A stretch of DNA of 64,000 nucleotides from a virus, in the IMG/VR virus record IMGVR_UViG_3300007640_000029, positions 1 through 64,000 of that record; one strand, 5' to 3'. Below are positions 1 through 64,000 of this stretch, piece after piece. The position numbers and the translations under genes are program-made. How positions within the stretch are numbered: the stretch's first letter is position 1; each line of letters opens with the position of its first letter. The notes below the pieces were generated by a model. That model saw only the letters and a program-made list of their open reading frames with translations, made no database searches and was not told the DNA's origin.

Positions 1-448
1 ACTATTCTCTAGAATCCTAGCTGGTGCTAACGTAGTAGCTAACAGAGGAAGAAGAGGTCCTGCTAACTTCATCGTTACTAACGCTAACGTTGCAAGTGCA
101 TTGCAAGACATCTCTCAATTCACTTTTGCTCCTTTCTCTAATACGTTGACTCAGAACAACGGTACACTTTACCCTGTAGGTTCGCTTGCTGGTATGACCG
201 TATACGTTGATCAGAACATGAAGTTCAACGATAACAGAGTTCTTATTGGAAGAAAAGGTGGTGACGACGAACCAGGACTTAAGTTCATGCCTTACATGAT
301 GGCTGAGTCTATTCAGACAATCTCTGAAGGTACTATGTCACCTAAAGTAGCAGTTAAGTCACGTTACGCTCTAGTCGAAGCTGGTTTCCACCCAGAAACT
401 ATGTACTTCTGCTTCCACGTTAACGTACCTGCTGGAGGTCTTTCTTAA
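1..448 (+). CDS. Major capsid protein, gp23-like (C-terminal part)
   Basis: The open frame enters from the left edge (first full codon at base 2) and stops at 446-448, so only about 148 C-terminal residues are visible. The segment NRGRRGPANFIVTNANV matches the T4 gp23 region around its RG-rich GNFI motif. It is followed by the capsid-type strand region with FAPF, GSLAGMTVYVDQN and the closing KSRYALVEAGFHPE. This family builds the hexamers of the T4-type head. A strong terminator follows at once, as expected for the most highly expressed late gene. The N-terminus and any prohead-protease cleavage site lie outside the window. Confidence in the family is good; the exact subgroup cannot be told. 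Confidence 0.8.
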   Translation, partial: LFSRILAGANVVANRGRRGPANFIVTNANVASALQDISQFTFAPFSNTLTQNNGTLYPVGSLAGMTVYVDQNMKFNDNRVLIGRKGGDDEPGLKFMPYMMAESIQTISEGTMSPKVAVKSRYALVEAGFHPETMYFCFHVNVPAGGLS

Positions 449-477
449 TCTAAAATAGAATAAGAATCAATACTAAA

Positions 478-504
478 CCCCAGGCTTCGGCCTGGGGTTT
501 TTTT
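478..504 (+). terminator. Rho-independent terminator after the capsid gene
   Basis: Perfect 8-bp stem CCCCAGGC/GCCTGGGG with a UUCG tetraloop closed by C-G, followed by seven T. It lies 30 bases after the capsid stop codon. Confidence 0.92.
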
Positions 505-513
505 ATTTGTGGG

Positions 514-522
514 GATATATAG
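514..522 (+). promoter_or_regulatory. Putative late promoter box GATATATAG
   Basis: GATATATAG sits between the capsid terminator and the start codon at 544, with 21 bases between box and ATG. The same box recurs before ten other starts in the window. It resembles the T4 late promoter TATAAATA in being a single AT-only element near the transcript start. Confidence 0.6.
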
Positions 523-543
523 TATAAATGAGAATATTGCATA

Positions 544-1644
544 ATGCGTAAAATACTTAATCATAAGGATTTCATCTCTCTTCGGGATCTCTCGGAACCT
601 ATAGGTGAAAGCTTGTTGGAGTCCTATTATACCGACTATGCGGAGATTGATATTTCTGAGAAGAAAGCCTTAGATAGTCTTATGAATAATCTCTCTAAAA
701 GCCTTCTCGGCGGATTGTCCAGAATAAATCTTATAGATAACATAAGAAAGGGAGACCTCGATATAAAAAAGGAGATTATCACTAAGAAATATGAGCTAAG
801 AGATGAGCTTGATGCATTGGAGATAAAGAGGAACAAGGCACGTAGTGCAGGAAGTAGAGAAGCCCTGATACAAATCGAGAACGAGATTGATAAGAAGAAA
901 AAGGAATATTCTGCATTTGTCAAGATGAAAAATGCACAAATGAGAAAAGGTGCGGACCTTATGCATAAAGTTATTGACGGCAACGACAGGAGGAAGGAAT
1001 ATTATGAAACCGGTCTTGCTGACGACGAGTATGAACTTTCTAAATTTGAGTATGAAATGGCTAGAAAATCCAGTGAGGACTCAGATGAAATTAAAAAACT
1101 TAAAGCCAAATTTGATGAGGCTTCCAAAAAAGCTGACGAGTTAATCTCCAGGATATCCGCAAGAAAAAGCGCTTCTAGCTCGATAAAGGATTCGGATTTA
1201 TCCGATATAGGAGAACTCAAAAAGATCGTTGGGAATAGAGACGCTGGGGTTTTGATGGATCTAAGGGATAAGACTGCGGAGAGATCTGAAGCACTCAAGG
1301 AAGAATTAGTGGATCTACTTAATTCGATTAAGAAGGAGATATCTATGAAAAATGGCGGGAGTAAAAGAAAAATAAACTCTGCTTTGAGGAAGTCTACCTC
1401 TATTGCTAACGAGATTGATGCTTTGGAGAATCTATACACACTCTACTCTAGTGTTGGTAGAGGGAAAAAATCGATAGATAAAAAGCTTTCTAACACCACT
1501 TCACTGACTGATATTTTCAGTAAGATAAATCTAGCGGTGACTGATGGTAAAGACGCACAATCTGGTTTAACTAAGGAAATTATCGATCTCTCGAACAATC
1601 CTACTGATTCTAAGATAAAGTCTTTAACAAAAAAATTATCCTGA
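544..1644 (+). CDS. Coiled-coil internal head protein candidate
   Basis: 366 aa, very rich in Lys, Glu, Asp, Leu and Ser, with long heptad-like stretches (about residues 75-200 and 225-300), so mainly helical coiled coil. No catalytic motif or membrane segment was seen. The N-terminus has LNHKDFISLRDLSE, which fits the hydrophobic-x-F-x-x-L-x-E tag seen on other proteins of this window and the T4 capsid-targeting plus gp21-cleavage pattern. It is first in a four-gene run after the capsid terminator and a promoter box. The next ATG starts one base after its stop. A scaffold or internal virion protein is inferred from position and composition; I do not recognise the family. Confidence 0.7.
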   Translation: MRKILNHKDFISLRDLSEPIGESLLESYYTDYAEIDISEKKALDSLMNNLSKSLLGGLSRINLIDNIRKGDLDIKKEIITKKYELRDELDALEIKRNKARSAGSREALIQIENEIDKKKKEYSAFVKMKNAQMRKGADLMHKVIDGNDRRKEYYETGLADDEYELSKFEYEMARKSSEDSDEIKKLKAKFDEASKKADELISRISARKSASSSIKDSDLSDIGELKKIVGNRDAGVLMDLRDKTAERSEALKEELVDLLNSIKKEISMKNGGSKRKINSALRKSTSIANEIDALENLYTLYSSVGRGKKSIDKKLSNTTSLTDIFSKINLAVTDGKDAQSGLTKEIIDLSNNPTDSKIKSLTKKLS

Positions 1645-1645
1645 T

Positions 1646-2539
1646 ATGTTGCTAAAATTTTCAGAATGGAGCAGGAACAGCGAGATTAACGAATCTTCCA
1701 ATAAAACGGACAAGATTATAAACTGGCTGAGCTCGAATTTTGGTGGATCTGTTGCTAAAATAAACTCTTTGCTTGCTAAGATAAACAAGATAGAAACCCA
1801 ATATGCTAGGGATTGGAACGAAATCCAAACCGACATAGATGCGCTGCAGATTCAAAGAGCGCAGACCAAGAGCGATCCTGCGGAGGCTAAAAAACTGGAG
1901 AGGCTGATAGATAGAAACAGGAAACTTGTCGGAGCTTTGAATAAAAAGAAGGCCTCGGAGATTTCGAGGGTCGATAAGAAGGTGGAAGAGATAACCGAAG
2001 GAAACCCAAGACTTGTTTCTTATTGGAATTTGAAAAAAACAGAGCTTGAAGCTGAATTAACAGAAAAGCTATATAAACTTGCTAAGCAGCTCACCGACCA
2101 AGATATCGCAGATGAGCTATATGACAAGTATAAGGAAGCTGCTTTAGCGGCGAAAGAGAAGGATGAGAATTTCAGGAAAAAATTCGGCAGACTCGATCTT
2201 GCTAAACCCCTCGAAATTCCAGATCCTAGCACTTCTACAATCTCTAGAGCTAAATTCTCTTTAGATCCTATATTGGCCATGAATGCTGTTCAATTTACAA
2301 AGTATGCACAAGGTCTAGAAAAGAATCAGATTAAAGACCTCATCAAATTCATGACAACAGAAAGGAATGAAAGGTATGCTACTCTAGATACTGAGAAGGA
2401 TAGATTAGTTGGACAGGCTATGAAAAAAGGTCTCGATAAGAGCTCGGTGGATAAGGACCTAAAAGAGTTGAGAGAGATGATGATGGGTCAGATAAGGGAT
2501 TTAAGAACAAAAATTACTATCGCTAGAAGATATGCATAA
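1646..2539 (+). CDS. Coiled-coil protein with N-terminal capsid-targeting-like tag
   Basis: 297 aa, highly charged and helical, with coiled-coil-like segments at about residues 35-150 and 245-290. The N-terminus LLKFSEWSRNSEINES carries the tag F-x-x-W followed by INE, matching the (I/L)-x-E site cut by T4-type prohead proteases. No enzymatic motif was seen. It begins one base after the previous stop and its stop overlaps the next ATG by 8 bases (ATGCATAA), so translation is probably coupled. Likely an internal virion protein delivered with the DNA or left from the prohead core; the specific role is unknown. Confidence 0.7.
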   Translation: MLLKFSEWSRNSEINESSNKTDKIINWLSSNFGGSVAKINSLLAKINKIETQYARDWNEIQTDIDALQIQRAQTKSDPAEAKKLERLIDRNRKLVGALNKKKASEISRVDKKVEEITEGNPRLVSYWNLKKTELEAELTEKLYKLAKQLTDQDIADELYDKYKEAALAAKEKDENFRKKFGRLDLAKPLEIPDPSTSTISRAKFSLDPILAMNAVQFTKYAQGLEKNQIKDLIKFMTTERNERYATLDTEKDRLVGQAMKKGLDKSSVDKDLKELREMMMGQIRDLRTKITIARRYA

Positions 2540-2801
2540 CAATATTAAAAAGCTAAGCGAATTTCACTTGTTCGAAGGTGTTAATGAAGATTTAGTCAAA
2601 GCTAAAGCTGATGTTAACGAAAAACAAGCTGAGATTGCTGAAGAAATAGCAAAACAGAAGGAAGCTACCGATTTGGTAGAAAAAGCTGCGAGTATAAGAA
2701 GACAAGCAACACTCACTGGGCAAATGCCTGCTCTTTTGAATGCATTAGCTAATGCTATGCAAGCTAAAGCCGATTCTGGGGACACAACAAATATTTACTA
2801 A
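2532..2801 (+). CDS. Small helical protein with capsid-targeting-like tag
   Basis: 89 aa. The N-terminal LSEFHLFEGVNED repeats the tag, with L-x-x-F and then VNE. The rest is an Ala/Lys/Glu-rich helix (residues 20-80) with no Cys and no domain I can name. The start overlaps the previous stop in ATGCATAA, and its stop at 2799-2801 lies one base before the next ATG. Small size, tag and position resemble the internal proteins (IPs) of T4, which are cut by the prohead protease and injected. That role is inferred, not shown. Confidence 0.7.
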   Translation: MHNNIKKLSEFHLFEGVNEDLVKAKADVNEKQAEIAEEIAKQKEATDLVEKAASIRRQATLTGQMPALLNALANAMQAKADSGDTTNIY

Positions 2802-2802
2802 G

Positions 2803-5166
2803 ATGGGAAAAGAATATCTAAGATACAATCCGGTAGCTAGAAGCCTTTCTAGCACGTATCTCTCTTTAAACGAGAACCAAAACGTGGAGGATCTTATCAA
2901 GAGAATGGCAGATACTCTTGCTAGTAATTGCAAGAAGATTTGCTTCGATATTGCTTCTGATAAGAATAGAAATCCTGACCAATTCAGGAAAAAAGTTGAT
3001 GAAATGTCTGGTTCTTCCTCTGTTAAAAATCTCATAGCAAAAGCCAAGGATATCTGTAGTGATGTGGATGTTATAGATCCTCATTTTGCTCAGATTAAAC
3101 AGCTTTATTTGGATTCGCTTAGTTCCGTAGGAGAAGCGGTTAAAAGAGCTATAGAGATAGATACTTCCAAGGAAGCTAAATTCATAGACCTTTTCGAGAA
3201 AGCTCTTGCTAGGATGCAAACTGAGATGGATAAGATAGCTAAGGAGAAATCCCTTAATGAGGGACTTGTAATAGGATATGATGGTAGGGTTGATAGGCTT
3301 AGAAAAAATCTCATAGCTCTTATCTGTGATTCTAAAGGTAAGGATGCTAAAAATGGGTACGGAAGAGATTGGCAAAGGCTGTTTTCTCAATTAAAACAGC
3401 GTCTTGACTCCCTATCTTCACGTGACCAAAGGAAAGATCTTGTTGAGATAGAGAAAAAGGTTGACAATCTGTGTAAGGAGTACAACGAATACAAGGTTAA
3501 AGCTGCTGAACAGGTGATGGCAAAAATCCAGAAGGATGACGACCTTTATCAGAAATTCTCGGATGTCCAAGATCTCTTTACTAGTGCTTTGGATGCTGTA
3601 ACTAAAGCATTTACCCAGGAGGGTATCACTGAAATTAAGGTAAGGGAAGAGATGGAGGAAAAAGAATCCAGCATGAATGATAGAGTTTTCCCTTTAAAAA
3701 TGGGTGATAAGGATTCTGATCCTAGGTTAAGAGGTTGCGGAATAATAGAAGCTGTTCAGAAAGCTCTAATAGATGCATATTCTCCGCTGAAGAATGTACT
3801 AGAGCCAAGAGGTGGTGCTGATGGTAAATTTGAAGAAGGAACTTCTGCTGCAGTAAAAGCTATTCAGGGGGCTCTTGATAATAAAAACGTAAACGGGGAA
3901 ATTGATAAATCGCTTCTTGATTCCATATTAAAGCTTGATCAGGTTTCTTCACAGAATAAGGAATCGATAAATGACTGCCTGGACAAGATGAGAAAATCTT
4001 ATGCTAATCTTTCGGAATCATCCGTAATAGACGTAAGATCCTTTATGGGTTTGTTTGAGGACAAGAGATATATTGATCCTGATAGAATATCAGATGAGCT
4101 TAAGAAGTATGAGGAAGAGCTAGAGACCAGTCAGAGCACTGGTATGCCTACTACCTCGGATGTCATGTTAGCCGAGAGACTTGCAAAACTTTTAAGAACA
4201 AAGGGTTATAATAAAAACGCTGAAGCTGAGGATTTCTTGAGGGAAGATAAAACTTTAAAGGGATCTTGTCCTTCGGATTTCATAACATCATGGACTGACG
4301 CGGTGGACAACGATAAAGAGGTTTCGCATTTCGTAATGGTTGGTGATGACGGTAATGTATCTGTCTATCCTACTAAAAGACTTTCAACCAATGTAAATAA
4401 GCCATGTAACTGGAATAGCTATGCTAAAGTGCATGGAAATGATTCAGAAGATGTTGATTCGTTTGGTGATTGGTATACTAGCTACTATAAAAATTTCGCT
4501 GGCGTTGATTCAGATACAAAGTCAAAAGCCATAGGTGATGTGTTTGGTAAAAACGCAGATTATGCAAGTGATGGTCTTAAGGAGATGGAATCCGCGTATA
4601 GAAATTGCTCCGAGTCACTTGAACCGTGTGACAATAATATAAAGAAGGGATATATTCCAACCAATGCCCTCAGCACTATAAAAAGATCTATGGAAGGTGT
4701 GTGCGGGGATTCGATAGATTTGGATACACTAAGTCCTGCTGAGCAAAGGTTCATATACAATTGCGTTGTTTTCCTCGCTCCTCTCATTTCATATGATGGA
4801 AAGAAGGAGGAGTGGAAATGTGCCCTTGATATGGCTCTTGATAAGTATGACGAGGATGCAGAGGGGCTATCCAAAGCTATAATTAAAAATAGTTCCTTTA
4901 GATCTAAATCACCCATGGTAAATGAAGCAATGTGTTCTTTGGTCCCGGTAAAAGAATCCCATTCTAATGCTCATTGTTTGGAATGCATGAATATAAATGG
5001 TGATGTATCGGATGACGATTTCTTAGTTGTGAAAGATACGCTCAAAAAAATCTCCCCTGTGTTGAAAGCAAAGAATAAGCATTTGGATAGGATCTCAATA
5101 GTTGGAATAGATTCAATACCCTCTCATATGAAGGAATCCATCTATATTGTTCCAGGGTCTGCTTAA
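2803..5166 (+). CDS. Large virion-associated protein with a peptidoglycan-binding-like segment
   Basis: 787 aa starting at ATG 2803, one base after the previous stop. A longer reading from 2752 would run deep into the 89-aa gene and is not favoured. The N-terminal half is charged and helical. Residues about 330-380 (GADGKFEEGTSAAVKAIQ and following helices) look like the three-helix peptidoglycan-binding fold whose usual signature is DGxFGxxTxxAVxxFQ. The C-terminal half is globular with scattered Cys (including CLEC near the end) and no family I recognise. LSLNENQ near residue 23-29 could be a late copy of the head tag. Possibly an injected or wall-acting virion protein; no catalytic residues are identified. 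Confidence 0.65.
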   Translation: MGKEYLRYNPVARSLSSTYLSLNENQNVEDLIKRMADTLASNCKKICFDIASDKNRNPDQFRKKVDEMSGSSSVKNLIAKAKDICSDVDVIDPHFAQIKQLYLDSLSSVGEAVKRAIEIDTSKEAKFIDLFEKALARMQTEMDKIAKEKSLNEGLVIGYDGRVDRLRKNLIALICDSKGKDAKNGYGRDWQRLFSQLKQRLDSLSSRDQRKDLVEIEKKVDNLCKEYNEYKVKAAEQVMAKIQKDDDLYQKFSDVQDLFTSALDAVTKAFTQEGITEIKVREEMEEKESSMNDRVFPLKMGDKDSDPRLRGCGIIEAVQKALIDAYSPLKNVLEPRGGADGKFEEGTSAAVKAIQGALDNKNVNGEIDKSLLDSILKLDQVSSQNKESINDCLDKMRKSYANLSESSVIDVRSFMGLFEDKRYIDPDRISDELKKYEEELETSQSTGMPTTSDVMLAERLAKLLRTKGYNKNAEAEDFLREDKTLKGSCPSDFITSWTDAVDNDKEVSHFVMVGDDGNVSVYPTKRLSTNVNKPCNWNSYAKVHGNDSEDVDSFGDWYTSYYKNFAGVDSDTKSKAIGDVFGKNADYASDGLKEMESAYRNCSESLEPCDNNIKKGYIPTNALSTIKRSMEGVCGDSIDLDTLSPAEQRFIYNCVVFLAPLISYDGKKEEWKCALDMALDKYDEDAEGLSKAIIKNSSFRSKSPMVNEAMCSLVPVKESHSNAHCLECMNINGDVSDDDFLVVKDTLKKISPVLKAKNKHLDRISIVGIDSIPSHMKESIYIVPGSA

Positions 5167-5219
5167 TTGCAAGAAACATAGTTCATTCTTCCTGATAGAA
5201 TAGCTACATTCTTTGTAGT

Positions 5220-6146
5220 ATGAGCAAAATATACTTTTTAAGTTTTTGTAATATAAGGGAAGGTGCTACTGAAGAGGAGAGGAAATCTTTGCTAGGTAGC
5301 CTGGGGAACATCAGACTCTTATTAGATCCTTATTTCGATGACCTGTGGATATATGACAGAGAATCACTTAAATCACTTCCAGGGTCAGATAATTTCTGTA
5401 ATCCCTTGGGTGATATCTTAAATCTTAATCCAGGAATCAGTAGTGTAGGATCTGGAGATTTTAAGCCATTCTTGATAGATTACACACTAAAAAATATTGA
5501 GGAGGGATCGATATTAATTTACCATGACTGCAATTTCTCTAAATATCCCCAGTATTGGCAAACCCAATGGGGAAGGATAAAAGAAACATGTGAGTACCTG
5601 TTGGATATAAACGGGTCGGATTTCTTCTCCCCTTTTGAAGCCGACCTCCTTGACGGAAATCCTCCTCTTGTGGGTATGCACGGGAAAAGATATACCTCTG
5701 ATAAGATATTGGACAGCAAGGAGGATAGCGATATTGTTTCAGGGTGCTTTGAGATTGCATCGAGTAGGATGATAGTCCGGAATACTGAAAAATCCAGGGA
5801 GTTCTTTAGGGAGTATAAGAACCTTTGTGAGGATAAGAGCCTTCTGATGAGAAATCCGGATCCTGAACCGTATCAGAACTTCACACACCTTTGTCCAGAG
5901 CAGCATGTTTACAATTGTTTAATTTACAAGTATATCCTGGACGGAAAATTGAATATCAGCTTTCCAACATACTATTTTGTGGACCGTAGATTAATTATAG
6001 AGAAATATGCCCGTTACAGAATAAATCATAAATTGTGGAAATATATGGGTGATAGGAAGATAAAAAGAAAAGAACCAAAAAGCATACCGGATGGTAAGGA
6101 TATTCGAGGGTCCCAGAAATTCAGGGAAGACATTTTTAGCACGTAA
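5220..6146 (+). CDS. Putative glycosyltransferase-like protein
   Basis: 308 aa. It opens with a Rossmann-type strand (KIYFLSFCNI) and has ILIYHDCNFSKYP at residues 98-110. A YHDC block of this kind occurs in uncharacterised sugar-transferase-like proteins of phage and polysaccharide clusters. It is followed by GMHGKRYTSDK and a conserved Trp/Tyr-rich middle. No classical DxD is evident. The C-terminus is strongly basic. A sister enzyme lies at 9211 and a GT2 at 40423. The last 56 bases overlap the next gene in another frame. Sugar transfer to a capsular or virion acceptor is plausible but not proven. Confidence 0.5.
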   Translation: MSKIYFLSFCNIREGATEEERKSLLGSLGNIRLLLDPYFDDLWIYDRESLKSLPGSDNFCNPLGDILNLNPGISSVGSGDFKPFLIDYTLKNIEEGSILIYHDCNFSKYPQYWQTQWGRIKETCEYLLDINGSDFFSPFEADLLDGNPPLVGMHGKRYTSDKILDSKEDSDIVSGCFEIASSRMIVRNTEKSREFFREYKNLCEDKSLLMRNPDPEPYQNFTHLCPEQHVYNCLIYKYILDGKLNISFPTYYFVDRRLIIEKYARYRINHKLWKYMGDRKIKRKEPKSIPDGKDIRGSQKFREDIFST

Positions 6147-6633
6147 ATATGCTTCACATAGCGGACTGAGGATATTTAAGTTCGATTTTGTCGGGTGGTT
6201 CAATAGGTTAGATCTCCCAGACAACGGCGAGATTACTCATTCCTTTGCTTTGGGGAAAGAGCTAATGTTACTCCAGATGAATAGGGAGGGACTTCTCCCT
6301 GACTTTGTCTTAGATCGTGGAATACTCACTGTTCTTACGTGGGGGATTCTTTCTGGAAGGATTACTGAGGAACAAGCCCGATCCCAAATCGAGATGATAG
6401 CGGATCAAGGTCTCTTTAGCAAATGTGAAATAGTATACGTAACTGGAGAAAACCCAGATTCCAGTGACCGGAATAAGGATAACTGGGATTTTAGGGACGG
6501 CGATAATGCTGAATCGGAGATAATGGAAAATTTGAGAGATCTTATAGCAAATCAGCCCTATAATGTCCCAATTAGGTTTATTACTAACAGCTTTGACAAT
6601 AAATCAGTTGAAGCCATAATGAATATAGAATAA
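6091..6633 (+). CDS. P-loop kinase-like NTPase
   Basis: 180 aa. Residues 7-14 are GPRNSGKT, a Walker A loop placed right at the N-terminus as in small nucleotide and nucleoside kinases. Residues 75-77 are DRG after a hydrophobic strand (FVLDRG), the place of the DR(Y/H/G) motif of dNMP-kinase-like enzymes. IVYVTGENPD at about 114-123 is a later strand. The start is fixed because the P-loop needs the ATG at 6091, which forces an unusual 56-base overlap with the upstream gene. The substrate cannot be told: a nucleotide, a nucleoside or a polynucleotide end are all possible. One base separates it from the asparagine synthase gene. Confidence 0.6.
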   Translation: MVRIFEGPRNSGKTFLARKYASHSGLRIFKFDFVGWFNRLDLPDNGEITHSFALGKELMLLQMNREGLLPDFVLDRGILTVLTWGILSGRITEEQARSQIEMIADQGLFSKCEIVYVTGENPDSSDRNKDNWDFRDGDNAESEIMENLRDLIANQPYNVPIRFITNSFDNKSVEAIMNIE

Positions 6634-6634
6634 T

Positions 6635-8029
6635 ATGTGTGGTATATTGCTAACCCAAACTGGGACTGAGGAGAATCTGAATACAATAAAGCATAGAGGT
6701 ATAGAAAGTAAAACCCTAGAGCTGAATGGATGGTATTTGTGTCATCATAGACTCCCAATTCAGACTTCCGATGGTGATACTTGGGATCAACCAAAAGAAG
6801 TCTCTAGAGGCGTCTATATGATGTTCAACGGGGAGATATTTAACTACGATAAGGATAGATTTTCATCGGATACCGAGTACCTGTGTAATCTGTTTAGCCG
6901 ATACTCCGGTGGGTCCTTTGAGATGTTCTGTGCTATGTTCTTACCAGAGATTCAAACTTGGGATGGATTCTGGGCTTTGGTTATATTCGATTCTAACAGC
7001 AATGACGTAATAGCATTTACTGATCCACTGGGCAGAAAACCACTGTATTATAACAATCTGGGTGAAATCTCATCTGAAGTAAAATCACTAGTTAGTGTGA
7101 ATAGTGAGATCGACCTTACCCTCATGAGCGCTATAAGAAAGTGGGGATACAATACGGATAATCGGACCTCATACTCAGAGGTCAAGAGATTTTTACCTAA
7201 TAATATCTACAGCTTCAATTTGGCAAGTCCCGAATTTAAGAATGTCTACTCTAATTATTTCAAGGGATTCGAACATCCAATATATGAGCTCGAGGGATCT
7301 AGCTACGAAGATCATATGGAATGGCTTTGGAGCAAGATGTTTGAATCTGTTGAAAATAGGCTAATATCCAAGGATTACCCTATTTCTCTACTTGTTTCGG
7401 GTGGACTGGATTCATCCATCATTGCTGCTATACTTAAGGAAACTGAATCTGATGTCCGGTGGTTTAGTATAGAGAATAATGAAAGCGAGTACGTTAAAAT
7501 TCTTGCCAGCCATTTGGGAGCTGAGGTTTCATTCTTGGATTATTCTATGGACAGCCACATGAACTCTGAGATATATCGAAAGTGGAATGAAAGTCCGATA
7601 GATCTAGGTTCAGTAATTCCACAATACCACTTATTTGATGCTGTTAAAAAATTTGGTGGGTATAGGATAGTTCTAAGCGGGGATGGGGCCGATGAGCTCT
7701 TTGGAGGATATAAGAGAATTCATGAGTATGATTCTCAGAGATCCGATATTTTCGATGAGCTTAGCTATTATCATCTCCCAAGGCTGGATAAAATGTCTAT
7801 GGCTCATACCCTGGAGCTCAGAAGTCCATTTCTAAATTTGGATATAGTCAGGTTTGCATTATCCATTCCTAAAGAGTGGAGAACGGATAAGAAGATATTG
7901 AAAGATACCTTCGGTCCTCTCCTACCTGAAGCTATTTTAAATAGGGATAAAGCTCCACTAAAAAATCCTCAGATAAAGAAGGATAAGATAGCATATCGAC
8001 ATGGAGCAGTGGATCTGTTTATGGGATAA
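6635..8029 (+). CDS. Asparagine synthase (glutamine-hydrolysing)-like amidotransferase
   Basis: 464 aa with both domains of AsnB. Cys2 follows the initiator Met (MCGI), so the mature protein would expose the class II glutaminase nucleophile. MMFNGEIFNY and DPLGRKPLYY are the expected glutaminase motifs. The synthetase domain has SGGLDSS (residues 255-261, PP-loop), SGDGADELFGGY (348-359) and DKMSMAHTLELRSPFL. Known members transfer glutamine-derived ammonia to an AMP-activated carboxylate. It is somewhat shorter than E. coli AsnB (about 550 aa), mainly at the C-terminus. Next to glycosyltransferases it may amidate a sugar acid or a virion component rather than make free Asn; that target is inferred. 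Confidence 0.9.
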   Translation: MCGILLTQTGTEENLNTIKHRGIESKTLELNGWYLCHHRLPIQTSDGDTWDQPKEVSRGVYMMFNGEIFNYDKDRFSSDTEYLCNLFSRYSGGSFEMFCAMFLPEIQTWDGFWALVIFDSNSNDVIAFTDPLGRKPLYYNNLGEISSEVKSLVSVNSEIDLTLMSAIRKWGYNTDNRTSYSEVKRFLPNNIYSFNLASPEFKNVYSNYFKGFEHPIYELEGSSYEDHMEWLWSKMFESVENRLISKDYPISLLVSGGLDSSIIAAILKETESDVRWFSIENNESEYVKILASHLGAEVSFLDYSMDSHMNSEIYRKWNESPIDLGSVIPQYHLFDAVKKFGGYRIVLSGDGADELFGGYKRIHEYDSQRSDIFDELSYYHLPRLDKMSMAHTLELRSPFLNLDIVRFALSIPKEWRTDKKILKDTFGPLLPEAILNRDKAPLKNPQIKKDKIAYRHGAVDLFMG

Positions 8030-8047
8030 AATAACTCAGTGCGGATA

Positions 8048-8056
8048 GATATATAA
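8048..8056 (+). promoter_or_regulatory. Putative late promoter box GATATATAA
   Basis: GATATATAA in the 42-base gap after the asparagine synthase gene, 15 bases before the ATG at 8072. It is flanked by TGCGGA (8040-8045) and TCCGCA (8067-8072), which could pair in a read-through transcript. Confidence 0.6.
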
Positions 8057-8071
8057 AGAAAAAACTTCCGC

Positions 8072-8737
8072 ATGGATAATGGAATAAAGACCTTTGATGA
8101 GTTTAGGTCGAATCGTGACGTTAACGAATCCGGTATATATGACTACATAACTGGTGCTTTGTCATCTGTTATGACTCCTCTTAGTGACGTATTTAAAGGC
8201 AAGGTAACTGCATATTTGCTGGGTAATCTAGGTATAACCGAAAATTCCATCTTTAGTAAGCTTGTGCAGAACTTCGTTGAGCAGATACCGATCAATGATT
8301 ATTTCACCATACTTTTTAGCGGAAAGACTAGCGCTAGTTATTTAGCCCCCAAAGCTGCCGATGCGACCATGGAATTTCTTACTGAGATGGGACTTGACGG
8401 TATAGCTGAAAAACTAGGTATTGATAAGAACGGATGGATCTATAGAACAATATCTGAAATGTTCAGCAACGAGGTAAGAAGGAATAACTTTAGGGACCAA
8501 CTGGAGGGATTTTACCTGGAGGCTTTTAATGGATTTGAACCTGTTGACAGGGATTCTTTCATTAGAGGATTAAGTCCGACTGACAAGGGGAGTATAGAGA
8601 AAGCAATCAGAACTGATATAGACAGAGAAGGGAATTCTTTGGAGATAGACAAGGGTAATATAGTGGATGACTTTATAGGTGGATTAATCTCCTCAGCTCC
8701 TGCTAACAGAAATAGCTTTGGCTACAATCCAAGTTAA
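8072..8737 (+). CDS. Tagged virion protein candidate, unknown function
   Basis: 221 aa. The N-terminus IKTFDEFRSNRDVNES is the clearest copy of the window's tag: F-x-x-F, then VNE, very close to the T4 internal-protein start MKTYQEFIAE. After the tag come alternating hydrophobic helices (about residues 22-125) without a clear transmembrane span, then an acidic C-terminal third. No catalytic motif was seen. It has its own promoter box upstream. It is probably targeted to the prohead and trimmed after VNE; the function after delivery is unknown. Confidence 0.65.
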   Translation: MDNGIKTFDEFRSNRDVNESGIYDYITGALSSVMTPLSDVFKGKVTAYLLGNLGITENSIFSKLVQNFVEQIPINDYFTILFSGKTSASYLAPKAADATMEFLTEMGLDGIAEKLGIDKNGWIYRTISEMFSNEVRRNNFRDQLEGFYLEAFNGFEPVDRDSFIRGLSPTDKGSIEKAIRTDIDREGNSLEIDKGNIVDDFIGGLISSAPANRNSFGYNPS

Positions 8738-8766
8738 ATTAACCAGGAAAAAGAAAATTACAGAAC

Positions 8767-9126
8767 ATGAATATAAATGATGTCGCAAAAAGGGAAGTTC
8801 TAGACTTCGAGCAGTTTAGGAAAAAAGTTCACGACGAGAATTTCAAACCCTTCTCTGAGGAGAATCAAACCGGAGGCGAGGAGAAGACTGGATTACATAA
8901 GATAAAAAGGGAGCCGGCTTATGATTGGGTTGGTTATGCTGATGCAGTATTTAGTCCGGAAAAAGCGGGAATTCAAGTTCCTGGATACAACGCCAAGGGA
9001 GATAGAGACTACGTAAACGCGATAGGTGGAGTAGGAATACAGGAGCCCGGTATGAGAGCTACAATGGATACATCGGAGAGTACTGTTAACGAATCCATAA
9101 TTACAAGGCTATCTGATTTCGAGTAA
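8767..9126 (+). CDS. Small tagged protein, unknown function
   Basis: 119 aa, polar and charged. Near the N-terminus is VLDFEQFRKKV (F-x-x-F tag core), and near the C-terminus TVNESIITRLSDF, which carries a VNE site 11 residues from the end. So the two halves of the tag signal lie at opposite ends of this protein. The middle is Gly/Pro-rich and probably unstructured (GYNAKGDRDYVNAIGGVG). It lies 29 bases after the previous tagged gene and is closed by a strong terminator. Probably a virion component; nothing more can be said. Confidence 0.6.
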   Translation: MNINDVAKREVLDFEQFRKKVHDENFKPFSEENQTGGEEKTGLHKIKREPAYDWVGYADAVFSPEKAGIQVPGYNAKGDRDYVNAIGGVGIQEPGMRATMDTSESTVNESIITRLSDFE

Positions 9127-9156
9127 GGAATAAGAACATATGATTTATGTGAGAAA

Positions 9157-9184
9157 GGCAAGTTTTTCGAAACTTGTCTTTTTT
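9157..9184 (+). terminator. Rho-independent terminator
   Basis: Nine-pair stem GGCAAGTTT/AAACTTGTC (one G-T pair) with loop TTCG, followed by six T. It ends the run of genes from 8072. Confidence 0.9.
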
Positions 9185-9210
9185 GTTTCTGTATAAACCA
9201 AAAAGAAGAT

Positions 9211-9885
9211 ATGAATATTAGATTGGTCCATATACTCACTGAGATAGAGGAAGAGAGGGAGATAGCATCTATAGATTCACTTTCGCCCCTTGGTGGTATG
9301 GGTCTGGAGTATGTTCAGCAGATAAATCGTAGATATTCCGGGGATGATTGGAAGAAAGAGAAGGCAATCAGCCAATCTGAATTTACGAATCATGGACCGG
9401 GACACTATGGTGCTTTCCAGTCTTTTAAGAAAGCTATATCTGAAAATTTTACCGAGGATCTTGACGCCCTGGTTCTTTGTGAATGTGACTGTGTATTGCT
9501 TTGCGATCGTCAAGAATTCATGAATAAGCTAAAGGAGGCTATCGAATTCTCCAAAGCTAGAGGACTTTATTATACTTCATTAGGGTCCAGATACGTAAAC
9601 GATTATTTGCAGTCCCCTCCTATAGATAATGAGTCAGATCCTGATTATCCAGATTTCTACTTAACCAATAAGGTTATACTCGCACATTGCGTGATACTCC
9701 CAGCTGCTTCTAGGGATTTTTACCTCGAATGTCTAGACAAGTATTCTTGGGATAGTCCCGATATATGGTTTAATGAAGTTCAATGGAGTGAGGGAATAAC
9801 TCAAATGGGCATAATTCGTGATAGATTAGCCCGCCAGCATGAGGGAGTTTCACTGATTGACAATGTGTGGAAGGAATCTCAATAA
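9211..9885 (+). CDS. Putative glycosyltransferase-like protein
   Basis: 224 aa. GPGHYGAFQSFKKAI (residues 62-76) recalls the GT25-type block in which an acceptor or donor loop GHYGxxxS(H/F) precedes the nucleotide-sugar site. LVLCECDCVLL (88-97) is a hydrophobic strand ending in E-x-D, the usual place of the metal-binding DxD. The N-terminus NIRLVHILT is a GT-A-type first strand. It stands between a terminator and a convergent minus-strand gene, with which it abuts without a gap. Together with the genes at 5220 and 40423 it suggests glycan modification by this phage. The assignment rests on motif shape only. Confidence 0.5.
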   Translation: MNIRLVHILTEIEEEREIASIDSLSPLGGMGLEYVQQINRRYSGDDWKKEKAISQSEFTNHGPGHYGAFQSFKKAISENFTEDLDALVLCECDCVLLCDRQEFMNKLKEAIEFSKARGLYYTSLGSRYVNDYLQSPPIDNESDPDYPDFYLTNKVILAHCVILPAASRDFYLECLDKYSWDSPDIWFNEVQWSEGITQMGIIRDRLARQHEGVSLIDNVWKESQ

Positions 9886-10605
9886 TTAGATCTCCGTTTC
9901 CTTGCTGGAGGAAATTTCTCTTACGAATAACTCCTTTGCTATTTTTAGAATTACCGAGTCACTCCTAAAGTCCTCCGATATCTCCATTACGGTTATTCTG
10001 GGTGAATTTCCTCTCATCTCAATGGTCTGCATTATTTCATGGACTGAGAATTCATAGGATAGAGAGAAATATGGATTTTTTAGAGGAATTCTTTTCATCA
10101 TGGTTCCTTTGGAAGATCTCCCAGTATCCCCGGTTTGCCAAAGGTATGCGAACATCTCATCGGTCGACATATTTCTGACCATCAGGATTCCGTAGTCGCT
10201 TAAGTCCTCGCTATTTGGTATAAGATCGAATGTTTTTATTCTCCTCTCTATATTTCTCCACAGACTCATCCCGAGATCCGCGTATTTATAGAGGATTGCC
10301 AATGAAGACTCAACTATTTTGAGACACTCCACCTTTTCCTTAAATGATAGCTGATGCTCCTCTACACATTCGCTAAGTATTCTTAGTCTCTCGATCTTTG
10401 TATAGGGCTTCATGTCTTTACCCTCTAGTAAGTTCTTCACGAACGTCAGCTCCTTAATTATTGAGAATATCTTCTTTACTGGGTAGTAGATATTTTCGTT
10501 GGATATCTCAGAGTTTACACTTTGAAGAAAATCTAGCAATATGTATTGCTTGTGCTCTTGGTCTATTGGGTGCTGTATAAACCATGTTGTCTTGAGATCT
10601 TTCAT
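9886..10605 (-). CDS. Hypothetical protein on the minus strand
   Basis: 239 aa if it starts at the Met at 10605; an upstream in-frame Met at 10626 would add seven residues. I prefer 10605 because the promoter box at 10628-10636 would leave only one base before 10626, but 22 bases before 10605, which fits the other boxes. The protein is mostly helical with alternating Leu/Ile and charged residues, and has no motif I recognise. Its stop codon abuts that of the plus-strand gene at 9885, with no terminator hairpin between them. It is the first of only two minus-strand units in the window, so it may be a regulatory or early/middle gene. Confidence 0.6.
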   Translation of the reverse strand: MKDLKTTWFIQHPIDQEHKQYILLDFLQSVNSEISNENIYYPVKKIFSIIKELTFVKNLLEGKDMKPYTKIERLRILSECVEEHQLSFKEKVECLKIVESSLAILYKYADLGMSLWRNIERRIKTFDLIPNSEDLSDYGILMVRNMSTDEMFAYLWQTGDTGRSSKGTMMKRIPLKNPYFSLSYEFSVHEIMQTIEMRGNSPRITVMEISEDFRSDSVILKIAKELFVREISSSKETEI

Positions 10606-10627
10606 GGCGGAATTTTTTATGTTCATC

Positions 10628-10636
10628 TTATATATT
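10628..10636 (-). promoter_or_regulatory. Putative promoter box AATATATAA on the minus strand
   Basis: On the minus strand this reads AATATATAA, preceded by GGGGA. It is the same element as on the plus strand, so the box is used in both directions, and it helps decide the start of the minus-strand gene. Confidence 0.5.
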
Positions 10637-10687
10637 TCCCCTTTGTGTTTTTGGGTAAGACATTAAAAAGAACCTTCAAAGCGGAGG

Positions 10688-10696
10688 GATATATAA
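10688..10696 (+). promoter_or_regulatory. Putative late promoter box GATATATAA
   Basis: GATATATAA preceded by GGAGG, 25 bases before the ATG at 10722. The GGAGG is upstream of the box, so it is not a ribosome site. Confidence 0.6.
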
Positions 10697-10721
10697 TACA
10701 TAAAAAAAGTGAAGTAAGATA

Positions 10722-11159
10722 ATGCCAAGAATTCACGACTACGTTTCTTTTGATAACTCCAAGGGTAGAAGGGTTTCTAGCGAGTATTCATTCTCTCATG
10801 AGCTAGGATATCTAGATATTGATTTGATTAATAGACCCCCTGAACTTGTAGATGTTGATGAGAAGGAATGCGAGATAGAGTACTCGGTTTCTATAGGTAG
10901 ATCAAAATCAGGTATACAGGATCTTAAATTTCAAATCGACAACATAGAGCTGGAGCTCAAGGTTGACTCATATCCAGATCCACCCAAGGAATATGAGATG
11001 GATATAGTTCCTGGTGAAAACATAGATATGTCTTCGGTTCTTTGTAAAAAAGCTCGGAATCTGATTCCGTGTAATCCCACCAAAGTAGTTGTTGATATGA
11101 GAAAATCCATGAATCCTAAGGATTTTAAAATAGACGTCTTATTTGGTGAGAATGAGTAA
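10722..11159 (+). CDS. Hypothetical acidic protein
   Basis: 145 aa, acidic, with a predicted mix of short beta strands (VSIGRSKSGIQDLKFQID, IELELKVDSY). Only two Cys are present, and no catalytic motif or membrane segment was seen. It is the first gene of a compact run (10722-14064) behind a promoter box. The stop overlaps the next start in ATGAGTAA. I do not recognise the family. The beta-rich, Pro-containing C-terminal half would suit a small structural or adaptor protein, but that is a guess. Confidence 0.6.
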   Translation: MPRIHDYVSFDNSKGRRVSSEYSFSHELGYLDIDLINRPPELVDVDEKECEIEYSVSIGRSKSGIQDLKFQIDNIELELKVDSYPDPPKEYEMDIVPGENIDMSSVLCKKARNLIPCNPTKVVVDMRKSMNPKDFKIDVLFGENE

Positions 11160-12066
11160 TCCGGTCCTAAATTTTGGTGAGTTTATCAACATAAACGAGA
11201 GCCATTTCCCCAATAAGACAAGCCTGGGGATATTGGGCCCTTTTATCGACGGTGTAGTTAAAATAAAAATACCCCATACCGGGGAGAATAATCGGATATC
11301 ACACAGGGAAACACCAGAGGGTCATAATCTAAGCTATGGCGACAGAACTATTTCCGTGCCTAAAAAGTGCATGAAGAAGACTAATTTCGGTGATTTTGAT
11401 ATTCTTAAGGTTGACACATTCATGAATTGGTTTGACGTTAAAGAAAATAGCTTAGCGTTCGATGATTTCCTTGAAAATTATATCTCTTCGGAGATTGCGG
11501 GAGCTAAATCTAACCCCTCTGTGGGAGAGGATATTGAATTGATAATGGATATGCTTGGTGTTGATTGCTCCGTGGCTGAGATTACTGAGATTGATGAAAA
11601 TTTATATGAAGCAGACCTCGATAACGGAATGCAAGTTGAGCTAGATCGTAAATCGAAGGATGACCTTTTCAAATCTATTAGAGTTTATAAGGATGCTAAT
11701 GATATCCATCCTGCTTTCACATTGAAGAAAAATGGTGGAAAATTTGGCTGCAAGTATACTACGGATAAAGGTTCACATGCTACCTCCCATGATAAGATAC
11801 AGGGCATAAAGTCCGATCCTGTTGACCAGTATATGTTATCCATTGTAATGGGCAAGGATGCGGAAGAGCATCAAAAAAATCTTGTCGATCATTTGCTTAA
11901 GATGTTGAAATATCATTCACGTTCGGATGAATCCCCTGTTGATGAACGCAAGATCAGAGAGAAGAGTGAAATAGATAATCTGATGAACGTTCTAAAGAAC
12001 ACCATTCCAGAGTCCCATATTGAAGAGATGTACACACACGCTAGAAGCAATTTCTCTAGTAAATAA
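11152..12066 (+). CDS. Tagged protein, unknown function
   Basis: 304 aa from ATG 11152; an alternative Met three codons upstream is less likely because 11152 gives the ATGAGTAA overlap seen elsewhere. The N-terminus VLNFGEFININES is a textbook copy of the tag: F-x-x-F then INE. After it, residues about 20-100 are beta-rich (TSLGILGPFIDGVVKIKI). The middle has an acidic helix pair, and the C-terminal 100 residues are helical with many Lys/Glu. The HATSHDK stretch has two His, but no known metal site. Probably a packaged protein, processed after INE. Confidence 0.65.
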   Translation: MSNPVLNFGEFININESHFPNKTSLGILGPFIDGVVKIKIPHTGENNRISHRETPEGHNLSYGDRTISVPKKCMKKTNFGDFDILKVDTFMNWFDVKENSLAFDDFLENYISSEIAGAKSNPSVGEDIELIMDMLGVDCSVAEITEIDENLYEADLDNGMQVELDRKSKDDLFKSIRVYKDANDIHPAFTLKKNGGKFGCKYTTDKGSHATSHDKIQGIKSDPVDQYMLSIVMGKDAEEHQKNLVDHLLKMLKYHSRSDESPVDERKIREKSEIDNLMNVLKNTIPESHIEEMYTHARSNFSSK

Positions 12067-12133
12067 TTTTATCTGGAACATATCCCTTATTACCGTCTAT
12101 AAAAAAGTAAACTAAGCTGATGCCGTTGTGGTT

Positions 12134-12141
12134 TATGTTTG
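12134..12141 (+). promoter_or_regulatory. Possible host-type -7 element TATGTTTG
   Basis: The 122-base gap 12067-12188 lacks the phage box. It contains TATGTTTG, an exact match to the Bacteroidota -7 consensus TAnnTTTG, 47 bases before the next ATG. No clear -33 TTG is at the right distance, so chance is possible. Confidence 0.25.
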
Positions 12142-12188
12142 CTTTTTGTAAGTTGTTTAATTAGCTTTTTGCTGTTAGATGTAAGCAT

Positions 12189-12827
12189 ATGAAATGGCTG
12201 AAGAATATATTTTCAAAGAAGAAAAAAATGAACCTACAGGATAAATCTATAGAGGAACTTAGGGAGGATCTTTCCAAGATGGATTACGTTTGGGTCAAAA
12301 GCGATCAAATGGGTAATACCGAAAAATATAAGGATATTGAGAAAGACGAGAGTACTGGGATGACTTTTCTTACTTTTAATAGTGGGAGAAGAATTAACTT
12401 GGATCTTCTCAATGAGTACATGGACTCCTTTCCCGCTTCCCCTGTAGATTTTGGTAAGGACATCGAACCAACATCACCTGATAGGATCAATGCAATTCCT
12501 TCTACACAGCAGGATATTTCCCCGAAGAGGGAGAAGAATACGGTTTCCTCTGTGCAAGTAGAAGATTCTCCGATATATACACTACTTAAAAAACAGAAGA
12601 ACAATTGGGTAAATGTCTCCATCAGCTTAAAATTGAATCTACCTCCTAAGAGTTTGTACTCGGTTTTAATCTCATCTTTCGATGAGGCTGAGACTGAGAT
12701 AGTTGACTATGTTACGGAGGGAATTGATATAGAGGATATTAGGGCTGCTCTCGGAGAATCTATACTTGCCTATTATGATAAAAATAAATCTACAAGAAGC
12801 GTAGTAAAAGAAGATGAGTCAGAATAA
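12189..12827 (+). CDS. Hypothetical protein with basic N-terminus
   Basis: 212 aa. It begins with a very basic amphipathic stretch (KWLKNIFSKKKK), then a charged domain (about 15-75), a Ser/Pro/Thr-rich linker (about 78-120) and a compact C-terminal domain (about 125-200) ending in an acidic tail. The linker separates two small folded units. A second Met at codon 14 is a possible start. It is preceded by the longest non-coding gap of the window, so it may be separately transcribed. Its end overlaps the Nudix gene by 14 bases. No family was recognised. Confidence 0.6.
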   Translation: MKWLKNIFSKKKKMNLQDKSIEELREDLSKMDYVWVKSDQMGNTEKYKDIEKDESTGMTFLTFNSGRRINLDLLNEYMDSFPASPVDFGKDIEPTSPDRINAIPSTQQDISPKREKNTVSSVQVEDSPIYTLLKKQKNNWVNVSISLKLNLPPKSLYSVLISSFDEAETEIVDYVTEGIDIEDIRAALGESILAYYDKNKSTRSVVKEDESE

Positions 12828-13401
12828 GGTATTATACGAATCCCCAAATTTCCACATGGTGGAAAGAAACGGAATGGTTGGGGTAATACCCCTTTTTATG
12901 AATGTGGTGATAATGCCGTTCATATCGGATGAACAGGGTCTTCCGCTTGCGGTAGGTGTATTAGAGGAGGATAATCCCTTTAGAGAGGGCGGAAGGTGTG
13001 TCACTTTAATAACGGGGACAAGCGACGAGGAAGATCCGGATTTATTGTCAACCGCTAAGAGAGAGCTTTTCGAGGAAAGCGGATTCGAGGCCTCTGAAAA
13101 TGAGAGGTGGTACTATCTAGGATCTGTTACCTCTTCCAAGTTTGTTGATCACGAGCAACCTTGTTTTGCCGTAGATGTTACTGGTTTGGATAAGGTTAAG
13201 GCTCCAACTGACGGTAGTGAACAAGAGCAGAATATGGAATTTAAGTTCATACCTGCTAATGACGTTGTTAAATCTAGAGATATCTTCATCCCTGGTCTTT
13301 TCCTGAAGCTATTTAAATATGTTCTTGGTATAGATATACAAGGATCATCTCACTCATCGGAGGAAGGGAATAAAAGTAGGGGATTTAATTTTTCCATATA
13401 A
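12814..13401 (+). CDS. Nudix hydrolase
   Basis: 195 aa. The Nudix box lies at residues 68-91 and ends in REL-F-EESGF, the core that binds the divalent metal. The first half is unusual: from G68 to R83 there is one residue more than in the consensus, and the first Glu position falls on Asp/Glu in DEED. Strands before it (VVIMPFISDE, VTLITGT) fit the fold. These enzymes cleave nucleoside diphosphates linked to another moiety; phage members act on dNTPs, ADP-ribose, NAD or capped RNA. The substrate here is unknown. Start and stop overlap the neighbours (14 bases; TAATG), so it is part of a coupled run. Confidence 0.8.
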   Translation: MSQNKVLYESPNFHMVERNGMVGVIPLFMNVVIMPFISDEQGLPLAVGVLEEDNPFREGGRCVTLITGTSDEEDPDLLSTAKRELFEESGFEASENERWYYLGSVTSSKFVDHEQPCFAVDVTGLDKVKAPTDGSEQEQNMEFKFIPANDVVKSRDIFIPGLFLKLFKYVLGIDIQGSSHSSEEGNKSRGFNFSI

Positions 13402-13736
13402 TGAGTTTATCGAGAAGACAAAGAAGGCAAATGGCCAAACAACTTGGCTATATAGGCAAAAATGAAACATTGCAGGAGCAAAGGGAAAGAGTAAGGAGAT
13501 CCCAAGAAATGGGAAAACAGCTACATCTACAACACCTGCAAAGAGTGAAGAATGCACAGCTAGAATTGGAGTTAAGGAATAAAAAGGAGGAAGAGGAGAG
13601 AATTTTATCAGAGATGAAGGGAAGTCTTCCAGGTCAAGACTCGGGAGCAAAGCCTTTTGAGTTCTTGAAATCCTCTGGCGAGGAAGGCTCCGGACCTGAG
13701 GCTTCGGATGGAAATTTTGATAACCCGAATGGATAA
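13401..13736 (+). CDS. Small charged coiled-coil protein
   Basis: 111 aa. Residues 1-75 are an Arg/Lys/Gln/Glu-rich helix (starting MSLSRRQRRQMAKQLGY) likely to form a coiled coil or bind nucleic acid. Residues 76-111 are acidic, Gly/Ser-rich and disordered. It starts in TAATG with the Nudix gene and ends in an 8-base overlap (ATGGATAA) with the next gene. Such basic-helix/acidic-tail proteins are often scaffolds or adaptors, but nothing specific can be assigned. Confidence 0.6.
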   Translation: MSLSRRQRRQMAKQLGYIGKNETLQEQRERVRRSQEMGKQLHLQHLQRVKNAQLELELRNKKEEEERILSEMKGSLPGQDSGAKPFEFLKSSGEEGSGPEASDGNFDNPNG

Positions 13737-14064
13737 GGAGCTGGAGGAAATAAATTTTGTTCTTACTAGGTGTTCCTTAAAGGAAGCAAAGAGAAAATTC
13801 TGCTCTGATGCTACCTACTATATTGTAGATATAGGAAAGATTATAAGAGAGCTAGGGTACGACACTGACGATCTCACCAGGGAATCTGAATTTGTCATAA
13901 ACTACGCTGTTCAGAAGAAAATTACCCAAGGAATATATAGTACTAGATGCAACGATATCCTTGTGGTGTACAAGAACATATCGGAGTCTTTCGCTGATAA
14001 TCTGAGACATTTCTTGGATAACAGCAGCGACTTGGATATAGAGTACACCATAAAGATGGAGTAA
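13729..14064 (+). CDS. Hypothetical small protein
   Basis: 111 aa from ATG 13729, chosen over a Met seven codons upstream because it yields the ATGGATAA overlap typical of this genome. A compact alpha/beta protein: helix (residues 1-20), strand TYYIVDIGKII, helices, then strand DILVVYKNI and a closing strand LDIEYTIKM. No motif was recognised. It is the last gene before the baseplate block, 16 bases from the next start. Confidence 0.55.
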   Translation: MDKELEEINFVLTRCSLKEAKRKFCSDATYYIVDIGKIIRELGYDTDDLTRESEFVINYAVQKKITQGIYSTRCNDILVVYKNISESFADNLRHFLDNSSDLDIEYTIKME

Positions 14065-14080
14065 AATAAGTACTGTATGA

Positions 14081-15979
14081 ATGGGCGAAACCTACACTAA
14101 CACTAATTCACCTACTCCGGGTTTTGGTGGAAGAGAGCAGTTCAATAGAGATAACAAAACTCGGCAATTCTATTCCAACGGAGAGGAGGGTATAGAGCAG
14201 GCAGCAACCTCGGTTGTTGATCAGAAGTCTAACTTAGGTTCGACAGTACCTCTTACTGTCCCCACTGCAAGGACCCTTTTTTATCGTGGTGGCTTTTATA
14301 CAAATGGCTCTGATAAGTATGGTCAATTTTTGTTCTATTCCCTCCAGGATGCTTCAGGTAATGACTTTATTGACAGATATTATAAGTCGGAGAGATCTGA
14401 GTATAACTCTGGTATAACATCCACAGCTTCCAAGAACCCTAGCGCAGGAGCTCTCGTAAGAGCATCGATGGAGCAGGAGAATGCTTTAAAACAATCGGAA
14501 GGTAGTGAATCCGATCCAAATACAAATAACCCTATTATAGGTGGAGCTTCAGCGCCTTACACATGGGCAGACTTCCTGTACTGTAAATATTATGGGTCTA
14601 TCCCAAATAACTACATGATAACCCTAAGGAGATTTCCTGCTCCGATGAGGGATAATCTAACCCTGCCTGACGGGGTGGTTCAGTCTGATTTTTATAAAGT
14701 TGAGGGAGCAGGTAGACCCGTAGCACAGGCTGTGACGTGGTGGGGCGGAGCAACAGACAACTCCCTGAATAATATTATAGGATTTGCTACCGGTTTGACC
14801 TGGAACCCGAGAACACAAAAGGAAGTTCAAACCCAGGAGGGATTTGATCAGGGATTCTTTAAATCTGTTCTTGGTAGGGCTTTTGCTGGTACTGCATCCA
14901 GCGCAGGTGCGGGGGATCTCGTTTCTATCTTGGGAGATACCGCCAATCTGGCTATACAAGCTACTGATGCTGGGAGGGAGCAGGTGACAGTCCCCAAGAT
15001 AAATTTTGCTCTTAGGGATAAAATGACTAGACCTGAAGGAGGTCCGCTTAGTGATTTTATATTTACCTCCGTTGATACTGTTGATAAGACATGGATTAGA
15101 GGTAGAGGCCTAACCTTTGGTGATAAGACAATTACCCTGAAATTTCATTATGAGCTAACCTCCGTTTCAGAGGTTAATACTAAAGCAGCCATGTTGGATA
15201 TAATAGGTAATTGCCTGGGTCTGGGAACAAATTACGGTAATTACCTAACCCCTGATATAAGATATGATAACAAATTCCCAGCTATCGGGTTCCCTGGTGG
15301 AGATGACGGACTGAAAAGATTTTATAGTGATCCTGTTGGTTGGACTAAAACAGCTATCAAGTTTTTAGCGGATCCTAGCGGGACAACTATGAATAACCCT
15401 GATGCCGAAGCTTTAAAAGAGAGTGCTAATCAAGTTGAAAAAGCTGTACAAGATCTAAATAGTGTTATTCAACAACTGAGTACCCAAGATTTGGCTCAGG
15501 TTGCTGCAGATCTTGATGATAATTCCGCTGTCGGGAACATATTAGCTGCGGCTTTAGCGGACGATTTGATAGAACAGATCAGGCTGCCTTTATCCCTTTA
15601 TACTGGAGCACCTGTTGGTGAATGGCATTTGGTGGTTGGTAATCCTATGAATCCCATTGCAATGATAGGTAATCTTATATGCGAGAATGTTGATATTGAA
15701 TTTGGCGAAGTACTAGGACCTGACGATTTCCCAACTGAGATAGTTGCTACCTATAGTTTAAAGCACGGAAGGGACAGAGAAAGAGGGGAGATAGAATCAA
15801 TGTTCAACAGGGGTAAGATTAGATTGTATCAAAGTTCTCTACCAACTTACTCTAACAGCCAATCACTCAACTCTCTAGGAAATACTGAAGGACAACCAGT
15901 AGTGGTGGACCCAGACGATACCACTAGCATCAATCCTTCTGAGCAATATACACAGGAAAGTGGAGGTATTGCTCAATAA
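14081..15979 (+). CDS. Baseplate/tail structural protein (hub or tube-associated)
   Basis: 632 aa with a disordered Asn/Thr/Gly-rich N-terminus. The C-terminal part (about 505-590) contains LSLYTGAPVGEWHLVVGNPM, then a block with IGNLICENVDIEFGE and LGPDDFPTE, and then YSLKHGRDR. This layout resembles tube- and hub-associated proteins of contractile phages, where the sentence WHxxVGNPxxPI...LGPDDFP is conserved. A helical insert lies near 440-500. It opens the block that continues with the gpD/gp27-like hub and gpV-like spike, which supports a central baseplate role. The exact T4 counterpart cannot be named from sequence alone. Confidence 0.6.
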   Translation: MGETYTNTNSPTPGFGGREQFNRDNKTRQFYSNGEEGIEQAATSVVDQKSNLGSTVPLTVPTARTLFYRGGFYTNGSDKYGQFLFYSLQDASGNDFIDRYYKSERSEYNSGITSTASKNPSAGALVRASMEQENALKQSEGSESDPNTNNPIIGGASAPYTWADFLYCKYYGSIPNNYMITLRRFPAPMRDNLTLPDGVVQSDFYKVEGAGRPVAQAVTWWGGATDNSLNNIIGFATGLTWNPRTQKEVQTQEGFDQGFFKSVLGRAFAGTASSAGAGDLVSILGDTANLAIQATDAGREQVTVPKINFALRDKMTRPEGGPLSDFIFTSVDTVDKTWIRGRGLTFGDKTITLKFHYELTSVSEVNTKAAMLDIIGNCLGLGTNYGNYLTPDIRYDNKFPAIGFPGGDDGLKRFYSDPVGWTKTAIKFLADPSGTTMNNPDAEALKESANQVEKAVQDLNSVIQQLSTQDLAQVAADLDDNSAVGNILAAALADDLIEQIRLPLSLYTGAPVGEWHLVVGNPMNPIAMIGNLICENVDIEFGEVLGPDDFPTEIVATYSLKHGRDRERGEIESMFNRGKIRLYQSSLPTYSNSQSLNSLGNTEGQPVVVDPDDTTSINPSEQYTQESGGIAQ

Positions 15980-15993
15980 AAATAAAATTAGAT

Positions 15994-16578
15994 ATGCTTA
16001 AGATTGATACACTAGCAAGAAATAAAAACGTATATAATCCGGATTCTGATCTACAGACTAAAAATATAGGTATATGGGACCTTACCAGATCCAGTATAAA
16101 TTACACTGGTGTTAACCCACAAATAAAAAGCTATAAGATAGTTCCGGATGATTTTGTGATGAGACCTGATAGGTTTGCATTTAGCGCTTATGGTGATCTT
16201 GCTTACACCGGTACCTTTCTAAAATTCAATGGTATATCTAACCCGTTTGCTATGAACACCGGTGATCTTGTTGTTTTCCCCTTGCAAATCAGTCTAGACG
16301 CAGCACTGGACTCTAAAAGCAAACTCGTCAAGAAAGGGTCTGGAGCAGAGAATCCCAATAGTAAGTTTAGAAAATCCCAAGAGCAGAGAAGGTTTAAAAC
16401 CAGTGATTCAAGGAAGAAGTTTTTGGAGATGCGTAACAAGGCTAAAAACACTCCTCCGCAGGTTCTGCCACCAAACATACTACAAGACGGAGAAAGACAG
16501 ACGGTTAGAACTAATGCAGTTATTGCACTGGGACCAGATGTTAGTAATGCAACACCTAATCCTAATGCCAATTTATAA
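15994..16578 (+). CDS. Small baseplate-associated protein
   Basis: 194 aa. The first 110 residues look folded and beta-rich (AFSAYGDLAYTGTFLKFNGI, TGDLVVFPLQISL). The remainder is basic and Pro/Asn-rich, probably an extended arm. It sits 14 bases after the previous gene and 13 before the hub gene, inside the tail block, and has an A-rich leader without a Shine-Dalgarno site. A tail-completion, tape-associated or LysM-like connector role would fit, but no diagnostic motif is present. Confidence 0.5.
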   Translation: MLKIDTLARNKNVYNPDSDLQTKNIGIWDLTRSSINYTGVNPQIKSYKIVPDDFVMRPDRFAFSAYGDLAYTGTFLKFNGISNPFAMNTGDLVVFPLQISLDAALDSKSKLVKKGSGAENPNSKFRKSQEQRRFKTSDSRKKFLEMRNKAKNTPPQVLPPNILQDGERQTVRTNAVIALGPDVSNATPNPNANL

Positions 16579-16591
16579 AATCTGATGTAAT

Positions 16592-18097
16592 ATGCCATCT
16601 GATCAGATAGTAATAAACAATTTTGCTAAGACCAGTATTAGGCTGGATGAGCTGGTAGTTCCCAATCGGAGTGGACCCGATAATAAAAACGAACCACTCC
16701 TACAGGATGCTGACGAAAAATCCTTTGGTGCCTATCGACCTGTAGTCTTCATTAATGGATACTACGTTGAAAAGTTTATGTCATATTTCTCCCTTGATAT
16801 GACCGGAATTATTCCCGTAGTAAGGTTCAATTTCGTAATGGGTGATCCGCTCTTTATTAGCGTAAACTATCCCAAGGACGGCGATATAGTCTCTGTTTAT
16901 ATTAGATCTTGGGTTGATGTATACAAGCCTATCAGGATGGACTTCAATATCCTTTCTGTTCGTTCTGGGCAGTCGGTAAATTCGGAGGGGAATAACATAG
17001 AATTTAGTGTATTAGCGGAAGCTAGGATCCCGGGGATTTATTCAGAGGTTTCAAAAGCTTTCAGGGCTAAGAGTTCGTATGAGACCCTGTTTGAAATTTC
17101 GCAGGAATTGGACCTCGGATTCTCCTCCAATGATTCGGAGAGAAACGATACAATGACCTGGATATGTCCAAATCTATCCTATTACGACTTCATGAAGGAG
17201 GTTGCTTCTAGAACATATAAAGACGATAGAAGCTTTTTTAAAATATGGATAGATCCTTACTACAATCTCAATGTAGTAAATATGGATAATCAACTGACCG
17301 CTGAGGATTACGTTCAGCAGGTGAAGGTTATTAGAGGCTTATCGGATAATACTGCTAACGATACATCTTTTGAAGGATTGGAATTAGATACACAGGAGAT
17401 GCCCCTGGCTCTGACAAACCAGAAGGGCAGTAGCGATATTCCACTTTACATCTCCAATTTTACCCTGGTCTCACAGGCAGGAAATATCAATAACGGAAGC
17501 GGCTATATACAGGAGGTACAATTCTATGATGATGGATTGCAAACTGATAACTACGTAGAAAAGTACATAAAATACACCATAGAAAGTGTAACTACAGAGA
17601 ATGTTGGGGAAAACCAGGTATTACAAAAGGGTAGACCTAAGGAGGAAGAGTACCTAAAGGAGGTCAGGAAAAACTGGTATGGGAGTTTAAACAGCTTTGA
17701 TGGTCAAGGTGGCGGGGTCCATGAAAATTTTATTCAGGCACTTGTACAGAATGAATTCAACATAAATGACTTAGATAAATTTACCCTAAGAGTTGAGACC
17801 AAGCCATACTATGCTGGTTTTTATAGGGGACAAGCTATACCGGTTCTTATTTATGTGAATGATCAGGGTATAAGAAAGGAAAACGCAGGGATATCCAATA
17901 ACCAAGAGACACAGGAGGAAGTAAACCCAGTATTGGATCAGTTTTTATCCGGAATATATGTATTGGATGGAATAGAGGTTGTTTACGAGGGATTTTCCCA
18001 GATGAAGCAGGTGTTACACCTTAAGAGGAGAGAGTGGTTCCTGAATAGCGCTGGAACCTTCCCTAAATCTTTCCCGATAAATCTTTATTCCGGATAA
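16592..18097 (+). CDS. Baseplate hub protein, gpD/gp27-like
   Basis: 501 aa. The pattern is that of late-control gpD/T4 gp27 hubs: a first beta domain (residues about 45-150), then YETLFEISQELDLGF and the segment FMKEVASRTYKDDRSFFKIW. In hub proteins this is where the helix-strand pair of the second tube-like domain begins. The C-terminal beta domain ends with GIYVLDGIEVVYEG and a strand LKRREWFLN. The spike gene follows two genes later, the usual neighbourhood. In the virion such a trimer joins the spike to the tail tube. Homology is inferred from layout, not alignment. Confidence 0.65.
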   Translation: MPSDQIVINNFAKTSIRLDELVVPNRSGPDNKNEPLLQDADEKSFGAYRPVVFINGYYVEKFMSYFSLDMTGIIPVVRFNFVMGDPLFISVNYPKDGDIVSVYIRSWVDVYKPIRMDFNILSVRSGQSVNSEGNNIEFSVLAEARIPGIYSEVSKAFRAKSSYETLFEISQELDLGFSSNDSERNDTMTWICPNLSYYDFMKEVASRTYKDDRSFFKIWIDPYYNLNVVNMDNQLTAEDYVQQVKVIRGLSDNTANDTSFEGLELDTQEMPLALTNQKGSSDIPLYISNFTLVSQAGNINNGSGYIQEVQFYDDGLQTDNYVEKYIKYTIESVTTENVGENQVLQKGRPKEEEYLKEVRKNWYGSLNSFDGQGGGVHENFIQALVQNEFNINDLDKFTLRVETKPYYAGFYRGQAIPVLIYVNDQGIRKENAGISNNQETQEEVNPVLDQFLSGIYVLDGIEVVYEGFSQMKQVLHLKRREWFLNSAGTFPKSFPINLYSG

Positions 18098-18119
18098 ATA
18101 TAAAAAGAACTAAACCCTA

Positions 18120-20555
18120 ATGGCAACTGACAAAAACAGAAATTTATTCCTGAAAGGATTTAAGCTATCTAATTCAGGCGGCAACGAGGATCCTACCTAT
18201 CTGGGGTTTAAGATTATGTTTGACTTCGGATCTTTGCCAATAAATCCGGAGTATGGATGGGCGCCAAGTCCATTGCTTAAAAGGGACAACTACACTAACG
18301 AGAATTCAGGTATGGCTAACATACAGGATTCTTTTACTGGACAACCTCAGTACATAGCATCAAATCCGGAGGTTGCATATTATTCTACTTACAATTATCT
18401 TCTTCAGAGAGATGCAGGGTTTGCAGATAATAATCAGAAGAAAAGAGCAAACGCTATATTGCAGTTTCAGAAGCTGCTTAAGGATATAAATACAAATTCA
18501 CCGTGGTTTTTCCAATCTATAGAAGGACTAGATCAGCTCTCCCTAATTAGCAGAAATGGATTCCAGCCATCCAACGAGCTTGACGGTTTTGATACCCAAA
18601 GAACTGGAGATAAGGTTCTAACATTTAATACTTTAGAATCACTAAATCTCCGGATATCTGCTCTAGCCGACCTTTATAATCAGGCTACGTTTGATTTTGA
18701 AAATATGAGGTGGCTCGTACCGAGGAATCTCAGAAAGTTCACGATGTGGATATTCGTTACAGAGATAAGAAACTTCTTCAAGACGAGCAGACTCACTGCA
18801 TCTAGTACTGCTCTAACTGCTCTCAACGACCTGTCTGGACTTATCAATTCCAACACAAATCCAGGTGGCAGCATTATATCCAGCTTTGGTGATCTTGCGG
18901 GTGGAGGATTCGATGCCTCTGCAGGTTCTGATAGTGGAGGAGGAGGCGGAGCATTTTCCAGCTTTGTTGGTAACGTCTTAGACCAAAGTGGCTTATCCAA
19001 TGACTTTGCAGCTTTTACAAACCAATCGGACCAGAGTGGGATCAAGCCTGTAAAAATTTACGAGTGCCAGCAGTGTGAGTTTGACTTTAGCGAAAGCGTC
19101 CCATATAAAAGCACAATAGACATGGGATCTAGTTCAGCTGATCCCGAAACTAACTCTTTCAAAGTTCATGTTGGTAAAGTTAGAGTTAAAAGTCAGTATC
19201 CCAATATAAGGGCGGATAAAAAACCACTGATTCTTGCTGATTCATATGATCAGAATTCATCTTCGCTGGAAGAACTTGGAGATTCAGCTTTAAGCCTGGA
19301 AAATTTACTAGGACTTGGTGGACAGCTATTAACTAATGCAGTTTCAAACGTGGTAACCGACCTGGTAAACGAAGGTGTTAGTGCACTTACCTCTAATTTA
19401 AATGGCATTGATCAATCCCTTCTGGGTAACATATACTCTCTTAATCCCTCCCAAATTGGAAGACTGACCAACGAGGGCGGAAGATTCGGTTTCAATAATC
19501 TGGAAAATTTCCTAAATGGAGCAGCTGAAACCGGTATAGATAACATATTTAAGGGGAATTTGCCAAACCCACAAACTACTGGAGAAGGTGGACCACCGGA
19601 AAGGGTTTATCCGCCTATCCAGGGAGTTAAAGATGAATATCCCAACGTACCTGGATCTGCTCTTGGTGTTCCTGATAGGGTTTATCCAGAACCTACTGGG
19701 GATGCATATGCAAATGTACCTGGTACTGATCTTGGTGTTCCTGACAGAGTTTATGGGCAGCCTTCGGGTGATGCTTATCCTAACGTGCCCGGTACTGATC
19801 TTGGTGTTCCTGACAGGGTTTATTTAGATCCATCTGGTGATGCATACCCTGACGTTCCTGGTGCCGATCTTGGTGTTCCCGATAGGGTTTATGCAAATCC
19901 ATCGGGTGATGTATATCCGGATGTACCCGGTGCTGACCTGGGGGTTCCTGATAGAGTTTATCCAGACCCATCTGGCGATGTGTACCCTGACGTTCCCGGT
20001 TCTGATCTTGGTGTTCCTGATAGGGTTTATCCCGATTTTAATGACGATGTATACTCAGAAGTACCTGGCTCAGACCTTGGGGTTCCTGATCGGGTTTATC
20101 CTGATTTTAATGATGACGTATACTCGAATGTGCCAGGTTCCGATTTAGGTGTTCCTGATAGGGAGTACAACAGCTTATCCAAGGACGATGTTTATGGAGA
20201 TGTCCCCGGATCTGATCTCGGCGTCCCAGATAGAAAATATGAAGATGTTGGTGGAAGTGTCTACGAGAAGCAATATTCCAACGAGCAGCTTTCTCCGGAC
20301 AAAGTTTATGGTGAAAGTAGTCTCGTGTCTTCCAGAGGGGAACTTAGATCCCCCGAAAATAATTTTTCACAGCCCCCAGGTAAAGTGTATAGTGATAAAA
20401 AACAAAGCTATCTGGAGGGTAATATAGGTAATGTTTATCCAGTAACCAGTGGCGATTTCATAGCGGAATCCCCGCTGAATTTGGGGAACACTAAGCCACC
20501 TGACAAATACAATGTTAGTTTAGGGGGATTCAACCCAGACCAAGATGAGATTTAA
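18120..20555 (+). CDS. Baseplate-associated protein with nine 23-aa tandem repeats
   Basis: 811 aa. The first 380 residues look like a folded virion domain (KFTMWIFVTEIRNFF; a CQQC pair near residue 318; VGKVRVKSQYPNIRADKKP). Residues about 505-710 are nine tandem copies of a 23-residue unit with invariant LGVPDR and a Val-Tyr step (VPGxDLGVPDRVYxxxxGDxY). Each unit is 69 bases long, and its copies differ mostly at synonymous or neighbouring positions. The tail beyond is Pro/Tyr/Ser-rich. The repeats are probably an extended, possibly poly-proline-like or beta-solenoid spacer. Position between hub and spike genes argues for the baseplate. The repeat function is unknown. Confidence 0.6.
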   Translation: MATDKNRNLFLKGFKLSNSGGNEDPTYLGFKIMFDFGSLPINPEYGWAPSPLLKRDNYTNENSGMANIQDSFTGQPQYIASNPEVAYYSTYNYLLQRDAGFADNNQKKRANAILQFQKLLKDINTNSPWFFQSIEGLDQLSLISRNGFQPSNELDGFDTQRTGDKVLTFNTLESLNLRISALADLYNQATFDFENMRWLVPRNLRKFTMWIFVTEIRNFFKTSRLTASSTALTALNDLSGLINSNTNPGGSIISSFGDLAGGGFDASAGSDSGGGGGAFSSFVGNVLDQSGLSNDFAAFTNQSDQSGIKPVKIYECQQCEFDFSESVPYKSTIDMGSSSADPETNSFKVHVGKVRVKSQYPNIRADKKPLILADSYDQNSSSLEELGDSALSLENLLGLGGQLLTNAVSNVVTDLVNEGVSALTSNLNGIDQSLLGNIYSLNPSQIGRLTNEGGRFGFNNLENFLNGAAETGIDNIFKGNLPNPQTTGEGGPPERVYPPIQGVKDEYPNVPGSALGVPDRVYPEPTGDAYANVPGTDLGVPDRVYGQPSGDAYPNVPGTDLGVPDRVYLDPSGDAYPDVPGADLGVPDRVYANPSGDVYPDVPGADLGVPDRVYPDPSGDVYPDVPGSDLGVPDRVYPDFNDDVYSEVPGSDLGVPDRVYPDFNDDVYSNVPGSDLGVPDREYNSLSKDDVYGDVPGSDLGVPDRKYEDVGGSVYEKQYSNEQLSPDKVYGESSLVSSRGELRSPENNFSQPPGKVYSDKKQSYLEGNIGNVYPVTSGDFIAESPLNLGNTKPPDKYNVSLGGFNPDQDEI
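19603..20240 (+). repeat. Tandem 69-base repeat inside the 811-aa gene
   Basis: Nine in-frame copies, spaced 69 bases (for example GGTGTT at 19665 and 19734), encode LGVPDR each time. The last copies vary more (DFNDD in place of DPSG) and one has two extra residues (NSLSKDD). Protein conservation with nucleotide drift suggests an old, selected repeat. Confidence 0.9.
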
Positions 20556-20558
20556 CCT

Positions 20559-21227
20559 ATGGCAAATCCAAAGATATACTTAGGAGAAATAGTAGATATT
20601 GACGATCCTCAAAAATCTGGTCGTGCTAGGGTAAAAGTTTTCGGCCTTTTCGATGGGTTGGAGACGGAGGATATACCCTGGGCTAGCCAGGTTCAAAGCC
20701 CATCCTTCGGAAGAGGTGGAAAGGGTAACCTTTCAGTTCCTAGACTTGGTGCAGTAGTAGCGGTGGATTTTGATGGCCAGAACTACTACAGGATGAATTA
20801 CTATTCCGACTGGGAGACCTCACCAGATCTACTGGAAGAAATTTCGGATTCTTACGAAGGGGCTCATTCACTGATATATGATAACGATTCTGACCCCGGA
20901 CCTCTCCAGATATTTTATACAAAGAAAAAGGGGCTTAATCTTATTTTAGGTGATGCTAAAGTGCAGCTTGATACGCAGGACGGTGGCGAATTGAGGATCG
21001 TAATTGAGATGGGTGAAGATCAGATAAGAATGGAGAATAATAAAGTCATCGTTAATTGTAATAACATTGAACTCGGCGAAGCTGCAACTGAGTCTGTAAT
21101 AAAGGGGAATCTTTTCCAGACCTACTTTAATTCACATACTCACTTGGGAAATTTAGGAGCACCGACGTCTCCACCCGTTATTCCTTCCGATCCATCTCAC
21201 CTTTCCAATGTATCTAAAACTAGATAA
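20559..21227 (+). CDS. Baseplate spike protein, gp5/gpV-like without lysozyme
   Basis: 222 aa. Residues 5-85 form the N-terminal OB fold of gpV/gp5/VgrG proteins (YLGEIVDIDDPQKSGRARVK, then VPRLGAVVAVDF). Residues about 115-185 repeat short strands typical of the trimeric beta-helix (LQIFYTKKKGLNLILGD, RIVIEMGEDQIRM). The tip region has NSHTHLG (192-197), the His-x-His that holds a metal ion in spike tips. T4 gp5 carries a lysozyme domain; here there is none, as in P2 gpV. It lies next to the hub genes. The fold and role as membrane-piercing spike are well supported. Confidence 0.85.
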   Translation: MANPKIYLGEIVDIDDPQKSGRARVKVFGLFDGLETEDIPWASQVQSPSFGRGGKGNLSVPRLGAVVAVDFDGQNYYRMNYYSDWETSPDLLEEISDSYEGAHSLIYDNDSDPGPLQIFYTKKKGLNLILGDAKVQLDTQDGGELRIVIEMGEDQIRMENNKVIVNCNNIELGEAATESVIKGNLFQTYFNSHTHLGNLGAPTSPPVIPSDPSHLSNVSKTR

Positions 21228-21230
21228 TGA

Positions 21231-23978
21231 ATGGCTGTATTACCCGACAAAATATTAGAAGATGCTGAGATTAACGCATTTATAGACAGGGTAAATGATA
21301 CTGCTGACAGTATAGTAAGCGACAGTAAATTCAAGATACCCAATTCCAACCTGTTTGGTCTTGGACTCTTGGTTAAGCTACAGATAAGAACCTTTGAGAG
21401 AAGTCTAGCTACCTCATTTGCTCCCATATTCATGGGGAAGAAGGTTTTGAAGGGAGGATTGAGTGAAATCAAGGATACAGTTAGCTCAATAAAAACTTTA
21501 TTTTCCAATCCTCTTCAATTCATGCTTGATGAGGGGATAAATGCTCAGCTAGAAGAGTTTCCTTTCCCGATATCTTTAAATCTAGAGAATATCGGGGGTG
21601 ACATAGGTAGATTAAAAAGTCTCATTGATTCATCGTCCTCCGACAACGTAGATGATGAGCTCGATCGTTTTTCCTATTCGATAACTTATAACATCAGTCA
21701 AGCACCAGTTGATGGACAAATAACTACTCCCTCAGATGGAATAGAAAGTCTGACGTCTATAAGTGTTAGCGAGATAACTGACACCAATGATAATAACGGC
21801 TCTCTTAGGTTGCTTAGGTCTGGAGATGAGATAGAGGTAAGTAGTGGTGGGAAATACGGGGTTTTTGATGTTACCTCTATTAGAAAAATAGATTCGTCTG
21901 ATCCTTATTACAAAGTTGACCTAAGAATAAAATCGCTGAATATTGAGGAGATTCCTAACAGTGGAGATGTGATTATTCCTGGATTTTCTAGTGCTTCCAT
22001 CAGATCTTCGAGAAGGCTTGCACTTCGAGATTTTACTTCGAATGGCAAGATTTCTATACCCTTTTCAGTATTGGGTCTTAATTTTCCGCTTCTTTCCAGT
22101 ATAAATTTGGTTCTTGGGGATTTCTCTAAAGTTTCTTCCACTTCTCCAACCAAACAGTATTTGGAACAGCTTTCTGAACGAGCTGGACTTTCTTATGGCG
22201 ATGTATTATCAGGTGTCTTTGATGGAAAATTTCCTAAGATAGATTTTGCTAAGATACAGGAGACCACACTAAACAACTCCCCAGACTTAACTGAAACCAG
22301 TAAAGAGGATCTCGTATCTTTTGCTAGGGTATTGCAGATTGGAGCTGATAACCCCTTTTTTTTAATTAAGATACTCCTCAATTATCTAAAGCTACTTCTG
22401 TTACCTGTTAAGGTGATACTCGGAGTTTTAAAGGGATTAGCTGAAAAGATAACTAATCCGATATCATTAGTAAGAACCGTAATCAAGGGTCTTACCGATC
22501 CGCTCGGACTCATTTGCGATCTTATATCGGAGGCTTTTCTTCAGTTTTTGGAGCCTTATATTTCCCCTGCGATTACAACTATCATGCCTTACGAAGAAGC
22601 AAAAGTTGACCCCTCCGATTCTAACCGGGGATTAAAGCCATTGATAAGCGATATGGTTTGCGGGGATTTTGCTAAGGGGCTTAGATCTTATCAACCGAAT
22701 AAGGAGTTCTTTGATTCTCTGAGGGATCAAATAGAGGATGAAGATCTTGACACTTTCCCAGTTACTTTCCCGTATAATTTTAAAGGGGATCTTACTGTTC
22801 CCGAGGAAGGACAGATTTCTGCTAATTCTAGAAATTTAGACGATATTACAGTGATGAGGGTTTCGCTAGTAAGCAGTGATGTTACAAATTCTCTTGGATC
22901 CCTTATTAATGTCAATTCTGGTGACTCCATTAGGCTGAGTGTAGATTCGGACTACTCTGTTTTTAGGGTGTCTTATAAAAAGGTGGAAAACACATACATC
23001 GAATATGGTGTTCTCGACGAAGGTAAGAAGAGCGACTACGAATCTCTTAGCGATATAGAGAAGATAATTAGAGGAATAAACAAGAGTGAATTTGATGCTT
23101 CTTTAACAGTTGACAATCCTAATAAGGTATCCCTGTATATTATAGAAAAATACCTACCGATTAAGCTTATAGGGGTTTGGGAAGCAATAAAGGGGATAAT
23201 TGCCGTAGTAGGTGGACTAGCTGCTGAGGTACCCTCGCTATTCCCCGCAGTCGTGAGGAGTTTATTTGGATTAAATTCAGGACAATCAGTAGAATCTAAA
23301 CTTGCTGCTATATCCTCAGGCTCAGGAGGTTCCCCTGATCTTACCATAGAATCTATAAATGAAGTTTTGGACCTTTTAGTTACTAATAAAACCGATAGTT
23401 GGTATTGGCAGGGGACTAAGAGAGGAACTTTTGGGTCTTATGACTCTGAGGATAGGGATCTTTGGTATGATATCACTTATGATATCGATGGAAGTTCCCC
23501 TATAGAGACTTTCTTCTATGATCTTTCTGCCCAGCTGGAAAACAATGGTATGAGCTCCTCCGTTATTAGAGCTAAACTCCCCATATCTTCCGGTGTAACA
23601 GGCTTAAATTTTTATAACGGGTATGATTTTCAACCTACATATCCCGGAAGAGATTCTTTCTATTGGGGACAGAGGAGGCTAGATCAAGTTGGTGACAGTG
23701 TAAAGGTATTTCTATCAGTCTTATATCTTTTTCGGGATAGAAATATAGATACCGGGGGTAACATTAATTTGAGCGATACCCAGATTACCATACCTGGTGT
23801 GGATTCGGAGGGAAATAAAAACACCCTTTTCTCTGGAAGCGTAAGGGATGCCTTGAATACCCACAAGATAATTAACGTTGGATACCCAGAGATAATTGAA
23901 TCCAAGAAATTGCGCATTATGATTAATCGGGAATTCTATCTCATAAGGTATTTAATCATGCCATCTCTTCTGGGGTAA
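21231..23978 (+). CDS. Large baseplate structural protein
   Basis: 915 aa, starting three bases after the spike gene. The N-terminal 120 residues are helical (ILEDAEINAFIDRVNDTAD). Two similar beta modules follow at about 170-235 and 530-590: both have VMRVSLVSS/ISVSEIT-type strands, then sGDxIxxSxxxxYxVFxV, so they are probably duplicated. A hydrophobic amphipathic helix pair is at 380-450 (LNYLKLLLLPVKVILGVLKG), then a long C-terminal beta region. No enzyme motif was seen. Gene order and size suggest a hub-to-wedge connector or tail-sheath initiator, but this is not proven. Confidence 0.6.
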   Translation: MAVLPDKILEDAEINAFIDRVNDTADSIVSDSKFKIPNSNLFGLGLLVKLQIRTFERSLATSFAPIFMGKKVLKGGLSEIKDTVSSIKTLFSNPLQFMLDEGINAQLEEFPFPISLNLENIGGDIGRLKSLIDSSSSDNVDDELDRFSYSITYNISQAPVDGQITTPSDGIESLTSISVSEITDTNDNNGSLRLLRSGDEIEVSSGGKYGVFDVTSIRKIDSSDPYYKVDLRIKSLNIEEIPNSGDVIIPGFSSASIRSSRRLALRDFTSNGKISIPFSVLGLNFPLLSSINLVLGDFSKVSSTSPTKQYLEQLSERAGLSYGDVLSGVFDGKFPKIDFAKIQETTLNNSPDLTETSKEDLVSFARVLQIGADNPFFLIKILLNYLKLLLLPVKVILGVLKGLAEKITNPISLVRTVIKGLTDPLGLICDLISEAFLQFLEPYISPAITTIMPYEEAKVDPSDSNRGLKPLISDMVCGDFAKGLRSYQPNKEFFDSLRDQIEDEDLDTFPVTFPYNFKGDLTVPEEGQISANSRNLDDITVMRVSLVSSDVTNSLGSLINVNSGDSIRLSVDSDYSVFRVSYKKVENTYIEYGVLDEGKKSDYESLSDIEKIIRGINKSEFDASLTVDNPNKVSLYIIEKYLPIKLIGVWEAIKGIIAVVGGLAAEVPSLFPAVVRSLFGLNSGQSVESKLAAISSGSGGSPDLTIESINEVLDLLVTNKTDSWYWQGTKRGTFGSYDSEDRDLWYDITYDIDGSSPIETFFYDLSAQLENNGMSSSVIRAKLPISSGVTGLNFYNGYDFQPTYPGRDSFYWGQRRLDQVGDSVKVFLSVLYLFRDRNIDTGGNINLSDTQITIPGVDSEGNKNTLFSGSVRDALNTHKIINVGYPEIIESKKLRIMINREFYLIRYLIMPSLLG

Positions 23979-24007
23979 AAGTCATCTTATTTAGTTTTTT
24001 TTGATTG

Positions 24008-24016
24008 GATATATAA
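24008..24016 (+). promoter_or_regulatory. Putative late promoter box GATATATAA
   Basis: GATATATAA preceded by a T-rich tract, 28 bases before the S1-like gene. A small hairpin (AAGTG/CACTT, 24015-24031) begins right at the box and could form the 5' end of the mRNA. Confidence 0.6.
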
Positions 24017-24044
24017 GTGGTTATAACACTTTAATACCAAAAAA

Positions 24045-25202
24045 ATGAGCGAACAAAATACTCCTATCGAGGATTTTAACTGGGATGTACCTAACAGATT
24101 CGAGGTAAACCACAAAGTCAAAACTAAAGACGGATCTAAAGTATATTGCCATGAGCCATATGCTCAGGATGTTTATGACCGCATGTTCGATTTCATGGGG
24201 GATAAAGAGTATTCCAAGGATCTTAAGGCTGGAAATTCTTATGAATGTGAGATTTTAAGAGTTAACGACGAATACTGCATAGCTCAGACTGAAGGAGGAC
24301 AATCTATCTATATTGACCTGTCAAAGGAAGGAAAGGACGCAAGAAGACTGGGAATTACCGGTTTGGACTTTTCTGTGGGTAGCAAAGTGAATGCTACAGT
24401 TAGAAACGTGATGGGTACTTATTATGGATCTGTAGTTGAAGGGTTCATCAATGACATGAAGGTCGAATTCTTCGAGCAGATACACAAGGAAAACCTTGCA
24501 TACGAGGCAAGAATAAAGTCAGTAAATAAGGGTGGATATCTGGTAGATGTACAGGGGATCGAATGTTTTCTCCCCGGTTCTTTAGCAGCTGCTAATAAGA
24601 TAACGGATTTTGATTCATATGTGGGTAAAACTATCTACGTGATGATAGACGGATATGTCCAACACAAGGGAATATTTGTAGTTTCTTATAAGAAGTATCT
24701 GGAGAAGATAATGGACCAGAAAATACAGGAATTGGATCTAACCAAAAAGTATAAGGGACATGTTACCGGTACTTCTAAATTTGGAGTTTTCGTGGAATGG
24801 GAAGACATTTACACAGGTCTGATACACAAAACTGAATTTGAAAATCAGGTAGTCGAAGGGTTTAGAGCTGGTGATGAGATAGAGTTCTATGTAAAGGAAG
24901 TCAAGGATGACAATAGACTAACCCTGACCTTTGGTGGTCCGTTGGAGAAAACTGTTAGAGTCTATGACCTTAAAAAGAATATAGACGAAGGCACAAACGA
25001 GCCAGTCAATGCAATAATTAAGCACAAGAGAAAGAATGGAGCTCTGATAGAGATTCCTGAGCTTGGCCTAATGGCAATGATACCTCAGGGAAGGATGTCA
25101 AGAGATCATAAGGGATTAAAAGCGGGAGATTCCATCGACGTAGAAATTTATGAAGTTGATGCGGTGATGGGAAAAATATTTGCTAAACCATTGGATGAGT
25201 AA
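24045..25202 (+). CDS. Ribosomal-protein-S1-like protein with four S1/OB repeats
   Basis: 385 aa. Four S1-type modules follow one another: about 63-135, 150-218, 235-297 and 310-382. The third is the clearest (YKGHVTGTSKFGVFVEWEDI, then TGLIHKTEF and GDEIEFYVKEVKDDNRLTLT), with the G-x-V-x-x-x-x-x-F-G-x-F-V signature of S1. The second has VNKGGYLVDVQGIECFLP. S1 domains bind single-stranded RNA. Bacterial S1 brings mRNA to the 30S subunit, and it matters most where Shine-Dalgarno sites are missing, as here. It may steer ribosomes to phage mRNA or act as an RNA chaperone; that is inferred. The gene has its own promoter box, and its stop overlaps the next start (ATGAGTAA). Confidence 0.8.
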   Translation: MSEQNTPIEDFNWDVPNRFEVNHKVKTKDGSKVYCHEPYAQDVYDRMFDFMGDKEYSKDLKAGNSYECEILRVNDEYCIAQTEGGQSIYIDLSKEGKDARRLGITGLDFSVGSKVNATVRNVMGTYYGSVVEGFINDMKVEFFEQIHKENLAYEARIKSVNKGGYLVDVQGIECFLPGSLAAANKITDFDSYVGKTIYVMIDGYVQHKGIFVVSYKKYLEKIMDQKIQELDLTKKYKGHVTGTSKFGVFVEWEDIYTGLIHKTEFENQVVEGFRAGDEIEFYVKEVKDDNRLTLTFGGPLEKTVRVYDLKKNIDEGTNEPVNAIIKHKRKNGALIEIPELGLMAMIPQGRMSRDHKGLKAGDSIDVEIYEVDAVMGKIFAKPLDE

Positions 25203-26592
25203 AGATAACCACTTTGATAAAGCTAGCGCTTTAAGTTCTTCCCTAATCGGATTCGAGTTTGAATTTTACTCGGAAATGGTTAGGGGAAGGATAGTGGACC
25301 AGTTGTCTAAACTTCTGGGAAAGAAAGTGGTGTTGAGTAATAAGTATCACTCTAAAGTTCCTGCCACTGCAGACTCGTTCAAGTTGGAACCTGACTATTC
25401 TGGTGGATCAAATATGAATGAGCTCATTACTGGTCCTCTCCCGTACGCAGAGGCTATCCCAATTCTGATTAAGACCTTAAGGTGGATAGACGAGAATGGA
25501 TGGACGAATGATAAATGTGCATTCCAATTTTCTGTTAGCTTCTCCAAGGAAAACCGGGAGCTTAAAAGGATGGAGGAGCTGGACAGATTGAAGTTTGTTC
25601 TCGGAATTGACGAGGGATTGATCTATTCTAAATTCGGTAACCGAACTAATAATGTTTACGCTAAATCTGTTAAAAAGATAGTACCGGTGAATAGATTTTC
25701 TATTCTGGAAAATATATCATCGATAGATCCAAGGCTTTTTAAAATACCGGAGGAGAAGTACTATGGTGCTAACTTTACCAAAGTACCCAAGGGATATATC
25801 GAAATTAGATATCTTGGTGGGAAGGACTACCAGAAGAAGATCTCTGCCATAAGGGATGTTATTGATTATGTGGTACTGTACCTGCACGACCTTTTATCTG
25901 GAAAAAGAGGATATAACCAGTCAGACTTGAAAAGACTCCAAGAAATGATGAAGGAGTATACTAAGGTGGTTAGAAGTTTTTCTGATCCTGAGTCTTTCTT
26001 CATGAATTTCCCGGATTTCCATCTATTGGTGGACCTTAAAGGATATGAGGAAAATATAAAAACTTATTTCCCCGTAATAAGAGAAAAGGTGTTCGATATA
26101 ATCGTGGAGGGTGGTGTGAAATATGCATTCTTCAATTATGATACTTCTACTGGGAGATTCCAATTAAAAAATGCCAAGTGTAAGGGATCCGGATATCTTG
26201 CTGACCTTGATCTGATAGATTGTAAAATTAGAAATTGCAAATTAGAAAACTGCAACCTCTATGGGTGTGAGGTTAAGGATTCTGAGATTATGGAGTCTCA
26301 AATATCTAATTCCAACAAGGTCTATAATAGTAAAATACACAACACTAGTGCTGACTACGGTAACCTACTAGATTCTTGCTACATCGATTGTCCCAGAAAG
26401 ATGATAAACTGCGAGGTGAATGGCGGTGTAATCAGAAAGGCTGACCTTGGAAGTAGTGCCAATGTTAGCAAAGAGACGGAGGAAGTAAAGGGATTCAGTG
26501 ATATAAGACAAAGTAGATTTATAACTGACTCCAGGCTTAAGAACCTAAATGATCCTATTCGCAGGATAATATTTAAAAATCAGAATTATTGA
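25195..26592 (+). CDS. Amidoligase-like enzyme fused to pentapeptide repeats
   Basis: 465 aa from ATG 25195 (8-base overlap with the previous stop; a Met five codons upstream is possible). Residues 19-24 GFEFEF, 76-82 ELITGPL and 203-209 EIRYLGG are the three landmark motifs of the putative amidoligase/glutamate-cysteine-ligase-like fold (G-x-E-x-E, E-x-x-x-x-P-L, EFR). Residues about 323-420 form a right-handed helix of five-residue steps, with Cys at 343, 348, 353 and 358 (DCKIRNCKLENCNLYGC). This family makes amide bonds between a carboxylate and an amine using ATP. The substrate is unknown. The repeat domain may bind a partner or a nucleic-acid-like surface. Confidence 0.65.
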   Translation: MSKDNHFDKASALSSSLIGFEFEFYSEMVRGRIVDQLSKLLGKKVVLSNKYHSKVPATADSFKLEPDYSGGSNMNELITGPLPYAEAIPILIKTLRWIDENGWTNDKCAFQFSVSFSKENRELKRMEELDRLKFVLGIDEGLIYSKFGNRTNNVYAKSVKKIVPVNRFSILENISSIDPRLFKIPEEKYYGANFTKVPKGYIEIRYLGGKDYQKKISAIRDVIDYVVLYLHDLLSGKRGYNQSDLKRLQEMMKEYTKVVRSFSDPESFFMNFPDFHLLVDLKGYEENIKTYFPVIREKVFDIIVEGGVKYAFFNYDTSTGRFQLKNAKCKGSGYLADLDLIDCKIRNCKLENCNLYGCEVKDSEIMESQISNSNKVYNSKIHNTSADYGNLLDSCYIDCPRKMINCEVNGGVIRKADLGSSANVSKETEEVKGFSDIRQSRFITDSRLKNLNDPIRRIIFKNQNY

Positions 26593-26593
26593 G

Positions 26594-27370
26594 ATGACTC
26601 TAGAGGAATTAGTACAGGAAATCAAGGATGACTTATCAGCAAGCTGCTCTTTACCCTATAATCTAAATGACGACGAGATTCATAGGATTATTAGAAGGGC
26701 ACGTGATTACATGTATGACAATTACCAATATGCTGTGGAGGATAGGGTCTTTATACTGGCTAACAATCTTTTTGCAAATCCTAGCTTTAGAAATACGAGA
26801 CAGATACAGCTTCCTCCCTCTATCGTGACTGTGTACGACGTGAGGGAAGTTAATGGAATGGGTATATCGGGAACTCCTGATCGTGACTTTGGTGATTCCA
26901 AACTCCTGGGATCTGAACTTCTGTTATCTCCGTTCACCGGGGATAACCTGGTTTATAGAACTGTAATGTATTCTTACTTTGACCTGGCGCAGGCATATCT
27001 TCTGCCAACTTACGCTTTTAAATGGAATAAGAATACCAAGAAACTTACCATTCTCGGTAGAGATCCTAATAGGTCTGGTATGTCAGGGGTTGGAACAGGA
27101 TACGACCAAAACGGTATGGACGTTGCAGTCAGGTGCTTTGTTGCTATAGACGACGATGATCTATATGACGACGAATTATTCATACGTTATTGCTTAGCCA
27201 AGTCCAAAATAAGTCTATCTAGAGTGCTTAGTGCTTTCAACTATAACCTTCCTGGTGGTGTTAGTGTAAACACCTCAGAGCTTAGAAGTGACGGTGAGAA
27301 AGAGCTCCAAGAAGTGATGGATATGATCAACGGAGAGAACACTCCTTCCTATTTCTTACAGTGGAATTAA
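26594..27370 (+). CDS. Neck/connector-type structural protein
   Basis: 258 aa. A helical N-terminus (LEELVQEIKDDLSASCSL, then EIHRIIRRARDYMYDNY) is followed by a beta domain. Near the C-terminus a helical block, YDDELFIRYCLAKSKISLSR plus ELRSDGEKELQEVMDMI, recalls virion connector proteins of large myoviruses, where a region containing LPGG and GEKELQE is conserved. It starts one base after the amidoligase stop and stands directly before the gp25-like gene. A role at the head-tail junction or in the wedge is likely; the T4 equivalent is uncertain. Confidence 0.5.
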   Translation: MTLEELVQEIKDDLSASCSLPYNLNDDEIHRIIRRARDYMYDNYQYAVEDRVFILANNLFANPSFRNTRQIQLPPSIVTVYDVREVNGMGISGTPDRDFGDSKLLGSELLLSPFTGDNLVYRTVMYSYFDLAQAYLLPTYAFKWNKNTKKLTILGRDPNRSGMSGVGTGYDQNGMDVAVRCFVAIDDDDLYDDELFIRYCLAKSKISLSRVLSAFNYNLPGGVSVNTSELRSDGEKELQEVMDMINGENTPSYFLQWN

Positions 27371-27374
27371 TCTC

Positions 27375-27383
27375 GATATATAT
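27375..27383 (+). promoter_or_regulatory. Putative late promoter box GATATATAT
   Basis: GATATATAT, 18 bases before the gp25-like start. The sequence after it folds into a perfect hairpin (27382-27403) that includes the start codon. Confidence 0.5.
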
Positions 27384-27403
27384 TGGGAAAATAAATTCCC
27401 AAT
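27382..27403 (+). promoter_or_regulatory. Hairpin covering the gp25-like start codon
   Basis: ATTGGGAA (27382-27389) pairs perfectly with TTCCCAAT (27396-27403) around the loop AATAAA. A402 and T403 belong to the ATG at 27402, and T381-G404 could add a wobble pair. The start codon would be hidden unless the stem opens. Confidence 0.55.
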
Positions 27404-27773
27404 GGTTGAGATTTATAACAAAGATCCTGAAGATTTCAATTACAAGGAGAATATCCTTGAGATAACAAACCCTACGGACATATGTGTTGGGCAACTTAAA
27501 ATGATGCTCGTTACTAATCGTGGAGAAGTATTAGGTGATCCTAAATTTGGACTTAACTTAGAGGATCTGGTTTTCTCTCTGGATCTCTCTGAAAGTAGCT
27601 TAAGGGAAAGAATAAACGAGCATCTTAGGATTTATGTTCCTCTTTTTGCCCAGTTAAACGGGTATTTTGAGGTAAAGTTTTACCAGGGTACTCAGAGAGA
27701 TATTGCATATCTGGATTTCTATTTACCAGGTTTAAGTAATACCTCACCAGCGATTGCTTTGAAAGTAAGTTAA
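27402..27773 (+). CDS. Baseplate wedge subunit, gp25-like
   Basis: 123 aa, the usual size of gp25/GPW proteins. Residues 29-60 carry the family core: VGQLKMMLVTNRGEVLGDP then KFGLNLEDLVF, matching the pattern I-x-x-L-L-T-x-x-G-E-x-x-x-x-P-x-F-G. The C-terminal half has the expected helix (RERINEHLRIYVP) and strand pair. In contractile systems gp25 anchors the sheath to the wedge. The gp6-like gene follows after four bases, the same order as in many contractile phages. The start codon sits in a hairpin. Confidence 0.8.
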   Translation: MVEIYNKDPEDFNYKENILEITNPTDICVGQLKMMLVTNRGEVLGDPKFGLNLEDLVFSLDLSESSLRERINEHLRIYVPLFAQLNGYFEVKFYQGTQRDIAYLDFYLPGLSNTSPAIALKVS

Positions 27774-27777
27774 AAAG

Positions 27778-29508
27778 ATGGCAGAAAATATTTTTAAGAA
27801 GAACAACATTCTGATTGGAGGTCTACTAAACGACTCTTATCAATTCTTGCAAAGGACGTACAACCAATCCCGCAACGTTTTCACAGTTGCTTCTGCTTGG
27901 GGGCAGATATTGTTTGTGTTGGAAAACCTCTCTCAGATGATTTTGTACTTCATAGAGGATTCGATAACTGAATTAAATATACAGGAAGCAACTAGAAACT
28001 ACTCAATAAAAAGTTTAGCTAGAATCGCTGGTCATGATCCTTCAAGAGGAATGGCTGCACAAGGAGAGATTGCTTTAACGTGGAATCTTAGAGAGTCTGA
28101 TGTTGGTGGTGGAGCAGTAGTATTAAGCGGAACCCCGAGAATTCAATGTATACAAAACGGACTTCCATATTCAATATTACTCGGAGCTCCTTCCGTGAAA
28201 GTACCACTTAACCGGACAGCTTCTTTTAATTTTAAGATTGTTCAAGGATCCTTCGCTTCTAATACGTTTACAGGTACTGGTAGGGCATTACAGAGTTTTA
28301 ATCTTCCTTCGAAAGCTGGTGCTCTGATAGACCAATTTTATGTTGATGTCTATGTCAACGACAATAAATGGGAAAGGTATGAATCCCTCTATGATATACC
28401 TCTTAACAAGGAGGGATATCTAGTTAAGAGCGGTATACAGGAGGGAATAGACATCTATTTCGGTAATTCAAACTTTGGTAAGATTCCACAACAGGGAGCC
28501 ACAATAAGGGTGGAATACCTGCAGACATCTGGATTTAATGGAAATCTTCAGAGCAGGCCTGATCAGGTTCTTACGTATAAGTTTATGGATAGCGGGGAAG
28601 ATCTCTTCGGAAGTACTGTTAACCTTGATAACTATTTAAAATTGACCGGCGTACTAGATCCTTCTTTCGGATCTGATCCCGAACCTATAGAAGTTACCAG
28701 ATTGGTAGCACCTAAAACCAGTCGGGCTTTCGTGTTTGCTAATGCTGAAAATTATGAGATATACCTACAGAAATTCAATATCTTTTCTCAGATACAGGCT
28801 TTCTCAACTTTCGATGATGATTACTTGGATGATGATAACGTAGTTTATATTTTCTTGGTTCCTGATGTAACTATTAACATGACTAGCAACCAGGATTATT
28901 TCGATATTCCAGAAACTAGTTTCTTACTCACTAACTCTCAAAAGCTTTCCATCCTGAATCTCATTGAGGATTCCGGTAGAATGATAGCGACCACGGTTGT
29001 AAAAATCATACAACCTGAGATCAGTAGGTTTGTTGGAAACGTGGTTATGTCGATTTTTGAGGGCTATGATCCTGAGGTCATAAAGGACAAGGTCAGAACT
29101 TCTATTTCCGAGTATATGCTTAACAATAAGAGAAGAGATAGGATTCCTAAATCCGATATAATAGCGATACTAGAATCGATAGAGGGAATAGATTCGGTTT
29201 CCTTCTATTTCATAGGTGAACAGAATGAGAATTATCATAGAACCGTTGATAACTTACAAAATGCGAGTGCTGCTCAAAAGAACAAACAGATAGGTCTCGA
29301 CGACTTCGGTGATATTATCATAAAAAGAGGTGAGCTAGTTCTTATGAGGGGAGGATGGGAAGATAGAAACGGTGTGGAGTATCAGGAAGGAATAGTTCCT
29401 GGGAAACCTTCGGCACTAAATATCTCCATTTCTTCGGTTAATCCAAAGAATTTCCTCAATGAGCTTAATTCCGAGACTAAATCAAAGCTAATAGCTTCCA
29501 ACAGATAA
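27778..29508 (+). CDS. Baseplate wedge protein, gp6/gpJ-like
   Basis: 576 aa. The N-terminal helices (NDSYQFLQRTYNQSRNVFTV, then FIEDSITELNIQEATRNYSI) and the short R-x-A-G-x-D-P step are typical of gpJ/gp6 baseplate proteins. The beta domain at about 90-260 (IALTWNLRESDVGGGAVVLS, RVEYLQTSGFNGN) and the C-terminal arm (about 400-520, IIQPEISRFVGNVVMSIFEG) complete the family layout. Gp6 dimers hold the wedges together around the hub. The preceding gp25-like gene strengthens the call. Confidence 0.75.
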   Translation: MAENIFKKNNILIGGLLNDSYQFLQRTYNQSRNVFTVASAWGQILFVLENLSQMILYFIEDSITELNIQEATRNYSIKSLARIAGHDPSRGMAAQGEIALTWNLRESDVGGGAVVLSGTPRIQCIQNGLPYSILLGAPSVKVPLNRTASFNFKIVQGSFASNTFTGTGRALQSFNLPSKAGALIDQFYVDVYVNDNKWERYESLYDIPLNKEGYLVKSGIQEGIDIYFGNSNFGKIPQQGATIRVEYLQTSGFNGNLQSRPDQVLTYKFMDSGEDLFGSTVNLDNYLKLTGVLDPSFGSDPEPIEVTRLVAPKTSRAFVFANAENYEIYLQKFNIFSQIQAFSTFDDDYLDDDNVVYIFLVPDVTINMTSNQDYFDIPETSFLLTNSQKLSILNLIEDSGRMIATTVVKIIQPEISRFVGNVVMSIFEGYDPEVIKDKVRTSISEYMLNNKRRDRIPKSDIIAILESIEGIDSVSFYFIGEQNENYHRTVDNLQNASAAQKNKQIGLDDFGDIIIKRGELVLMRGGWEDRNGVEYQEGIVPGKPSALNISISSVNPKNFLNELNSETKSKLIASNR

Positions 29509-29509
29509 T

Positions 29510-30040
29510 ATGAGAAGAGACTACAGCCCATATCTGGAGAGAAAGAAGATCTATTCGTTTACCGCGAATGATATATCTTTTAGAACCCAAACGCCTGTTT
29601 TCAAAACAAGTGATGATCTCTATAAGAGCATCGGAAAAGCTCAGGAGAGATCTTATAATATAGGATGCAGCGGGTATAGGAAGGTTACTGTTAGTGCCAA
29701 GGGAGATACTCTATATGGCCCTTGTTCTAGTGCCAGCACGTACACGGATATTATGAAGAAGATTCAGGGGAATAGCATGGCTAGAAGATATTACCAATTT
29801 GACCCCACCGACAACCTTTATGATATACGGGACTCCGCTTACGATAATATTAGAAGTGGGTATGATTACAAGGAGAAGATCTTCCAAAACACTATGTCGA
29901 ATGTTATTTTTAGAGACCCCAAAAAATCGGAGATCCTCTATTATCTTCAGAGAGTAGTTTTTGCATTGATCGAATCGGTAAAGCAAATAAGGAATTCCTT
30001 TAATTACACAGTACCGTTTAACAACAAGAGAGTATTCTAA
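29510..30040 (+). CDS. Baseplate wedge-associated protein
   Basis: 176 aa, rich in Tyr, Arg and Ser; alpha/beta with a helical C-terminus (SEILYYLQRVVFALIESVKQ). It lies between the gp6-like and gp7/gpI-like genes with gaps of one and two bases, the place where contractile phages often encode a small wedge protein such as gp53. No motif allows identification, so the wedge role rests on context alone. Confidence 0.5.
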   Translation: MRRDYSPYLERKKIYSFTANDISFRTQTPVFKTSDDLYKSIGKAQERSYNIGCSGYRKVTVSAKGDTLYGPCSSASTYTDIMKKIQGNSMARRYYQFDPTDNLYDIRDSAYDNIRSGYDYKEKIFQNTMSNVIFRDPKKSEILYYLQRVVFALIESVKQIRNSFNYTVPFNNKRVF

Positions 30041-30042
30041 AG

Positions 30043-33000
30043 ATGGCAAATAGGCACCTTAAGTTTTTTGATAAGAAGGGAGAACCTCTAAATTTTGAAT
30101 ATGTTGGGGCTACTGCATCTGCTCCTCTGACTTACAATTTTAATTACGAGTCTAGGTCCACTAATTCTACCCCTCCGCAGGGAAGGATTTCCCTGTTTGA
30201 TATTGCTTCCAATGTTCTCTATATGAACAAGTTGGATATGAATGGATACGATCTTACTAGCTGGGCTAATACGGTTAACGATAAGGTTTCCAAGGGTGGA
30301 AAAATAACTCTTAAGATTACCTTCTATCCTTCCAACATTCTGCAAGGTGAGATTTCTTCGATATCCATTTCTGGATCAATCCTTACTATAAATTTATCCA
30401 GAGTTATCGGGGTAACTACCATTTCCAACGATAATACTGCCTATGTTGAATGTATAACCTCTGATTTGCCTGGCGGGTATTTCACAGGGTCTATATTTTT
30501 TGACCCCGTCTCGGCGGGGCTTTATGAGAACGAGCAAATATTTATAGTGCAGCAGTTTAAAGACTCTGTAACTGGATCCGATTTCTTGGGGGTACCGCAT
30601 ACCGGGTCTACAGGATCATCTAGTGATCCCTTATGGAGAACTAGGTGGGAAAACGATGTCTACGGTAATACTAATGTTAGTGATATTGTTTTCACTTACC
30701 AGATAACCGAGAATGACCCAGACCTTGGTGGGGATCCTTCCATAGTGAATTATGAAAATATAGCCATCCCAGTTATTAAGAATATAAGCGATTCTTATAG
30801 TAACGGTTATATAGTTACCCCAGAGGCTGGTACACCGTCAAGATCTATCTCAGTTAATGTTGCCCTTAGCGCACCCGATTTTGCTGCGGAGATATACGAG
30901 AGGAAGCTGATTATAGAAGACATAACCTATAATCAGCCACAGAAGATAGCAGAAGTTCTCTTCTATGGTCAGGTAATAGGTGAAGACTCGAGGCTCAATG
31001 TACTTACTAATAATCTAGGTAGGGCATTTTTCGGTAGTGATTCCCCAATACTTAGGGATCACGATCCTTCCGAGCCTTTGCCGGACTACATCGAGATAAA
31101 CGAGAAGAGGAAGGAACTTATGATTGCCGGTGAAGAGATATTCCCATATATAGGCAGCTACAAAGGACTAATAGGAGCCCTGAAATTCTTTGGATATCAG
31201 GATTTAAGGATAAAGGAATACTGGCTTAATCTGAGATATAACAAGCTTAATCTTTCCCCACTGGAAGAGAACAAGAATTTCCTTAATAATTACGGAAATA
31301 CACCAATACCCAACCAATCTAATCTCATTGCGGACGTCTTTGATAATGAGAATACCGGGAAGTATAGGCTGGAGCAAACCTACGGGCCAAACTCTGATGG
31401 CGAGTATGTGTTGGATGTTTCATCCGAGAATACGTTGGTTCCAAGTAGAACCTATAAAAAGACCTCACTATTCGGGCTTTACTATGATATAAATACGACC
31501 TCTTCTACAAAAGATCCATATGGATACCCAGATACTCCGGAAGCATTTGCTTTTACTCAGGAGGAGGTTCTTGTTAAGCTATTTGCTCTTAAGGAGAGAT
31601 TAAAGGCATCATACCTTCCCCTCAATGCTAGAATAATCGACATAACTGGGGAGGGCGTTTATTACAATATTTATAACAGCAAAGCATGGACCGATGTACT
31701 GGAGAGGGAGGATATCGACATTGGTAACAATATATCATTCACTGCTAATCCTGATTTTGGGTTTATAGAGGATCTTAGAGCTTTCGGGACCCGTACAAGC
31801 AAGACATCGATACAAGCACCAATGAACTACTATGATGTGGTTGATTTAAATTTTGCTGTGACAGGTCCATCTGGGAATGCTTTTATAGTTAATGGTGTCG
31901 CGGGATCTAACCCATCTCTTACCTTTATGAGAGGTAAGAAATACAAGCTTAACCTTACCCAAGGGTCTTACGATTATGACCTCTACCTAACTACGAGCCC
32001 TTCACTAAGTCAGATAAATCCACTGGGAGTGGTCAATAACGGTGCTACGGGAGGAACAGTTACGATAGACGTTAATCCACAGGAGTCTAATAATCTATAC
32101 TATTACTCTACAGCCAATTCCTCCCTTAATGGGTCGATCAGCGTTATTGATTCCAGCATATCAGATTTTGGTAATGGTGTAAATCCACTTTATAACGGGC
32201 AGAAATATACACCGGACCAAAATAGGGAAATGATCAATGCAATCTCTAATTTTTATTACATAAAGGAAAACGAGATGCTTAAAAGTCTGGGTGATGATGT
32301 TAATGACCCTGTCATTGACCTTAACAGGACCACTGGTAACAAATATCTTAATCCACTAGGTATGCCAGTTGTTTTGGAGTTAGATGTTGATAGGTGGGAT
32401 TGGGATGAAATGGGTATGACCTGGGATTCACTTACGCTGCCAACATTCAATTTTAACAACAAAGCTTTAACCTGGTCTTCGATAGACTTCTCAGCATATA
32501 ACGAGATAGAGTGGGAAATATCAAAATCCCCTACACAGGGGGGAAGTCCATATTATTTCTCTTATCGTGGTTATACTATGGACTATTACAAATTAGCCCA
32601 TTTCCTTCCATATACTGGATCTTATGATATTAAGTGCAATTTATACGACTCCTTCAACTTCAGAAATGTTAAGATACAGAAGTCTAAAATCCAGGTTTCG
32701 CCCAGAAGTATTTTAATAGACGGGTGGACAAGGTATAGGGAGAATGAAAACTACCTCTGGGATCAGACCATTAGAACATGGGACTCCTATAATTCCATAT
32801 GGGAATATCCGGCGGAGGGAAAAACTTTTTCTGAGGTAGCAAAGCAGATTCCTGAAGAGATTCTCGATTTTGCAGTATATGGAAATAACGCTATTGATGG
32901 GCAAAAACTGAGTGTGAAGAAATATACCGAGGGTGTGGGAGCATCCGGTAATTTTACTATCAACCAGTCGATGATCGATATTAAGTATGCCTATTCGCTG

Positions 33001-34095
33001 TGGATAAGCGGCAGCCAATATGGATACGCGACCATACACACTGAGCAACCTCATAATTTTAAGGAAGGCGACGATATCTTTATTAGCGGATCTATAGATC
33101 CACTAAACAAGTCTTGGAATATCGTTTCTATTCCGAGTGGATCTACCGGATATAGCTTCCAGGTCCCTTATGTGATAACTAACCAATCTGGAGTCGGTGC
33201 TACCTCTGGAACTGGATCATTGATAGGAGCAACAGCATATTATGTTTTGCCTAGCACGTACCCAGACCAGAAAACTACCGGCGGGGGTGATATTACTGTT
33301 TATATAAACGGCCGTGCAATAGGTGCAACATCATCCGGATCTAATCTTCAATCTACAGTTAACTCGATAATAGCAGAAATAAACGGAGTATACACTCAGC
33401 CCGATTACTTTGCGCAGTCTTTCGCTCCCAACGACGTTCCTGCTACTGTAAATGTGGTTGCTGATGTATCGAGTGGGAATATAGGAAATAATGATAAACT
33501 TAGCGTTCTACTGTCTGGATCGCTATCCCTTGTATCCAGCGATCCTTATTTAAGTGGGGGTGTTACAGGGGGAACTGCTTACGTTTCCTGGGATCCTGCT
33601 GATGGTGTTTTACCAGTTGAAAACCTTAAGTACTTCGGAACTAAATTTTTAAACTGGGAAACTTTTACGGATTCTTCTTGGGATGAGGCATATGCTCACT
33701 CGTGGGCTGATTTCGGCTATGAGAGCGGGTGGCTTGGTGGATATGAGATTCATAGCATTAAACCTGGGGATCATATTGAGCTCAGTACTGGTGCTGATAA
33801 CTACCCTCTCCCAACCGGTGTTACTTTTACTAAGGACGGGGGAACAGGTTCTACCTCTTACCTCACCGTTGGTTCTGCTGTGTCGCAGTTAAACTCTTCT
33901 GTAGATTCCAATATAACCAATTTTTACTACAGAACAATCCCGACAGGAGCTACAGCATCTCTAACTACTTCTGGTCCTATAGAGCCTATTTTTTACGACG
34001 CTGCTATATCCGGCGGTACGAGTGCGGTACCTGCTTCGGTACCTGGAGCTCCACCTCCTTTGGTAGTTTCGTTTACCTATGCAACTGGACCTTAA
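30043..34095 (+). CDS. Giant baseplate wedge protein with gpI-like segment
   Basis: 1350 aa. Residues about 340-395 (EEIFPYIGSYKGLIGALKFF then GYQDLRIKEYW) resemble the P2 gpI/T4 gp7-type wedge segment, in which a helix with YxGTxxGLxxALxxxGY is conserved. A module at about 600-705 (SLTFMRGKKYKLNLTQ, with a YYYST strand and a closing NGSISV) has the shape of the cupredoxin-like domains found in virion proteins. No copper ligands are evident. The rest consists of beta domains with Gly/Ser/Thr-rich loops. Position after gp25- and gp6-like genes supports a wedge protein extended by outward-facing domains. Confidence 0.6.
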   Translation: MANRHLKFFDKKGEPLNFEYVGATASAPLTYNFNYESRSTNSTPPQGRISLFDIASNVLYMNKLDMNGYDLTSWANTVNDKVSKGGKITLKITFYPSNILQGEISSISISGSILTINLSRVIGVTTISNDNTAYVECITSDLPGGYFTGSIFFDPVSAGLYENEQIFIVQQFKDSVTGSDFLGVPHTGSTGSSSDPLWRTRWENDVYGNTNVSDIVFTYQITENDPDLGGDPSIVNYENIAIPVIKNISDSYSNGYIVTPEAGTPSRSISVNVALSAPDFAAEIYERKLIIEDITYNQPQKIAEVLFYGQVIGEDSRLNVLTNNLGRAFFGSDSPILRDHDPSEPLPDYIEINEKRKELMIAGEEIFPYIGSYKGLIGALKFFGYQDLRIKEYWLNLRYNKLNLSPLEENKNFLNNYGNTPIPNQSNLIADVFDNENTGKYRLEQTYGPNSDGEYVLDVSSENTLVPSRTYKKTSLFGLYYDINTTSSTKDPYGYPDTPEAFAFTQEEVLVKLFALKERLKASYLPLNARIIDITGEGVYYNIYNSKAWTDVLEREDIDIGNNISFTANPDFGFIEDLRAFGTRTSKTSIQAPMNYYDVVDLNFAVTGPSGNAFIVNGVAGSNPSLTFMRGKKYKLNLTQGSYDYDLYLTTSPSLSQINPLGVVNNGATGGTVTIDVNPQESNNLYYYSTANSSLNGSISVIDSSISDFGNGVNPLYNGQKYTPDQNREMINAISNFYYIKENEMLKSLGDDVNDPVIDLNRTTGNKYLNPLGMPVVLELDVDRWDWDEMGMTWDSLTLPTFNFNNKALTWSSIDFSAYNEIEWEISKSPTQGGSPYYFSYRGYTMDYYKLAHFLPYTGSYDIKCNLYDSFNFRNVKIQKSKIQVSPRSILIDGWTRYRENENYLWDQTIRTWDSYNSIWEYPAEGKTFSEVAKQIPEEILDFAVYGNNAIDGQKLSVKKYTEGVGASGNFTINQSMIDIKYAYSLWISGSQYGYATIHTEQPHNFKEGDDIFISGSIDPLNKSWNIVSIPSGSTGYSFQVPYVITNQSGVGATSGTGSLIGATAYYVLPSTYPDQKTTGGGDITVYINGRAIGATSSGSNLQSTVNSIIAEINGVYTQPDYFAQSFAPNDVPATVNVVADVSSGNIGNNDKLSVLLSGSLSLVSSDPYLSGGVTGGTAYVSWDPADGVLPVENLKYFGTKFLNWETFTDSSWDEAYAHSWADFGYESGWLGGYEIHSIKPGDHIELSTGADNYPLPTGVTFTKDGGTGSTSYLTVGSAVSQLNSSVDSNITNFYYRTIPTGATASLTTSGPIEPIFYDAAISGGTSAVPASVPGAPPPLVVSFTYATGP

Positions 34096-34115
34096 GAAAC
34101 AATAAATCGTAAGAT

Positions 34116-35741
34116 ATGCCGAACATACAAATATACCAAGGACAGAATATAATATTTACGGACACTACGACTGGTGGCCTTTTACCGTATGAGTATTCTT
34201 GGAGCTTTAGCGGAGGTGTTCCGTCGACCGCTACTGGTCCTACTGCTAGCGTCACATATTCCTCCCCTGGTGATTATACCGCTACCCTTACGGTTACGGA
34301 TGCTGCTAGCGTTACCTCTTCTCTGGTACAGACTGACCTGGTAAACGTTTTGCCTGCTGCTGTATTTGCCAATTTCAGCAGACAGTATACATCTAGGCTT
34401 ATGGATGAGACTAACTCTTTTACTGATACAAGTACCGGGTTACCCTCAGCACCCGATACATTCGCTTGGACTATTGGATCATACACAGCAACTACCCAGA
34501 ATGTTACCGGGTTTTCTTATTCCGATTGGGTGGATGTCCCGGGTGCTCTTGCTGGTGATGCGCCAGGTACAGAGATAAATGTTTCAGTGGAGCTAACTGC
34601 ATCTAATGTCTCGGGTTCTGACACTGTCGTTAAGGGATATTCTGTGTATAAAATAGGACCACTGGAGGAATTTGTTATAAATGGATATCCCCTACCTCTT
34701 ACATCCTATGATGAAGAATCTCCGGTTGCGGCAATCCCAACCAGAACTTCCTCAATTGGACTTCCGGGTAATGATATAATTATGAGTATAACCCCCGGGA
34801 CTAGTGGTAGCGGTGCACAGCCCATACAATACTTTCATTCCAATTTAGAATCTGCTACGATTTACTGCACCGGGTTACCCCCAACAATTAGCTCTGATTT
34901 CCTCAATAGTGGCTGGGGATCGTTTAGTGGGTTCGCTTGTATAGTTACGAGTCTTTATGGATCTGTGATCCCGACGGTCGTCAGTGGCAACTACATTCTA
35001 GGCGGAGGAAGTGTGAACAAAATTTACTTCTCTGTGTCTTCAGACATAACTGCCTTGGTAGACTCTTATAACTATACTAATAGTCTCCTTGCTGAAATTA
35101 TAGGAAGCCGATATCCTATACTTCATTCAGCCCAGTTAGCAACATATCCGAGCAGAAGATTCCCAGTTCTGGTTGGAGCTGGTACCTTCAAGGATCCTGT
35201 TATCCCCTCACCTCAATATTTGCAAAGTTATGGAGCTCCGGTCGCTTCTGTTTACGAGGTGACTGTTAGCTATATTTCTAAGACGGCTGGAGCTGGTGGA
35301 TTTACTATTTCTTTCAATGACAATGGCGGGGTTGGAAACGTAGATAGCGGTAACTATTATGCCATGCAGGACGTGGGGGGTCAATCTGGGGTAGCTAGCA
35401 TTCTTAATGCTGCTTTTACTAGTAACTTTGCTGGTGGGACTAATGATGTTGAAGCTGTGGCATTACAAAGATACAATATAGATACTGGAGGAACCCCAAG
35501 TTCTTATTATGGACTTAAGATCTTGTTAAAGACAACCGATATTATAAAGCTCGAATTTGCTGATAATTCCAAGCCGTTAGATCTGCTCATATCTCCTTTT
35601 GGAGGTGAGGTTTTACCTTTCGGAAGTGACAAAGTGAATGCAACGGGTCACACGTGTACCGGCTGTATGAGGGTACTCACGGATCTCCTTGATTATCAGG
35701 AAATAGGATCTCAAGTACAAATAGGGGGAAGTATTGCTTAA
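34116..35741 (+). CDS. Virion protein with PKD domains
   Basis: 541 aa. Residues about 1-78 are a PKD domain: a D-T-T-T-G strand, then YEYSWSFSGG and SSPGDYTATLTVTDA, the classic Y-x-W-x-F-G and P-G-x-Y-x-x-x-L-x-V-x-D pattern. A second, weaker copy follows at about 85-175 (FTDTSTGLPSAPDTFAW). The remaining 360 residues are beta-rich with a CTGC pair near the end. PKD domains are common in surface proteins and glycan-active proteins of Bacteroidota; in a phage they would suit a receptor-facing fibre or decoration. It sits between the wedge gene and the propeller gene. Confidence 0.65.
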   Translation: MPNIQIYQGQNIIFTDTTTGGLLPYEYSWSFSGGVPSTATGPTASVTYSSPGDYTATLTVTDAASVTSSLVQTDLVNVLPAAVFANFSRQYTSRLMDETNSFTDTSTGLPSAPDTFAWTIGSYTATTQNVTGFSYSDWVDVPGALAGDAPGTEINVSVELTASNVSGSDTVVKGYSVYKIGPLEEFVINGYPLPLTSYDEESPVAAIPTRTSSIGLPGNDIIMSITPGTSGSGAQPIQYFHSNLESATIYCTGLPPTISSDFLNSGWGSFSGFACIVTSLYGSVIPTVVSGNYILGGGSVNKIYFSVSSDITALVDSYNYTNSLLAEIIGSRYPILHSAQLATYPSRRFPVLVGAGTFKDPVIPSPQYLQSYGAPVASVYEVTVSYISKTAGAGGFTISFNDNGGVGNVDSGNYYAMQDVGGQSGVASILNAAFTSNFAGGTNDVEAVALQRYNIDTGGTPSSYYGLKILLKTTDIIKLEFADNSKPLDLLISPFGGEVLPFGSDKVNATGHTCTGCMRVLTDLLDYQEIGSQVQIGGSIA

Positions 35742-35758
35742 GATAAATATGGATAATA

Positions 35759-38700
35759 ATGGCTAATTTAAACCTTTACATAAACGATGCTGCTCTGGAT
35801 TCCAACGGATCCGTTTGGGTTGTTGGGAGAAACTTAAACAATTATGACGGGGATCAGTGGAAGTATTATAATTCTTCCAATTCAGCTGTCCCTTCCAATG
35901 GACCATACTACAAGGACACCAGGTCAATCTCTATAGATCCTCAGGATAACAAGTGGGTAGGTTCTGCTGTTACCACAGGGGTCGAAAACAGCTTGGTTTT
36001 TTATATCTCAGGAGAGGATGTTAGATCTGGTAAATCCTGGTCACAGTCAGAGTTTGGTAACATAATCGCTTCTGGTGATAATTGGGATGTTCCATCAATT
36101 TACGCTTGTCCGTATGGTAACGATGTTCTAGCATTTATCTCCCCGCTTAACGGTGGTGGCGGAACCGGAGCTAGCGGTGACATTGGTGTAACTGGTGGCT
36201 ATTTATGGAGATATGATAAGGTCGATGAATCATGGGAAGAAGTTGCACCCAATTATACATGGCCTCATATTTATGAAATGACGGCGGTCGGAACTGAGGG
36301 AGGAGATTATAATTATTACCTCTGTACAAACGACGGGCTACAAGTTATACCCGACGGAAAAATAGCAACCTCGGAGCTGTCTGGAGGTGTTATATCTATA
36401 CCTGAGATGGTGAAAAGAAACACCTCAAATTCCAACATAGGATCAAACACTGTATATTCGATCTCCTTTGATGAGAATGGAAATTATTGGTTGGGAACTT
36501 CCGATGGTCTGGTGTACTGGGATGGAGAAAAGTACTATAGATGGTCAGTGGGGTCTGGAATTGGGGTTACGAAAGTGGTAGCCCGAAAAAATGGCCATGT
36601 GTTCTTTAAGGTTGGTTCCCCCACTATGGTGGCAACACCAAATACTGATGGGTTTTACCATTTTAACGGGACAACATTTACTAATTACACACAGTCTAAT
36701 TCTGATTTAATTGATGACAGAGTCATAGATCTCCTAATTATACAAGAGAAGACCAGATACACAAGCAAAACTGCTTATCCCTCTGATTTGTGGGTAGTAG
36801 CTGGAAATTATCTAACCCTCTTTGATTATACTATACCTCACGTATATGGCACTTCCAAATATACCGGAACTACCGGGTGGAATTTTGTATCTTATACACC
36901 TACCACCACTGGAGGAACAACAGATACCGCAAGACTGCCAAAAGCAAACAAGTACACCTGGGAATTTCCCACGTGGACTAATTATGACCTCTCACCACTC
37001 CTGAATAGTCATCCTGGAATGGATCCAAGAAATCTATTTCTTGAGACTGATTTCAAGGATATAGCCAATAATTCCGCTGGTGATAGAAGCTACTGGAGTA
37101 ACCCTCCAATTCTGAGTTATTCTGACCTGGAGCAGAAGAGATTAATCCCTGACTCCTATACTTGGCTTGATGATATTGATAGTTTCACAATTACCTCCTC
37201 GTGTAGATATAAGGGATATAATGTGATAACAGGATATTCCGGGGAGTCTTCTATAAATTTAGGAGAGCCATCAAATTTAGACTCCTCATATATTCTTAGC
37301 AATCCGAACCCTAGTGGTGGAACTGGAGGAACTGGGGAGGTTGGATTTGTAGCATTTTATAGCGATTCAGGGCAAATTATGGGGGCAATCCCATTTAGGG
37401 GAAAATCTACGAGGGCTCTTAGAGCTTGCCCATCCCTTGATGATTCTACCCTGTTTGTTGCCGGGTCCTTTAGTAGCTATATAGAGGCAGGTAAGTTTGT
37501 ATATGGATCCAAGTTTCCTGGTGCTTCAGAGATGAATGCCACTGGTGTTAGCGGACCAACAGGTGCACCTATAGGTTTCTCCAATATAGCTACCCCAGGT
37601 ATTACTGCTAGTTATGATTATCCGTGGATACTAAACGGACCTACTGGAGCAACTAGCGGTGCATACATACCCGACGAGTCGATTTTGGACGGAAGCTCCG
37701 GATATTTCATCGCGGAGGTTGATTATGACCTGGGTAATCAGGTTAGCTACGGTGGATTAGATTTTTCTCAGAGTAATGTTATACAATCCGAATATTGCCT
37801 GAGTAATTTTAGATACTTCCCTAGAGCTAGTTATTCCTATGATAGTAGACCTGGATCACCAACCTCTGGTTCTATGACGGGGATCGGGATTACAGATCTT
37901 TCAATATCTAAAAATTCAGTAAGACTTACCACTAACATTGAAGGCGGCATCTCTACTCTTACTAACGGGTATGAATTTACGGAGGACATTCCAAACGCAC
38001 CGTATTTCCTATTTTCCGGATTTGAGGGCGGAAGCTATTACAGTAGTGGTTTCGTAATTGATATGGATTCTTATTTGGATCTTAAAAATGGATTTACCCT
38101 GGGTTCAACTGGATTTTATTTGAAGGAAATCCAGTCATTGAGGGATAGTTCAACCTATGTTCTGAGCGGTTCTGCTAGTGGTAACATTTCTTCCAGGGGA
38201 ATAAGTCTAGATCATCCCGGACCTACAGGCTTTGCTAGACCTTTCTTCTTGTTAAATTCGTCATCTAATTCCGGGATTACCGGGGCTTTTATAAAGAATT
38301 TTAATTCAGCGGATCCTTTATACTCAGACTGGAATTCGTCTGGGATGGTTTATAGGTCTGATAATCAATACTACTTTGATTTTCTATACAGCGGAAATGC
38401 CACTATTACACCATCTCCAAGTGGTACTGATGGTCTTGTGAGCGGAACTTCTGGAGATGTTAATCTAGGAACTCTCTCGTTGAAACCTGGTGGCAAATAT
38501 TCCCTGTTGTCCAACTATAATTTTTTATCTTCCACTTATGGAGAACCTTATAAGGTATCACTAACCCAGTGTAGTAGAGTTAATCCTGACGGGGATTATT
38601 ACGTATCCTTAAAGTATCCACAGGATCCCTCCATTGTAGGCGATTCTTACAATATAGTTAAAAGGAATGTTTCAGGTACATTAATAGACACATTTGTAAC

Positions 38701-39754
38701 CTCACAAAATAGTCCCATATCATTCAAGAGTGATCTCTTCCATATTGGAACCATTAACATACCGGATGTGGATCAGTTATCTGTGTATGATCTTATTCCC
38801 TTAATAGATGTTGTATTTATAAACGTTATCCAGGGCGGGAATGACATAACTGATCAAATAGTCGACTTCTCTGGGCGTGGGGGAAGAATAGAGTGGACCG
38901 ATATTGGTGGAAATACTGGATATTACGACGACCCTGGGATTAACCCGGTTTATGGTAGCCCTGGTGTTTACCAGTTTAGTATGCTATCCGGTGGTATAAC
39001 TGGGACAAAACCTAGGAATCTTATACTTGGTGAGGTTTCTCTAAGAATAGTTCCTTCCGTTGGTGTCCAGGAGGACTTTACTTTTACCATCTCGGATGGA
39101 AATAATATGTTTTTAGCTGGATCCCATTCGGGAGTTACTGGTCCTGCTAACCTTCCCTATGAATCAGGTGACGGTAACTTCGTTTCCATGTTTAAGGGCT
39201 ATAAGAAGGAACCAGGTAAGGCTATGGGTGATGTCATATCAAGAGTCGGGTCCGGTACATGGTCATGGGTCGATGTTCACAATAGCGATTCTGATCTGTA
39301 TGTTCCGATGCTCTCCACTCTTTTCCTAAGTAATTATGACTCCAAGATATTTGGGAAAAATAATAATAGATGGATCCTGACTAATGCGAAAACAAAGGAG
39401 GTACTGCTCGACGTAAAAAATGTCCCATACTTCATTTACACATTCGCGGAATCTGGGTATTATTCCGTTGTTAATTCTGTAGAGGATTCTGTTGGGAACG
39501 TCTACGAGGTTTCCAAACCTGCTTTTATAAAAGTTGTGAATCAATCAATCCCAGTTGCTAGCGATCCTAACCCTGAGTATGTCAATTCTGCAGATTACGG
39601 GTACATACCTGCTAACTTGGATAGAAACTCTAAAGCTCTCGAACTAGGTCGAGATATGAATTTAGAACAACTTCAAATTATGCTTGATAGCAGGATTAAA
39701 TTCGGATCTGGTATAGTAATACCGAATAACCCGGATGCTACCTTCAATCAATAA
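35759..39754 (+). CDS. Giant tail protein with propeller-type repeats
   Basis: 1331 aa. The first 330 residues hold propeller blades like those in the sensor part of Bacteroidota hybrid two-component systems: DSNGSVWVVG, SIDPQDNKWVGS and SISFDENGNYWLGTSDGL, followed by VYWDGEKYY. Later regions are beta-rich and contain short Gly-Pro-Thr-Gly stretches (GVSGPTGAP). The final 60 residues are helical and probably packing against the tail. Blades of this type bind glycans or proteins, so receptor recognition is plausible. The 3' end overlaps the convergent PhoH gene by seven bases. Confidence 0.6.
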   Translation: MANLNLYINDAALDSNGSVWVVGRNLNNYDGDQWKYYNSSNSAVPSNGPYYKDTRSISIDPQDNKWVGSAVTTGVENSLVFYISGEDVRSGKSWSQSEFGNIIASGDNWDVPSIYACPYGNDVLAFISPLNGGGGTGASGDIGVTGGYLWRYDKVDESWEEVAPNYTWPHIYEMTAVGTEGGDYNYYLCTNDGLQVIPDGKIATSELSGGVISIPEMVKRNTSNSNIGSNTVYSISFDENGNYWLGTSDGLVYWDGEKYYRWSVGSGIGVTKVVARKNGHVFFKVGSPTMVATPNTDGFYHFNGTTFTNYTQSNSDLIDDRVIDLLIIQEKTRYTSKTAYPSDLWVVAGNYLTLFDYTIPHVYGTSKYTGTTGWNFVSYTPTTTGGTTDTARLPKANKYTWEFPTWTNYDLSPLLNSHPGMDPRNLFLETDFKDIANNSAGDRSYWSNPPILSYSDLEQKRLIPDSYTWLDDIDSFTITSSCRYKGYNVITGYSGESSINLGEPSNLDSSYILSNPNPSGGTGGTGEVGFVAFYSDSGQIMGAIPFRGKSTRALRACPSLDDSTLFVAGSFSSYIEAGKFVYGSKFPGASEMNATGVSGPTGAPIGFSNIATPGITASYDYPWILNGPTGATSGAYIPDESILDGSSGYFIAEVDYDLGNQVSYGGLDFSQSNVIQSEYCLSNFRYFPRASYSYDSRPGSPTSGSMTGIGITDLSISKNSVRLTTNIEGGISTLTNGYEFTEDIPNAPYFLFSGFEGGSYYSSGFVIDMDSYLDLKNGFTLGSTGFYLKEIQSLRDSSTYVLSGSASGNISSRGISLDHPGPTGFARPFFLLNSSSNSGITGAFIKNFNSADPLYSDWNSSGMVYRSDNQYYFDFLYSGNATITPSPSGTDGLVSGTSGDVNLGTLSLKPGGKYSLLSNYNFLSSTYGEPYKVSLTQCSRVNPDGDYYVSLKYPQDPSIVGDSYNIVKRNVSGTLIDTFVTSQNSPISFKSDLFHIGTINIPDVDQLSVYDLIPLIDVVFINVIQGGNDITDQIVDFSGRGGRIEWTDIGGNTGYYDDPGINPVYGSPGVYQFSMLSGGITGTKPRNLILGEVSLRIVPSVGVQEDFTFTISDGNNMFLAGSHSGVTGPANLPYESGDGNFVSMFKGYKKEPGKAMGDVISRVGSGTWSWVDVHNSDSDLYVPMLSTLFLSNYDSKIFGKNNNRWILTNAKTKEVLLDVKNVPYFIYTFAESGYYSVVNSVEDSVGNVYEVSKPAFIKVVNQSIPVASDPNPEYVNSADYGYIPANLDRNSKALELGRDMNLEQLQIMLDSRIKFGSGIVIPNNPDATFNQ

Positions 39755-40410
39755 CTATTGGAAAGAAGCCTGAGAACTTCGTCGATCGACTCGTGTCTGT
39801 GATTGTCCTTAAGTGATATTGTGTAAACAAATGAAGAGTCCTTAAGTTTCGGGACTTCGTGGATTGCTGAGTCATTATTGAATTTAAGATCGATTTGCTG
39901 GCCATCCCCGCATAGCATCATGGTAGAATTTTTTCCGAGTCTACCCAATACCATTCCCAACTGCTGTTTTGTTAAATTTTGGAACTCGTCCACTATCACT
40001 ACGCAATTATCAAAAGTTCGTCCCCTAAAGTGGGTAAGTGATACCAATTCTATATTCTCCTCTTTTTCCATCTTTTCCAGTATGTCTGGTTTATTGTACA
40101 CTTTTCTCATATTGGACCTTATCGGGACTAGCCAAGGCTCCATTTTTTCTTCCAATGATCCTGGTAAAAATCCATTATCCTCGTTGGAGACTGTAGGTCT
40201 TGTTATAACTATTTTATTAACCTCCCTCTTGAAAAAAGAATCTAGAGCTATTTGTACTGCTAGCAGTGTTTTACCGCTACCTGCCTTCCCGGTTATAAAG
40301 CTGAATGGATGATTCCTAATTTCTGCTTTTGCTAATTTCTGCTCCTCCGATAGCGAGATTGAGAATTTTATGTCACCTTTTGGTACTCTTTTTTGTGTGT
40401 TTTCGGGCAT
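39748..40410 (-). CDS. phoH: PhoH-like ATPase
   Basis: 220 aa on the minus strand. Residues 41-48 GKAGSGKT are the Walker A loop, 71-72 RP follows IVIT, and VVIVDEFQNL (137-146) is the Walker B with the PhoH-typical QN. GDGQQID and DNHRHES complete the family signature. PhoH proteins are RNA-helicase-like ATPases found in many T4-like and marine phages; their role in infection is unclear. The gene follows the GT2 gene with a 12-base gap, presumably on one transcript, and runs against the late genes on both sides. Confidence 0.88.
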   Translation of the reverse strand: MPENTQKRVPKGDIKFSISLSEEQKLAKAEIRNHPFSFITGKAGSGKTLLAVQIALDSFFKREVNKIVITRPTVSNEDNGFLPGSLEEKMEPWLVPIRSNMRKVYNKPDILEKMEKEENIELVSLTHFRGRTFDNCVVIVDEFQNLTKQQLGMVLGRLGKNSTMMLCGDGQQIDLKFNNDSAIHEVPKLKDSSFVYTISLKDNHRHESIDEVLRLLSNSY

Positions 40411-40422
40411 TTTTTGGGTTTT

Positions 40423-41208
40423 TTATTTTTTGAGTATATCCCATCCTAGATCTTCTATTAGTTCAGCTAGCATGGTTTCTTTTTGTTCCTTTACTATGTC
40501 GTTTAGATTATGCTCATCCGATCCGTTTTGAAATATCGTGGAGCTCTTCAGTAGTTTATATCCTTTCACATGACTTGAAAAGTATGAAAGCCAGAGATCT
40601 TCTATGAACCAATATTTCTTTGGACATTCATAAAGATCCCTTTCCATAAATATCTCCATATCTGCTACCATCCCTCCGGTTCCACAGTGGTGAACCTCAT
40701 TATGCGGCTCTACCAGCACCCGGTTTTCTCTTCCGAAGTACCTGGTTGAATTAAATTTCCAAGACCACTGGGAGAGTATGGTTTTCGGTGAAGCTTCCTG
40801 TGAGAATTTTTTAATCATATCTTCCTCAAATGTCTGATCGTCATCTATAAAGATGCAATATCTTTCTAACCTTGGATCACCGTATAGAAAATTAGCAAAA
40901 TAGAACCTCCCAAATCCACCTATGTTAACCTCGCTTTGGAATACGTCTGAGCTAAAAGAAGCTTTTTCGGATAGTATGGATAAAATTTCTTCAGTAATGT
41001 CTGGGTTATTATTCCACACAAAAAGTTTGAAGCTCCGGTGTGACTGGCGGTTTAGGTTTTCTACTACTCTTTTGAATCCCTCTATTCTCATCCAAGTGCA
41101 CATAATAACTGGAATAAGCTTGGCCTGATTGGGTTCAACCAGTCTTAATTCGGACTTTTTTGTCTTCAAATCATATACTCTCCTGATGGAGGGTTTATTT
41201 CCAAGCAT
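40423..41208 (-). CDS. Family 2 glycosyltransferase
   Basis: 261 aa on the minus strand. The GT-A fold begins at residue 31 (LIPVIMCTWMRIEGFKRVVE), with the expected helix and the strand FKLFVWNNNPD. Residues 119-124 IFIDDD carry the metal-binding DxD. A conserved H-H-C-G-T-G-G block and the ED pair in YWFIEDLWLSYF match the acceptor side of GT2 enzymes. The N-terminal 30 residues are basic. It is divergent from the fibre gene at 41276 and shares the palindromic box at 41233-41241 with it. Sugar donor and acceptor are unknown. Confidence 0.8.
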   Translation of the reverse strand: MLGNKPSIRRVYDLKTKKSELRLVEPNQAKLIPVIMCTWMRIEGFKRVVENLNRQSHRSFKLFVWNNNPDITEEILSILSEKASFSSDVFQSEVNIGGFGRFYFANFLYGDPRLERYCIFIDDDQTFEEDMIKKFSQEASPKTILSQWSWKFNSTRYFGRENRVLVEPHNEVHHCGTGGMVADMEIFMERDLYECPKKYWFIEDLWLSYFSSHVKGYKLLKSSTIFQNGSDEHNLNDIVKEQKETMLAELIEDLGWDILKK

Positions 41209-41232
41209 ATTTTAGAGTTTGAAAATGGATGT

Positions 41233-41241
41233 GATATATAT
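41233..41241. promoter_or_regulatory. Shared divergent promoter box GATATATAT
   Basis: The core ATATATAT is self-complementary, so it can act on both strands. It lies 24 bases from the minus-strand ATG at 41208 and 34 from the plus-strand ATG at 41276. Its position inside a longer reading from 41219 argues for the later start. Confidence 0.5.
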
Positions 41242-41275
41242 TTCAAAACTAAGGAAATCAAAAAATTTACATGAA

Positions 41276-42157
41276 ATGGCCACAGTAAGTACAACAACGA
41301 TTTTAGGATCAGATTCGATTTCTTCCTCTAGGACGACACTTAATTCCAATTTCCTTTTATTGGAGAATTGGATTAATTCATACAATAACACCTTTGGTAT
41401 AGATTCCACCAACGGTATATTGGATCTGACGAGTGCTTCCACCGGAAGGATATCAGCAAAAACTGGTAAGTTTGATTCATTAACTATTCCTAGTGGGGGA
41501 ACAGCATTAGCCCAAATAACCTCTACCGGAGCTGGAAGCTTCCAAAGTATCGCAACTACCAATCTAACAGGTAGTGGTACATTTTCTCTATCTGGTAGCT
41601 TAAACCAGAGCGGGACTACAACTTTTACGGGCTCAACCAATCTAAATGGCGCTTCGGCTCTAAATTCTTCGCTAACTTATGGTTACCTAAGCGGAAGTAT
41701 CCGGAGTCAAAACACTACGGTTTCTGCCGGTATTACTGCGGGAACAGCTTTCCCTAACTCTGCTACTGGTGGAGGTGGTATAACAACTACTTCAGGTTCT
41801 CCGTATGCTATTACTGGACTGGAGGATGTAATCTATGCTAGTTGTAGCTCTGGCCTTTACCTAAGTGTAGGTACAACAGGCGGAACTGCATCAAATATTC
41901 CTGCTGGTTTAAGAGTGACTATAGTAAATACAGACAACACTGCTGGGAGTATTAAAACCGGCGTTCAGGGATCAGCTTATACAGGATTTAATACAGTCTC
42001 TAGCTATGGTGAATTCCCATCTACCGGAATAACTGTAGATGCTGGTAAGCCTTATCAATCGTCGATACAGTTACAATGGGAACCTAGGATTGGTAAAGAT
42101 ACAGGGACTCAGGAGGGATCATGGGTAGTTTTAGGATCCTCCAATATGACCTGGTAA
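41276..42157 (+). CDS. Tail fibre-like protein
   Basis: 293 aa from ATG 41276; an in-frame ATG at 41219 would lie upstream of the promoter box and give an odd basic leader. The N-terminus TTLNSNFLLLENWI recalls the N-x-N-F helix found at the start of fibre proteins 53571 and 55077. Residues 55-150 are low-complexity Ser/Thr/Gly/Asn with repeated short strands (TNLTGSGTFSLSGSLNQSGT), as in trimeric beta fibres. The C-terminal third is a compact beta domain (GLRVTIVNTDNTAGSI). A fibre or fibre-connector role is likely. Confidence 0.6.
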   Translation: MATVSTTTILGSDSISSSRTTLNSNFLLLENWINSYNNTFGIDSTNGILDLTSASTGRISAKTGKFDSLTIPSGGTALAQITSTGAGSFQSIATTNLTGSGTFSLSGSLNQSGTTTFTGSTNLNGASALNSSLTYGYLSGSIRSQNTTVSAGITAGTAFPNSATGGGGITTTSGSPYAITGLEDVIYASCSSGLYLSVGTTGGTASNIPAGLRVTIVNTDNTAGSIKTGVQGSAYTGFNTVSSYGEFPSTGITVDAGKPYQSSIQLQWEPRIGKDTGTQEGSWVVLGSSNMTW

Positions 42158-42177
42158 TGACAAAAAAGCAAAGATAG

Positions 42178-44388
42178 ATGGCAAAAACACCTTTTATAAG
42201 GCCTCTACAGGTACAGGGCGGAACGTTTTACGCCTTCTCTTCTGCTGCAGAGGATTTATCCTTTACGTTTAACAACTCGGTAAACAAATTTAAGTTCTCC
42301 AAATTTGCTTTGCTAAATATACCTCAGATAAATTCTGGAGATCCCCTTGGTAATTCGATTAAGCTGAACGCTCCCGATGGCGCTTTCATAGATAAGGCTA
42401 CAAGTGCGGGAAAAATCATAACTGGTAACGCAAATACTGACTTTTCGCAAAGTTTCCAGAGCTACTGTCTAAATCTCGAGACTACTATACTTAGTTCAGA
42501 TGTGTACAATTCGGACCTAAAGCAAAATGTTTCAGAGAGAATATTTTTCAAATGGCTTAAGGAGCTTGGTGCTATAAGATTCCAGCCAGCTTCAAGCGAC
42601 CAAGTAGTTTCAGCCCTTGATCAAAATACCGTTACCATAGTCGATTCTCTTCCAGTAACGCAGAAAAGGTATGTCGAGGGAGATCCCTCCGGTGGAACTG
42701 GATCTTATGGATTGACTGGGTCTACTTACAATAGGGTAGTTCAATATATCGGAAATTTGGATATAGTTAACTCCGTAAAGAATAACAATAATACGTATTC
42801 AGAAGTTTACGTCCACGTTCCCACTAAGGATGGTAATACTCCAACTGTATTATTTAAGAACGTAGTCGATGCTAACTATTATCCTGACTACCAATGGACC
42901 AACAGCCCAACAGATCCACTGGACACTGAATATTTGACTGGAAGGGCTTACGATGAACTAAATCCAAGTGGACTTACCAATCTGGCAATCTTTGATGATG
43001 ATGTTCTAGGAGTACCTAGCGTTACTTACGAGGACACGACAGATGGAGCTACTGGAGACGGAAACTGGTATAGCCCCAGGGATACCGCTAACACCTATTT
43101 TAGTGATTCCTCTTTTACTGATCCGACATCCCAGATTTTATCTAAGTCTTATTCCGGAGCTACCGGGGGAGCAGGATTCCAGAAATATGTTAGAACAAGA
43201 TTGGATTCAGTCGGTATAGATTTTGATCCTGACTCTTACAAACAGATAGTCGATGATGCTTCGATAAGCACTCTAGAGGAATTCAATTCTACATCGATAT
43301 CTCAGGATTTTGATTTTAATTGTGTTCTGGTCTATTATGACGTTTATGATCCTGCTGTTCCGACTGATTCTGCGACCAATCTATATGGAGTTTTGTTCCT
43401 GGATGACGTGCAGTCAGAGGGATCTGATATTTACAGTATCCCGGTATTTAAGAAATTTAAGCCAAATGTAGTATCCAAGCTAAATGGTAACTCTTATGGA
43501 CTAAAGTTAAATATAAAATTTGATGTAGATATTGACCAAACCGGGGTGGAGCAAGCAATCAATGATTATTCTCCTTTCTCGCTGACCATGTTCATGGACG
43601 CTATGAATGTCCTTCAGGATGCATCTTCCACGTTGAATAATAATGCTTCTACATATACTCAGCTAGAAAATCGGGTGTCTAACTTAGAAAATCTTACTCT
43701 CTCCACAGACACTACTGCTAATCTTGATAGAAGAATAGCTTCGCTGGAAAACTCTTATGCTTCAAACCAAGCCTTGTTTAACAATACACAGGCTGTTATG
43801 TCTTTGATAAATCAAAACTATGAACTAATAAGAGCGGTGGTTAACAACGAGACCTCTGTCGAGATCTCATATAGCTTAGATGGAATAAAACAGGGTGCTG
43901 GAGTGATAGTGGATAGAAGTACTCCGAATCAGGTTACTATATCTAACGACAATCAGGATTTTAATATCGGCTCGAATCTAGGAACCGTGACACTTCAAAA
44001 CTCATCTCCTAACGACGTTAACCTTGTCAACTACACCAACTATATAAAGCACGTCAATAATGGCGTACCTATTACTCTCTCTTCTGATTTAGTGATCAGA
44101 ATAAGTGACCTTTCTCCCAGATGGAAGGAGGGACAGACTATGAGATTTAGCTTTGGCGACCAGGTTATACCAGGTGACTTCAATATAACTTTCCTTACGG
44201 ATGCTGCTGGCAGATATCCTCTATCTAATCCAAGCGGAGTTTCTTACTCTACTTTGATAGTTTCTCTGGTGGATTCTGATATTAGCTCCTATGATTACAT
44301 GCCAGTAATAGATATTGTGTGTGTTGATTCGGATAATCTGATATTCCAGGCTGATATAGTTGGAAAAAGCTTAACTAATAACGGGTAA
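42178..44388 (+). CDS. Tail structural protein with coiled-coil segment
   Basis: 736 aa. Its beta-rich first 470 residues are broken by loops such as DPSGGTGSYGLTGS. A helical coiled coil lies at about 475-550 (LENRVSNLENLTL, then LDRRIASLENSYASN), which would trimerise or dimerise the protein. A C-terminal beta domain follows. It starts 20 bases after the previous fibre gene and is followed by another tail gene after 16. The layout of head domain, coiled coil and tip suggests a fibre or whisker component; the family was not recognised. Confidence 0.55.
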   Translation: MAKTPFIRPLQVQGGTFYAFSSAAEDLSFTFNNSVNKFKFSKFALLNIPQINSGDPLGNSIKLNAPDGAFIDKATSAGKIITGNANTDFSQSFQSYCLNLETTILSSDVYNSDLKQNVSERIFFKWLKELGAIRFQPASSDQVVSALDQNTVTIVDSLPVTQKRYVEGDPSGGTGSYGLTGSTYNRVVQYIGNLDIVNSVKNNNNTYSEVYVHVPTKDGNTPTVLFKNVVDANYYPDYQWTNSPTDPLDTEYLTGRAYDELNPSGLTNLAIFDDDVLGVPSVTYEDTTDGATGDGNWYSPRDTANTYFSDSSFTDPTSQILSKSYSGATGGAGFQKYVRTRLDSVGIDFDPDSYKQIVDDASISTLEEFNSTSISQDFDFNCVLVYYDVYDPAVPTDSATNLYGVLFLDDVQSEGSDIYSIPVFKKFKPNVVSKLNGNSYGLKLNIKFDVDIDQTGVEQAINDYSPFSLTMFMDAMNVLQDASSTLNNNASTYTQLENRVSNLENLTLSTDTTANLDRRIASLENSYASNQALFNNTQAVMSLINQNYELIRAVVNNETSVEISYSLDGIKQGAGVIVDRSTPNQVTISNDNQDFNIGSNLGTVTLQNSSPNDVNLVNYTNYIKHVNNGVPITLSSDLVIRISDLSPRWKEGQTMRFSFGDQVIPGDFNITFLTDAAGRYPLSNPSGVSYSTLIVSLVDSDISSYDYMPVIDIVCVDSDNLIFQADIVGKSLTNNG

Positions 44389-44404
44389 AACTTTAAAGTA
44401 AAAA

Positions 44405-47400
44405 ATGGCATCTACACAAAATTCAATCAGCTCTTTAGTAGCTCAGTTTTTAAGACTTCAGAAGAATTCCATAGAAATAATAAATGGACTGAATGAGGTA
44501 GCTACCTCTACCAGTGATAGCGTTCAGATAGAAGTCCTGGACGAGGACGGATTACCTTCTTTTGCTAATTTGCCTGGTTACGGATATCTTAGATCCCAAA
44601 TACAAAGACTCGATTCTAATATACAATCGCTGGCAGGTTTAGGTGATAATTTTGCTACTGTCCGGAATCCAGATGGAACCTATTCTCAAGTTTACAAATC
44701 ACAGCCTGTAAAAGACCCGGCACCTTTGGTGAATCTACAGGTTCCTAGTACTTTCGATACTAGAGATAACTGGTTCTTTGAAAGTTTTTTAACCCCCCTT
44801 CTCTATGTGACTATAGATGTCACTGGACAAATGGAGGATGACGCCGATAGGGTAAGGGTAAAAAGAATAATAGCAAATACCGATACGGAGGAGAAAAAGA
44901 ATTATTTTGATCAGACCCTAAGTGGCAGAAACGATTTAAGTGAGGAAGAATTTATAGACGCTCTGGATGATGCGGGAATACTTTATTTTGTTGATGAAGA
45001 GAATATAGATCTTCCACTCAGGACAATCAGAAACAAGGGAAATTTCGGGGTAGTATCTTTCTACGATGATGTCGTAACCATTACCGATGCTAATGGAAAT
45101 TCAACTGAGGAAACCAGAAGGAATTACAAACTTACCTCTGTAAATTATACAGATACTACCACTAACGTAACCGACGGCAAAACACTAAAAGTTGGAGATA
45201 CCCTATTAACCGATGACGGAACAAGGTACAGTATAACCAGTGTAAATATAGAGGAGACATCGGTTCAGATGAAGAGAACATCTGGTTACCAAGCGGTACA
45301 GATCGGGAGTAATACTTTAACCTTGCTTTCAACCCAATTCAGTGAAAGGACTATACAGGTGAATGTCGGGTTTGATGAAAGACAGGGGATATTCTTTAAA
45401 AAAATAGACGATAACTATAATGTGGTTGGCTCTACATGGTCTAATGGCATAACTTTCTTCAGTAACGAGCTAAACATAAACACCGATGGCGGGGTTAGAA
45501 CGCTCGAGCAGTTTTATCTCAGCAATGTTGCTGATATAGGTCAGATATTCCTAGGAATGGCCAAGGAGAAAAAGATTGCCGCTATTAATGCTGAGCTTCC
45601 CAATGCTCCGGTTTTAGCTGCCAGTAACTTTAAGGTAGTACAAATAAACAAACAGTTAACCCAAGGAACTGATGTTCAGACCTTAAACGAGAAGGTTGCT
45701 TTGAAGTCTACCCTACAGAGCGAGCTTTCTCAGCTGGACAACTCGATATCCAGAGTAAGGTCTTCGATTAACAGTGCTTCCAGTTCGGCTGTTCTTGGGT
45801 CAACCAATTCGCTGGCGCCTGTTCAGGCTTCCAGATCTAGTAGCCCTTCTTCATCGAACCAGTCACAGCAGGCCAGCTTGATCTCTCTTACCGAGCAAAG
45901 AGTGCAGAAACAACAACTTTTGGCATCTGTTGTTTCTGATATAACCACTCTAAATGAAAGTACACCCCAAATATCTGTAGTTCCTAAGTACAGGGTTAGG
46001 GGTTTCTGGGCAATGCCGCCAGCAAAAGAAAGCCCATTAACCGGCCCTCAGAATGTTATTCAATTTCTAATACAATACAGGTACCTGAGCGATTCCGGTG
46101 CTTCCCCTGCGGTCGATCAGATAAATTATGTGGATGAGAACGGACAAGAAAAAACTGGGGCCTTTTCCAATTGGAATGAGATAAAAAGCGAGATTAGACA
46201 AAAGGTATATGACATAAATACAGGAACTTATGTGTGGGCCGAAGAGCAGCCAGATAATGCTGATGCTATAAATATAAACCAACTCGATATCCCGATAACC
46301 AAGGGAGAAAGGGTTGAAATAAGGATAAGGTCCATCTCTGAGGCAGGATGGCCAGATAATCCTGCGATGTCCGATTTTAGTGAATCTGTGGTTGTAACAT
46401 TCCCGGAGGATGCCAGCACACAAAGCACTGCAGCTAATGTTAATAATAACCTAAAGGATGCCGCAGTTCTTGAAATCCAGCAGGATCTTTCATCCAAGGG
46501 TATTGACGGGCTTCTTTCACAGCAGTTTAGCACGGGTGACAAGGTTTATTATCTAGGCTCGGATTCCATTGCTAGTGGATTTTATGATAGCAACGGTAGT
46601 CCGGTGGATCTCCTTAGAAAAATAACCGAGCTACAGGATCAAATTAACTCATTGAGTGCTAGGCTTACTAGCGCAGCAGGAACGTTGGAAGTCTCTATTG
46701 TGGATTCTTCAGGAAACTCACAGGAAGTAAGCAACGGAGCAACAGTAAAGATAAGCGGAGGATTTTATAACCAGATTTATGATAATCCAACTACGGCTGA
46801 TGCTGGTAAAATAGCTTCTTCTATATACGAGATAAGGATAACTAATTCTTCCTCTGGTGTACTCGAGCTTTCCTCTATTTTGCCTGGGGGATTAGATATT
46901 TTAGCAGGTAACGACAGTACGTATCCTTTACCCTCTGGATATGCCACTAATTTAAGATATGGTGAGGTCCCAATTTCGATAACCTCCCTCAATCCGTCCA
47001 ACATAGTTGTACCTGGATCTTCGTCTGCTACAACGACTTCCTTCCAGCTGTTCAGGCAAGCTCCTCCATATGCTTCGGGTAATTCGAGTAGCCAATACCT
47101 ATACCCAAGATGGAGGAGTGTAGGACTGGATAATGATCTTTACGTACAGCCTGCTGCTTATGTACCCTCCTATGATTACACTGGGGATTCTAACAATCTA
47201 CCAAGAAACGGTAGTCAACTGTTACCCTTTGATCCTACGGATGCTACAGTTCCTACTGCTTCTGGTACAGATTCCAATGTTTGGGACGGCACATACTCAG
47301 GAGCTACTGGATCTAAGACACCCGACGGAAACGGGACGCTTTCTGAGTTCTGCATCCACATAAACCACCCAATTTTAAACACTGGTGCTGGTGTTGGATT

Positions 47401-47971
47401 CACTGATTTGATGAAACCAAACTTCAGCAATAACGTTGTGGTTTACCCATACTTCAGGCAATCTGATTATTTCTATGTAGATACAACATTGACTGATAAC
47501 TATAAACAATTGGGCTATCAGCAGGTTACGGAAGAATTTGCTACCGGAGCTACAAGTACTGCTGGGGATCGTAATGATGGAATGTACCCCCAAAAATTAG
47601 GTTTCACCGAGGATGACGCTTATCTTATAGGAAGGTACACTTGCGGAGCTTACCTTTTCGTTGGTCCTCCTACTGCTTCTCTTATACAGGTGGAGGGATC
47701 TACCCAATTGGCTACTAAGAATATTCAGGGTAGCTCAAATGGTATAAGTGTCCCTCTCATATTCCAATTTAGAGCTACTGATGCTCTCGGTAATATAGGA
47801 GGATTTAGATCAGATGGTAACCCGACTAATATTACATACACCAAAAAAGTAGGGATAGATATACAGGTTAAAAACCAAAGTCCATTCTCATTTGATGTTG
47901 AGGTTACTGGAAAATATAAAAATGATACCCTGTCTTCTCCTAACTTTACCTCGTCAAGGATCGTTGGATAA
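44405..47971 (+). CDS. Large tail protein with fibronectin-like and coiled-coil parts
   Basis: 1188 aa. Residues about 395-520 are helical coiled coil with a Ser/Gln-rich linker (SSSNQSQQASLISLTEQRVQ). Residues about 525-675 look like fibronectin type III modules (YRVRGFWAMPP, then VIQFLIQYRYLSDSG and ERVEIRIRSISEAGWP). Another short coiled coil follows at 735-760 (LLRKITELQDQINSLSARL). The C-terminal 350 residues are beta-rich with Tyr/Pro and may form the exposed tip. An A-rich leader (taaaaaATG) replaces a Shine-Dalgarno site. A baseplate-attached fibre is the best guess. Confidence 0.55.
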   Translation: MASTQNSISSLVAQFLRLQKNSIEIINGLNEVATSTSDSVQIEVLDEDGLPSFANLPGYGYLRSQIQRLDSNIQSLAGLGDNFATVRNPDGTYSQVYKSQPVKDPAPLVNLQVPSTFDTRDNWFFESFLTPLLYVTIDVTGQMEDDADRVRVKRIIANTDTEEKKNYFDQTLSGRNDLSEEEFIDALDDAGILYFVDEENIDLPLRTIRNKGNFGVVSFYDDVVTITDANGNSTEETRRNYKLTSVNYTDTTTNVTDGKTLKVGDTLLTDDGTRYSITSVNIEETSVQMKRTSGYQAVQIGSNTLTLLSTQFSERTIQVNVGFDERQGIFFKKIDDNYNVVGSTWSNGITFFSNELNINTDGGVRTLEQFYLSNVADIGQIFLGMAKEKKIAAINAELPNAPVLAASNFKVVQINKQLTQGTDVQTLNEKVALKSTLQSELSQLDNSISRVRSSINSASSSAVLGSTNSLAPVQASRSSSPSSSNQSQQASLISLTEQRVQKQQLLASVVSDITTLNESTPQISVVPKYRVRGFWAMPPAKESPLTGPQNVIQFLIQYRYLSDSGASPAVDQINYVDENGQEKTGAFSNWNEIKSEIRQKVYDINTGTYVWAEEQPDNADAININQLDIPITKGERVEIRIRSISEAGWPDNPAMSDFSESVVVTFPEDASTQSTAANVNNNLKDAAVLEIQQDLSSKGIDGLLSQQFSTGDKVYYLGSDSIASGFYDSNGSPVDLLRKITELQDQINSLSARLTSAAGTLEVSIVDSSGNSQEVSNGATVKISGGFYNQIYDNPTTADAGKIASSIYEIRITNSSSGVLELSSILPGGLDILAGNDSTYPLPSGYATNLRYGEVPISITSLNPSNIVVPGSSSATTTSFQLFRQAPPYASGNSSSQYLYPRWRSVGLDNDLYVQPAAYVPSYDYTGDSNNLPRNGSQLLPFDPTDATVPTASGTDSNVWDGTYSGATGSKTPDGNGTLSEFCIHINHPILNTGAGVGFTDLMKPNFSNNVVVYPYFRQSDYFYVDTTLTDNYKQLGYQQVTEEFATGATSTAGDRNDGMYPQKLGFTEDDAYLIGRYTCGAYLFVGPPTASLIQVEGSTQLATKNIQGSSNGISVPLIFQFRATDALGNIGGFRSDGNPTNITYTKKVGIDIQVKNQSPFSFDVEVTGKYKNDTLSSPNFTSSRIVG

Positions 47972-47991
47972 GATAGGATAAAGAGAAAAAT

Positions 47992-50900
47992 ATGGCTTCA
48001 CCAAAACTCTTTGACTATAATTCATCCTTTGGGGTTCTGAGAACTAATCCACTACTGACAGGGAATCTTAAGATAACCCTGGATTCCTCTGGGGGATTAT
48101 GGTTGAACTCTTTTAATGCTAATCCCACACTTAGCTCCCAGAGGTTTAAGAAATATCAGGTGACTGGTAATCTCACATATGCCAAGGACATATACAATTT
48201 TTTTGAGGAGGGCACGGTTCCTAATGATATAATATTCGAAGTTGGAAAATTCACTGATGGTGAAAATAAAGCAGTTGATGACTTCGAGCTGCAATATGAT
48301 TTCTTCTATGGAGCTGGTGCTTCTACGTTGATAGACAGGAACTATACGGAGAATTTCAGATACTTTCAGCCTCTATGGCTAAGACAGGAGTTACCTGAGT
48401 TCTTTGTGGTTTTTAAAGTTCCCGAACCACTCTCATATCCATATAGTACCAACCAGACGGTTATAAAAAATAATACGGAGTATAAGGTTGTACAGGACCC
48501 GGACTCATCTGAGGATTTTACAATCTCATATGGCTTGGATAATTTTGCTACCCCGATCATTTATAGTAGCGGGGATTTATTCAACGGCGTCGAGAATTAT
48601 AGCAGTTATCAGGTCTTATCTGGAAGTGGTAAAGTTGTTGAGATGTCGGAGCTTAAATACCAACCAGAGGTTGACAATGTTGAGCAGTTCTTCAACTCTA
48701 AAATTCTACCTAATGCCTCCGTGGTAGCTACATTTGATCTTAGAGAGGACACTCTCGTAGGTAGCTATATAAGGGATATTGTTAATAACCCCAGGTTTGA
48801 ATACAATCCTATAGATTTCTCATTGGAGTCTAATACTTACACATATTACAACGGTGTATCCATTAAAGATGGCGTATATAGCAAGGCTGGAGAGTTTTAC
48901 TATGATTATTTAGCCTCCCCTGATTCCTCTGTGCAGTCTGATTTTGAGGATTATGTAACTTCCGGTTTCTCTAGAAATGGAATCATAACTCCCTCTCTGT
49001 TGAATTTGGAATTCCTGTTCAATGACGATGATTCTGATCTGTATACCATAAATAGGTATTTTGGATTTTATGTTTCTAGAAACGATCTCGGGGAATTTAA
49101 ATTAAACGGTGATTATTTCTATAAATTTAGAAACTCCGGAAATAACCTAAATTTACCTAAGCCATCTAGGAATAATATTGGCTATTACTACAACAATAAG
49201 CCCCAATTCCAGAGTAGCACCGGTGGGGTTAGACTATATTATCAAGGGGCAAGCGGATGGATTCCTGGATCTTATGACACCAACGTAAACGATCCGCAGA
49301 AGCTATACTACATTACCGATAAGAACGATAATTTTTATTCGCTCAAAAGGGTAGAAAATTACATTAGCACTAGCAAAACTTGGAGTAATAATACCCCAGA
49401 GTATGCTAAATATGGTCCTTACTATAATGATTCTTTTGGGGTAACCGGGAATACTGGGGCAAATACTGGTAGTCTCGTTTTATTCAACAAGTCAGTTAAT
49501 CTTGCTAATTTTACTGGAGCTGATGATCTTATAGGCAATTACGCTGGGATACTGCCCAATAGTAAGGGTAAGGCAAATTCTTACGTTGAGTTTCTCAAAA
49601 AATCTGATTTCCCCTCAGAGATAGTATTTAAGATCTTCTGGCCTAATGGAACTTATTCCGAGGCAGCAGGGAAATATGACCTAGTTCGCAGCGGTGATTT
49701 TTCAGGTAGCGTTTTAGGCTGGAGTAAGGGTAAATCCTACAATTCCGGTAATTACCATTATTTCAACTGGAAAGATGGGAAGAAATCGGACTTTGCTGAG
49801 TCTTTCTCCCAGTGTATAAACTCAATTGACGATTCCCTATGGGACTGTGCTACCTCGGATAATTCGGTTGTTATTGTCTCCAAATCCTCGGGGTATTCCT
49901 TAAACAAGAACTTCTCGATAGTCGCATATGACGACTATGATACTTTTAATAATTCTTATGTAGGCGTTTGGAACGGAACCTCCGCTTTTTCTTTCGGCGA
50001 TGTGGTTTTCTATCTTGGCAAATATTACGAGGTTACTAGTACGGTTGGTATTCCTTCCGCCTTGCCATCATCTCCTAATGAACCTCCGGGCTCGGATCCA
50101 GCTGATTGGTCCGAGTACTCAACTTTCAGCAGTGTGGGATATGTTAAAATAGGGGGAGTGGATGCATCTGAGACTAACGGGGTAGTTTATTTCTCTGGGG
50201 GAACCGATTACCCATTGTGTAGGGTAGCATTTTCCATAGATGATGTGGATAAGGTTAAAAAAGACTATTGGATCGAGGTAGACGAGACCACCGGGGTTAC
50301 TGGAGGGATAGGTATGATAGAGTCCATTTCTAGATATGTTGACGACCCCATTACAAGGTCCGGAACCGTAACTGGATTTGGTGGATTTCAAGATTTACTT
50401 GTTGCTAATCTAAAAGATCAGAAAATAAAGATCGATCTGGGTAGTGATTCAAGATTTAGAGTTTTTGATGTCGCGAAATCACATGTGGGAGTATTTACCT
50501 TTTTTGATCTTAAGAATTTTGATTTTGATCTATGGAGCTCGTCTTATGGAGAAACACCAACCCCAGAATATCATAGATATTTCCAGCTCATTCCCGACCG
50601 TTCTGGACAGATAAAAGAGAATGTCAAATATCTGGTTAGACGAGGTTCTATTAGAGTTGACATAGGTTTGCCTTCTGAGAGGGTTCTCGGGCCGGGAGCT
50701 GCCTTTGTGGGATCATCTGTTAGTATTTTCTATGACGAGGGTGTTGCTGTTAATGGAACTCCGTCAATTGTAGTCCCTGCTATTTTCACACAGATATACT
50801 GGGAAAATCCTAGTGTTATCTATGATGTTAATTCAATTAAAGCTGAGGAAAACCTAGATTCATTTGATGGATTTTATGGAATACAATCCATCGATTCTGA

Positions 50901-53526
50901 AGAGCAGGTTCCACCAGTGGAGGACAAGGGAGCCTTATTTAATTACGGGAAACTAGATAGTGAATATTCTTACCTTAGAGAAAATTATACACAACGTAGG
51001 GCTAATAGATCTAAGATAGTTCCCTATATTAATAAATGGGGGTATTTTGGTGGGACCGACGCTAGAGGTAATTCCTACAGGCTGAACGCTTCCCCTGCAT
51101 TTAGCCCCACTAATTTTTCTCCGAGTTTTGAGAGGGAGATTCCGGATCCGAAGTATCTTACACATGAATGGATGCTCTTGGAGGGAATTCCTCCTGGTTA
51201 TCCGGTGGATAAGATAAATAATCAGAGGAACTATTTGCCCGGGGAAATTGATCTCGATAAAGCAAAAAGCGCTGATCCTGGGGATTCTCTTTACTTCTCT
51301 TCGTTCTTTACTGTAGATACTCTTGATTACCCTTACCCTTACAATTCTGGGTCTAATTTCACAAAGGAGCTTTTTACACCTTTCAGATATAACTCATCCA
51401 CTGGTTATTACGAAACTCTATTTAGGGGCGTTAAAATGTCACTGAGGAGGAAGAGTAATATCGATGATCCATCTACGGACGCCGAGAAATTTATAGCTAA
51501 CTATAGAGGATTTGAGGACTATAAATTTTCTGCCATTTTAAGGGTGGTCGATGAAACTCCGGACACTATACAAGCACCGGTATCCTACGAGTTTATAGAG
51601 AATACTCAACAGAAGTCAATTCTTTTTGTTTGTAGCATAGTAATAAATGATTACCGGGCATTGCCACTTGGTGATGTCGGGCCTACTGGTGCATTTGTTG
51701 ACTATACATTGTTATACAGCCTTGTAGACAAGAAGAAAGATTTGCAGGTTGGAACAACTGGATCTACAGGCGCTACTCCGACACCTCGGAGGTTGTATGA
51801 TATGAGTGATATAAAACTAAGCTCTGCACTGGATTTGTCCGTTGTTTCTCCAAGTTCTGTAACCCCGAACACTAATCCTGGATTTATCTATATTATACCT
51901 AATCAGGATTATGACACAGATTTAAGAGAAGAGATAAATCTGGTTTATCCGGTAGGAGGGACTGGATCTGTGGGTCTAACCGGTAACGGTAGTTTCGATG
52001 TTCCTGCTATATCGAGTAAATATCCCTGGCCTGTAGGGAGGTCTAAGAATCTGGTTTCCTTTGGCCCGGTTGGTACAAATTATACCTTCGATATACCTTT
52101 TGCTTTTTCCTCTCCGGTTACTGTTCCGATTGGACCACAAAGCACATATAGGGGAAATCCTGTTTTTCAATTGGGAGGGGGTTTCAAAAACATGGAATAT
52201 ATCATGAAAAGAATTTCTCTTTCTCAGATATCCGAGAGAGTGAATTCAGAGAGCCCATATATTTCATATACGACCTACTACTGGGATGAGAGATCTGGGA
52301 CTACCAAGACTAGGAGTAGTGATTTTCTTTTGAAGTTTGAGAAGCCAACTGCGATTTCTAGAGGTACCGGTCTTGTACCAGTAAAATCTTATTCTGGTCC
52401 CCAAACTCTAGGTCAAAATCAACCTACTGGGTATACAATAAACAATGGTGGAGCATCATATGGTGCTGATATACTTAGGTATGCTGGATCTTATGAGCCC
52501 TTATTCGAGAAAATTATTAGGTATAAAAACGATAAAAATGACACTGTCTCTGGATATACCTCTGTTGATCTATCTTACCGGAATTGCACATTTGCACCCG
52601 AAAAAAATGACTTTGGAAAACTCAAAAACCTTAATTATAGCAAGGTAGATAGGGGAAGCAATATATTGAGCCAGTCTGATAGTTTCCCGAGTGGTCCTGT
52701 TTATCCTCTAATAGGTCAAACCCCGATAGCGAGAAAGGATTTTTCGGTGTTTTTGTCCTCGTGGGATCCTGGATATTACAATTTATACTCTAGTTCGACA
52801 ACACAAACCCCGGTTGCGGGTACGAGGTCTATGAGGGAAAGTAAATCCTTTCTGGGTTCAAAGATGATGCAGACCCCTTATTTAGTAACTGCATACACAT
52901 TTATTTCTTTAGAAATATCTAGAACGACCGGGACAACGGATATACAGTTGATAAATGACAACGCTAAGGCTGCATTAACCGAGATACAAAATATAGGTCC
53001 TGCCAATTCCAATACGGGAATAGGACAGCTTGGAACAGCCTTTAGTAGCGTTGATCTTCAATCGGTCGATGAGGGAATATACCCGGACGTCGAGGTTTTC
53101 TGGCAGAAAGACGTGCTTAACAATAAGCTTGTAGGATCTATTAGGTTAGATAGAATACTTAGAAGATATCTTCTTAATTCTGGAATAGACAAGGTGTTTG
53201 TCGATAATATGATTTCCGAGTATGGAGTTGGTGATCCTAGTAGTATTGAGGATGACATTAAGGCCTATATAGATAATAATGTGTCTCCGATCTACCAGGG
53301 GATATCTTTCGATCTTTACGTTAAAAAGACAGGTACGGATCTATCTCCAACCGAAATATTACTCAGAGGTGATCTGATAAATCCGGATAGGGTTAGATAT
53401 AGATATTACAGAAATGAGAATTATAAATTAACCAGGAGGAATTCCCTCTCGTATACTTTCGAGCTCCCGTTGGAAGCAGGGAGCAATTATTCAACAACGT
53501 TTACCTTCCAGATTGAAAAAATTTAA
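47992..53526 (+). CDS. Giant 1844-aa tail/fibre protein
   Basis: 1844 aa, the largest product in the window (5.5 kb). It begins MASPKLFDYNSSFGVLRTNP and is almost wholly beta-structured, rich in Tyr, Ser, Asn, Asp and Gly and very poor in Cys. Short TG-rich loops recur (VTGNTGANTGS, TTGSTGATP). No protease, glycanase or known binding motif could be identified by eye. The last 300 residues include an alpha/beta part (DDIKAYIDNNVSPIYQGISF) that may dock to the baseplate. Large single-chain proteins of this kind often form the long adsorption fibres or a baseplate ring. Confidence 0.55.
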   Translation: MASPKLFDYNSSFGVLRTNPLLTGNLKITLDSSGGLWLNSFNANPTLSSQRFKKYQVTGNLTYAKDIYNFFEEGTVPNDIIFEVGKFTDGENKAVDDFELQYDFFYGAGASTLIDRNYTENFRYFQPLWLRQELPEFFVVFKVPEPLSYPYSTNQTVIKNNTEYKVVQDPDSSEDFTISYGLDNFATPIIYSSGDLFNGVENYSSYQVLSGSGKVVEMSELKYQPEVDNVEQFFNSKILPNASVVATFDLREDTLVGSYIRDIVNNPRFEYNPIDFSLESNTYTYYNGVSIKDGVYSKAGEFYYDYLASPDSSVQSDFEDYVTSGFSRNGIITPSLLNLEFLFNDDDSDLYTINRYFGFYVSRNDLGEFKLNGDYFYKFRNSGNNLNLPKPSRNNIGYYYNNKPQFQSSTGGVRLYYQGASGWIPGSYDTNVNDPQKLYYITDKNDNFYSLKRVENYISTSKTWSNNTPEYAKYGPYYNDSFGVTGNTGANTGSLVLFNKSVNLANFTGADDLIGNYAGILPNSKGKANSYVEFLKKSDFPSEIVFKIFWPNGTYSEAAGKYDLVRSGDFSGSVLGWSKGKSYNSGNYHYFNWKDGKKSDFAESFSQCINSIDDSLWDCATSDNSVVIVSKSSGYSLNKNFSIVAYDDYDTFNNSYVGVWNGTSAFSFGDVVFYLGKYYEVTSTVGIPSALPSSPNEPPGSDPADWSEYSTFSSVGYVKIGGVDASETNGVVYFSGGTDYPLCRVAFSIDDVDKVKKDYWIEVDETTGVTGGIGMIESISRYVDDPITRSGTVTGFGGFQDLLVANLKDQKIKIDLGSDSRFRVFDVAKSHVGVFTFFDLKNFDFDLWSSSYGETPTPEYHRYFQLIPDRSGQIKENVKYLVRRGSIRVDIGLPSERVLGPGAAFVGSSVSIFYDEGVAVNGTPSIVVPAIFTQIYWENPSVIYDVNSIKAEENLDSFDGFYGIQSIDSEEQVPPVEDKGALFNYGKLDSEYSYLRENYTQRRANRSKIVPYINKWGYFGGTDARGNSYRLNASPAFSPTNFSPSFEREIPDPKYLTHEWMLLEGIPPGYPVDKINNQRNYLPGEIDLDKAKSADPGDSLYFSSFFTVDTLDYPYPYNSGSNFTKELFTPFRYNSSTGYYETLFRGVKMSLRRKSNIDDPSTDAEKFIANYRGFEDYKFSAILRVVDETPDTIQAPVSYEFIENTQQKSILFVCSIVINDYRALPLGDVGPTGAFVDYTLLYSLVDKKKDLQVGTTGSTGATPTPRRLYDMSDIKLSSALDLSVVSPSSVTPNTNPGFIYIIPNQDYDTDLREEINLVYPVGGTGSVGLTGNGSFDVPAISSKYPWPVGRSKNLVSFGPVGTNYTFDIPFAFSSPVTVPIGPQSTYRGNPVFQLGGGFKNMEYIMKRISLSQISERVNSESPYISYTTYYWDERSGTTKTRSSDFLLKFEKPTAISRGTGLVPVKSYSGPQTLGQNQPTGYTINNGGASYGADILRYAGSYEPLFEKIIRYKNDKNDTVSGYTSVDLSYRNCTFAPEKNDFGKLKNLNYSKVDRGSNILSQSDSFPSGPVYPLIGQTPIARKDFSVFLSSWDPGYYNLYSSSTTQTPVAGTRSMRESKSFLGSKMMQTPYLVTAYTFISLEISRTTGTTDIQLINDNAKAALTEIQNIGPANSNTGIGQLGTAFSSVDLQSVDEGIYPDVEVFWQKDVLNNKLVGSIRLDRILRRYLLNSGIDKVFVDNMISEYGVGDPSSIEDDIKAYIDNNVSPIYQGISFDLYVKKTGTDLSPTEILLRGDLINPDRVRYRYYRNENYKLTRRNSLSYTFELPLEAGSNYSTTFTFQIEKI

Positions 53527-53542
53527 TGCTCAGAAAATCCAG

Positions 53543-53551
53543 AATATATAA
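53543..53551 (+). promoter_or_regulatory. Putative late promoter box AATATATAA
   Basis: AATATATAA, 19 bases before the collagen-like fibre gene at 53571 and just after the 1844-aa gene. Confidence 0.5.
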
Positions 53552-53570
53552 ACAAAGATAAGATTTTAGC

Positions 53571-55058
53571 ATGCCGAATTTAAACATATCGAATCTTACC
53601 CAGGGAGATTCACAGGAAGATATAATTAGGAAGATTAATAACAATTTTGATTCGATAGTTGCTAATGGTGGGGGTCCGCAAGGAAAAATTGGTAAAACTG
53701 GACCTCAGGGTGCAGTAGGGCCTGCTGGACCTAAAGGAGATCCCGGACAGGAAGGCAGAAGAGGAACCCAGTGGTTAGTGCAAAGTACTGAGCCAATTGG
53801 TGGCGCTTCGGATCCGATATTCGTGGGTGACTATTGGGTAAATCCCTCGCAGGGGAACAAAATTTTCCAGTATGGGGATAGTGGATGGGTTGATACAGGA
53901 GCTAATCTTAAGGCTTCCGAGTCTTTTAAGTTAATAGAGGGAATATCTGGACCGACTGGAAATAAGGATGCGATCGTATTCAGTAGTTCTTTTCCTGAAA
54001 AAACTACGATGGTCTTAAGTGATTCAATCTCCACTACCACTACGGCAAATCCCAATTATTCCAAACTACTTCTGTCAACCAATGGATCTAACGATTACCC
54101 CATCCTGGAATTTTCTAAAACTGATGCCCCTGGAATTGGTGATCCATCAGATTATACCAGGCACCCACAATTTAGGTGGCTTTCCCCGGTGGGTTCAAAT
54201 TATGATTTGCTTTTTACCGTCCCTCAGGATGGACTTACACTGAGTGCCGGCGGTGGTTTAGAACTGATTAGTACCAGTGGAAATGTAGATATTTCCTCCA
54301 GCGGATTCATGAATTTTAATTCCGGAGGGGTGGTAAAAATTACCGCGGGGAGCGATGTTTCTTTTTCACTGGGTAGCAATTTTTTTGTCACTAGTTCCAA
54401 TTTTAATATGGGAAGTAGCAGTATGGAAACGAATGTTCCTATATCGATTACCTCTAATACCACGGATTATGTTTTCTCTTCCATTAATGAGAATACCTCA
54501 AATTCTGCAGGTGGAGTGGTGATCGATACGAGTACTGCTTCCAGTTCCTCTTACCTACTGGATCTCACCATAGGTAGCACTAGATATTTTGGTGTAAGAG
54601 CGGATGGAAGAATAGAAGGAAGTAGAATGGTCCAGGGTAGGACACAATTCGTTGGTACCTCTAGTAACTACGATGGAAGTGCCAATGGTACTACAAATCA
54701 GAACATATGGTCAATGGGATACAACAGAGTCATGAATGGTAATTTCGTGGAGGTAGATCTGAGCCCCGCTTCAGGAACTCAGAGGTATATAGGAATCCCC
54801 TCTGGTATCATTATGACTGGCTCTTGGGGCGGGTATCTTAAATCAAATACTGCGATAAATGTAAGAATAGTTGCTGTTGACGACTCAAAACCAATAAATG
54901 GTCTTTATCTTAGTAGTACCAGTTTCAGTGGAACTCCGGATCGCGTATTTTCAACCCCCGTTTTGTATCTGGATCTAATTATCGCTAAAGGATCTTCAGC
55001 TACTGATATTACAGTTTATTACAACTCCGATAAAGGGTATGCCGGAATTCTTACTTAA
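53571..55058 (+). CDS. Tail fibre with collagen-like segment
   Basis: 495 aa. An N-terminal helix with IIRKINNNFDSI (residues 18-29) is followed by about eleven Gly-X-Y triplets (residues 35-67, starting GPQGKIGKTGPQ), a collagen-like triple helix. Then comes a beta-structured shaft of short Ser/Asn/Gly repeats (SSGFMNFNSGGVVKI) and a C-terminal beta tip (about 390-495). This is the layout of trimeric phage fibres. It is a paralogue of the next gene over the first 190 residues. The host-range tip is probably the C-terminal domain. Confidence 0.75.
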   Translation: MPNLNISNLTQGDSQEDIIRKINNNFDSIVANGGGPQGKIGKTGPQGAVGPAGPKGDPGQEGRRGTQWLVQSTEPIGGASDPIFVGDYWVNPSQGNKIFQYGDSGWVDTGANLKASESFKLIEGISGPTGNKDAIVFSSSFPEKTTMVLSDSISTTTTANPNYSKLLLSTNGSNDYPILEFSKTDAPGIGDPSDYTRHPQFRWLSPVGSNYDLLFTVPQDGLTLSAGGGLELISTSGNVDISSSGFMNFNSGGVVKITAGSDVSFSLGSNFFVTSSNFNMGSSSMETNVPISITSNTTDYVFSSINENTSNSAGGVVIDTSTASSSSYLLDLTIGSTRYFGVRADGRIEGSRMVQGRTQFVGTSSNYDGSANGTTNQNIWSMGYNRVMNGNFVEVDLSPASGTQRYIGIPSGIIMTGSWGGYLKSNTAINVRIVAVDDSKPINGLYLSSTSFSGTPDRVFSTPVLYLDLIIAKGSSATDITVYYNSDKGYAGILT

Positions 55059-55076
55059 TCTCTACTATAATAGGAT

Positions 55077-56759
55077 ATGGCTACATTCAATACTAAATAC
55101 ATTTTACCTGGAGATTCTAAGAATAAGATAATTACTAAGGTAAACCATAATTTTAACCAGGTACATTTTAATGCCATAGGGGAACAAGGACCTAACGGAG
55201 CTATAGGTGCTACCGGCATAATAGGTCAGGCTGGATTGGACGGGGATCGAGGTACAACAGGGGATAGAGCATCTAATTGGTACTTCTCCCCCTCGCAGCC
55301 CTCAGCATCAATATCCCAACCTGGTGATATCTGGATTGATATAGGAAATACCGGTGGTCAGGATGTGTATAAATATTCTTCAGCTACTGGTGGTTGGATT
55401 AATACTGGAGAAACTCTGGAGACAACGGGTATTTTTGCATCGCTATCTCAAATATCGGGCCCAGGGGGATCTACTGAGGATAATGCGGTACTTATAAATT
55501 CTAGTCCCGGGGATAAGTATTTGACCCTTTCGGACTTAAGCGGAACTACAGGTGACGTTAATCCGAATTTTGCAAAGTTGTTGATAAGTACTGTTTCTAA
55601 TACCTACAGTCCAATATTAGGGATCGATAAAACATTTTTTGATAGAAGTAACATAGGAGGGTTCTATTGGAAGAATTCTTCAACCTCGGATTATGACTTA
55701 GTCTGGAAAAATCCGGGCTTTTCCAGATATGCTGCTAAATCTATAACGTTGGGTGTAACCGGGAATATTGATTCATTTCCTGCTGGATCGAATAATATAA
55801 AATCCCAGAGCTACATAGGAATAACAGCTTCTAGTTCCCAAATTATTTCTTCTGGAAATCTCAGTGTTAATTCATCTAATCTCCAGTTAAGTAGTGCTAT
55901 TTTCGGGGCTGATTTTACTTCCGGTCCTGTTATTATAGGTCCTACCGGTTTCTCCCATAGAATTACAAGTGCCTATGGAACGAGTGGACTTATAAACGCA
56001 AATTCTACTGGAAGTAAGGGCATGAGGATTGGATTATCTAATACCGCAGGGTATGGGACAACTTCTGGTTATGGAAGTGCTTTACAGCTGGGCAGGGATT
56101 CTAATTCTGCCTCGGCACACAGGGGACAGTCCTTTGAAGTTAGATCTAACGGGGATTCATTCCAAATCGGATCCTCTAATTTTTCTTCTAATACCTCGGG
56201 TGTAACCGGAGGAAACCTAACTAGATACACACAGACGATATCCACTCCGTTCACCTCCACCTTTGTTAGAAGCGGGGTTACATATTACCATGTTCCAGTT
56301 ACTCCATCGGAGGACATTGTGATTATTAAACCATCTGCTATCGCAGTCTCTGTAGTTAGTAATTATCGTAAGGGCAGATTTTATCTTACCGTAGGTAACA
56401 ACTACAGCTGGTTAAATCTGTCACTATATAAATATAGAACAATAGAATTTCTTGTCGAGGACACTACCAGATCCTTTGGTGGAATAAGAGTAAATATTAA
56501 TGGATCCTCGAACTATAATCTGGTAGAAATACCTGATAACTATTCTTCTGGCATGAATCCTGGGGCTTTGGGGTGCAAAAGAATAAGACTCACCTTTATC
56601 AATGGTAATTCTTCTCTCTTCTATGAAGCTTTCGGTAATAATGATACTTCCGCGGGCACTGCAGGAGGTGTCGATGGAAATAATGCTAATATAGCCGGAT
56701 GGGTTAGCTACAACTCAGTTGTAACAGTTCCTGGAGGAGGTGGTGGTGTAATAATATAG
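55077..56759 (+). CDS. Tail fibre with collagen-like segment, paralogue
   Basis: 560 aa. It shares with the upstream gene the start helix (IITKVNHNFNQV), about ten Gly-X-Y triplets (residues 35-64) and the following blocks with SNWYFSPSQP, ISGPGG and NPNFAKLLIST. The shaft and tip differ. The C-terminus ends in a Gly-rich stretch (VPGGGGGVII). Duplication and divergence after the shared base suggests two fibres, or a heteromeric fibre, with different tips. It starts 18 bases after the first paralogue's stop. Confidence 0.75.
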   Translation: MATFNTKYILPGDSKNKIITKVNHNFNQVHFNAIGEQGPNGAIGATGIIGQAGLDGDRGTTGDRASNWYFSPSQPSASISQPGDIWIDIGNTGGQDVYKYSSATGGWINTGETLETTGIFASLSQISGPGGSTEDNAVLINSSPGDKYLTLSDLSGTTGDVNPNFAKLLISTVSNTYSPILGIDKTFFDRSNIGGFYWKNSSTSDYDLVWKNPGFSRYAAKSITLGVTGNIDSFPAGSNNIKSQSYIGITASSSQIISSGNLSVNSSNLQLSSAIFGADFTSGPVIIGPTGFSHRITSAYGTSGLINANSTGSKGMRIGLSNTAGYGTTSGYGSALQLGRDSNSASAHRGQSFEVRSNGDSFQIGSSNFSSNTSGVTGGNLTRYTQTISTPFTSTFVRSGVTYYHVPVTPSEDIVIIKPSAIAVSVVSNYRKGRFYLTVGNNYSWLNLSLYKYRTIEFLVEDTTRSFGGIRVNINGSSNYNLVEIPDNYSSGMNPGALGCKRIRLTFINGNSSLFYEAFGNNDTSAGTAGGVDGNNANIAGWVSYNSVVTVPGGGGGVII

Positions 56760-56797
56760 ATTTAACCGTTTGAACACTTTTTAAAACTTGGATAAAT

Positions 56798-57043
56798 ATG
56801 ATAAAAAGATTAACCAAAATAGAACTTAAAAAAGCTCAATCAATGAAGTCTGAATTTGCTAGAGTTAGAGGCGAGATAGAGAAAGTTCAGTCGGAGATGG
56901 AAAGGCTAAACATGAAAGCTGGTACTCTAATCCGGGAACTAGAAGACTTGAGAGATTCAGAGCAGGATTTTATCAGTTCTCTGGGCGAAAAATATGGTGA
57001 GGGAAGACTCGATCCCTTCGAAATGACATATGAAACTTTATAA
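56798..57043 (+). CDS. Small coiled-coil protein
   Basis: 81 aa, a single charged helix (residues 1-65, with EIEKVQSEMERLNMK) likely to form a coiled coil, and a short acidic C-terminus. It overlaps the start of the membrane-anchored gene by 14 bases, so the two products are probably made together. There is no signal peptide. It may be a partner of the 263-aa protein or a tail-fibre chaperone; no family was recognised. Confidence 0.55.
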   Translation: MIKRLTKIELKKAQSMKSEFARVRGEIEKVQSEMERLNMKAGTLIRELEDLRDSEQDFISSLGEKYGEGRLDPFEMTYETL

Positions 57044-57821
57044 GGACACAGTATCTTTTTTAACCGGAAGGATTTTCCCGATCCTGCTGTCCATATTGCT
57101 TATGCTCTTGTTATTTAGACAGTGCGGCATAACGGAAAGAGCAAGAGAGGAAGCTAATAGAAATTTGGGCAATTTACTAGCCCAACAGGATTCTGTTAGG
57201 CATTTGGAAACTAGATTAAGCGGTGCTTTAGCGGAGAGGTCTGCTTTTAAACTAAAATATAATGAGCTCTCTGACGAGCAGGAAGATCTTATAAAAAGGC
57301 TAGAATTAGAGAGAAAAAGGAAACCTGGAGTCATAATTAAAACGGAGATTGTTTATCGTGACACAACTATCGTGGTCTCATCTACGAATCACAACGAGGG
57401 TGACTCATCTTATATAGCTTTCTCTTACAACCCGGTATTACCCGGTACTAATCGTCTCTTAATTGACGGTACAATACCTTACACTTTTGATAGCGACAGT
57501 ACTATATTTCCTGGGGATGCCTCTTTAAGTATAGAGCAGAGAATAGACCTGGTCACTGGTTTATATAGTAATCCTGATGATGGCTTGTTATACATCAGGG
57601 CCTCTACTGATTTTCCTGGTTTAAAGTTCAGAGAATTACAAGCTCTTAACATGATAGACGACCCGGAGACTAAAAGGGCTCTGAAGTCGGCAAGAAGGAC
57701 TTTTGGTGTTGGTGTATCCGCAGGCTATGGTATTTCTTTAGACAACGGCGGATATACAGTTGGTCCTTTCCTAGGAATTGGACTAAGTTATTCCCCCAAG
57801 TGGCTTCAGTTTGGAAAATAA
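57030..57821 (+). CDS. Membrane-anchored coiled-coil protein, spanin-like
   Basis: 263 aa. Residues 15-29 (IFPILLSILLMLLLF) form one transmembrane helix near the N-terminus, then FRQC, which is not a proper lipobox. Residues 34-95 are a coiled coil (EEANRNLGNLLAQQDSVRHL), and a linker with strands follows. The C-terminus has VGVSAGYGISLD and VGPFLGIGLSYSPKWLQF, which resemble outer-membrane beta strands ending in an aromatic residue. An inner-membrane anchor, a periplasm-spanning coiled coil and an outer-membrane-like end would suit a spanin. No endolysin or holin was recognised beside it, so the lysis role is inferred. Confidence 0.55.
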   Translation: MKLYKDTVSFLTGRIFPILLSILLMLLLFRQCGITERAREEANRNLGNLLAQQDSVRHLETRLSGALAERSAFKLKYNELSDEQEDLIKRLELERKRKPGVIIKTEIVYRDTTIVVSSTNHNEGDSSYIAFSYNPVLPGTNRLLIDGTIPYTFDSDSTIFPGDASLSIEQRIDLVTGLYSNPDDGLLYIRASTDFPGLKFRELQALNMIDDPETKRALKSARRTFGVGVSAGYGISLDNGGYTVGPFLGIGLSYSPKWLQFGK

Positions 57822-57833
57822 TAAATAGATAGA

Positions 57834-60275
57834 ATGGCTTTTACGACAACCTCTAAATATGTACAACTTTCCCCGTATCTGGTCATGGAATATATGTATG
57901 CCAGCCCACCTACCCCGGAGAAGTACTTTGTCAATATTGGCAGCCCCACAGTGGGTTATAATAAGCTCGTAAATGGCTTACTGGAAGATTCGGACGGACA
58001 GCCCTCTAATGACGTTCAAATATTCAATCTGGACGAGAATGCTTCAATTACACAGAACACGTCCAACAATAGTGTGGTGCAAACTAATTCCACGACCTTC
58101 GTAACTCTAAACCCTAATTTAATAGTCCCTTATAACGACTTTAAATCTGAGCTTACCAACACCGCTGATCTTCCTATATCTTTTCCATCGAATCTCAGTG
58201 TTGTGTATGACTCCGTGAGGTACCACATCCTATCCGGGTATAATTTGGATAACCTGGATGGATTGATACTAAATGTTAAGTACCCGGATGTAGACGGATC
58301 TTATGTTACCTTTTCGCAGATTAAACTCTCAAAGGGTAATTCCCAGCAGTATACGTTGAATCCTAGTCCTTTAACAATAGGTGCTAACATATATGATAAG
58401 TATTTCGAGGTGAAGATACCTTCACTCTCAGATATGGTCAATAAATACAATGCTGCTAGTGTATCCAATCGACCTTTAACCCTTGCCGCTAAAACTTCGA
58501 AAAGTGGGAGAGGATTTTTAGCTTCTCAGCCTCTAAGAATAAGTGCCTATTCCATAACTGATACTACGATTGTTAGCGGATATGAAACCTATGGTACTCA
58601 ACTTTTAGCAGCATTATCTCTCGAACCCACTGATCCATTCAGTAACATAGGAGCTTATATTGCTCCAGCAGATACTGGAGATTTCTTTGAATATTTCGGA
58701 ACAGATGATGGGGGTTTTATAGAGGATTTCATACTGTTTCAGAATTCTATAGGAAACAGCTACTATATAGAGAATAGGATAGAGGTTCTTGAGCAGGTTG
58801 GTGCAGCTTGGCTTGAAACATCTAATTTTACTAGTATTCAGACTTCAGCATACGACGTCCCGAATTTATTTAGACCTATTGTTAGGTATTCTAATGTTGC
58901 TACGAGCTTTTCATTGAGGTATACAATGACACTCATTAACAGTAAGAATCAGACAAGAACCATGAGGGTTGCTACTTATACTTCAACTGATCCTGGTAAA
59001 TATGGTACTACCATTGCTCCTCTGCAACTTTCCGTTTTACCTCAGCAACAGAAGATATACAATAAGCTAGGAGGTAAAACTGATATTTCAGTACCGGTTA
59101 ATCAAATATCGCCCAGAGAGATTACCAAATTTTCTAACGTGTTCTTTGATAGAAATCTAGTAAACACTTCTCTGACAAATCTGGAAGTAAATGGAACTAC
59201 ACTAACTGAAACCAATGAGTCTAGTACACCTTCAGTTTCGTATGGGGTAGGCAAAGCTTATATAAAGATCAGCCCGTTTGATAACTACTACAAATTTTCC
59301 TTCTTTAAGAAAGGACAAGGAAATACAACCCAGGAGATAGACCTTAGCTCCTCTGGAACTTACAATATGGTTTTCATAGACAACAAGGGTAAAAAAGTTT
59401 ATGCACCTTCAATTGCTGACGCTACTATAGCAAAGCCTTCTAAGGGGGAGCTTGCTTTCAAAGTGGATGAGTCGATCTCTACACAGATCCTTCAGTTTAC
59501 AGACCGAAGATTTTATATCACTAATAAACCGCCAGATCCCGATGGCGATAATGTTGATACGAGGGGAATTTCTAAGGTTAATAAGGTTAAATCTCTGCTA
59601 GCTAAGAAAGCTATTAGTTTAAGAGATTCTTCCCGTGATGTTGTAATTGCATCCAAAAGGGATTCTAATACTAGTAGAGCCGTCAATACTGCAAAAATAG
59701 GTGGAAATTCTTTTTCTACTCTTTACTGGGGTAATTGGCTAAAGGACGGAGAGACTGAGCCAGTTCAAACAGCTGTAGCAGCTGAAGTGGTGGTAGCTCC
59801 AACCTCACCTAGGACTAAACCTGTATCAAAAAGAGTTGGAAAAAGTTCCTGGCAGGTTTCGGGAGTACAAAACGGAACTTCTGGAACTAGTGGATTAGGC
59901 AGAAAAGCTGGTAATGTAAACCGAAATAACCAACCTAAGCTAACCCCAGTTCAGCTGAAATCTGCAATCTCCTCCGACGTGCAGGGTAAAATAGCTACCG
60001 GGTGGACTACTCAGGAAATAATAGCATATTTCCTGGACCCAAGTTCAACCGGCTACAAGCTTTATGTTGGAATTACGAAAAATCTTTTTGTAGATGCAGT
60101 TGACGGGATATTCGGAAGTGGAGATATGGAGCTAGTTCTTGCTTATGGAAACACCAGTGCGGGAAGAGCTACTGGCGGATCTGCTTCTTCCAATGGATCT
60201 ACTGCTAACCAATCCGGTAGCGATAGCGGTTCTGCAAACTTTGACCCTGATTTCGGTTTCGGTGGCAGAAGCTAA
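57834..60275 (+). CDS. Large virion structural protein with disordered tail
   Basis: 813 aa. It begins MAFTTTSKYVQLSPYLVMEY. Residues 1-560 are beta-rich with few charged clusters (ISFPSNLSVVYDSVRYHILS). Residues about 565-700 are basic and linker-like (SKVNKVKSLLAKKAISLRDS), with a Thr/Pro-rich stretch. A small folded unit at about 710-770 (SAISSDVQGKIATGWTTQE) precedes a Ser/Gly/Asn-rich tail. The C-terminal unit could be a docking or peptidoglycan-interacting helix bundle, but I cannot assign it. It starts 12 bases after the spanin-like gene. Confidence 0.55.
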   Translation: MAFTTTSKYVQLSPYLVMEYMYASPPTPEKYFVNIGSPTVGYNKLVNGLLEDSDGQPSNDVQIFNLDENASITQNTSNNSVVQTNSTTFVTLNPNLIVPYNDFKSELTNTADLPISFPSNLSVVYDSVRYHILSGYNLDNLDGLILNVKYPDVDGSYVTFSQIKLSKGNSQQYTLNPSPLTIGANIYDKYFEVKIPSLSDMVNKYNAASVSNRPLTLAAKTSKSGRGFLASQPLRISAYSITDTTIVSGYETYGTQLLAALSLEPTDPFSNIGAYIAPADTGDFFEYFGTDDGGFIEDFILFQNSIGNSYYIENRIEVLEQVGAAWLETSNFTSIQTSAYDVPNLFRPIVRYSNVATSFSLRYTMTLINSKNQTRTMRVATYTSTDPGKYGTTIAPLQLSVLPQQQKIYNKLGGKTDISVPVNQISPREITKFSNVFFDRNLVNTSLTNLEVNGTTLTETNESSTPSVSYGVGKAYIKISPFDNYYKFSFFKKGQGNTTQEIDLSSSGTYNMVFIDNKGKKVYAPSIADATIAKPSKGELAFKVDESISTQILQFTDRRFYITNKPPDPDGDNVDTRGISKVNKVKSLLAKKAISLRDSSRDVVIASKRDSNTSRAVNTAKIGGNSFSTLYWGNWLKDGETEPVQTAVAAEVVVAPTSPRTKPVSKRVGKSSWQVSGVQNGTSGTSGLGRKAGNVNRNNQPKLTPVQLKSAISSDVQGKIATGWTTQEIIAYFLDPSSTGYKLYVGITKNLFVDAVDGIFGSGDMELVLAYGNTSAGRATGGSASSNGSTANQSGSDSGSANFDPDFGFGGRS

Positions 60276-60287
60276 TCACAATACGTT

Positions 60288-60818
60288 TTGGAATTTAGAA
60301 GAGGTGAGTTTATTCATAAGGGACCTTTTAAATCCCCAACTAAGGATCTTTTCGATAATTGGATTTCTTCATGGATAGACTTTAATGGCACTCCTACTGT
60401 TGATCTGTATCTTTGTGGAGCTTTTTGCTCAAACTACTTTCTAGATACTGATATCGATACAACAGACATCGACGTGATCTTATCTGGTAATAAATTCAGA
60501 TATGCCGAGTTAAAGGACCTCCTAGATTCAGGGGTTTCAATAGGGATGGAAATGGGAATTTTGGTTGATATCCTATGGAGAGAAAATGCTGGTTCGTTCT
60601 ATAAAGGAAGAAAGATAACCAACTACACGGATCTTGAGTTTTTTGATGGTGATAATAGGTTTGAATATATAGTGGAAGGAGATTGCAAGGAATTGATCCC
60701 GGGTCTTTACATGTATTCTAATTTTGATACTAGTCAAGCTCTGGAGAAATCTGAAAGAAATAACTATAAAATAAACCACGTTAAGATAGACTATGAGCAT
60801 GTTAAACGCAAGGGCTAA
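60288..60818 (+). CDS. Minimal nucleotidyltransferase-like protein
   Basis: 176 aa, apparently starting at TTG 60288, twelve bases after the previous stop; the next in-frame Met (codon 87) would remove the active site. Residues 41-44 YLCG and 60-63 DIDV (in DTTDIDVILSG) fit the GS...D-x-D core of the polymerase-beta nucleotidyltransferase fold, and VDIL at 93-96 can supply the third Asp. Such small enzymes transfer NMP to protein, RNA or antibiotics, or are inactive binding proteins. Its place between two virion genes is unexpected. It overlaps the next gene by 26 bases. Confidence 0.6.
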   Translation: MEFRRGEFIHKGPFKSPTKDLFDNWISSWIDFNGTPTVDLYLCGAFCSNYFLDTDIDTTDIDVILSGNKFRYAELKDLLDSGVSIGMEMGILVDILWRENAGSFYKGRKITNYTDLEFFDGDNRFEYIVEGDCKELIPGLYMYSNFDTSQALEKSERNNYKINHVKIDYEHVKRKG

Positions 60819-61353
60819 TAGCTTTTACTTCGTCTTTCCAAGAGGATTTTTCCCTGATATCGTACAGGAGAAGTACCTAGACTACATTAAAAGACAGCCT
60901 ACCCCTTACGACACTATAACTTCCTTCATGAATAGCTCCATTCAATCCGTGGGATTCCCTGGGATGAGTATGGATCTAGTGGAGCAGACAAGAAATCTGG
61001 GTAAGCGGGTAAATTACCAAAGTGCGACCCCAGTACAAGACCTATTTAGCAGAGAATTTGAGGTCTCTTTCCGCATATCTGAGGGTTTCATAAACTACTT
61101 CATAATGCTGGAGACGGTTTTGGACAAGCTTAATTTTAAAAACCCGCAGGTCTTTATTCAGAACCTGCCATTAAGAATACTTGATAACGATGGGAATATA
61201 GTTACTACGGTAACTTTTAAGGAAGTAACCCTAACATCGATGAACAACCTGAATCTCAATTACACCCAAAATGCTCCCAGTGTTTATACGTTCTCTGTAG
61301 GCTTTAAGTGCAATTATTTGGATATATCGCTAGAAATTGGCAGGGAGAGGTAA
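60793..61353 (+). CDS. Tail tube-like or sheath-associated structural protein
   Basis: 186 aa, the size of tail tube proteins of the gp19/gp54-related fold. The order of strands FEVSFRISEGFINYF, a helix (MLETVLDKLNF), then VTTVTFKEVTLTSM and YTFSVGFKCNYLDISLE fits the beta-barrel with one packing helix used by tube and tube-initiator proteins. The FPGMSMDL turn before it is where tube proteins have their long loop. A second Met two codons later is an equally possible start. The tube role is inferred from shape and size; I see no diagnostic motif. Confidence 0.45.
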   Translation: MSMLNARANSFYFVFPRGFFPDIVQEKYLDYIKRQPTPYDTITSFMNSSIQSVGFPGMSMDLVEQTRNLGKRVNYQSATPVQDLFSREFEVSFRISEGFINYFIMLETVLDKLNFKNPQVFIQNLPLRILDNDGNIVTTVTFKEVTLTSMNNLNLNYTQNAPSVYTFSVGFKCNYLDISLEIGRER

Positions 61354-61362
61354 GATATATAA
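61354..61362 (+). promoter_or_regulatory. Putative late promoter box GATATATAA
   Basis: GATATATAA directly after the stop at 61353, 20 bases before the preferred ATG at 61383. It decides that start, because a longer reading from 61308 would lie upstream of it. Confidence 0.6.
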
Positions 61363-61382
61363 AACAGAAAAAATCGAAGAAG

Positions 61383-61631
61383 ATGAAAAAATTCTCTGAA
61401 CTAACTCAGTTAAACGAAATGAAATATGGTCAGCCCATGTATGGCGAGGATGACCTAAAGCAACATATGAAAGATCTATTGGTTGCTGCTTCAGGTAACG
61501 ACCAAAGGGTTCTTAATGACCTGGTCTCTTGCTTGACAGATGACCAGATGAAAAAATGCTACGACAAGCTTGTTAATGTCTATAATTACACTGGCAAGAA
61601 GGGAAATGTAGTTAAACCATCAATGGACTAA
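61383..61631 (+). CDS. Small tagged protein
   Basis: 82 aa from ATG 61383. It starts MKKFSELTQLNEMKYGQPM: F-x-x-L followed by LNE, a compact copy of the window's tag and very close to T4 internal proteins. The rest is a small helical domain (QHMKDLLVAASGNDQRVLND) of unknown function. It has its own promoter box, and its stop overlaps the next start as TAATG. Likely a packaged internal protein, cut after LNE. Confidence 0.7.
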   Translation: MKKFSELTQLNEMKYGQPMYGEDDLKQHMKDLLVAASGNDQRVLNDLVSCLTDDQMKKCYDKLVNVYNYTGKKGNVVKPSMD

Positions 61632-61996
61632 TGGAAACGATACTTACCTACGAATCCTTTACTAACCCTTCTAAAGGTTCTATACAGATCAATGAAAAAT
61701 TGGAAGTGAAGAAGAGCAGTAATGGCAATATAATTTTAAACGGCAATGAATATCAACTCGAGGCCGAATTTAATCCAGGTAATTATCTAAATCCATTTGG
61801 AAAAAAATGGAATAGAGTTGAAGTAGTCGATCTCAAACCTTCAGGAGAGAGTTTAAAAGTTAAAATAGTGGAACCTACCGAACTTGAAAGCGCTATCGAC
61901 AAGAAGATAGTGGATAACATAGAGAAAGCGGTTACGAAAGGGGATTCTGAAATAGAGATTCCGGGGCTAGTTTCTAAAAGACTGGTAAAGGTTTAA
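61631..61996 (+). CDS. Small tagged protein, beta-rich
   Basis: 121 aa. The N-terminus METILTYESFTNPSKGSIQI followed by NEKL carries the tag (Y-x-x-F, then INE after a longer spacer). The body is made of short strands (SNGNIILNGNEYQLEAEF, WNRVEVVDLKPSGESLKVKI) and a closing helix (AIDKKIVDNIEKAVT). It is coupled to the preceding tagged gene by TAATG and followed by a strong terminator. Probably co-packaged with its neighbour; function unknown. Confidence 0.65.
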   Translation: METILTYESFTNPSKGSIQINEKLEVKKSSNGNIILNGNEYQLEAEFNPGNYLNPFGKKWNRVEVVDLKPSGESLKVKIVEPTELESAIDKKIVDNIEKAVTKGDSEIEIPGLVSKRLVKV

Positions 61997-62017
61997 TCAC
62001 ATTAAGTACATATCTAT

Positions 62018-62044
62018 AAAACCCCCTTAATTCGGGGGTTTTTT
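62018..62044 (+). terminator. Rho-independent terminator
   Basis: Stem AAAACCCCC/GGGGGTTTT with loop TTAATTC and a T6 run (62039-62044). It closes the block that ends with the two small tagged genes. Confidence 0.9.
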
Positions 62045-62049
62045 GTGAG

Positions 62050-62058
62050 GATATATAG
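62050..62058 (+). promoter_or_regulatory. Putative promoter box GATATATAG
   Basis: GATATATAG, five bases after the terminator T-run and 26 bases before the TTG start at 62085. A short stem GAGTG/CACTC (62058-62078) begins at the end of the box. Confidence 0.6.
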
Positions 62059-62084
62059 AGTGAAACTTTTAAACACTCAATATT

Positions 62085-62753
62085 TTGAGAACTCTTATCG
62101 GAATAGATTTTTCTCTGAACTCGCCAGCTTTTTGTTTGCTTAGGGATAATCAATTTAAATGGGGATCACTTACCCGAAGTGATCGCACAGAAGAATCACT
62201 AAAAAGATCTAAAGCAAAACCATTCGCATTCCTCTCCGAAATGGATGGGTTTGATCTCATGTTTATGGGAAAAGAGAAAATGCCTGAGGAATACTCCGAA
62301 AGGGAGAGGCTTAAGATTGATTACTTTTCCGACCTAGTCGACCGATTCTGGGATTCAGTCATATCTCACACCCAAGAGGGTGACGAGATCTATATAGCTA
62401 TGGAGGGTTTAAGTTTTGCATCCAATGGTAATGCCCTAATTGACATCTCTATGGCTACTGCCCTACTTAGAAAAAAAATAGTTGACGAGGTGGGTAGTTC
62501 GAATTTTTATGTTTTTTCCCCGACCTCCATTAAGAAATTCGCTATTAAAGGGAATGCAAAAAAACATCAGCTCTATGATTCCCTAGTTAATTGTAAAAGA
62601 GCTGAAACCAATCTGAGCTATTTCACTAATATACTTGAAAGTAATAGGGGAGAATGGATAACGCCCAGCGGAAATGTAAATAAACCTCTGGATGATCTTA
62701 TTGATGCTACCTGGATTTGTATTTTTTTAGATGGAAGACTTAAGGAGGATTAA
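62085..62753 (+). CDS. RuvC-like Holliday-junction resolvase/nuclease
   Basis: 222 aa, apparently starting at TTG 62085, since the catalytic strand begins at once and no ATG precedes it. IGIDFSLNSPAF puts D8 on the first strand of the RNase H fold, YIAMEGLSF supplies E107, and DDLIDATWICIF supplies D203, D204 and D207. This four-acid set is that of RuvC. The segment FSPTSIKKFAIKGNAKKHQL matches the P-x-x-V-K family region. Such enzymes resolve branched phage DNA before packaging, the job of endonuclease VII in T4. It has its own promoter box and overlaps the next gene by 23 bases. Confidence 0.75.
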   Translation: MRTLIGIDFSLNSPAFCLLRDNQFKWGSLTRSDRTEESLKRSKAKPFAFLSEMDGFDLMFMGKEKMPEEYSERERLKIDYFSDLVDRFWDSVISHTQEGDEIYIAMEGLSFASNGNALIDISMATALLRKKIVDEVGSSNFYVFSPTSIKKFAIKGNAKKHQLYDSLVNCKRAETNLSYFTNILESNRGEWITPSGNVNKPLDDLIDATWICIFLDGRLKED

Positions 62754-63477
62754 TATACTGATACCCCTAGGCGGGATGGGAAAAAGATTTTCCGATGCTG
62801 GGTATAACGAGATTAAACCTTATATCAAGGTCATCGACGATTCTATGATACGGACCGTAGTCGGAAACCTCCACAATGAGTCTGCCCATTTTATATTCGT
62901 GATCAACGAGGAGCACATATCTGTCGATGAGTTTAAGAGGCACATATCCGATATGCCTATTTCACATGACGTTATTTCCACCCCGAAATTAACAGAAGGA
63001 CCAGCCTGTACTGCTCTACTGGCCCAGTCTATCATTAATACCAATGATCCTTTGATCATAGTAAACTGTGATCAGATTATATTGGACTATGATCTTAATG
63101 TTTTATCCAAGTTTGCTTCAAATACGGCTTGTGATGGGTTCTTAGGATGCTTTTTATCTTCCTCTAAAAAGAATAGTTACGTCAAATTGGATCCAAACGG
63201 GGAAGTTTGTGACGTGAAGGAAAAAATAGTTATATCAAATATAGCTACTAACGGATTGCACTACTGGAAGAGAGGGTCCGATTTCGTAGAATCCTCGATG
63301 GAGATGATAGAAGCTAATGACCGGTATAACAGTGAGTTTTACGTTGCTCCCTCATATAACTATTTGATAAAGAGGGGTAAAAAGATATTGCCATATTTCT
63401 TCAACCTTCATTTCCCGATAGGTACCCCGGAAGATCTTGAGATTTATAAAAATAAAATAGCCAATGGAAGTATCTAA
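62731..63477 (+). CDS. Sugar-phosphate nucleotidyltransferase-like protein
   Basis: 248 aa. Residues 14-20 GGMGKRF and 29-30 KP are the nucleotide-binding loop and lysine of the RmlA/GlmU-type fold. GPACTALL (90-97) and IIVNCDQI (109-116) provide the base-binding and metal-Asp positions. NGLHYWKRG and the E-x-Y-V-A-P block match the sugar-binding half. The reaction would be NTP plus sugar-1-phosphate to NDP-sugar. It overlaps its neighbours by 23 and 14 bases, so it belongs to a tight operon with the cupin. The product may feed the phage glycosyltransferases; that link is inferred. Confidence 0.75.
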   Translation: MEDLRRINILIPLGGMGKRFSDAGYNEIKPYIKVIDDSMIRTVVGNLHNESAHFIFVINEEHISVDEFKRHISDMPISHDVISTPKLTEGPACTALLAQSIINTNDPLIIVNCDQIILDYDLNVLSKFASNTACDGFLGCFLSSSKKNSYVKLDPNGEVCDVKEKIVISNIATNGLHYWKRGSDFVESSMEMIEANDRYNSEFYVAPSYNYLIKRGKKILPYFFNLHFPIGTPEDLEIYKNKIANGSI

Positions 63478-63784
63478 AATAGATGATTACCAGGGTGGAT
63501 GGTTCGTTGGAGACTTCCTTCCCTCCGCTTATAAAACCGATCAATTTGAGATATGCTTTAAAAGGCATAAGAAAGGAGAGGATTGGCCAGCACACTATCA
63601 CAAAGAAGCTGACGAAATAAACTACCTCCACAAGGGTAGAATGATTATACAGGACAAAATACTCAAAGCTGGTGATGTTTTCGTTATCAGGAAATACGAG
63701 ATAGCTAATCCTGTTTTCCTCGAAGACTGCGAGGTTTTTATAGTTAAGACACCCTCTAAACCGGGAGATAAGTATGAAATCTGA
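63464..63784 (+). CDS. Cupin-domain protein
   Basis: 106 aa, a single small cupin. The first motif is at residues 44-58: HYHKEADEINYLHKG, giving His44, His46 and Glu51 as metal ligands. The second, around 70-82, is GDVFVIRKYEIANP. Similar small cupins occur in polysaccharide clusters next to sugar nucleotidyltransferases, where they may bind or isomerise sugar compounds. It overlaps the preceding and following genes by 14 and 11 bases. Substrate unknown. Confidence 0.7.
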   Translation: MEVSKIDDYQGGWFVGDFLPSAYKTDQFEICFKRHKKGEDWPAHYHKEADEINYLHKGRMIIQDKILKAGDVFVIRKYEIANPVFLEDCEVFIVKTPSKPGDKYEI

Positions 63785-64000
63785 ATTATTTAAATCGAGA
63801 AATCAAATAGATGCTGACAAGTACTTCTTTGCTAAGTATTATGTTGAATGTTCTAAGAATTTAGCATCTGCTGCTTGGAATATAGCAATAGGTCAAAGTG
63901 TGGGTAACCCATCATCCAGGAGTGTCTGGGAAACTGATGAGCTCTTTGAGAATCACTCTTGTTTGATCGTCGGTGATATGGGAGATATGAGCAATGAAAA
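63774..64000 (+). CDS. N-terminal fragment resembling the RuBisCO superfamily
   Basis: Open from ATG 63774 to the right edge (75 full codons visible). After DKYFFAKYYVECS comes SAAWNIAIGQSVGNP and SVWETDELF. This order (strand, helix A-x-x-I-A-x-x-Q-S-x-G, then W-E-T and a helix) recalls the N-terminal domain of RuBisCO and RuBisCO-like proteins, where AAxxxAxESSxGTW is conserved. The catalytic domain lies outside the window, so the call is tentative. It overlaps the cupin gene by 11 bases and appears to belong to the same operon. Confidence 0.4.
   Translation, partial: MKSELFKSRNQIDADKYFFAKYYVECSKNLASAAWNIAIGQSVGNPSSRSVWETDELFENHSCLIVGDMGDMSNE

Follow-up and report, generated by a model that had tools for sequence, protein, structure and literature searches.

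About 20 proteins encoded on a 116-kb contig of a giant phage (IMG/VR record IMGVR_UViG_3300007640_000029), nine of them in the window analyzed here (the whole stretch of 64,000 nucleotides, positions 1 to 64,000 of that record), carry a short tag that is very probably (probability of about 0.85, as judged from the sequence) a capsid-targeting sequence (CTS) of the T4 type, serving for head targeting and for trimming by an S77 protease. While the head is being assembled, each protein would be drawn into the prohead core by a short helix at its N terminus ([IMVL]KxF[SN][ED]F or YxEY), an S77 prohead protease, which in relatives is fused to the scaffold, would cut after [ILV]xE (mostly [ILV]NE), and the mature protein would be freed within the head and delivered into the host with the DNA.

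Results

The left end of the contig falls within a gp23-type capsid gene, leaving the C-terminal 148 residues of the major capsid protein (2–448, + strand; PHROG major head protein, 2e-17; 80 relatives in IMG/VR). The tagged genes of the window are likewise on the + strand. A sequence-only reading of this DNA had claimed N-terminal tags on eight proteins, and all eight ORFs were found with these N termini at the positions claimed; its count of "at least eight" holds, but it missed a ninth in the window (2803–5166) and ∼12 elsewhere on the contig. The core-type protein encoded at 544–1644 (core ILNHKDF; predicted cut IDISE39/K, the slash marking the cut) is tagged but lacks NE; E39 is invariant in 40 homologues, most of which have [ILV]NE at that site. 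The next protein (1646–2539; LLKFSEW..INE16/S; core score 14.3) is its paralogue (27% identity, E 5e-9), so that the claim of unrelated bodies is right for many of the proteins but wrong for this pair; in the 1646 family (49 homologues), E16 is invariant and F5/W8 are kept at 94–96%. A small tagged protein (2532–2801; IKKLSEF..VNE/D; core score 13.9) has FE15/G as an alternative predicted cut, and F11 and E15 are conserved at 96% and N18 at 100% among 23 homologues. The overlooked protein, that of an 804-aa ORF (2803–5166), has the N-terminal segment YLRYNPVARSLSSTYLSLNE/N with an atypical core, and the glutamate of its LNE is invariant in 43 homologues.

Further downstream, the all-helical protein encoded at 8072–8737 (IKTFDEF..VNE19/S) belongs to a family with only six invariant residues across 36 homologues, among them tag F11 and P1 E19. 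In its structure model the tag is disordered and the body begins at residue 20; a fold search with this model returned no credible match. The protein encoded at 8767–9126 is doubly tagged: the core VLDFEQF is present at the N terminus as claimed but is followed by V-x-D in place of [ILV]NE, and VNES sits instead at the C terminus (...SE104/S..VNES..ITRLSDFE), with both cores kept in ∼40 homologues. Tags are also present at 11152–12066 (VLNFGEFININE/S; core score 10.6; six family members, mean N-terminal core 7.6) and 61383–61631 (82 aa; MKKFSELTQLNE/M; F4, L7, N11, and E12 invariant in six homologues), but the starts assigned to these two proteins are internal ATGs of ORFs 11143 and 61308, respectively. 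For the last tagged protein (61631–61996; ILTYESF..INE/K; core score 10.1), a homologue search found none, and PHROG, Pfam, and PADLOC searches returned no function for most of the tagged bodies.

Across the tagged proteins, F/Y at +3 and F/Y/W at +6 of the core are conserved, and the corresponding residues of T4 IPIII are likewise three apart. The tags are mostly 10–25 residues long (up to ∼40 in the 544 protein), and most contain an [ILV]NE or [ILV]xE site, in which P2 is mostly Asn; the gap between core and predicted cut varies from 0 to 16, and an obvious cut site is absent in a minority (76435 and 106476). The P1 Glu is 100% conserved in the 544, 1646, 8072, and 2803 families. At body identities of 24–50%, the aromatic residues and the P1 Glu are fixed while spacing and flanks vary, which indicates selection.

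On the contig, [ILV]NE occurs 11 times at residues 10–19, compared with ∼1 per 1000 positions elsewhere. A strict regular expression matched 13 proteins (1.9 in shuffled and 1.6 in internal sequences), whereas a loose one matched 37 compared with 25 in shuffled sequences, and simple [ILV]xE expressions were rejected as a tag detector, being too loose to tell tags from chance. Because loose expressions could not make this separation, we used in their place a core profile trained on five relatives only, with the contig and T4 excluded from training. This held-out profile gave 11 contig proteins at a score of at least 10 (0.75 shuffled, 0.43 internal-Met) and placed T4 IPI, IPII, and IPIII at ranks 1–3 of 249 ORFs; with the Met position removed, they ranked 2, 6, and 5. 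At the family level, the mean N-terminal core was at least 7 in 18 of 121 conserved families (six contigs) compared with 0.00 after shuffling, and core and NE never occurred together in the 15 control families without a tag. The genome-wide enrichment of the N-terminal motif that had been predicted was thus found by all three tests. Nor was the tag equally frequent in non-virion enzymes: a set of recognizable enzymes is untagged, although the tag is found on an adenylate kinase and a RimK-like ligase.

Besides these two enzymes, the tagged bodies on the contig include many unknowns, and those in relatives also include SLT, CHAP, and OmpA domains, which places cell-wall hydrolases among the putative cargo. 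In the adenylate kinase, the tag lies outside the enzyme fold. The core is found at the C terminus in two conserved families; C-terminal matches in the primase (67296) and the 29510 family were set aside because these cores resemble ordinary protein parts. In relative G015, three tagged paralogues lie side by side. An assignment of the protein at 208290 of relative G009 as an ADP-ribosyltransferase had no Pfam or PDB match and is not claimed. Both tag and scaffold extend to huge phages (634 and 735 kb), and the scaffold is degenerate at 462 kb.

A search of the contig with PF03420 gave no match, because the contig is truncated within the capsid gene and the protease and scaffold genes would therefore sit off the contig. 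The gp21-like protease expected upstream of the capsid gene was, for the same reason, found in relatives only, whose capsid proteins are up to 98% identical to that of the contig. In these relatives, an S77 (gp21-type) protease gene lies directly upstream of the capsid gene; PF03420 scored 29.3 bits against a cut-off of 27, was above the cut-off in 18 of 20 contigs, and detected T4 gp21 as a positive control. Alignment with T4 gp21 revealed conserved GExxHP and SSR motifs, the His and Ser of which we take to be the catalytic residues of gp21. Further, the capsid pro-region in relatives closes with LNE/S, the same site as in the tags, and YHSLNES is present in ∼70 relatives.

In the relatives, protease and scaffold form one fused protein, and the scaffold part has 10–14 tandem 14-residue repeats ending in IxYSEY[LIV]AE. 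The repeat unit, NLDKxIxYSEYLAE, is present in about thirteen copies per scaffold, and in 505 repeats from 39 scaffold proteins both Tyr residues and the Glu are near 100%. The repeat contains the unit common to the tags and the T4 CTS: across nine genomes, [FY]x[EDQK][FYW][ILV][AN]E was counted 82 times in scaffolds and 27 times in the N-terminal 40 residues of proteins but only twice elsewhere (p 6e-20), and the T4 ORFs that have it are IPII, IPIII, and a single further one. Counted from the first aromatic residue, Ile is at −2 in the repeat but at −3 in the tag, so that the match spans about seven residues. A structure model of the scaffold is helical at low confidence (pLDDT 50) and lends weak support only.

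Discussion

Because the scaffold repeats contain the tag unit, the tags may act in cargo loading as mimics of a single 14-residue scaffold unit; cargo would then enter the core as scaffold does, and one protease would remove scaffold and tags alike. Taken by itself, we put this mimicry step at even odds. The same balance applies to a broader proposal, namely that the head-loading tags of giant phages are single copies of the scaffold repeat, that mimicry can act from either terminus, that the protease erases both tag and scaffold, that the largest known phages load tens of cargo proteins in this way, metabolic and wall-degrading enzymes among them, and that Lak and others evolved a tag of their own.

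The tags could instead target the head without mimicry by binding another core component or the inner surface of the capsid, their likeness to the scaffold reflecting protease specificity and helical composition. We regard this as a serious though somewhat less probable reading: T4 gp22 lacks the repeat even though T4 shares the CTS, and the protease alone predicts the common [ILV]xE part, but the Y/F-S-E-Y/F part, which need not be read by the protease, is also common, the combined unit is nearly restricted to scaffold repeats and N-terminal tags in the nine genomes, and Tenacibaculum phage PTm1 lacks both repeat and tags. That the segment addresses a membrane or another intracellular compartment (an assembly site or a phage-made one) rather than the head seems improbable; it is short and amphipathic and is found on adenylate kinase and the RimK-like ligase, as such a signal might be, but it bears the cleavage site of the capsid protein with an invariant Glu and resembles both the T4 internal-protein CTS and the scaffold repeat. 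Slightly less credible still is a functionless relic or by-product of gene-start duplication, with N termini related through recombination. The many unrelated tagged bodies and the adjacent paralogues in G015 would fit such an origin, but not the fixed aromatic residues and P1 Glu amid varying spacing and flanks, and the C-terminal copies would be left unexplained. A chance pattern of hydrophobic N termini and [ILV]xE tripeptides, which are common by themselves, as the loose expression illustrates, is refuted by the held-out profile, family-level, and conservation tests and has a negligible probability.

What is new here is the tag-like scaffold repeat, the C-terminal cores, the occurrence in huge phages, and the enzymes and hydrolases among the candidate cargo. 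The sources consulted do not describe how the prohead core recognizes the T4 targeting sequence, and a scaffold of some thirteen repeats with the tag unit offers a direct, testable answer. Used as a reading key, the tag flags tens of anonymous giant-phage proteins as likely injected early effectors and so yields a list for functional study; it may also serve as a new protein-loading handle in phage-based delivery.

Among other phages, PTm1, a cultured relative, has an S77 protease–scaffold fusion directly before the gp23-type capsid gene and [IL]NE sites in the capsid protein, but its scaffold lacks the YSEY repeat and no tag enrichment was found, which ruled it out as a test system. A point against the proposal is Lak A1, in which an S77 protease goes with a different tag and no matching repeat was seen in the scaffold. 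For phage P1 DarB, N-terminal residues are enough for a reporter to be taken into the head (PMC9024508); this is a single protein, likened here by description only, in a phage without a separate scaffold (PMC9024508). In the giant phages phiKZ, SPN3US, and 201phi2-1, numerous inner head proteins are cleaved and the gp21-type protease is divergent (PMC10052503, PMC9026906), but these phages cut at S/A-x-E and their propeptides are mostly longer than 100 residues and without a common short targeting core; the tags described here have neither such sites nor such long propeptides.

The closest likeness is to T4, in whose CTS residues 4 and 7 serve targeting and residues 8 and 10 serve processing (PMC9026906), positions that match those conserved in the tags. 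Common to both systems are N-terminal aromatic residues three apart followed by I/L-x-E on unrelated bodies (PMC9026906, PMC5694885), an S77 protease (here that of the relatives), and a capsid protein of the gp23 type with a similar cut site. The YSEY repeat was not found in the T4 scaffold gp22, so that mimicry would not be a universal T4 mechanism unless an unknown partner exists; in the relatives, by contrast, the scaffold is fused to the protease and its repeats are tag-like. Also unlike T4, P2 is mostly Asn, the gap between core and cut ranges from 0 to 16, tags occur at C termini, and enzymes and wall hydrolases are among the putative cargo. Whereas T4 has three internal proteins and Alt, the phage described here has ∼20 tagged proteins on 116 kb.

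Results

A short N-terminal tag, made of a hydrophobic-x-[FYL]-x-x-[FWL] core mostly followed by [ILV]NE, had been proposed for eight proteins of the window, and all eight start as described, small corrections aside. A ninth tagged protein is encoded at 2803-5166, and about 12 further proteins on the rest of the contig carry the tag pattern (starts at 70620, 71103, 74409, 76435, 88503, 91602, 92452, 98101, 100870, 104349 and 106476, and at 79613 on the minus strand). With a seven-residue core profile trained on 39 tags taken only from relatives' contigs (G003, G004, G007, G009 and G015), a motif search over the whole held-out contig bore out the shared tag: 11 proteins scored at least 10, compared with 0.75 expected from shuffled N-termini and 0.43 from internal Met-started segments, and the core was associated with a following NE (Fisher p 0.001). 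Similarly, of 121 gene families shared by three or more of six contigs, 18 had a mean N-terminal core score of at least 7, versus none in shuffled copies. The tag is not equally frequent in enzymes: core and NE occurred together in 0 of 15 untagged control families, which include asparagine synthase and ribonucleotide reductase. In tagged proteins from nine genomes, the predicted cut sites usually have L, I or V at P3, N at P2 and S, A, N or G at P1′, and a nearby cut site of the tag type is lacking for about one quarter of high-scoring cores in these genomes.

Conservation points to selection on the aromatic and P1 residues of the tag. Only six columns are invariant among 36 homologues of the 8072 protein (24-54% identity), and two of these are F11, the second aromatic of the core, and E19, the predicted P1 glutamate; the P1 glutamate is likewise 100% conserved in families 544 (E39), 1646 (E16) and 2803. 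In the predicted model of the 8072 protein, residues 1-20 are of low confidence, and a helical body begins at residue 20, right after NE19. Further, the match between the adenylate kinase (88503) and solved kinases begins only at about residue 21, where the latter themselves start, and the tag of 88503 is therefore an added extension; in the RimK-like ligase (104349), the domains come after the tag.

Cores were also detected at C-termini. Proteins of the 8767 family carry a core at both ends: an invariant V-x-D follows the N-terminal one, Asp at that position in T4 blocking cutting while still permitting targeting (PMC9026906), and the C-terminus reads [SN]E/S...IKRLSDF (slash, predicted cut), with Glu104 invariant in 40 homologues. 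A C-terminal core is also present in the 77122 family (G000, G003, G009 and G015), in the minus-strand gene 106050 and in G009 and G015 genes that share its local setting, linked to 106050 by position only. C-terminal cutting is known for T4 Alt and gp21 (PMC9026906); no description of a C-terminal targeting core was found in the papers covered. The small 77122 protein (77122-77613; L004:17122-17610) repeats the capsid N-terminal stretch ..TVxGMGAV....GSGDKFxSL and ends in the tag core. Its identity to the capsid stretch is 35% over 57 residues (E 8e-5), reaching 56% in relatives (G003 948, G009 134993 and G015 133330), and it is possibly a capsid-peptide mimic.

The record is 116,154 bp long, its first 64 kb being the window, and opens within a gp23-type major capsid gene, the frame being open from ORF 101-448 back to the first bases; its 148 capsid residues match a PHROG major head protein. 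Environmental virus contigs are rich in relatives, and 80 loci with a capsid identity of 87-100% were kept. When relatedness is judged by the capsid, the named relatives are Lak phages of Prevotella, Tenacibaculum phage PTm1 and uncultured huge phages. In about 70 relatives, an invariant YHSLNES lies some 40 residues into the capsid protein, with LNE/S as in the tags. Because the contig opens inside the capsid gene, the region upstream of it lies off the contig, and a search of the 116-kb contig for an S77 protease, the family of gp21, therefore gave no match. The gp21-like protease expected upstream of the capsid gene was thus found in relatives only, where it lies directly upstream: it matches PF03420 at 29.3 bits (cut-off 27) and the PHROG head maturation protease at 1e-32, retains gp21-like motifs intact and is above cut-off in 18 of 20 relatives' contigs. 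The contig's right end carries a cluster of seven tRNA genes and one tmRNA gene (113855-116130; L006:13855-16130).

The relatives' protease ORF spans about 670 residues and, 3′ of the protease domain, encodes 10-14 tandem 14-residue scaffold repeats with the consensus N[LV]DKxIxYSEY[LIV]AE. Y7, Y10 and E14 are essentially fixed over 505 repeats (39 distinct proteins), the informative part being the restriction to Y at positions 7 and 10, because the preset search pattern already demanded aromatic or aliphatic at 7, aromatic at 10 and E at 14. The scaffold YSEYLAE is the same unit as T4 YQEFIAE and cargo FSEF..INE. Nine tag-bearing genomes, with 0.69 million residues in all, contain 82 matches of the unit pattern in scaffolds, 27 among residues 1-40 of other proteins and 2 elsewhere. 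As the simplest reading, we infer that cargo may enter the head core by mimicking a single scaffold unit.

A search of an annotated phage collection gave matches to the scaffold repeat in six genomes only, all of uncultured huge phages. Within the first 400 kb of each huge-phage genome, 41 proteins in LR745206 (634 kb), 31 in LR756503 (735 kb) and 21 in LR756500 (462 kb) had a core score of at least 10, with about 4 expected per genome. In the 462-kb phage, the repeat scaffold is degenerate and tags take the form MKYIKxYxDFLNE; in PTm1, the repeat was not found and the tag was not enriched. In Lak A1, an S77 protease is present, and six or seven proteins carry another N-terminal tag, LYxxIMxxISxxVKxxLNE (0.3 expected; L151-L170, record positions 3261, 39000, 103233, 212646, 216330, 310297 and 393226), apparently a separate head-loading signal. 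The tagged cargo of G009 (343 kb) includes SLT and CHAP wall hydrolases and peptidoglycan-binding, OmpA-domain and DUF5856 proteins. Also tagged in G009 (FHQFINE/S) is the product of 208290-208943 (minus strand; L116:8293-8943), which by eye is ADP-ribosyltransferase-like and had no match in Pfam or PDB; such an enzyme, if true, would parallel T4 Alt. In LR756503 (W06), at 133267-134895, the N-terminal tag core LKNLTEF precedes a putative glutamyl-tRNA synthetase signature, and at 147039-149936 of G015, three neighbouring paralogues share the tag MKHLQSFSLFEARKTS and have LRR-like repeats in varying number.

Discussion

The results support the sequence-only reading of head loading combined with gp21-like trimming, the virion location, cleavage and delivery of the tagged proteins being predicted. 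The new points are the likeness to scaffold repeats, the C-terminal tags and the occurrence in the largest phages. Work on capsid-targeting sequences (CTS) was found for T4, P1 and SPN3US, and none in the open-access literature on this clade or on CTS-like scaffold repeats; because the literature covered was open-access only, its support for novelty is weak.

In T4 IPIII (MKTYQEFIAE), residues 4 and 7 serve targeting and residues 8 and 10 processing (PMC9026906), and these are the positions conserved in the tags here. The core profile, trained without T4, placed IPI, IPII and IPIII at ranks 1-3 among 249 T4 ORFs (ranks 2, 6 and 5, respectively, without the Met position). The unit pattern matches IPII, IPIII and one small ORF in T4. 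This ORF (NC_000866 20112-20411, minus strand; start MMTRKYVKWIAED) fits the tag unit like IPII and IPIII and is possibly a further CTS protein, or a chance match. A repeat of the scaffold kind was not found in T4 gp22, which speaks against the scaffold-mimicry reading. Overall, the sequence comparisons place the tag system with the T4 CTS/gp21 system, as a large variant of it.

Follow-up and report, generated by a model that had tools for sequence, protein, structure and literature searches.

A gene in the viral window analysed here (64,000 nucleotides, positions 1 to 64,000 of the IMG/VR record IMGVR_UViG_3300007640_000029, a 116 kb viral record that is probably itself a fragment) encodes a carboxylate-amine ligase domain fused to a C-terminal helix of pentapeptide repeats, and we predict from its sequence, with high confidence, that the product is an active amide ligase. 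The residues expected to handle metal, ATP and substrate do not change among 167 sequences, which makes the protein almost certainly an active enzyme. The fusion family is large and purely phage. A literature search, with most subscription journals outside its reach, returned nothing relevant that links amidoligases with pentapeptide repeats; the architecture therefore appears to be undescribed there, while the kind of enzyme is itself known. An initial annotation of this DNA had suggested that the gene could make a targeted amide-forming enzyme with a pentapeptide helix attached; that combination is well supported by the invariant active-site residues, the glutamine-synthetase-like fold and the constancy of the fusion.

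The ligase domain and its active site

The open reading frame starts with an ATG at 25195, stops at 26592 and overlaps the upstream gene by 8 bases. The frame and its catalytic features are as follows.

25195..26592, plus strand: amidoligase/pentapeptide-repeat fusion gene, 465 amino acids; open frame, with hundreds of phage contigs encoding relatives of full length
25195..26142, plus strand: N-terminal carboxylate-amine ligase domain (glutamine-synthetase fold), residues 1-316; AlphaFold pLDDT 89.4, Foldseek
25249..25263, plus strand: GFEFE motif, residues 19-23, putative metal/ATP site on core strand 1; G19, E21 and E23 invariant in 166/166
25387..25440, plus strand: EPDYSGG...ELITGPL, residues 65-82, with acidic D67 and E76 after or on strands 2 and 3; 167/167
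25525..25533, plus strand: Q111-F-S113, in the place of the strand-4 HxN motif and altered in the window's clade (tree, alignment)
25801..25809, plus strand: E203-I-R205 on core strand 6; E203 and R205 invariant in 167/167

None of the families in PHROG, PADLOC or NCBIfam describes the window protein, and a plasmid search with it gave no match. Against the nearest relative, dN was 0.02-0.04 in both the ligase and the repeat domains and dS was saturated; a dN/dS ratio is therefore not given. The amidoligase landmarks GxExE, ExxxxPL and EIR, noticed in the initial annotation, are present as G19-F-E21-F-E23, E76-L-I-T-G-P-L82 and E203-I-R205, and both profile and fold agree with them. Pfam Amidoligase_2 (PF12224) scored the window protein at E 3e-4 and 21.1 bits, just under the curated cut-off of 22, which some close relatives exceed at 26.1 and 24.8 bits; 18 of 43 relatives matched at E below 0.01 (best E 5.5e-7).

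AlphaFold was run on a 72-sequence alignment and gave a full-length model (pLDDT 85, pTM 0.79) made up of a mixed alpha/beta domain, a helical stretch, a short-strand helix at about 328-418 and a disordered end (residues 438-465). Structure prediction, suggested earlier as a check, thus modelled both a ligase and a right-handed helix, with glutamate-cysteine ligase and QnrB1 among the Foldseek matches. Modelled alone, the ligase domain reached pLDDT 89, and its first 15 Foldseek matches were all glutamine synthetase (E 1.1e-5 to 4e-4, probability 0.95-1.00; best E 1.1e-5 at probability 1.00). Kinship to solved glutamine synthetases is distant, as TM-scores to them were low, at ~0.3 (about 0.33). 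Searched against solved structures, the full-length model found glutamine synthetases at a best E of 5.7e-5 and E. coli glutamate-cysteine ligase at E 0.011; against viral models it found many named phage amidoligases (E 6e-13 to 1e-9), over the ligase part only. When the profile was compared directly with that of E. coli glutamate-cysteine ligase (GshA), no match emerged, and a sequence search of solved structures returned pentapeptide and similar repeat proteins only, leaving the ligase part unmatched.

The closest described enzymes are those of Amidoligase_2, including that of Agrobacterium phage Atu_ph07, which have the same catalytic domain and motif order, with significant profile and structure matches. 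Aligned to the Atu_ph07 protein by hhalign (97.9%, E 6e-13), the window protein places D67, E76, Q/H111, E203 and R205 in register; unlike the fusion, the Atu_ph07 enzyme has no pentapeptide match. The uncharacterised viral protein A0A6J5PQ40 is the same fusion and matches the model from end to end (TM 0.82-0.87, E 6.7e-40).

For the superfamily of glutamine synthetase, glutamate-cysteine ligase and PafA, the published motifs (PMC2588565) are GhExE or Ex[EH] in core strand 1, [HD]x[NH] in strand 4 and Ex[RK]x2D in strand 6; strands 2 and 3 bear acidic residues, and two arginines, on strand 5 and in its preceding loop, are a further feature. The fusion shares the GhExE motif and the strand-2 and strand-3 acidic residues. 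At strand 4 two clades have HxN and the window's clade has QxS, and at strand 6 the Glu and Arg agree with the motif while the Asp comes later; global similarity is low. In the model, GFEFE lies on the strand at 16-25, D67 just after that at 61-66 and E76 on that at 74-78. Among 167 distinct full-length sequences, some pairs of which are less than 30% identical, E21, E23, D67, E76, E203 and R205 show zero substitutions where present; S69-G70-G71, T79 and G80 are likewise invariant (167/167), and R150 is invariant across the family alignment. The strand-6 Asp stands at 211 in 149 of the 167, six residues after the Arg as against three in the published motif.

Strand 4 is where the family divides, with HxN in 86/167 and QxS, QxG or QxN in 81/167. 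PafA, from a family of active protein ligases, has the strand-4 form [HQ]x[NH], so Gln is tolerated there (PMC2588565); the QxS of the window's clade agrees with this form at the first position only. Sequences with Gln111 retain all other catalytic residues, which suggests that an active site changed, rather than dead, is the better reading.

The repeat helix and tail

Downstream of the ligase domain the protein continues as follows.

26170..26466, plus strand: C-terminal right-handed pentapeptide-repeat helix, residues 326-424, about five coils; AlphaFold, Foldseek, periodicity
26221..26268, plus strand: Cys343, 348, 353, 358 ladder, present in the window; 343 and 353 alone conserved
26467..26589, plus strand: disordered C-terminal tail, residues 425-465, ending N-Y; clade-conserved

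Pentapeptide repeats had been recognised here in the initial annotation, and period-5 statistics, the AlphaFold helix and Foldseek matches to pentapeptide proteins all support that assignment. The coils were modelled at pLDDT ~86-97, with AlbG (E 1.1e-3), QnrB1 and Rfr23 among the structural matches and a profile match to pentapeptide proteins at E ~0.001. Pentapeptide_4 (PF13599) was found in 18/43 relatives (E below 0.01, best E 5.4e-6); the window protein itself is a weak match, at 16.3 bits against a cut-off of 38. A period-5 shuffle test gave p = 0.007 for the C-terminal part and 0.91 for the N-terminal part, and hydropathy autocorrelation over the family was 0.53, 0.32 and 0.31 at lags 5, 10 and 15. 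The four-Cys ladder, also noted earlier, exists in the window but is not conserved as a ladder: of the 72 sequences compared, almost all carry Cys at 343 and 353, 41 carry it at 358 and just 2 at 348, where Gly prevails.

The helix diverges faster than the ligase domain (48% versus 72% mean identity to the window within clade I, defined below). Gly411 and Arg414 in its cap are essentially invariant, which suggests a functional role for the helix. AlbG, MfpA and QnrB1 have a similar period-5 right-handed helix; that of the window differs from theirs in having about five coils, in being nearly neutral and in being attached to an enzyme. Its net charge is −1 (mean −2 over the 72 sequences), and it is not the strongly acidic DNA-like rod of the gyrase protectors Qnr and MfpA. 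DNA mimicry, raised in the initial annotation, was rejected because the helix is short and almost uncharged; a docking or oligomerising surface fits better. Beyond it, the tail falls below pLDDT 50 from residue 438, with 60% mean identity within clade I. In clade I the tail ends in Asn-Tyr or Asn-Trp; clade III conserves a tail unlike it, and clade II has almost none.

Distribution and genomic setting

The suggestion that the same fusion might occur in other phages proved correct on a large scale: at least 459 IMG/VR stretches match it, as do Mahaphage genomes, and ligase and pentapeptide helix are kept together in every relative examined. In phage records, tblastn found only six, all uncultured (634,780, 636,363, 642,428, 735,411 (twice) and 462,018 bases). 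Four fusion-bearing records fit the 634, 636, 642 and 735 kb Mahaphage genomes, which a 2020 survey describes as its four largest complete phage genomes, in the Mahaphage clade with predicted Bacteroidetes hosts (PMC7162821). A search of 84,980 species genomes gave a sole match, on a 5.9 kb contig of a Deltaproteobacteria bin whose other genes are phage-like. By its baseplate gp6-like protein, the window phage lies nearest to LR756500, the Lak phages and the Mahaphages.

A maximum-likelihood tree resolved three clades: I (the window; Gln111), II (the 462 kb record and allies; His111) and III (Mahaphages; His111). One sequence, L139, groups with the Gln111 sequences by a long branch, and a single change on the tree suffices to explain Gln111 versus His111. 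The replacement of HxN by QxS across a whole clade, in an otherwise invariant active site, is a natural experiment in metal-site evolution.

The gene sits among particle genes in the window:

20559..21227, plus strand: gp5-like baseplate hub (spike OB) protein; phrog_430 4.7e-14
24045..25202, plus strand: multi-S1-domain RNA-binding-like protein, overlapping the fusion gene from upstream; PF00575 8.7e-20
26594..27370, plus strand: head-tail adaptor (neck) protein, directly downstream of the fusion gene; phrog_211 2.1e-9
27402..27773, plus strand: gp25-like baseplate wedge protein; weak scores (PF04965 E 0.0076, phrog_261 E 0.027), conserved position
27778..29508, plus strand: gp6-like baseplate wedge protein; phrog_219 4e-31

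Clade I keeps the order baseplate hub, S1-domain protein, fusion, head-tail adaptor, gp25-like and gp6-like. The adaptor lies at most 100 bases away in 95/96 clade I and 5/7 clade II loci that hold it, and an S1 gene immediately precedes the fusion in 132/142 clade I loci (some contigs counted twice) and 73/75 clade II loci. Loci were also fetched through the adaptor gene, to avoid selecting by the fusion itself; many of the clade I contigs in this set overlap the earlier one, and most of its clade II loci are new. The fusion was directly upstream in 143 of the 143 such loci with enough upstream sequence, truncated in a few of these by the contig end. In clade III the fusion gene is beside neither the adaptor nor the S1 gene, the latter being absent alongside in 35 informative loci. 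The adaptor occurs without any relative of the fusion protein in Lak-A1 and Lak-B1 (stops read through) and in the Bacteroidetes phages pT24 and MaF61; the fusion is therefore dispensable for virion assembly in itself. The protein is fixed within its lineages, yet is no general particle component. The T4-type late motif TATAAATA, looked for as promoter or expression evidence for the gene, occurred 9 times against 7.9 expected, no commoner than chance.

One gene at a distance follows the strand-4 variant:

6635..8029, plus strand: asparagine-synthase-like glutamine amidotransferase; PF00733 4.9e-41, GATase_7 1.4e-10

In the window, as in the long contigs of the Gln111 clade, some 17 kb separate it from the ligase gene downstream. 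We found it in 16 of 17 Gln111 records, the seventeenth being uninformative because that contig (L072) ends ~5 kb upstream of the ligase gene, and in 0 of 18 His111 records from both His111 clades, several of them fragments. All Gln111 records form one clade, so the pattern amounts to one event in evolution and speaks only weakly for functional coupling. In one clade I contig the asparagine-synthase-like gene (G021:C1:61494-62237) appears to have an in-frame TAA.

Proposed function and alternatives

We lean towards a role tied to particle assembly. The fuller account, in which a late ATP-dependent ligase modifies a phage protein during virion assembly, is offered tentatively and falls somewhat short of probable. 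The product would be a carboxylate-amine ligase with the glutamine synthetase/glutamate-cysteine ligase fold, dependent on ATP and Mg and made together with the particle genes. A carboxylate would be activated as an acyl phosphate among E21, E23, D67, E76, Q111, E203 and R205 (strands 1, 2, 3, 4 and 6) and then joined to an amine, while the C-terminal helix would serve as a rigid docking or oligomerising platform holding the substrate or a partner. Most likely, an amino acid, a peptide or a cross-link would thereby be added to a phage protein in virion assembly. We infer all three elements: an active ligase, late expression and a phage-protein target. The initial annotation had left the target as a host or virion protein; gene position in two of the three clades favours the phage or virion side, and a phage protein is the best single guess for the substrate, though a host protein may be the target instead. 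A more specific version, in which huge phages use a virion-dedicated ligase to tag or cross-link one of their particle proteins by new amide bonds, the helix acts as docking platform and the Gln-for-His site of the window's clade is coupled to the linked asparagine-synthase-like enzyme, seems rather unlikely.

Amidoligases of small phages, encoded beside glutamine amidotransferases, ATP-grasp enzymes and cyclotransferases, have been proposed to alter peptidoglycan (PMC5498523, PMC3890496), and an active ligase that similarly modifies peptidoglycan or the host surface would accord with the glutamine-dependent asparagine-synthase-like gene 17 kb away. That amidotransferase is missing from both other clades, however, and no second amidoligase, ATP-grasp, glutamine amidotransferase or cyclotransferase adjoins the fusion gene, which stands in a particle cluster rather than an early cassette. 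COOH-NH2_lig (PF14395) was unmatched in 15 records, with the control likewise silent, and the cyclotransferase (PF06094) was not found in the window's clade. We regard this reading as unlikely. The same want of a cyclotransferase match in the window's clade bears on a ligase making glutathione-like or gamma-glutamyl small molecules, an idea that draws on the fold shared with glutamate-cysteine ligase and on gamma-glutamylcyclotransferase genes in three Mahaphage genomes; a constant pentapeptide platform and a place in the particle cluster would be odd for such an enzyme, and we consider it distinctly improbable.

RimK, an unrelated amide ligase, modifies a ribosomal protein, and by analogy the fusion could act on a protein involved in translation or RNA binding, of either host or phage, with the neighbouring S1-domain protein as partner or substrate. 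Two clades have the S1 gene as a fixed neighbour upstream, and in the window the two genes overlap; the absence of an S1 gene from beside the fusion in the informative Mahaphage-clade loci, and the fact that adjacency alone says little, make this quite unlikely. Cluster position and the loss of His-x-Asn in the window's clade would also suit a former enzyme since recruited to the neck or baseplate in a structural or assembly role. The remaining catalytic residues are nonetheless invariant in 167 sequences, every Gln111 sequence included, and PafA, which is active, also permits Gln at the strand-4 position (PMC2588565), so that we judge such a protein highly improbable.

Modification of a phage protein, the reading we prefer, has a parallel, suggestive only, in two other jumbo phages with amidoligase-like genes beside head genes: the Atu_ph07 amidoligase is two genes from the portal gene, and SCTP-2 offers a further instance. 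Phages that rank among the largest known thus retain an enzyme of predictable chemistry, although its target cannot be predicted in the same way. If particle proteins are modified, an enzyme would be making covalent changes as very large phage heads and tails are assembled, which would offer a handle on what huge phages do differently.

Several other features were noticed. In Salicola phage SCTP-2, gp125 and gp124 (L147 6924-10684) are tandem distant amidoligase relatives close to a head maturation protease. A tail-cluster protein at 18120-20555 of the window carries, towards its C-terminus, a long run of imperfect repeats of GVPDRVYPDPSGDxYPDVPGSDL. Finally, many proteins have N-termini that resemble T4-type head-targeting sequences (MK-x-L-x-x-F/Y-E and similar, several followed by NE), at 544, 1646, 2532, 8072 and 61383 in the window, 3964 and 4416 in L139 and 11377 in L003, suggesting a set of internal head proteins.
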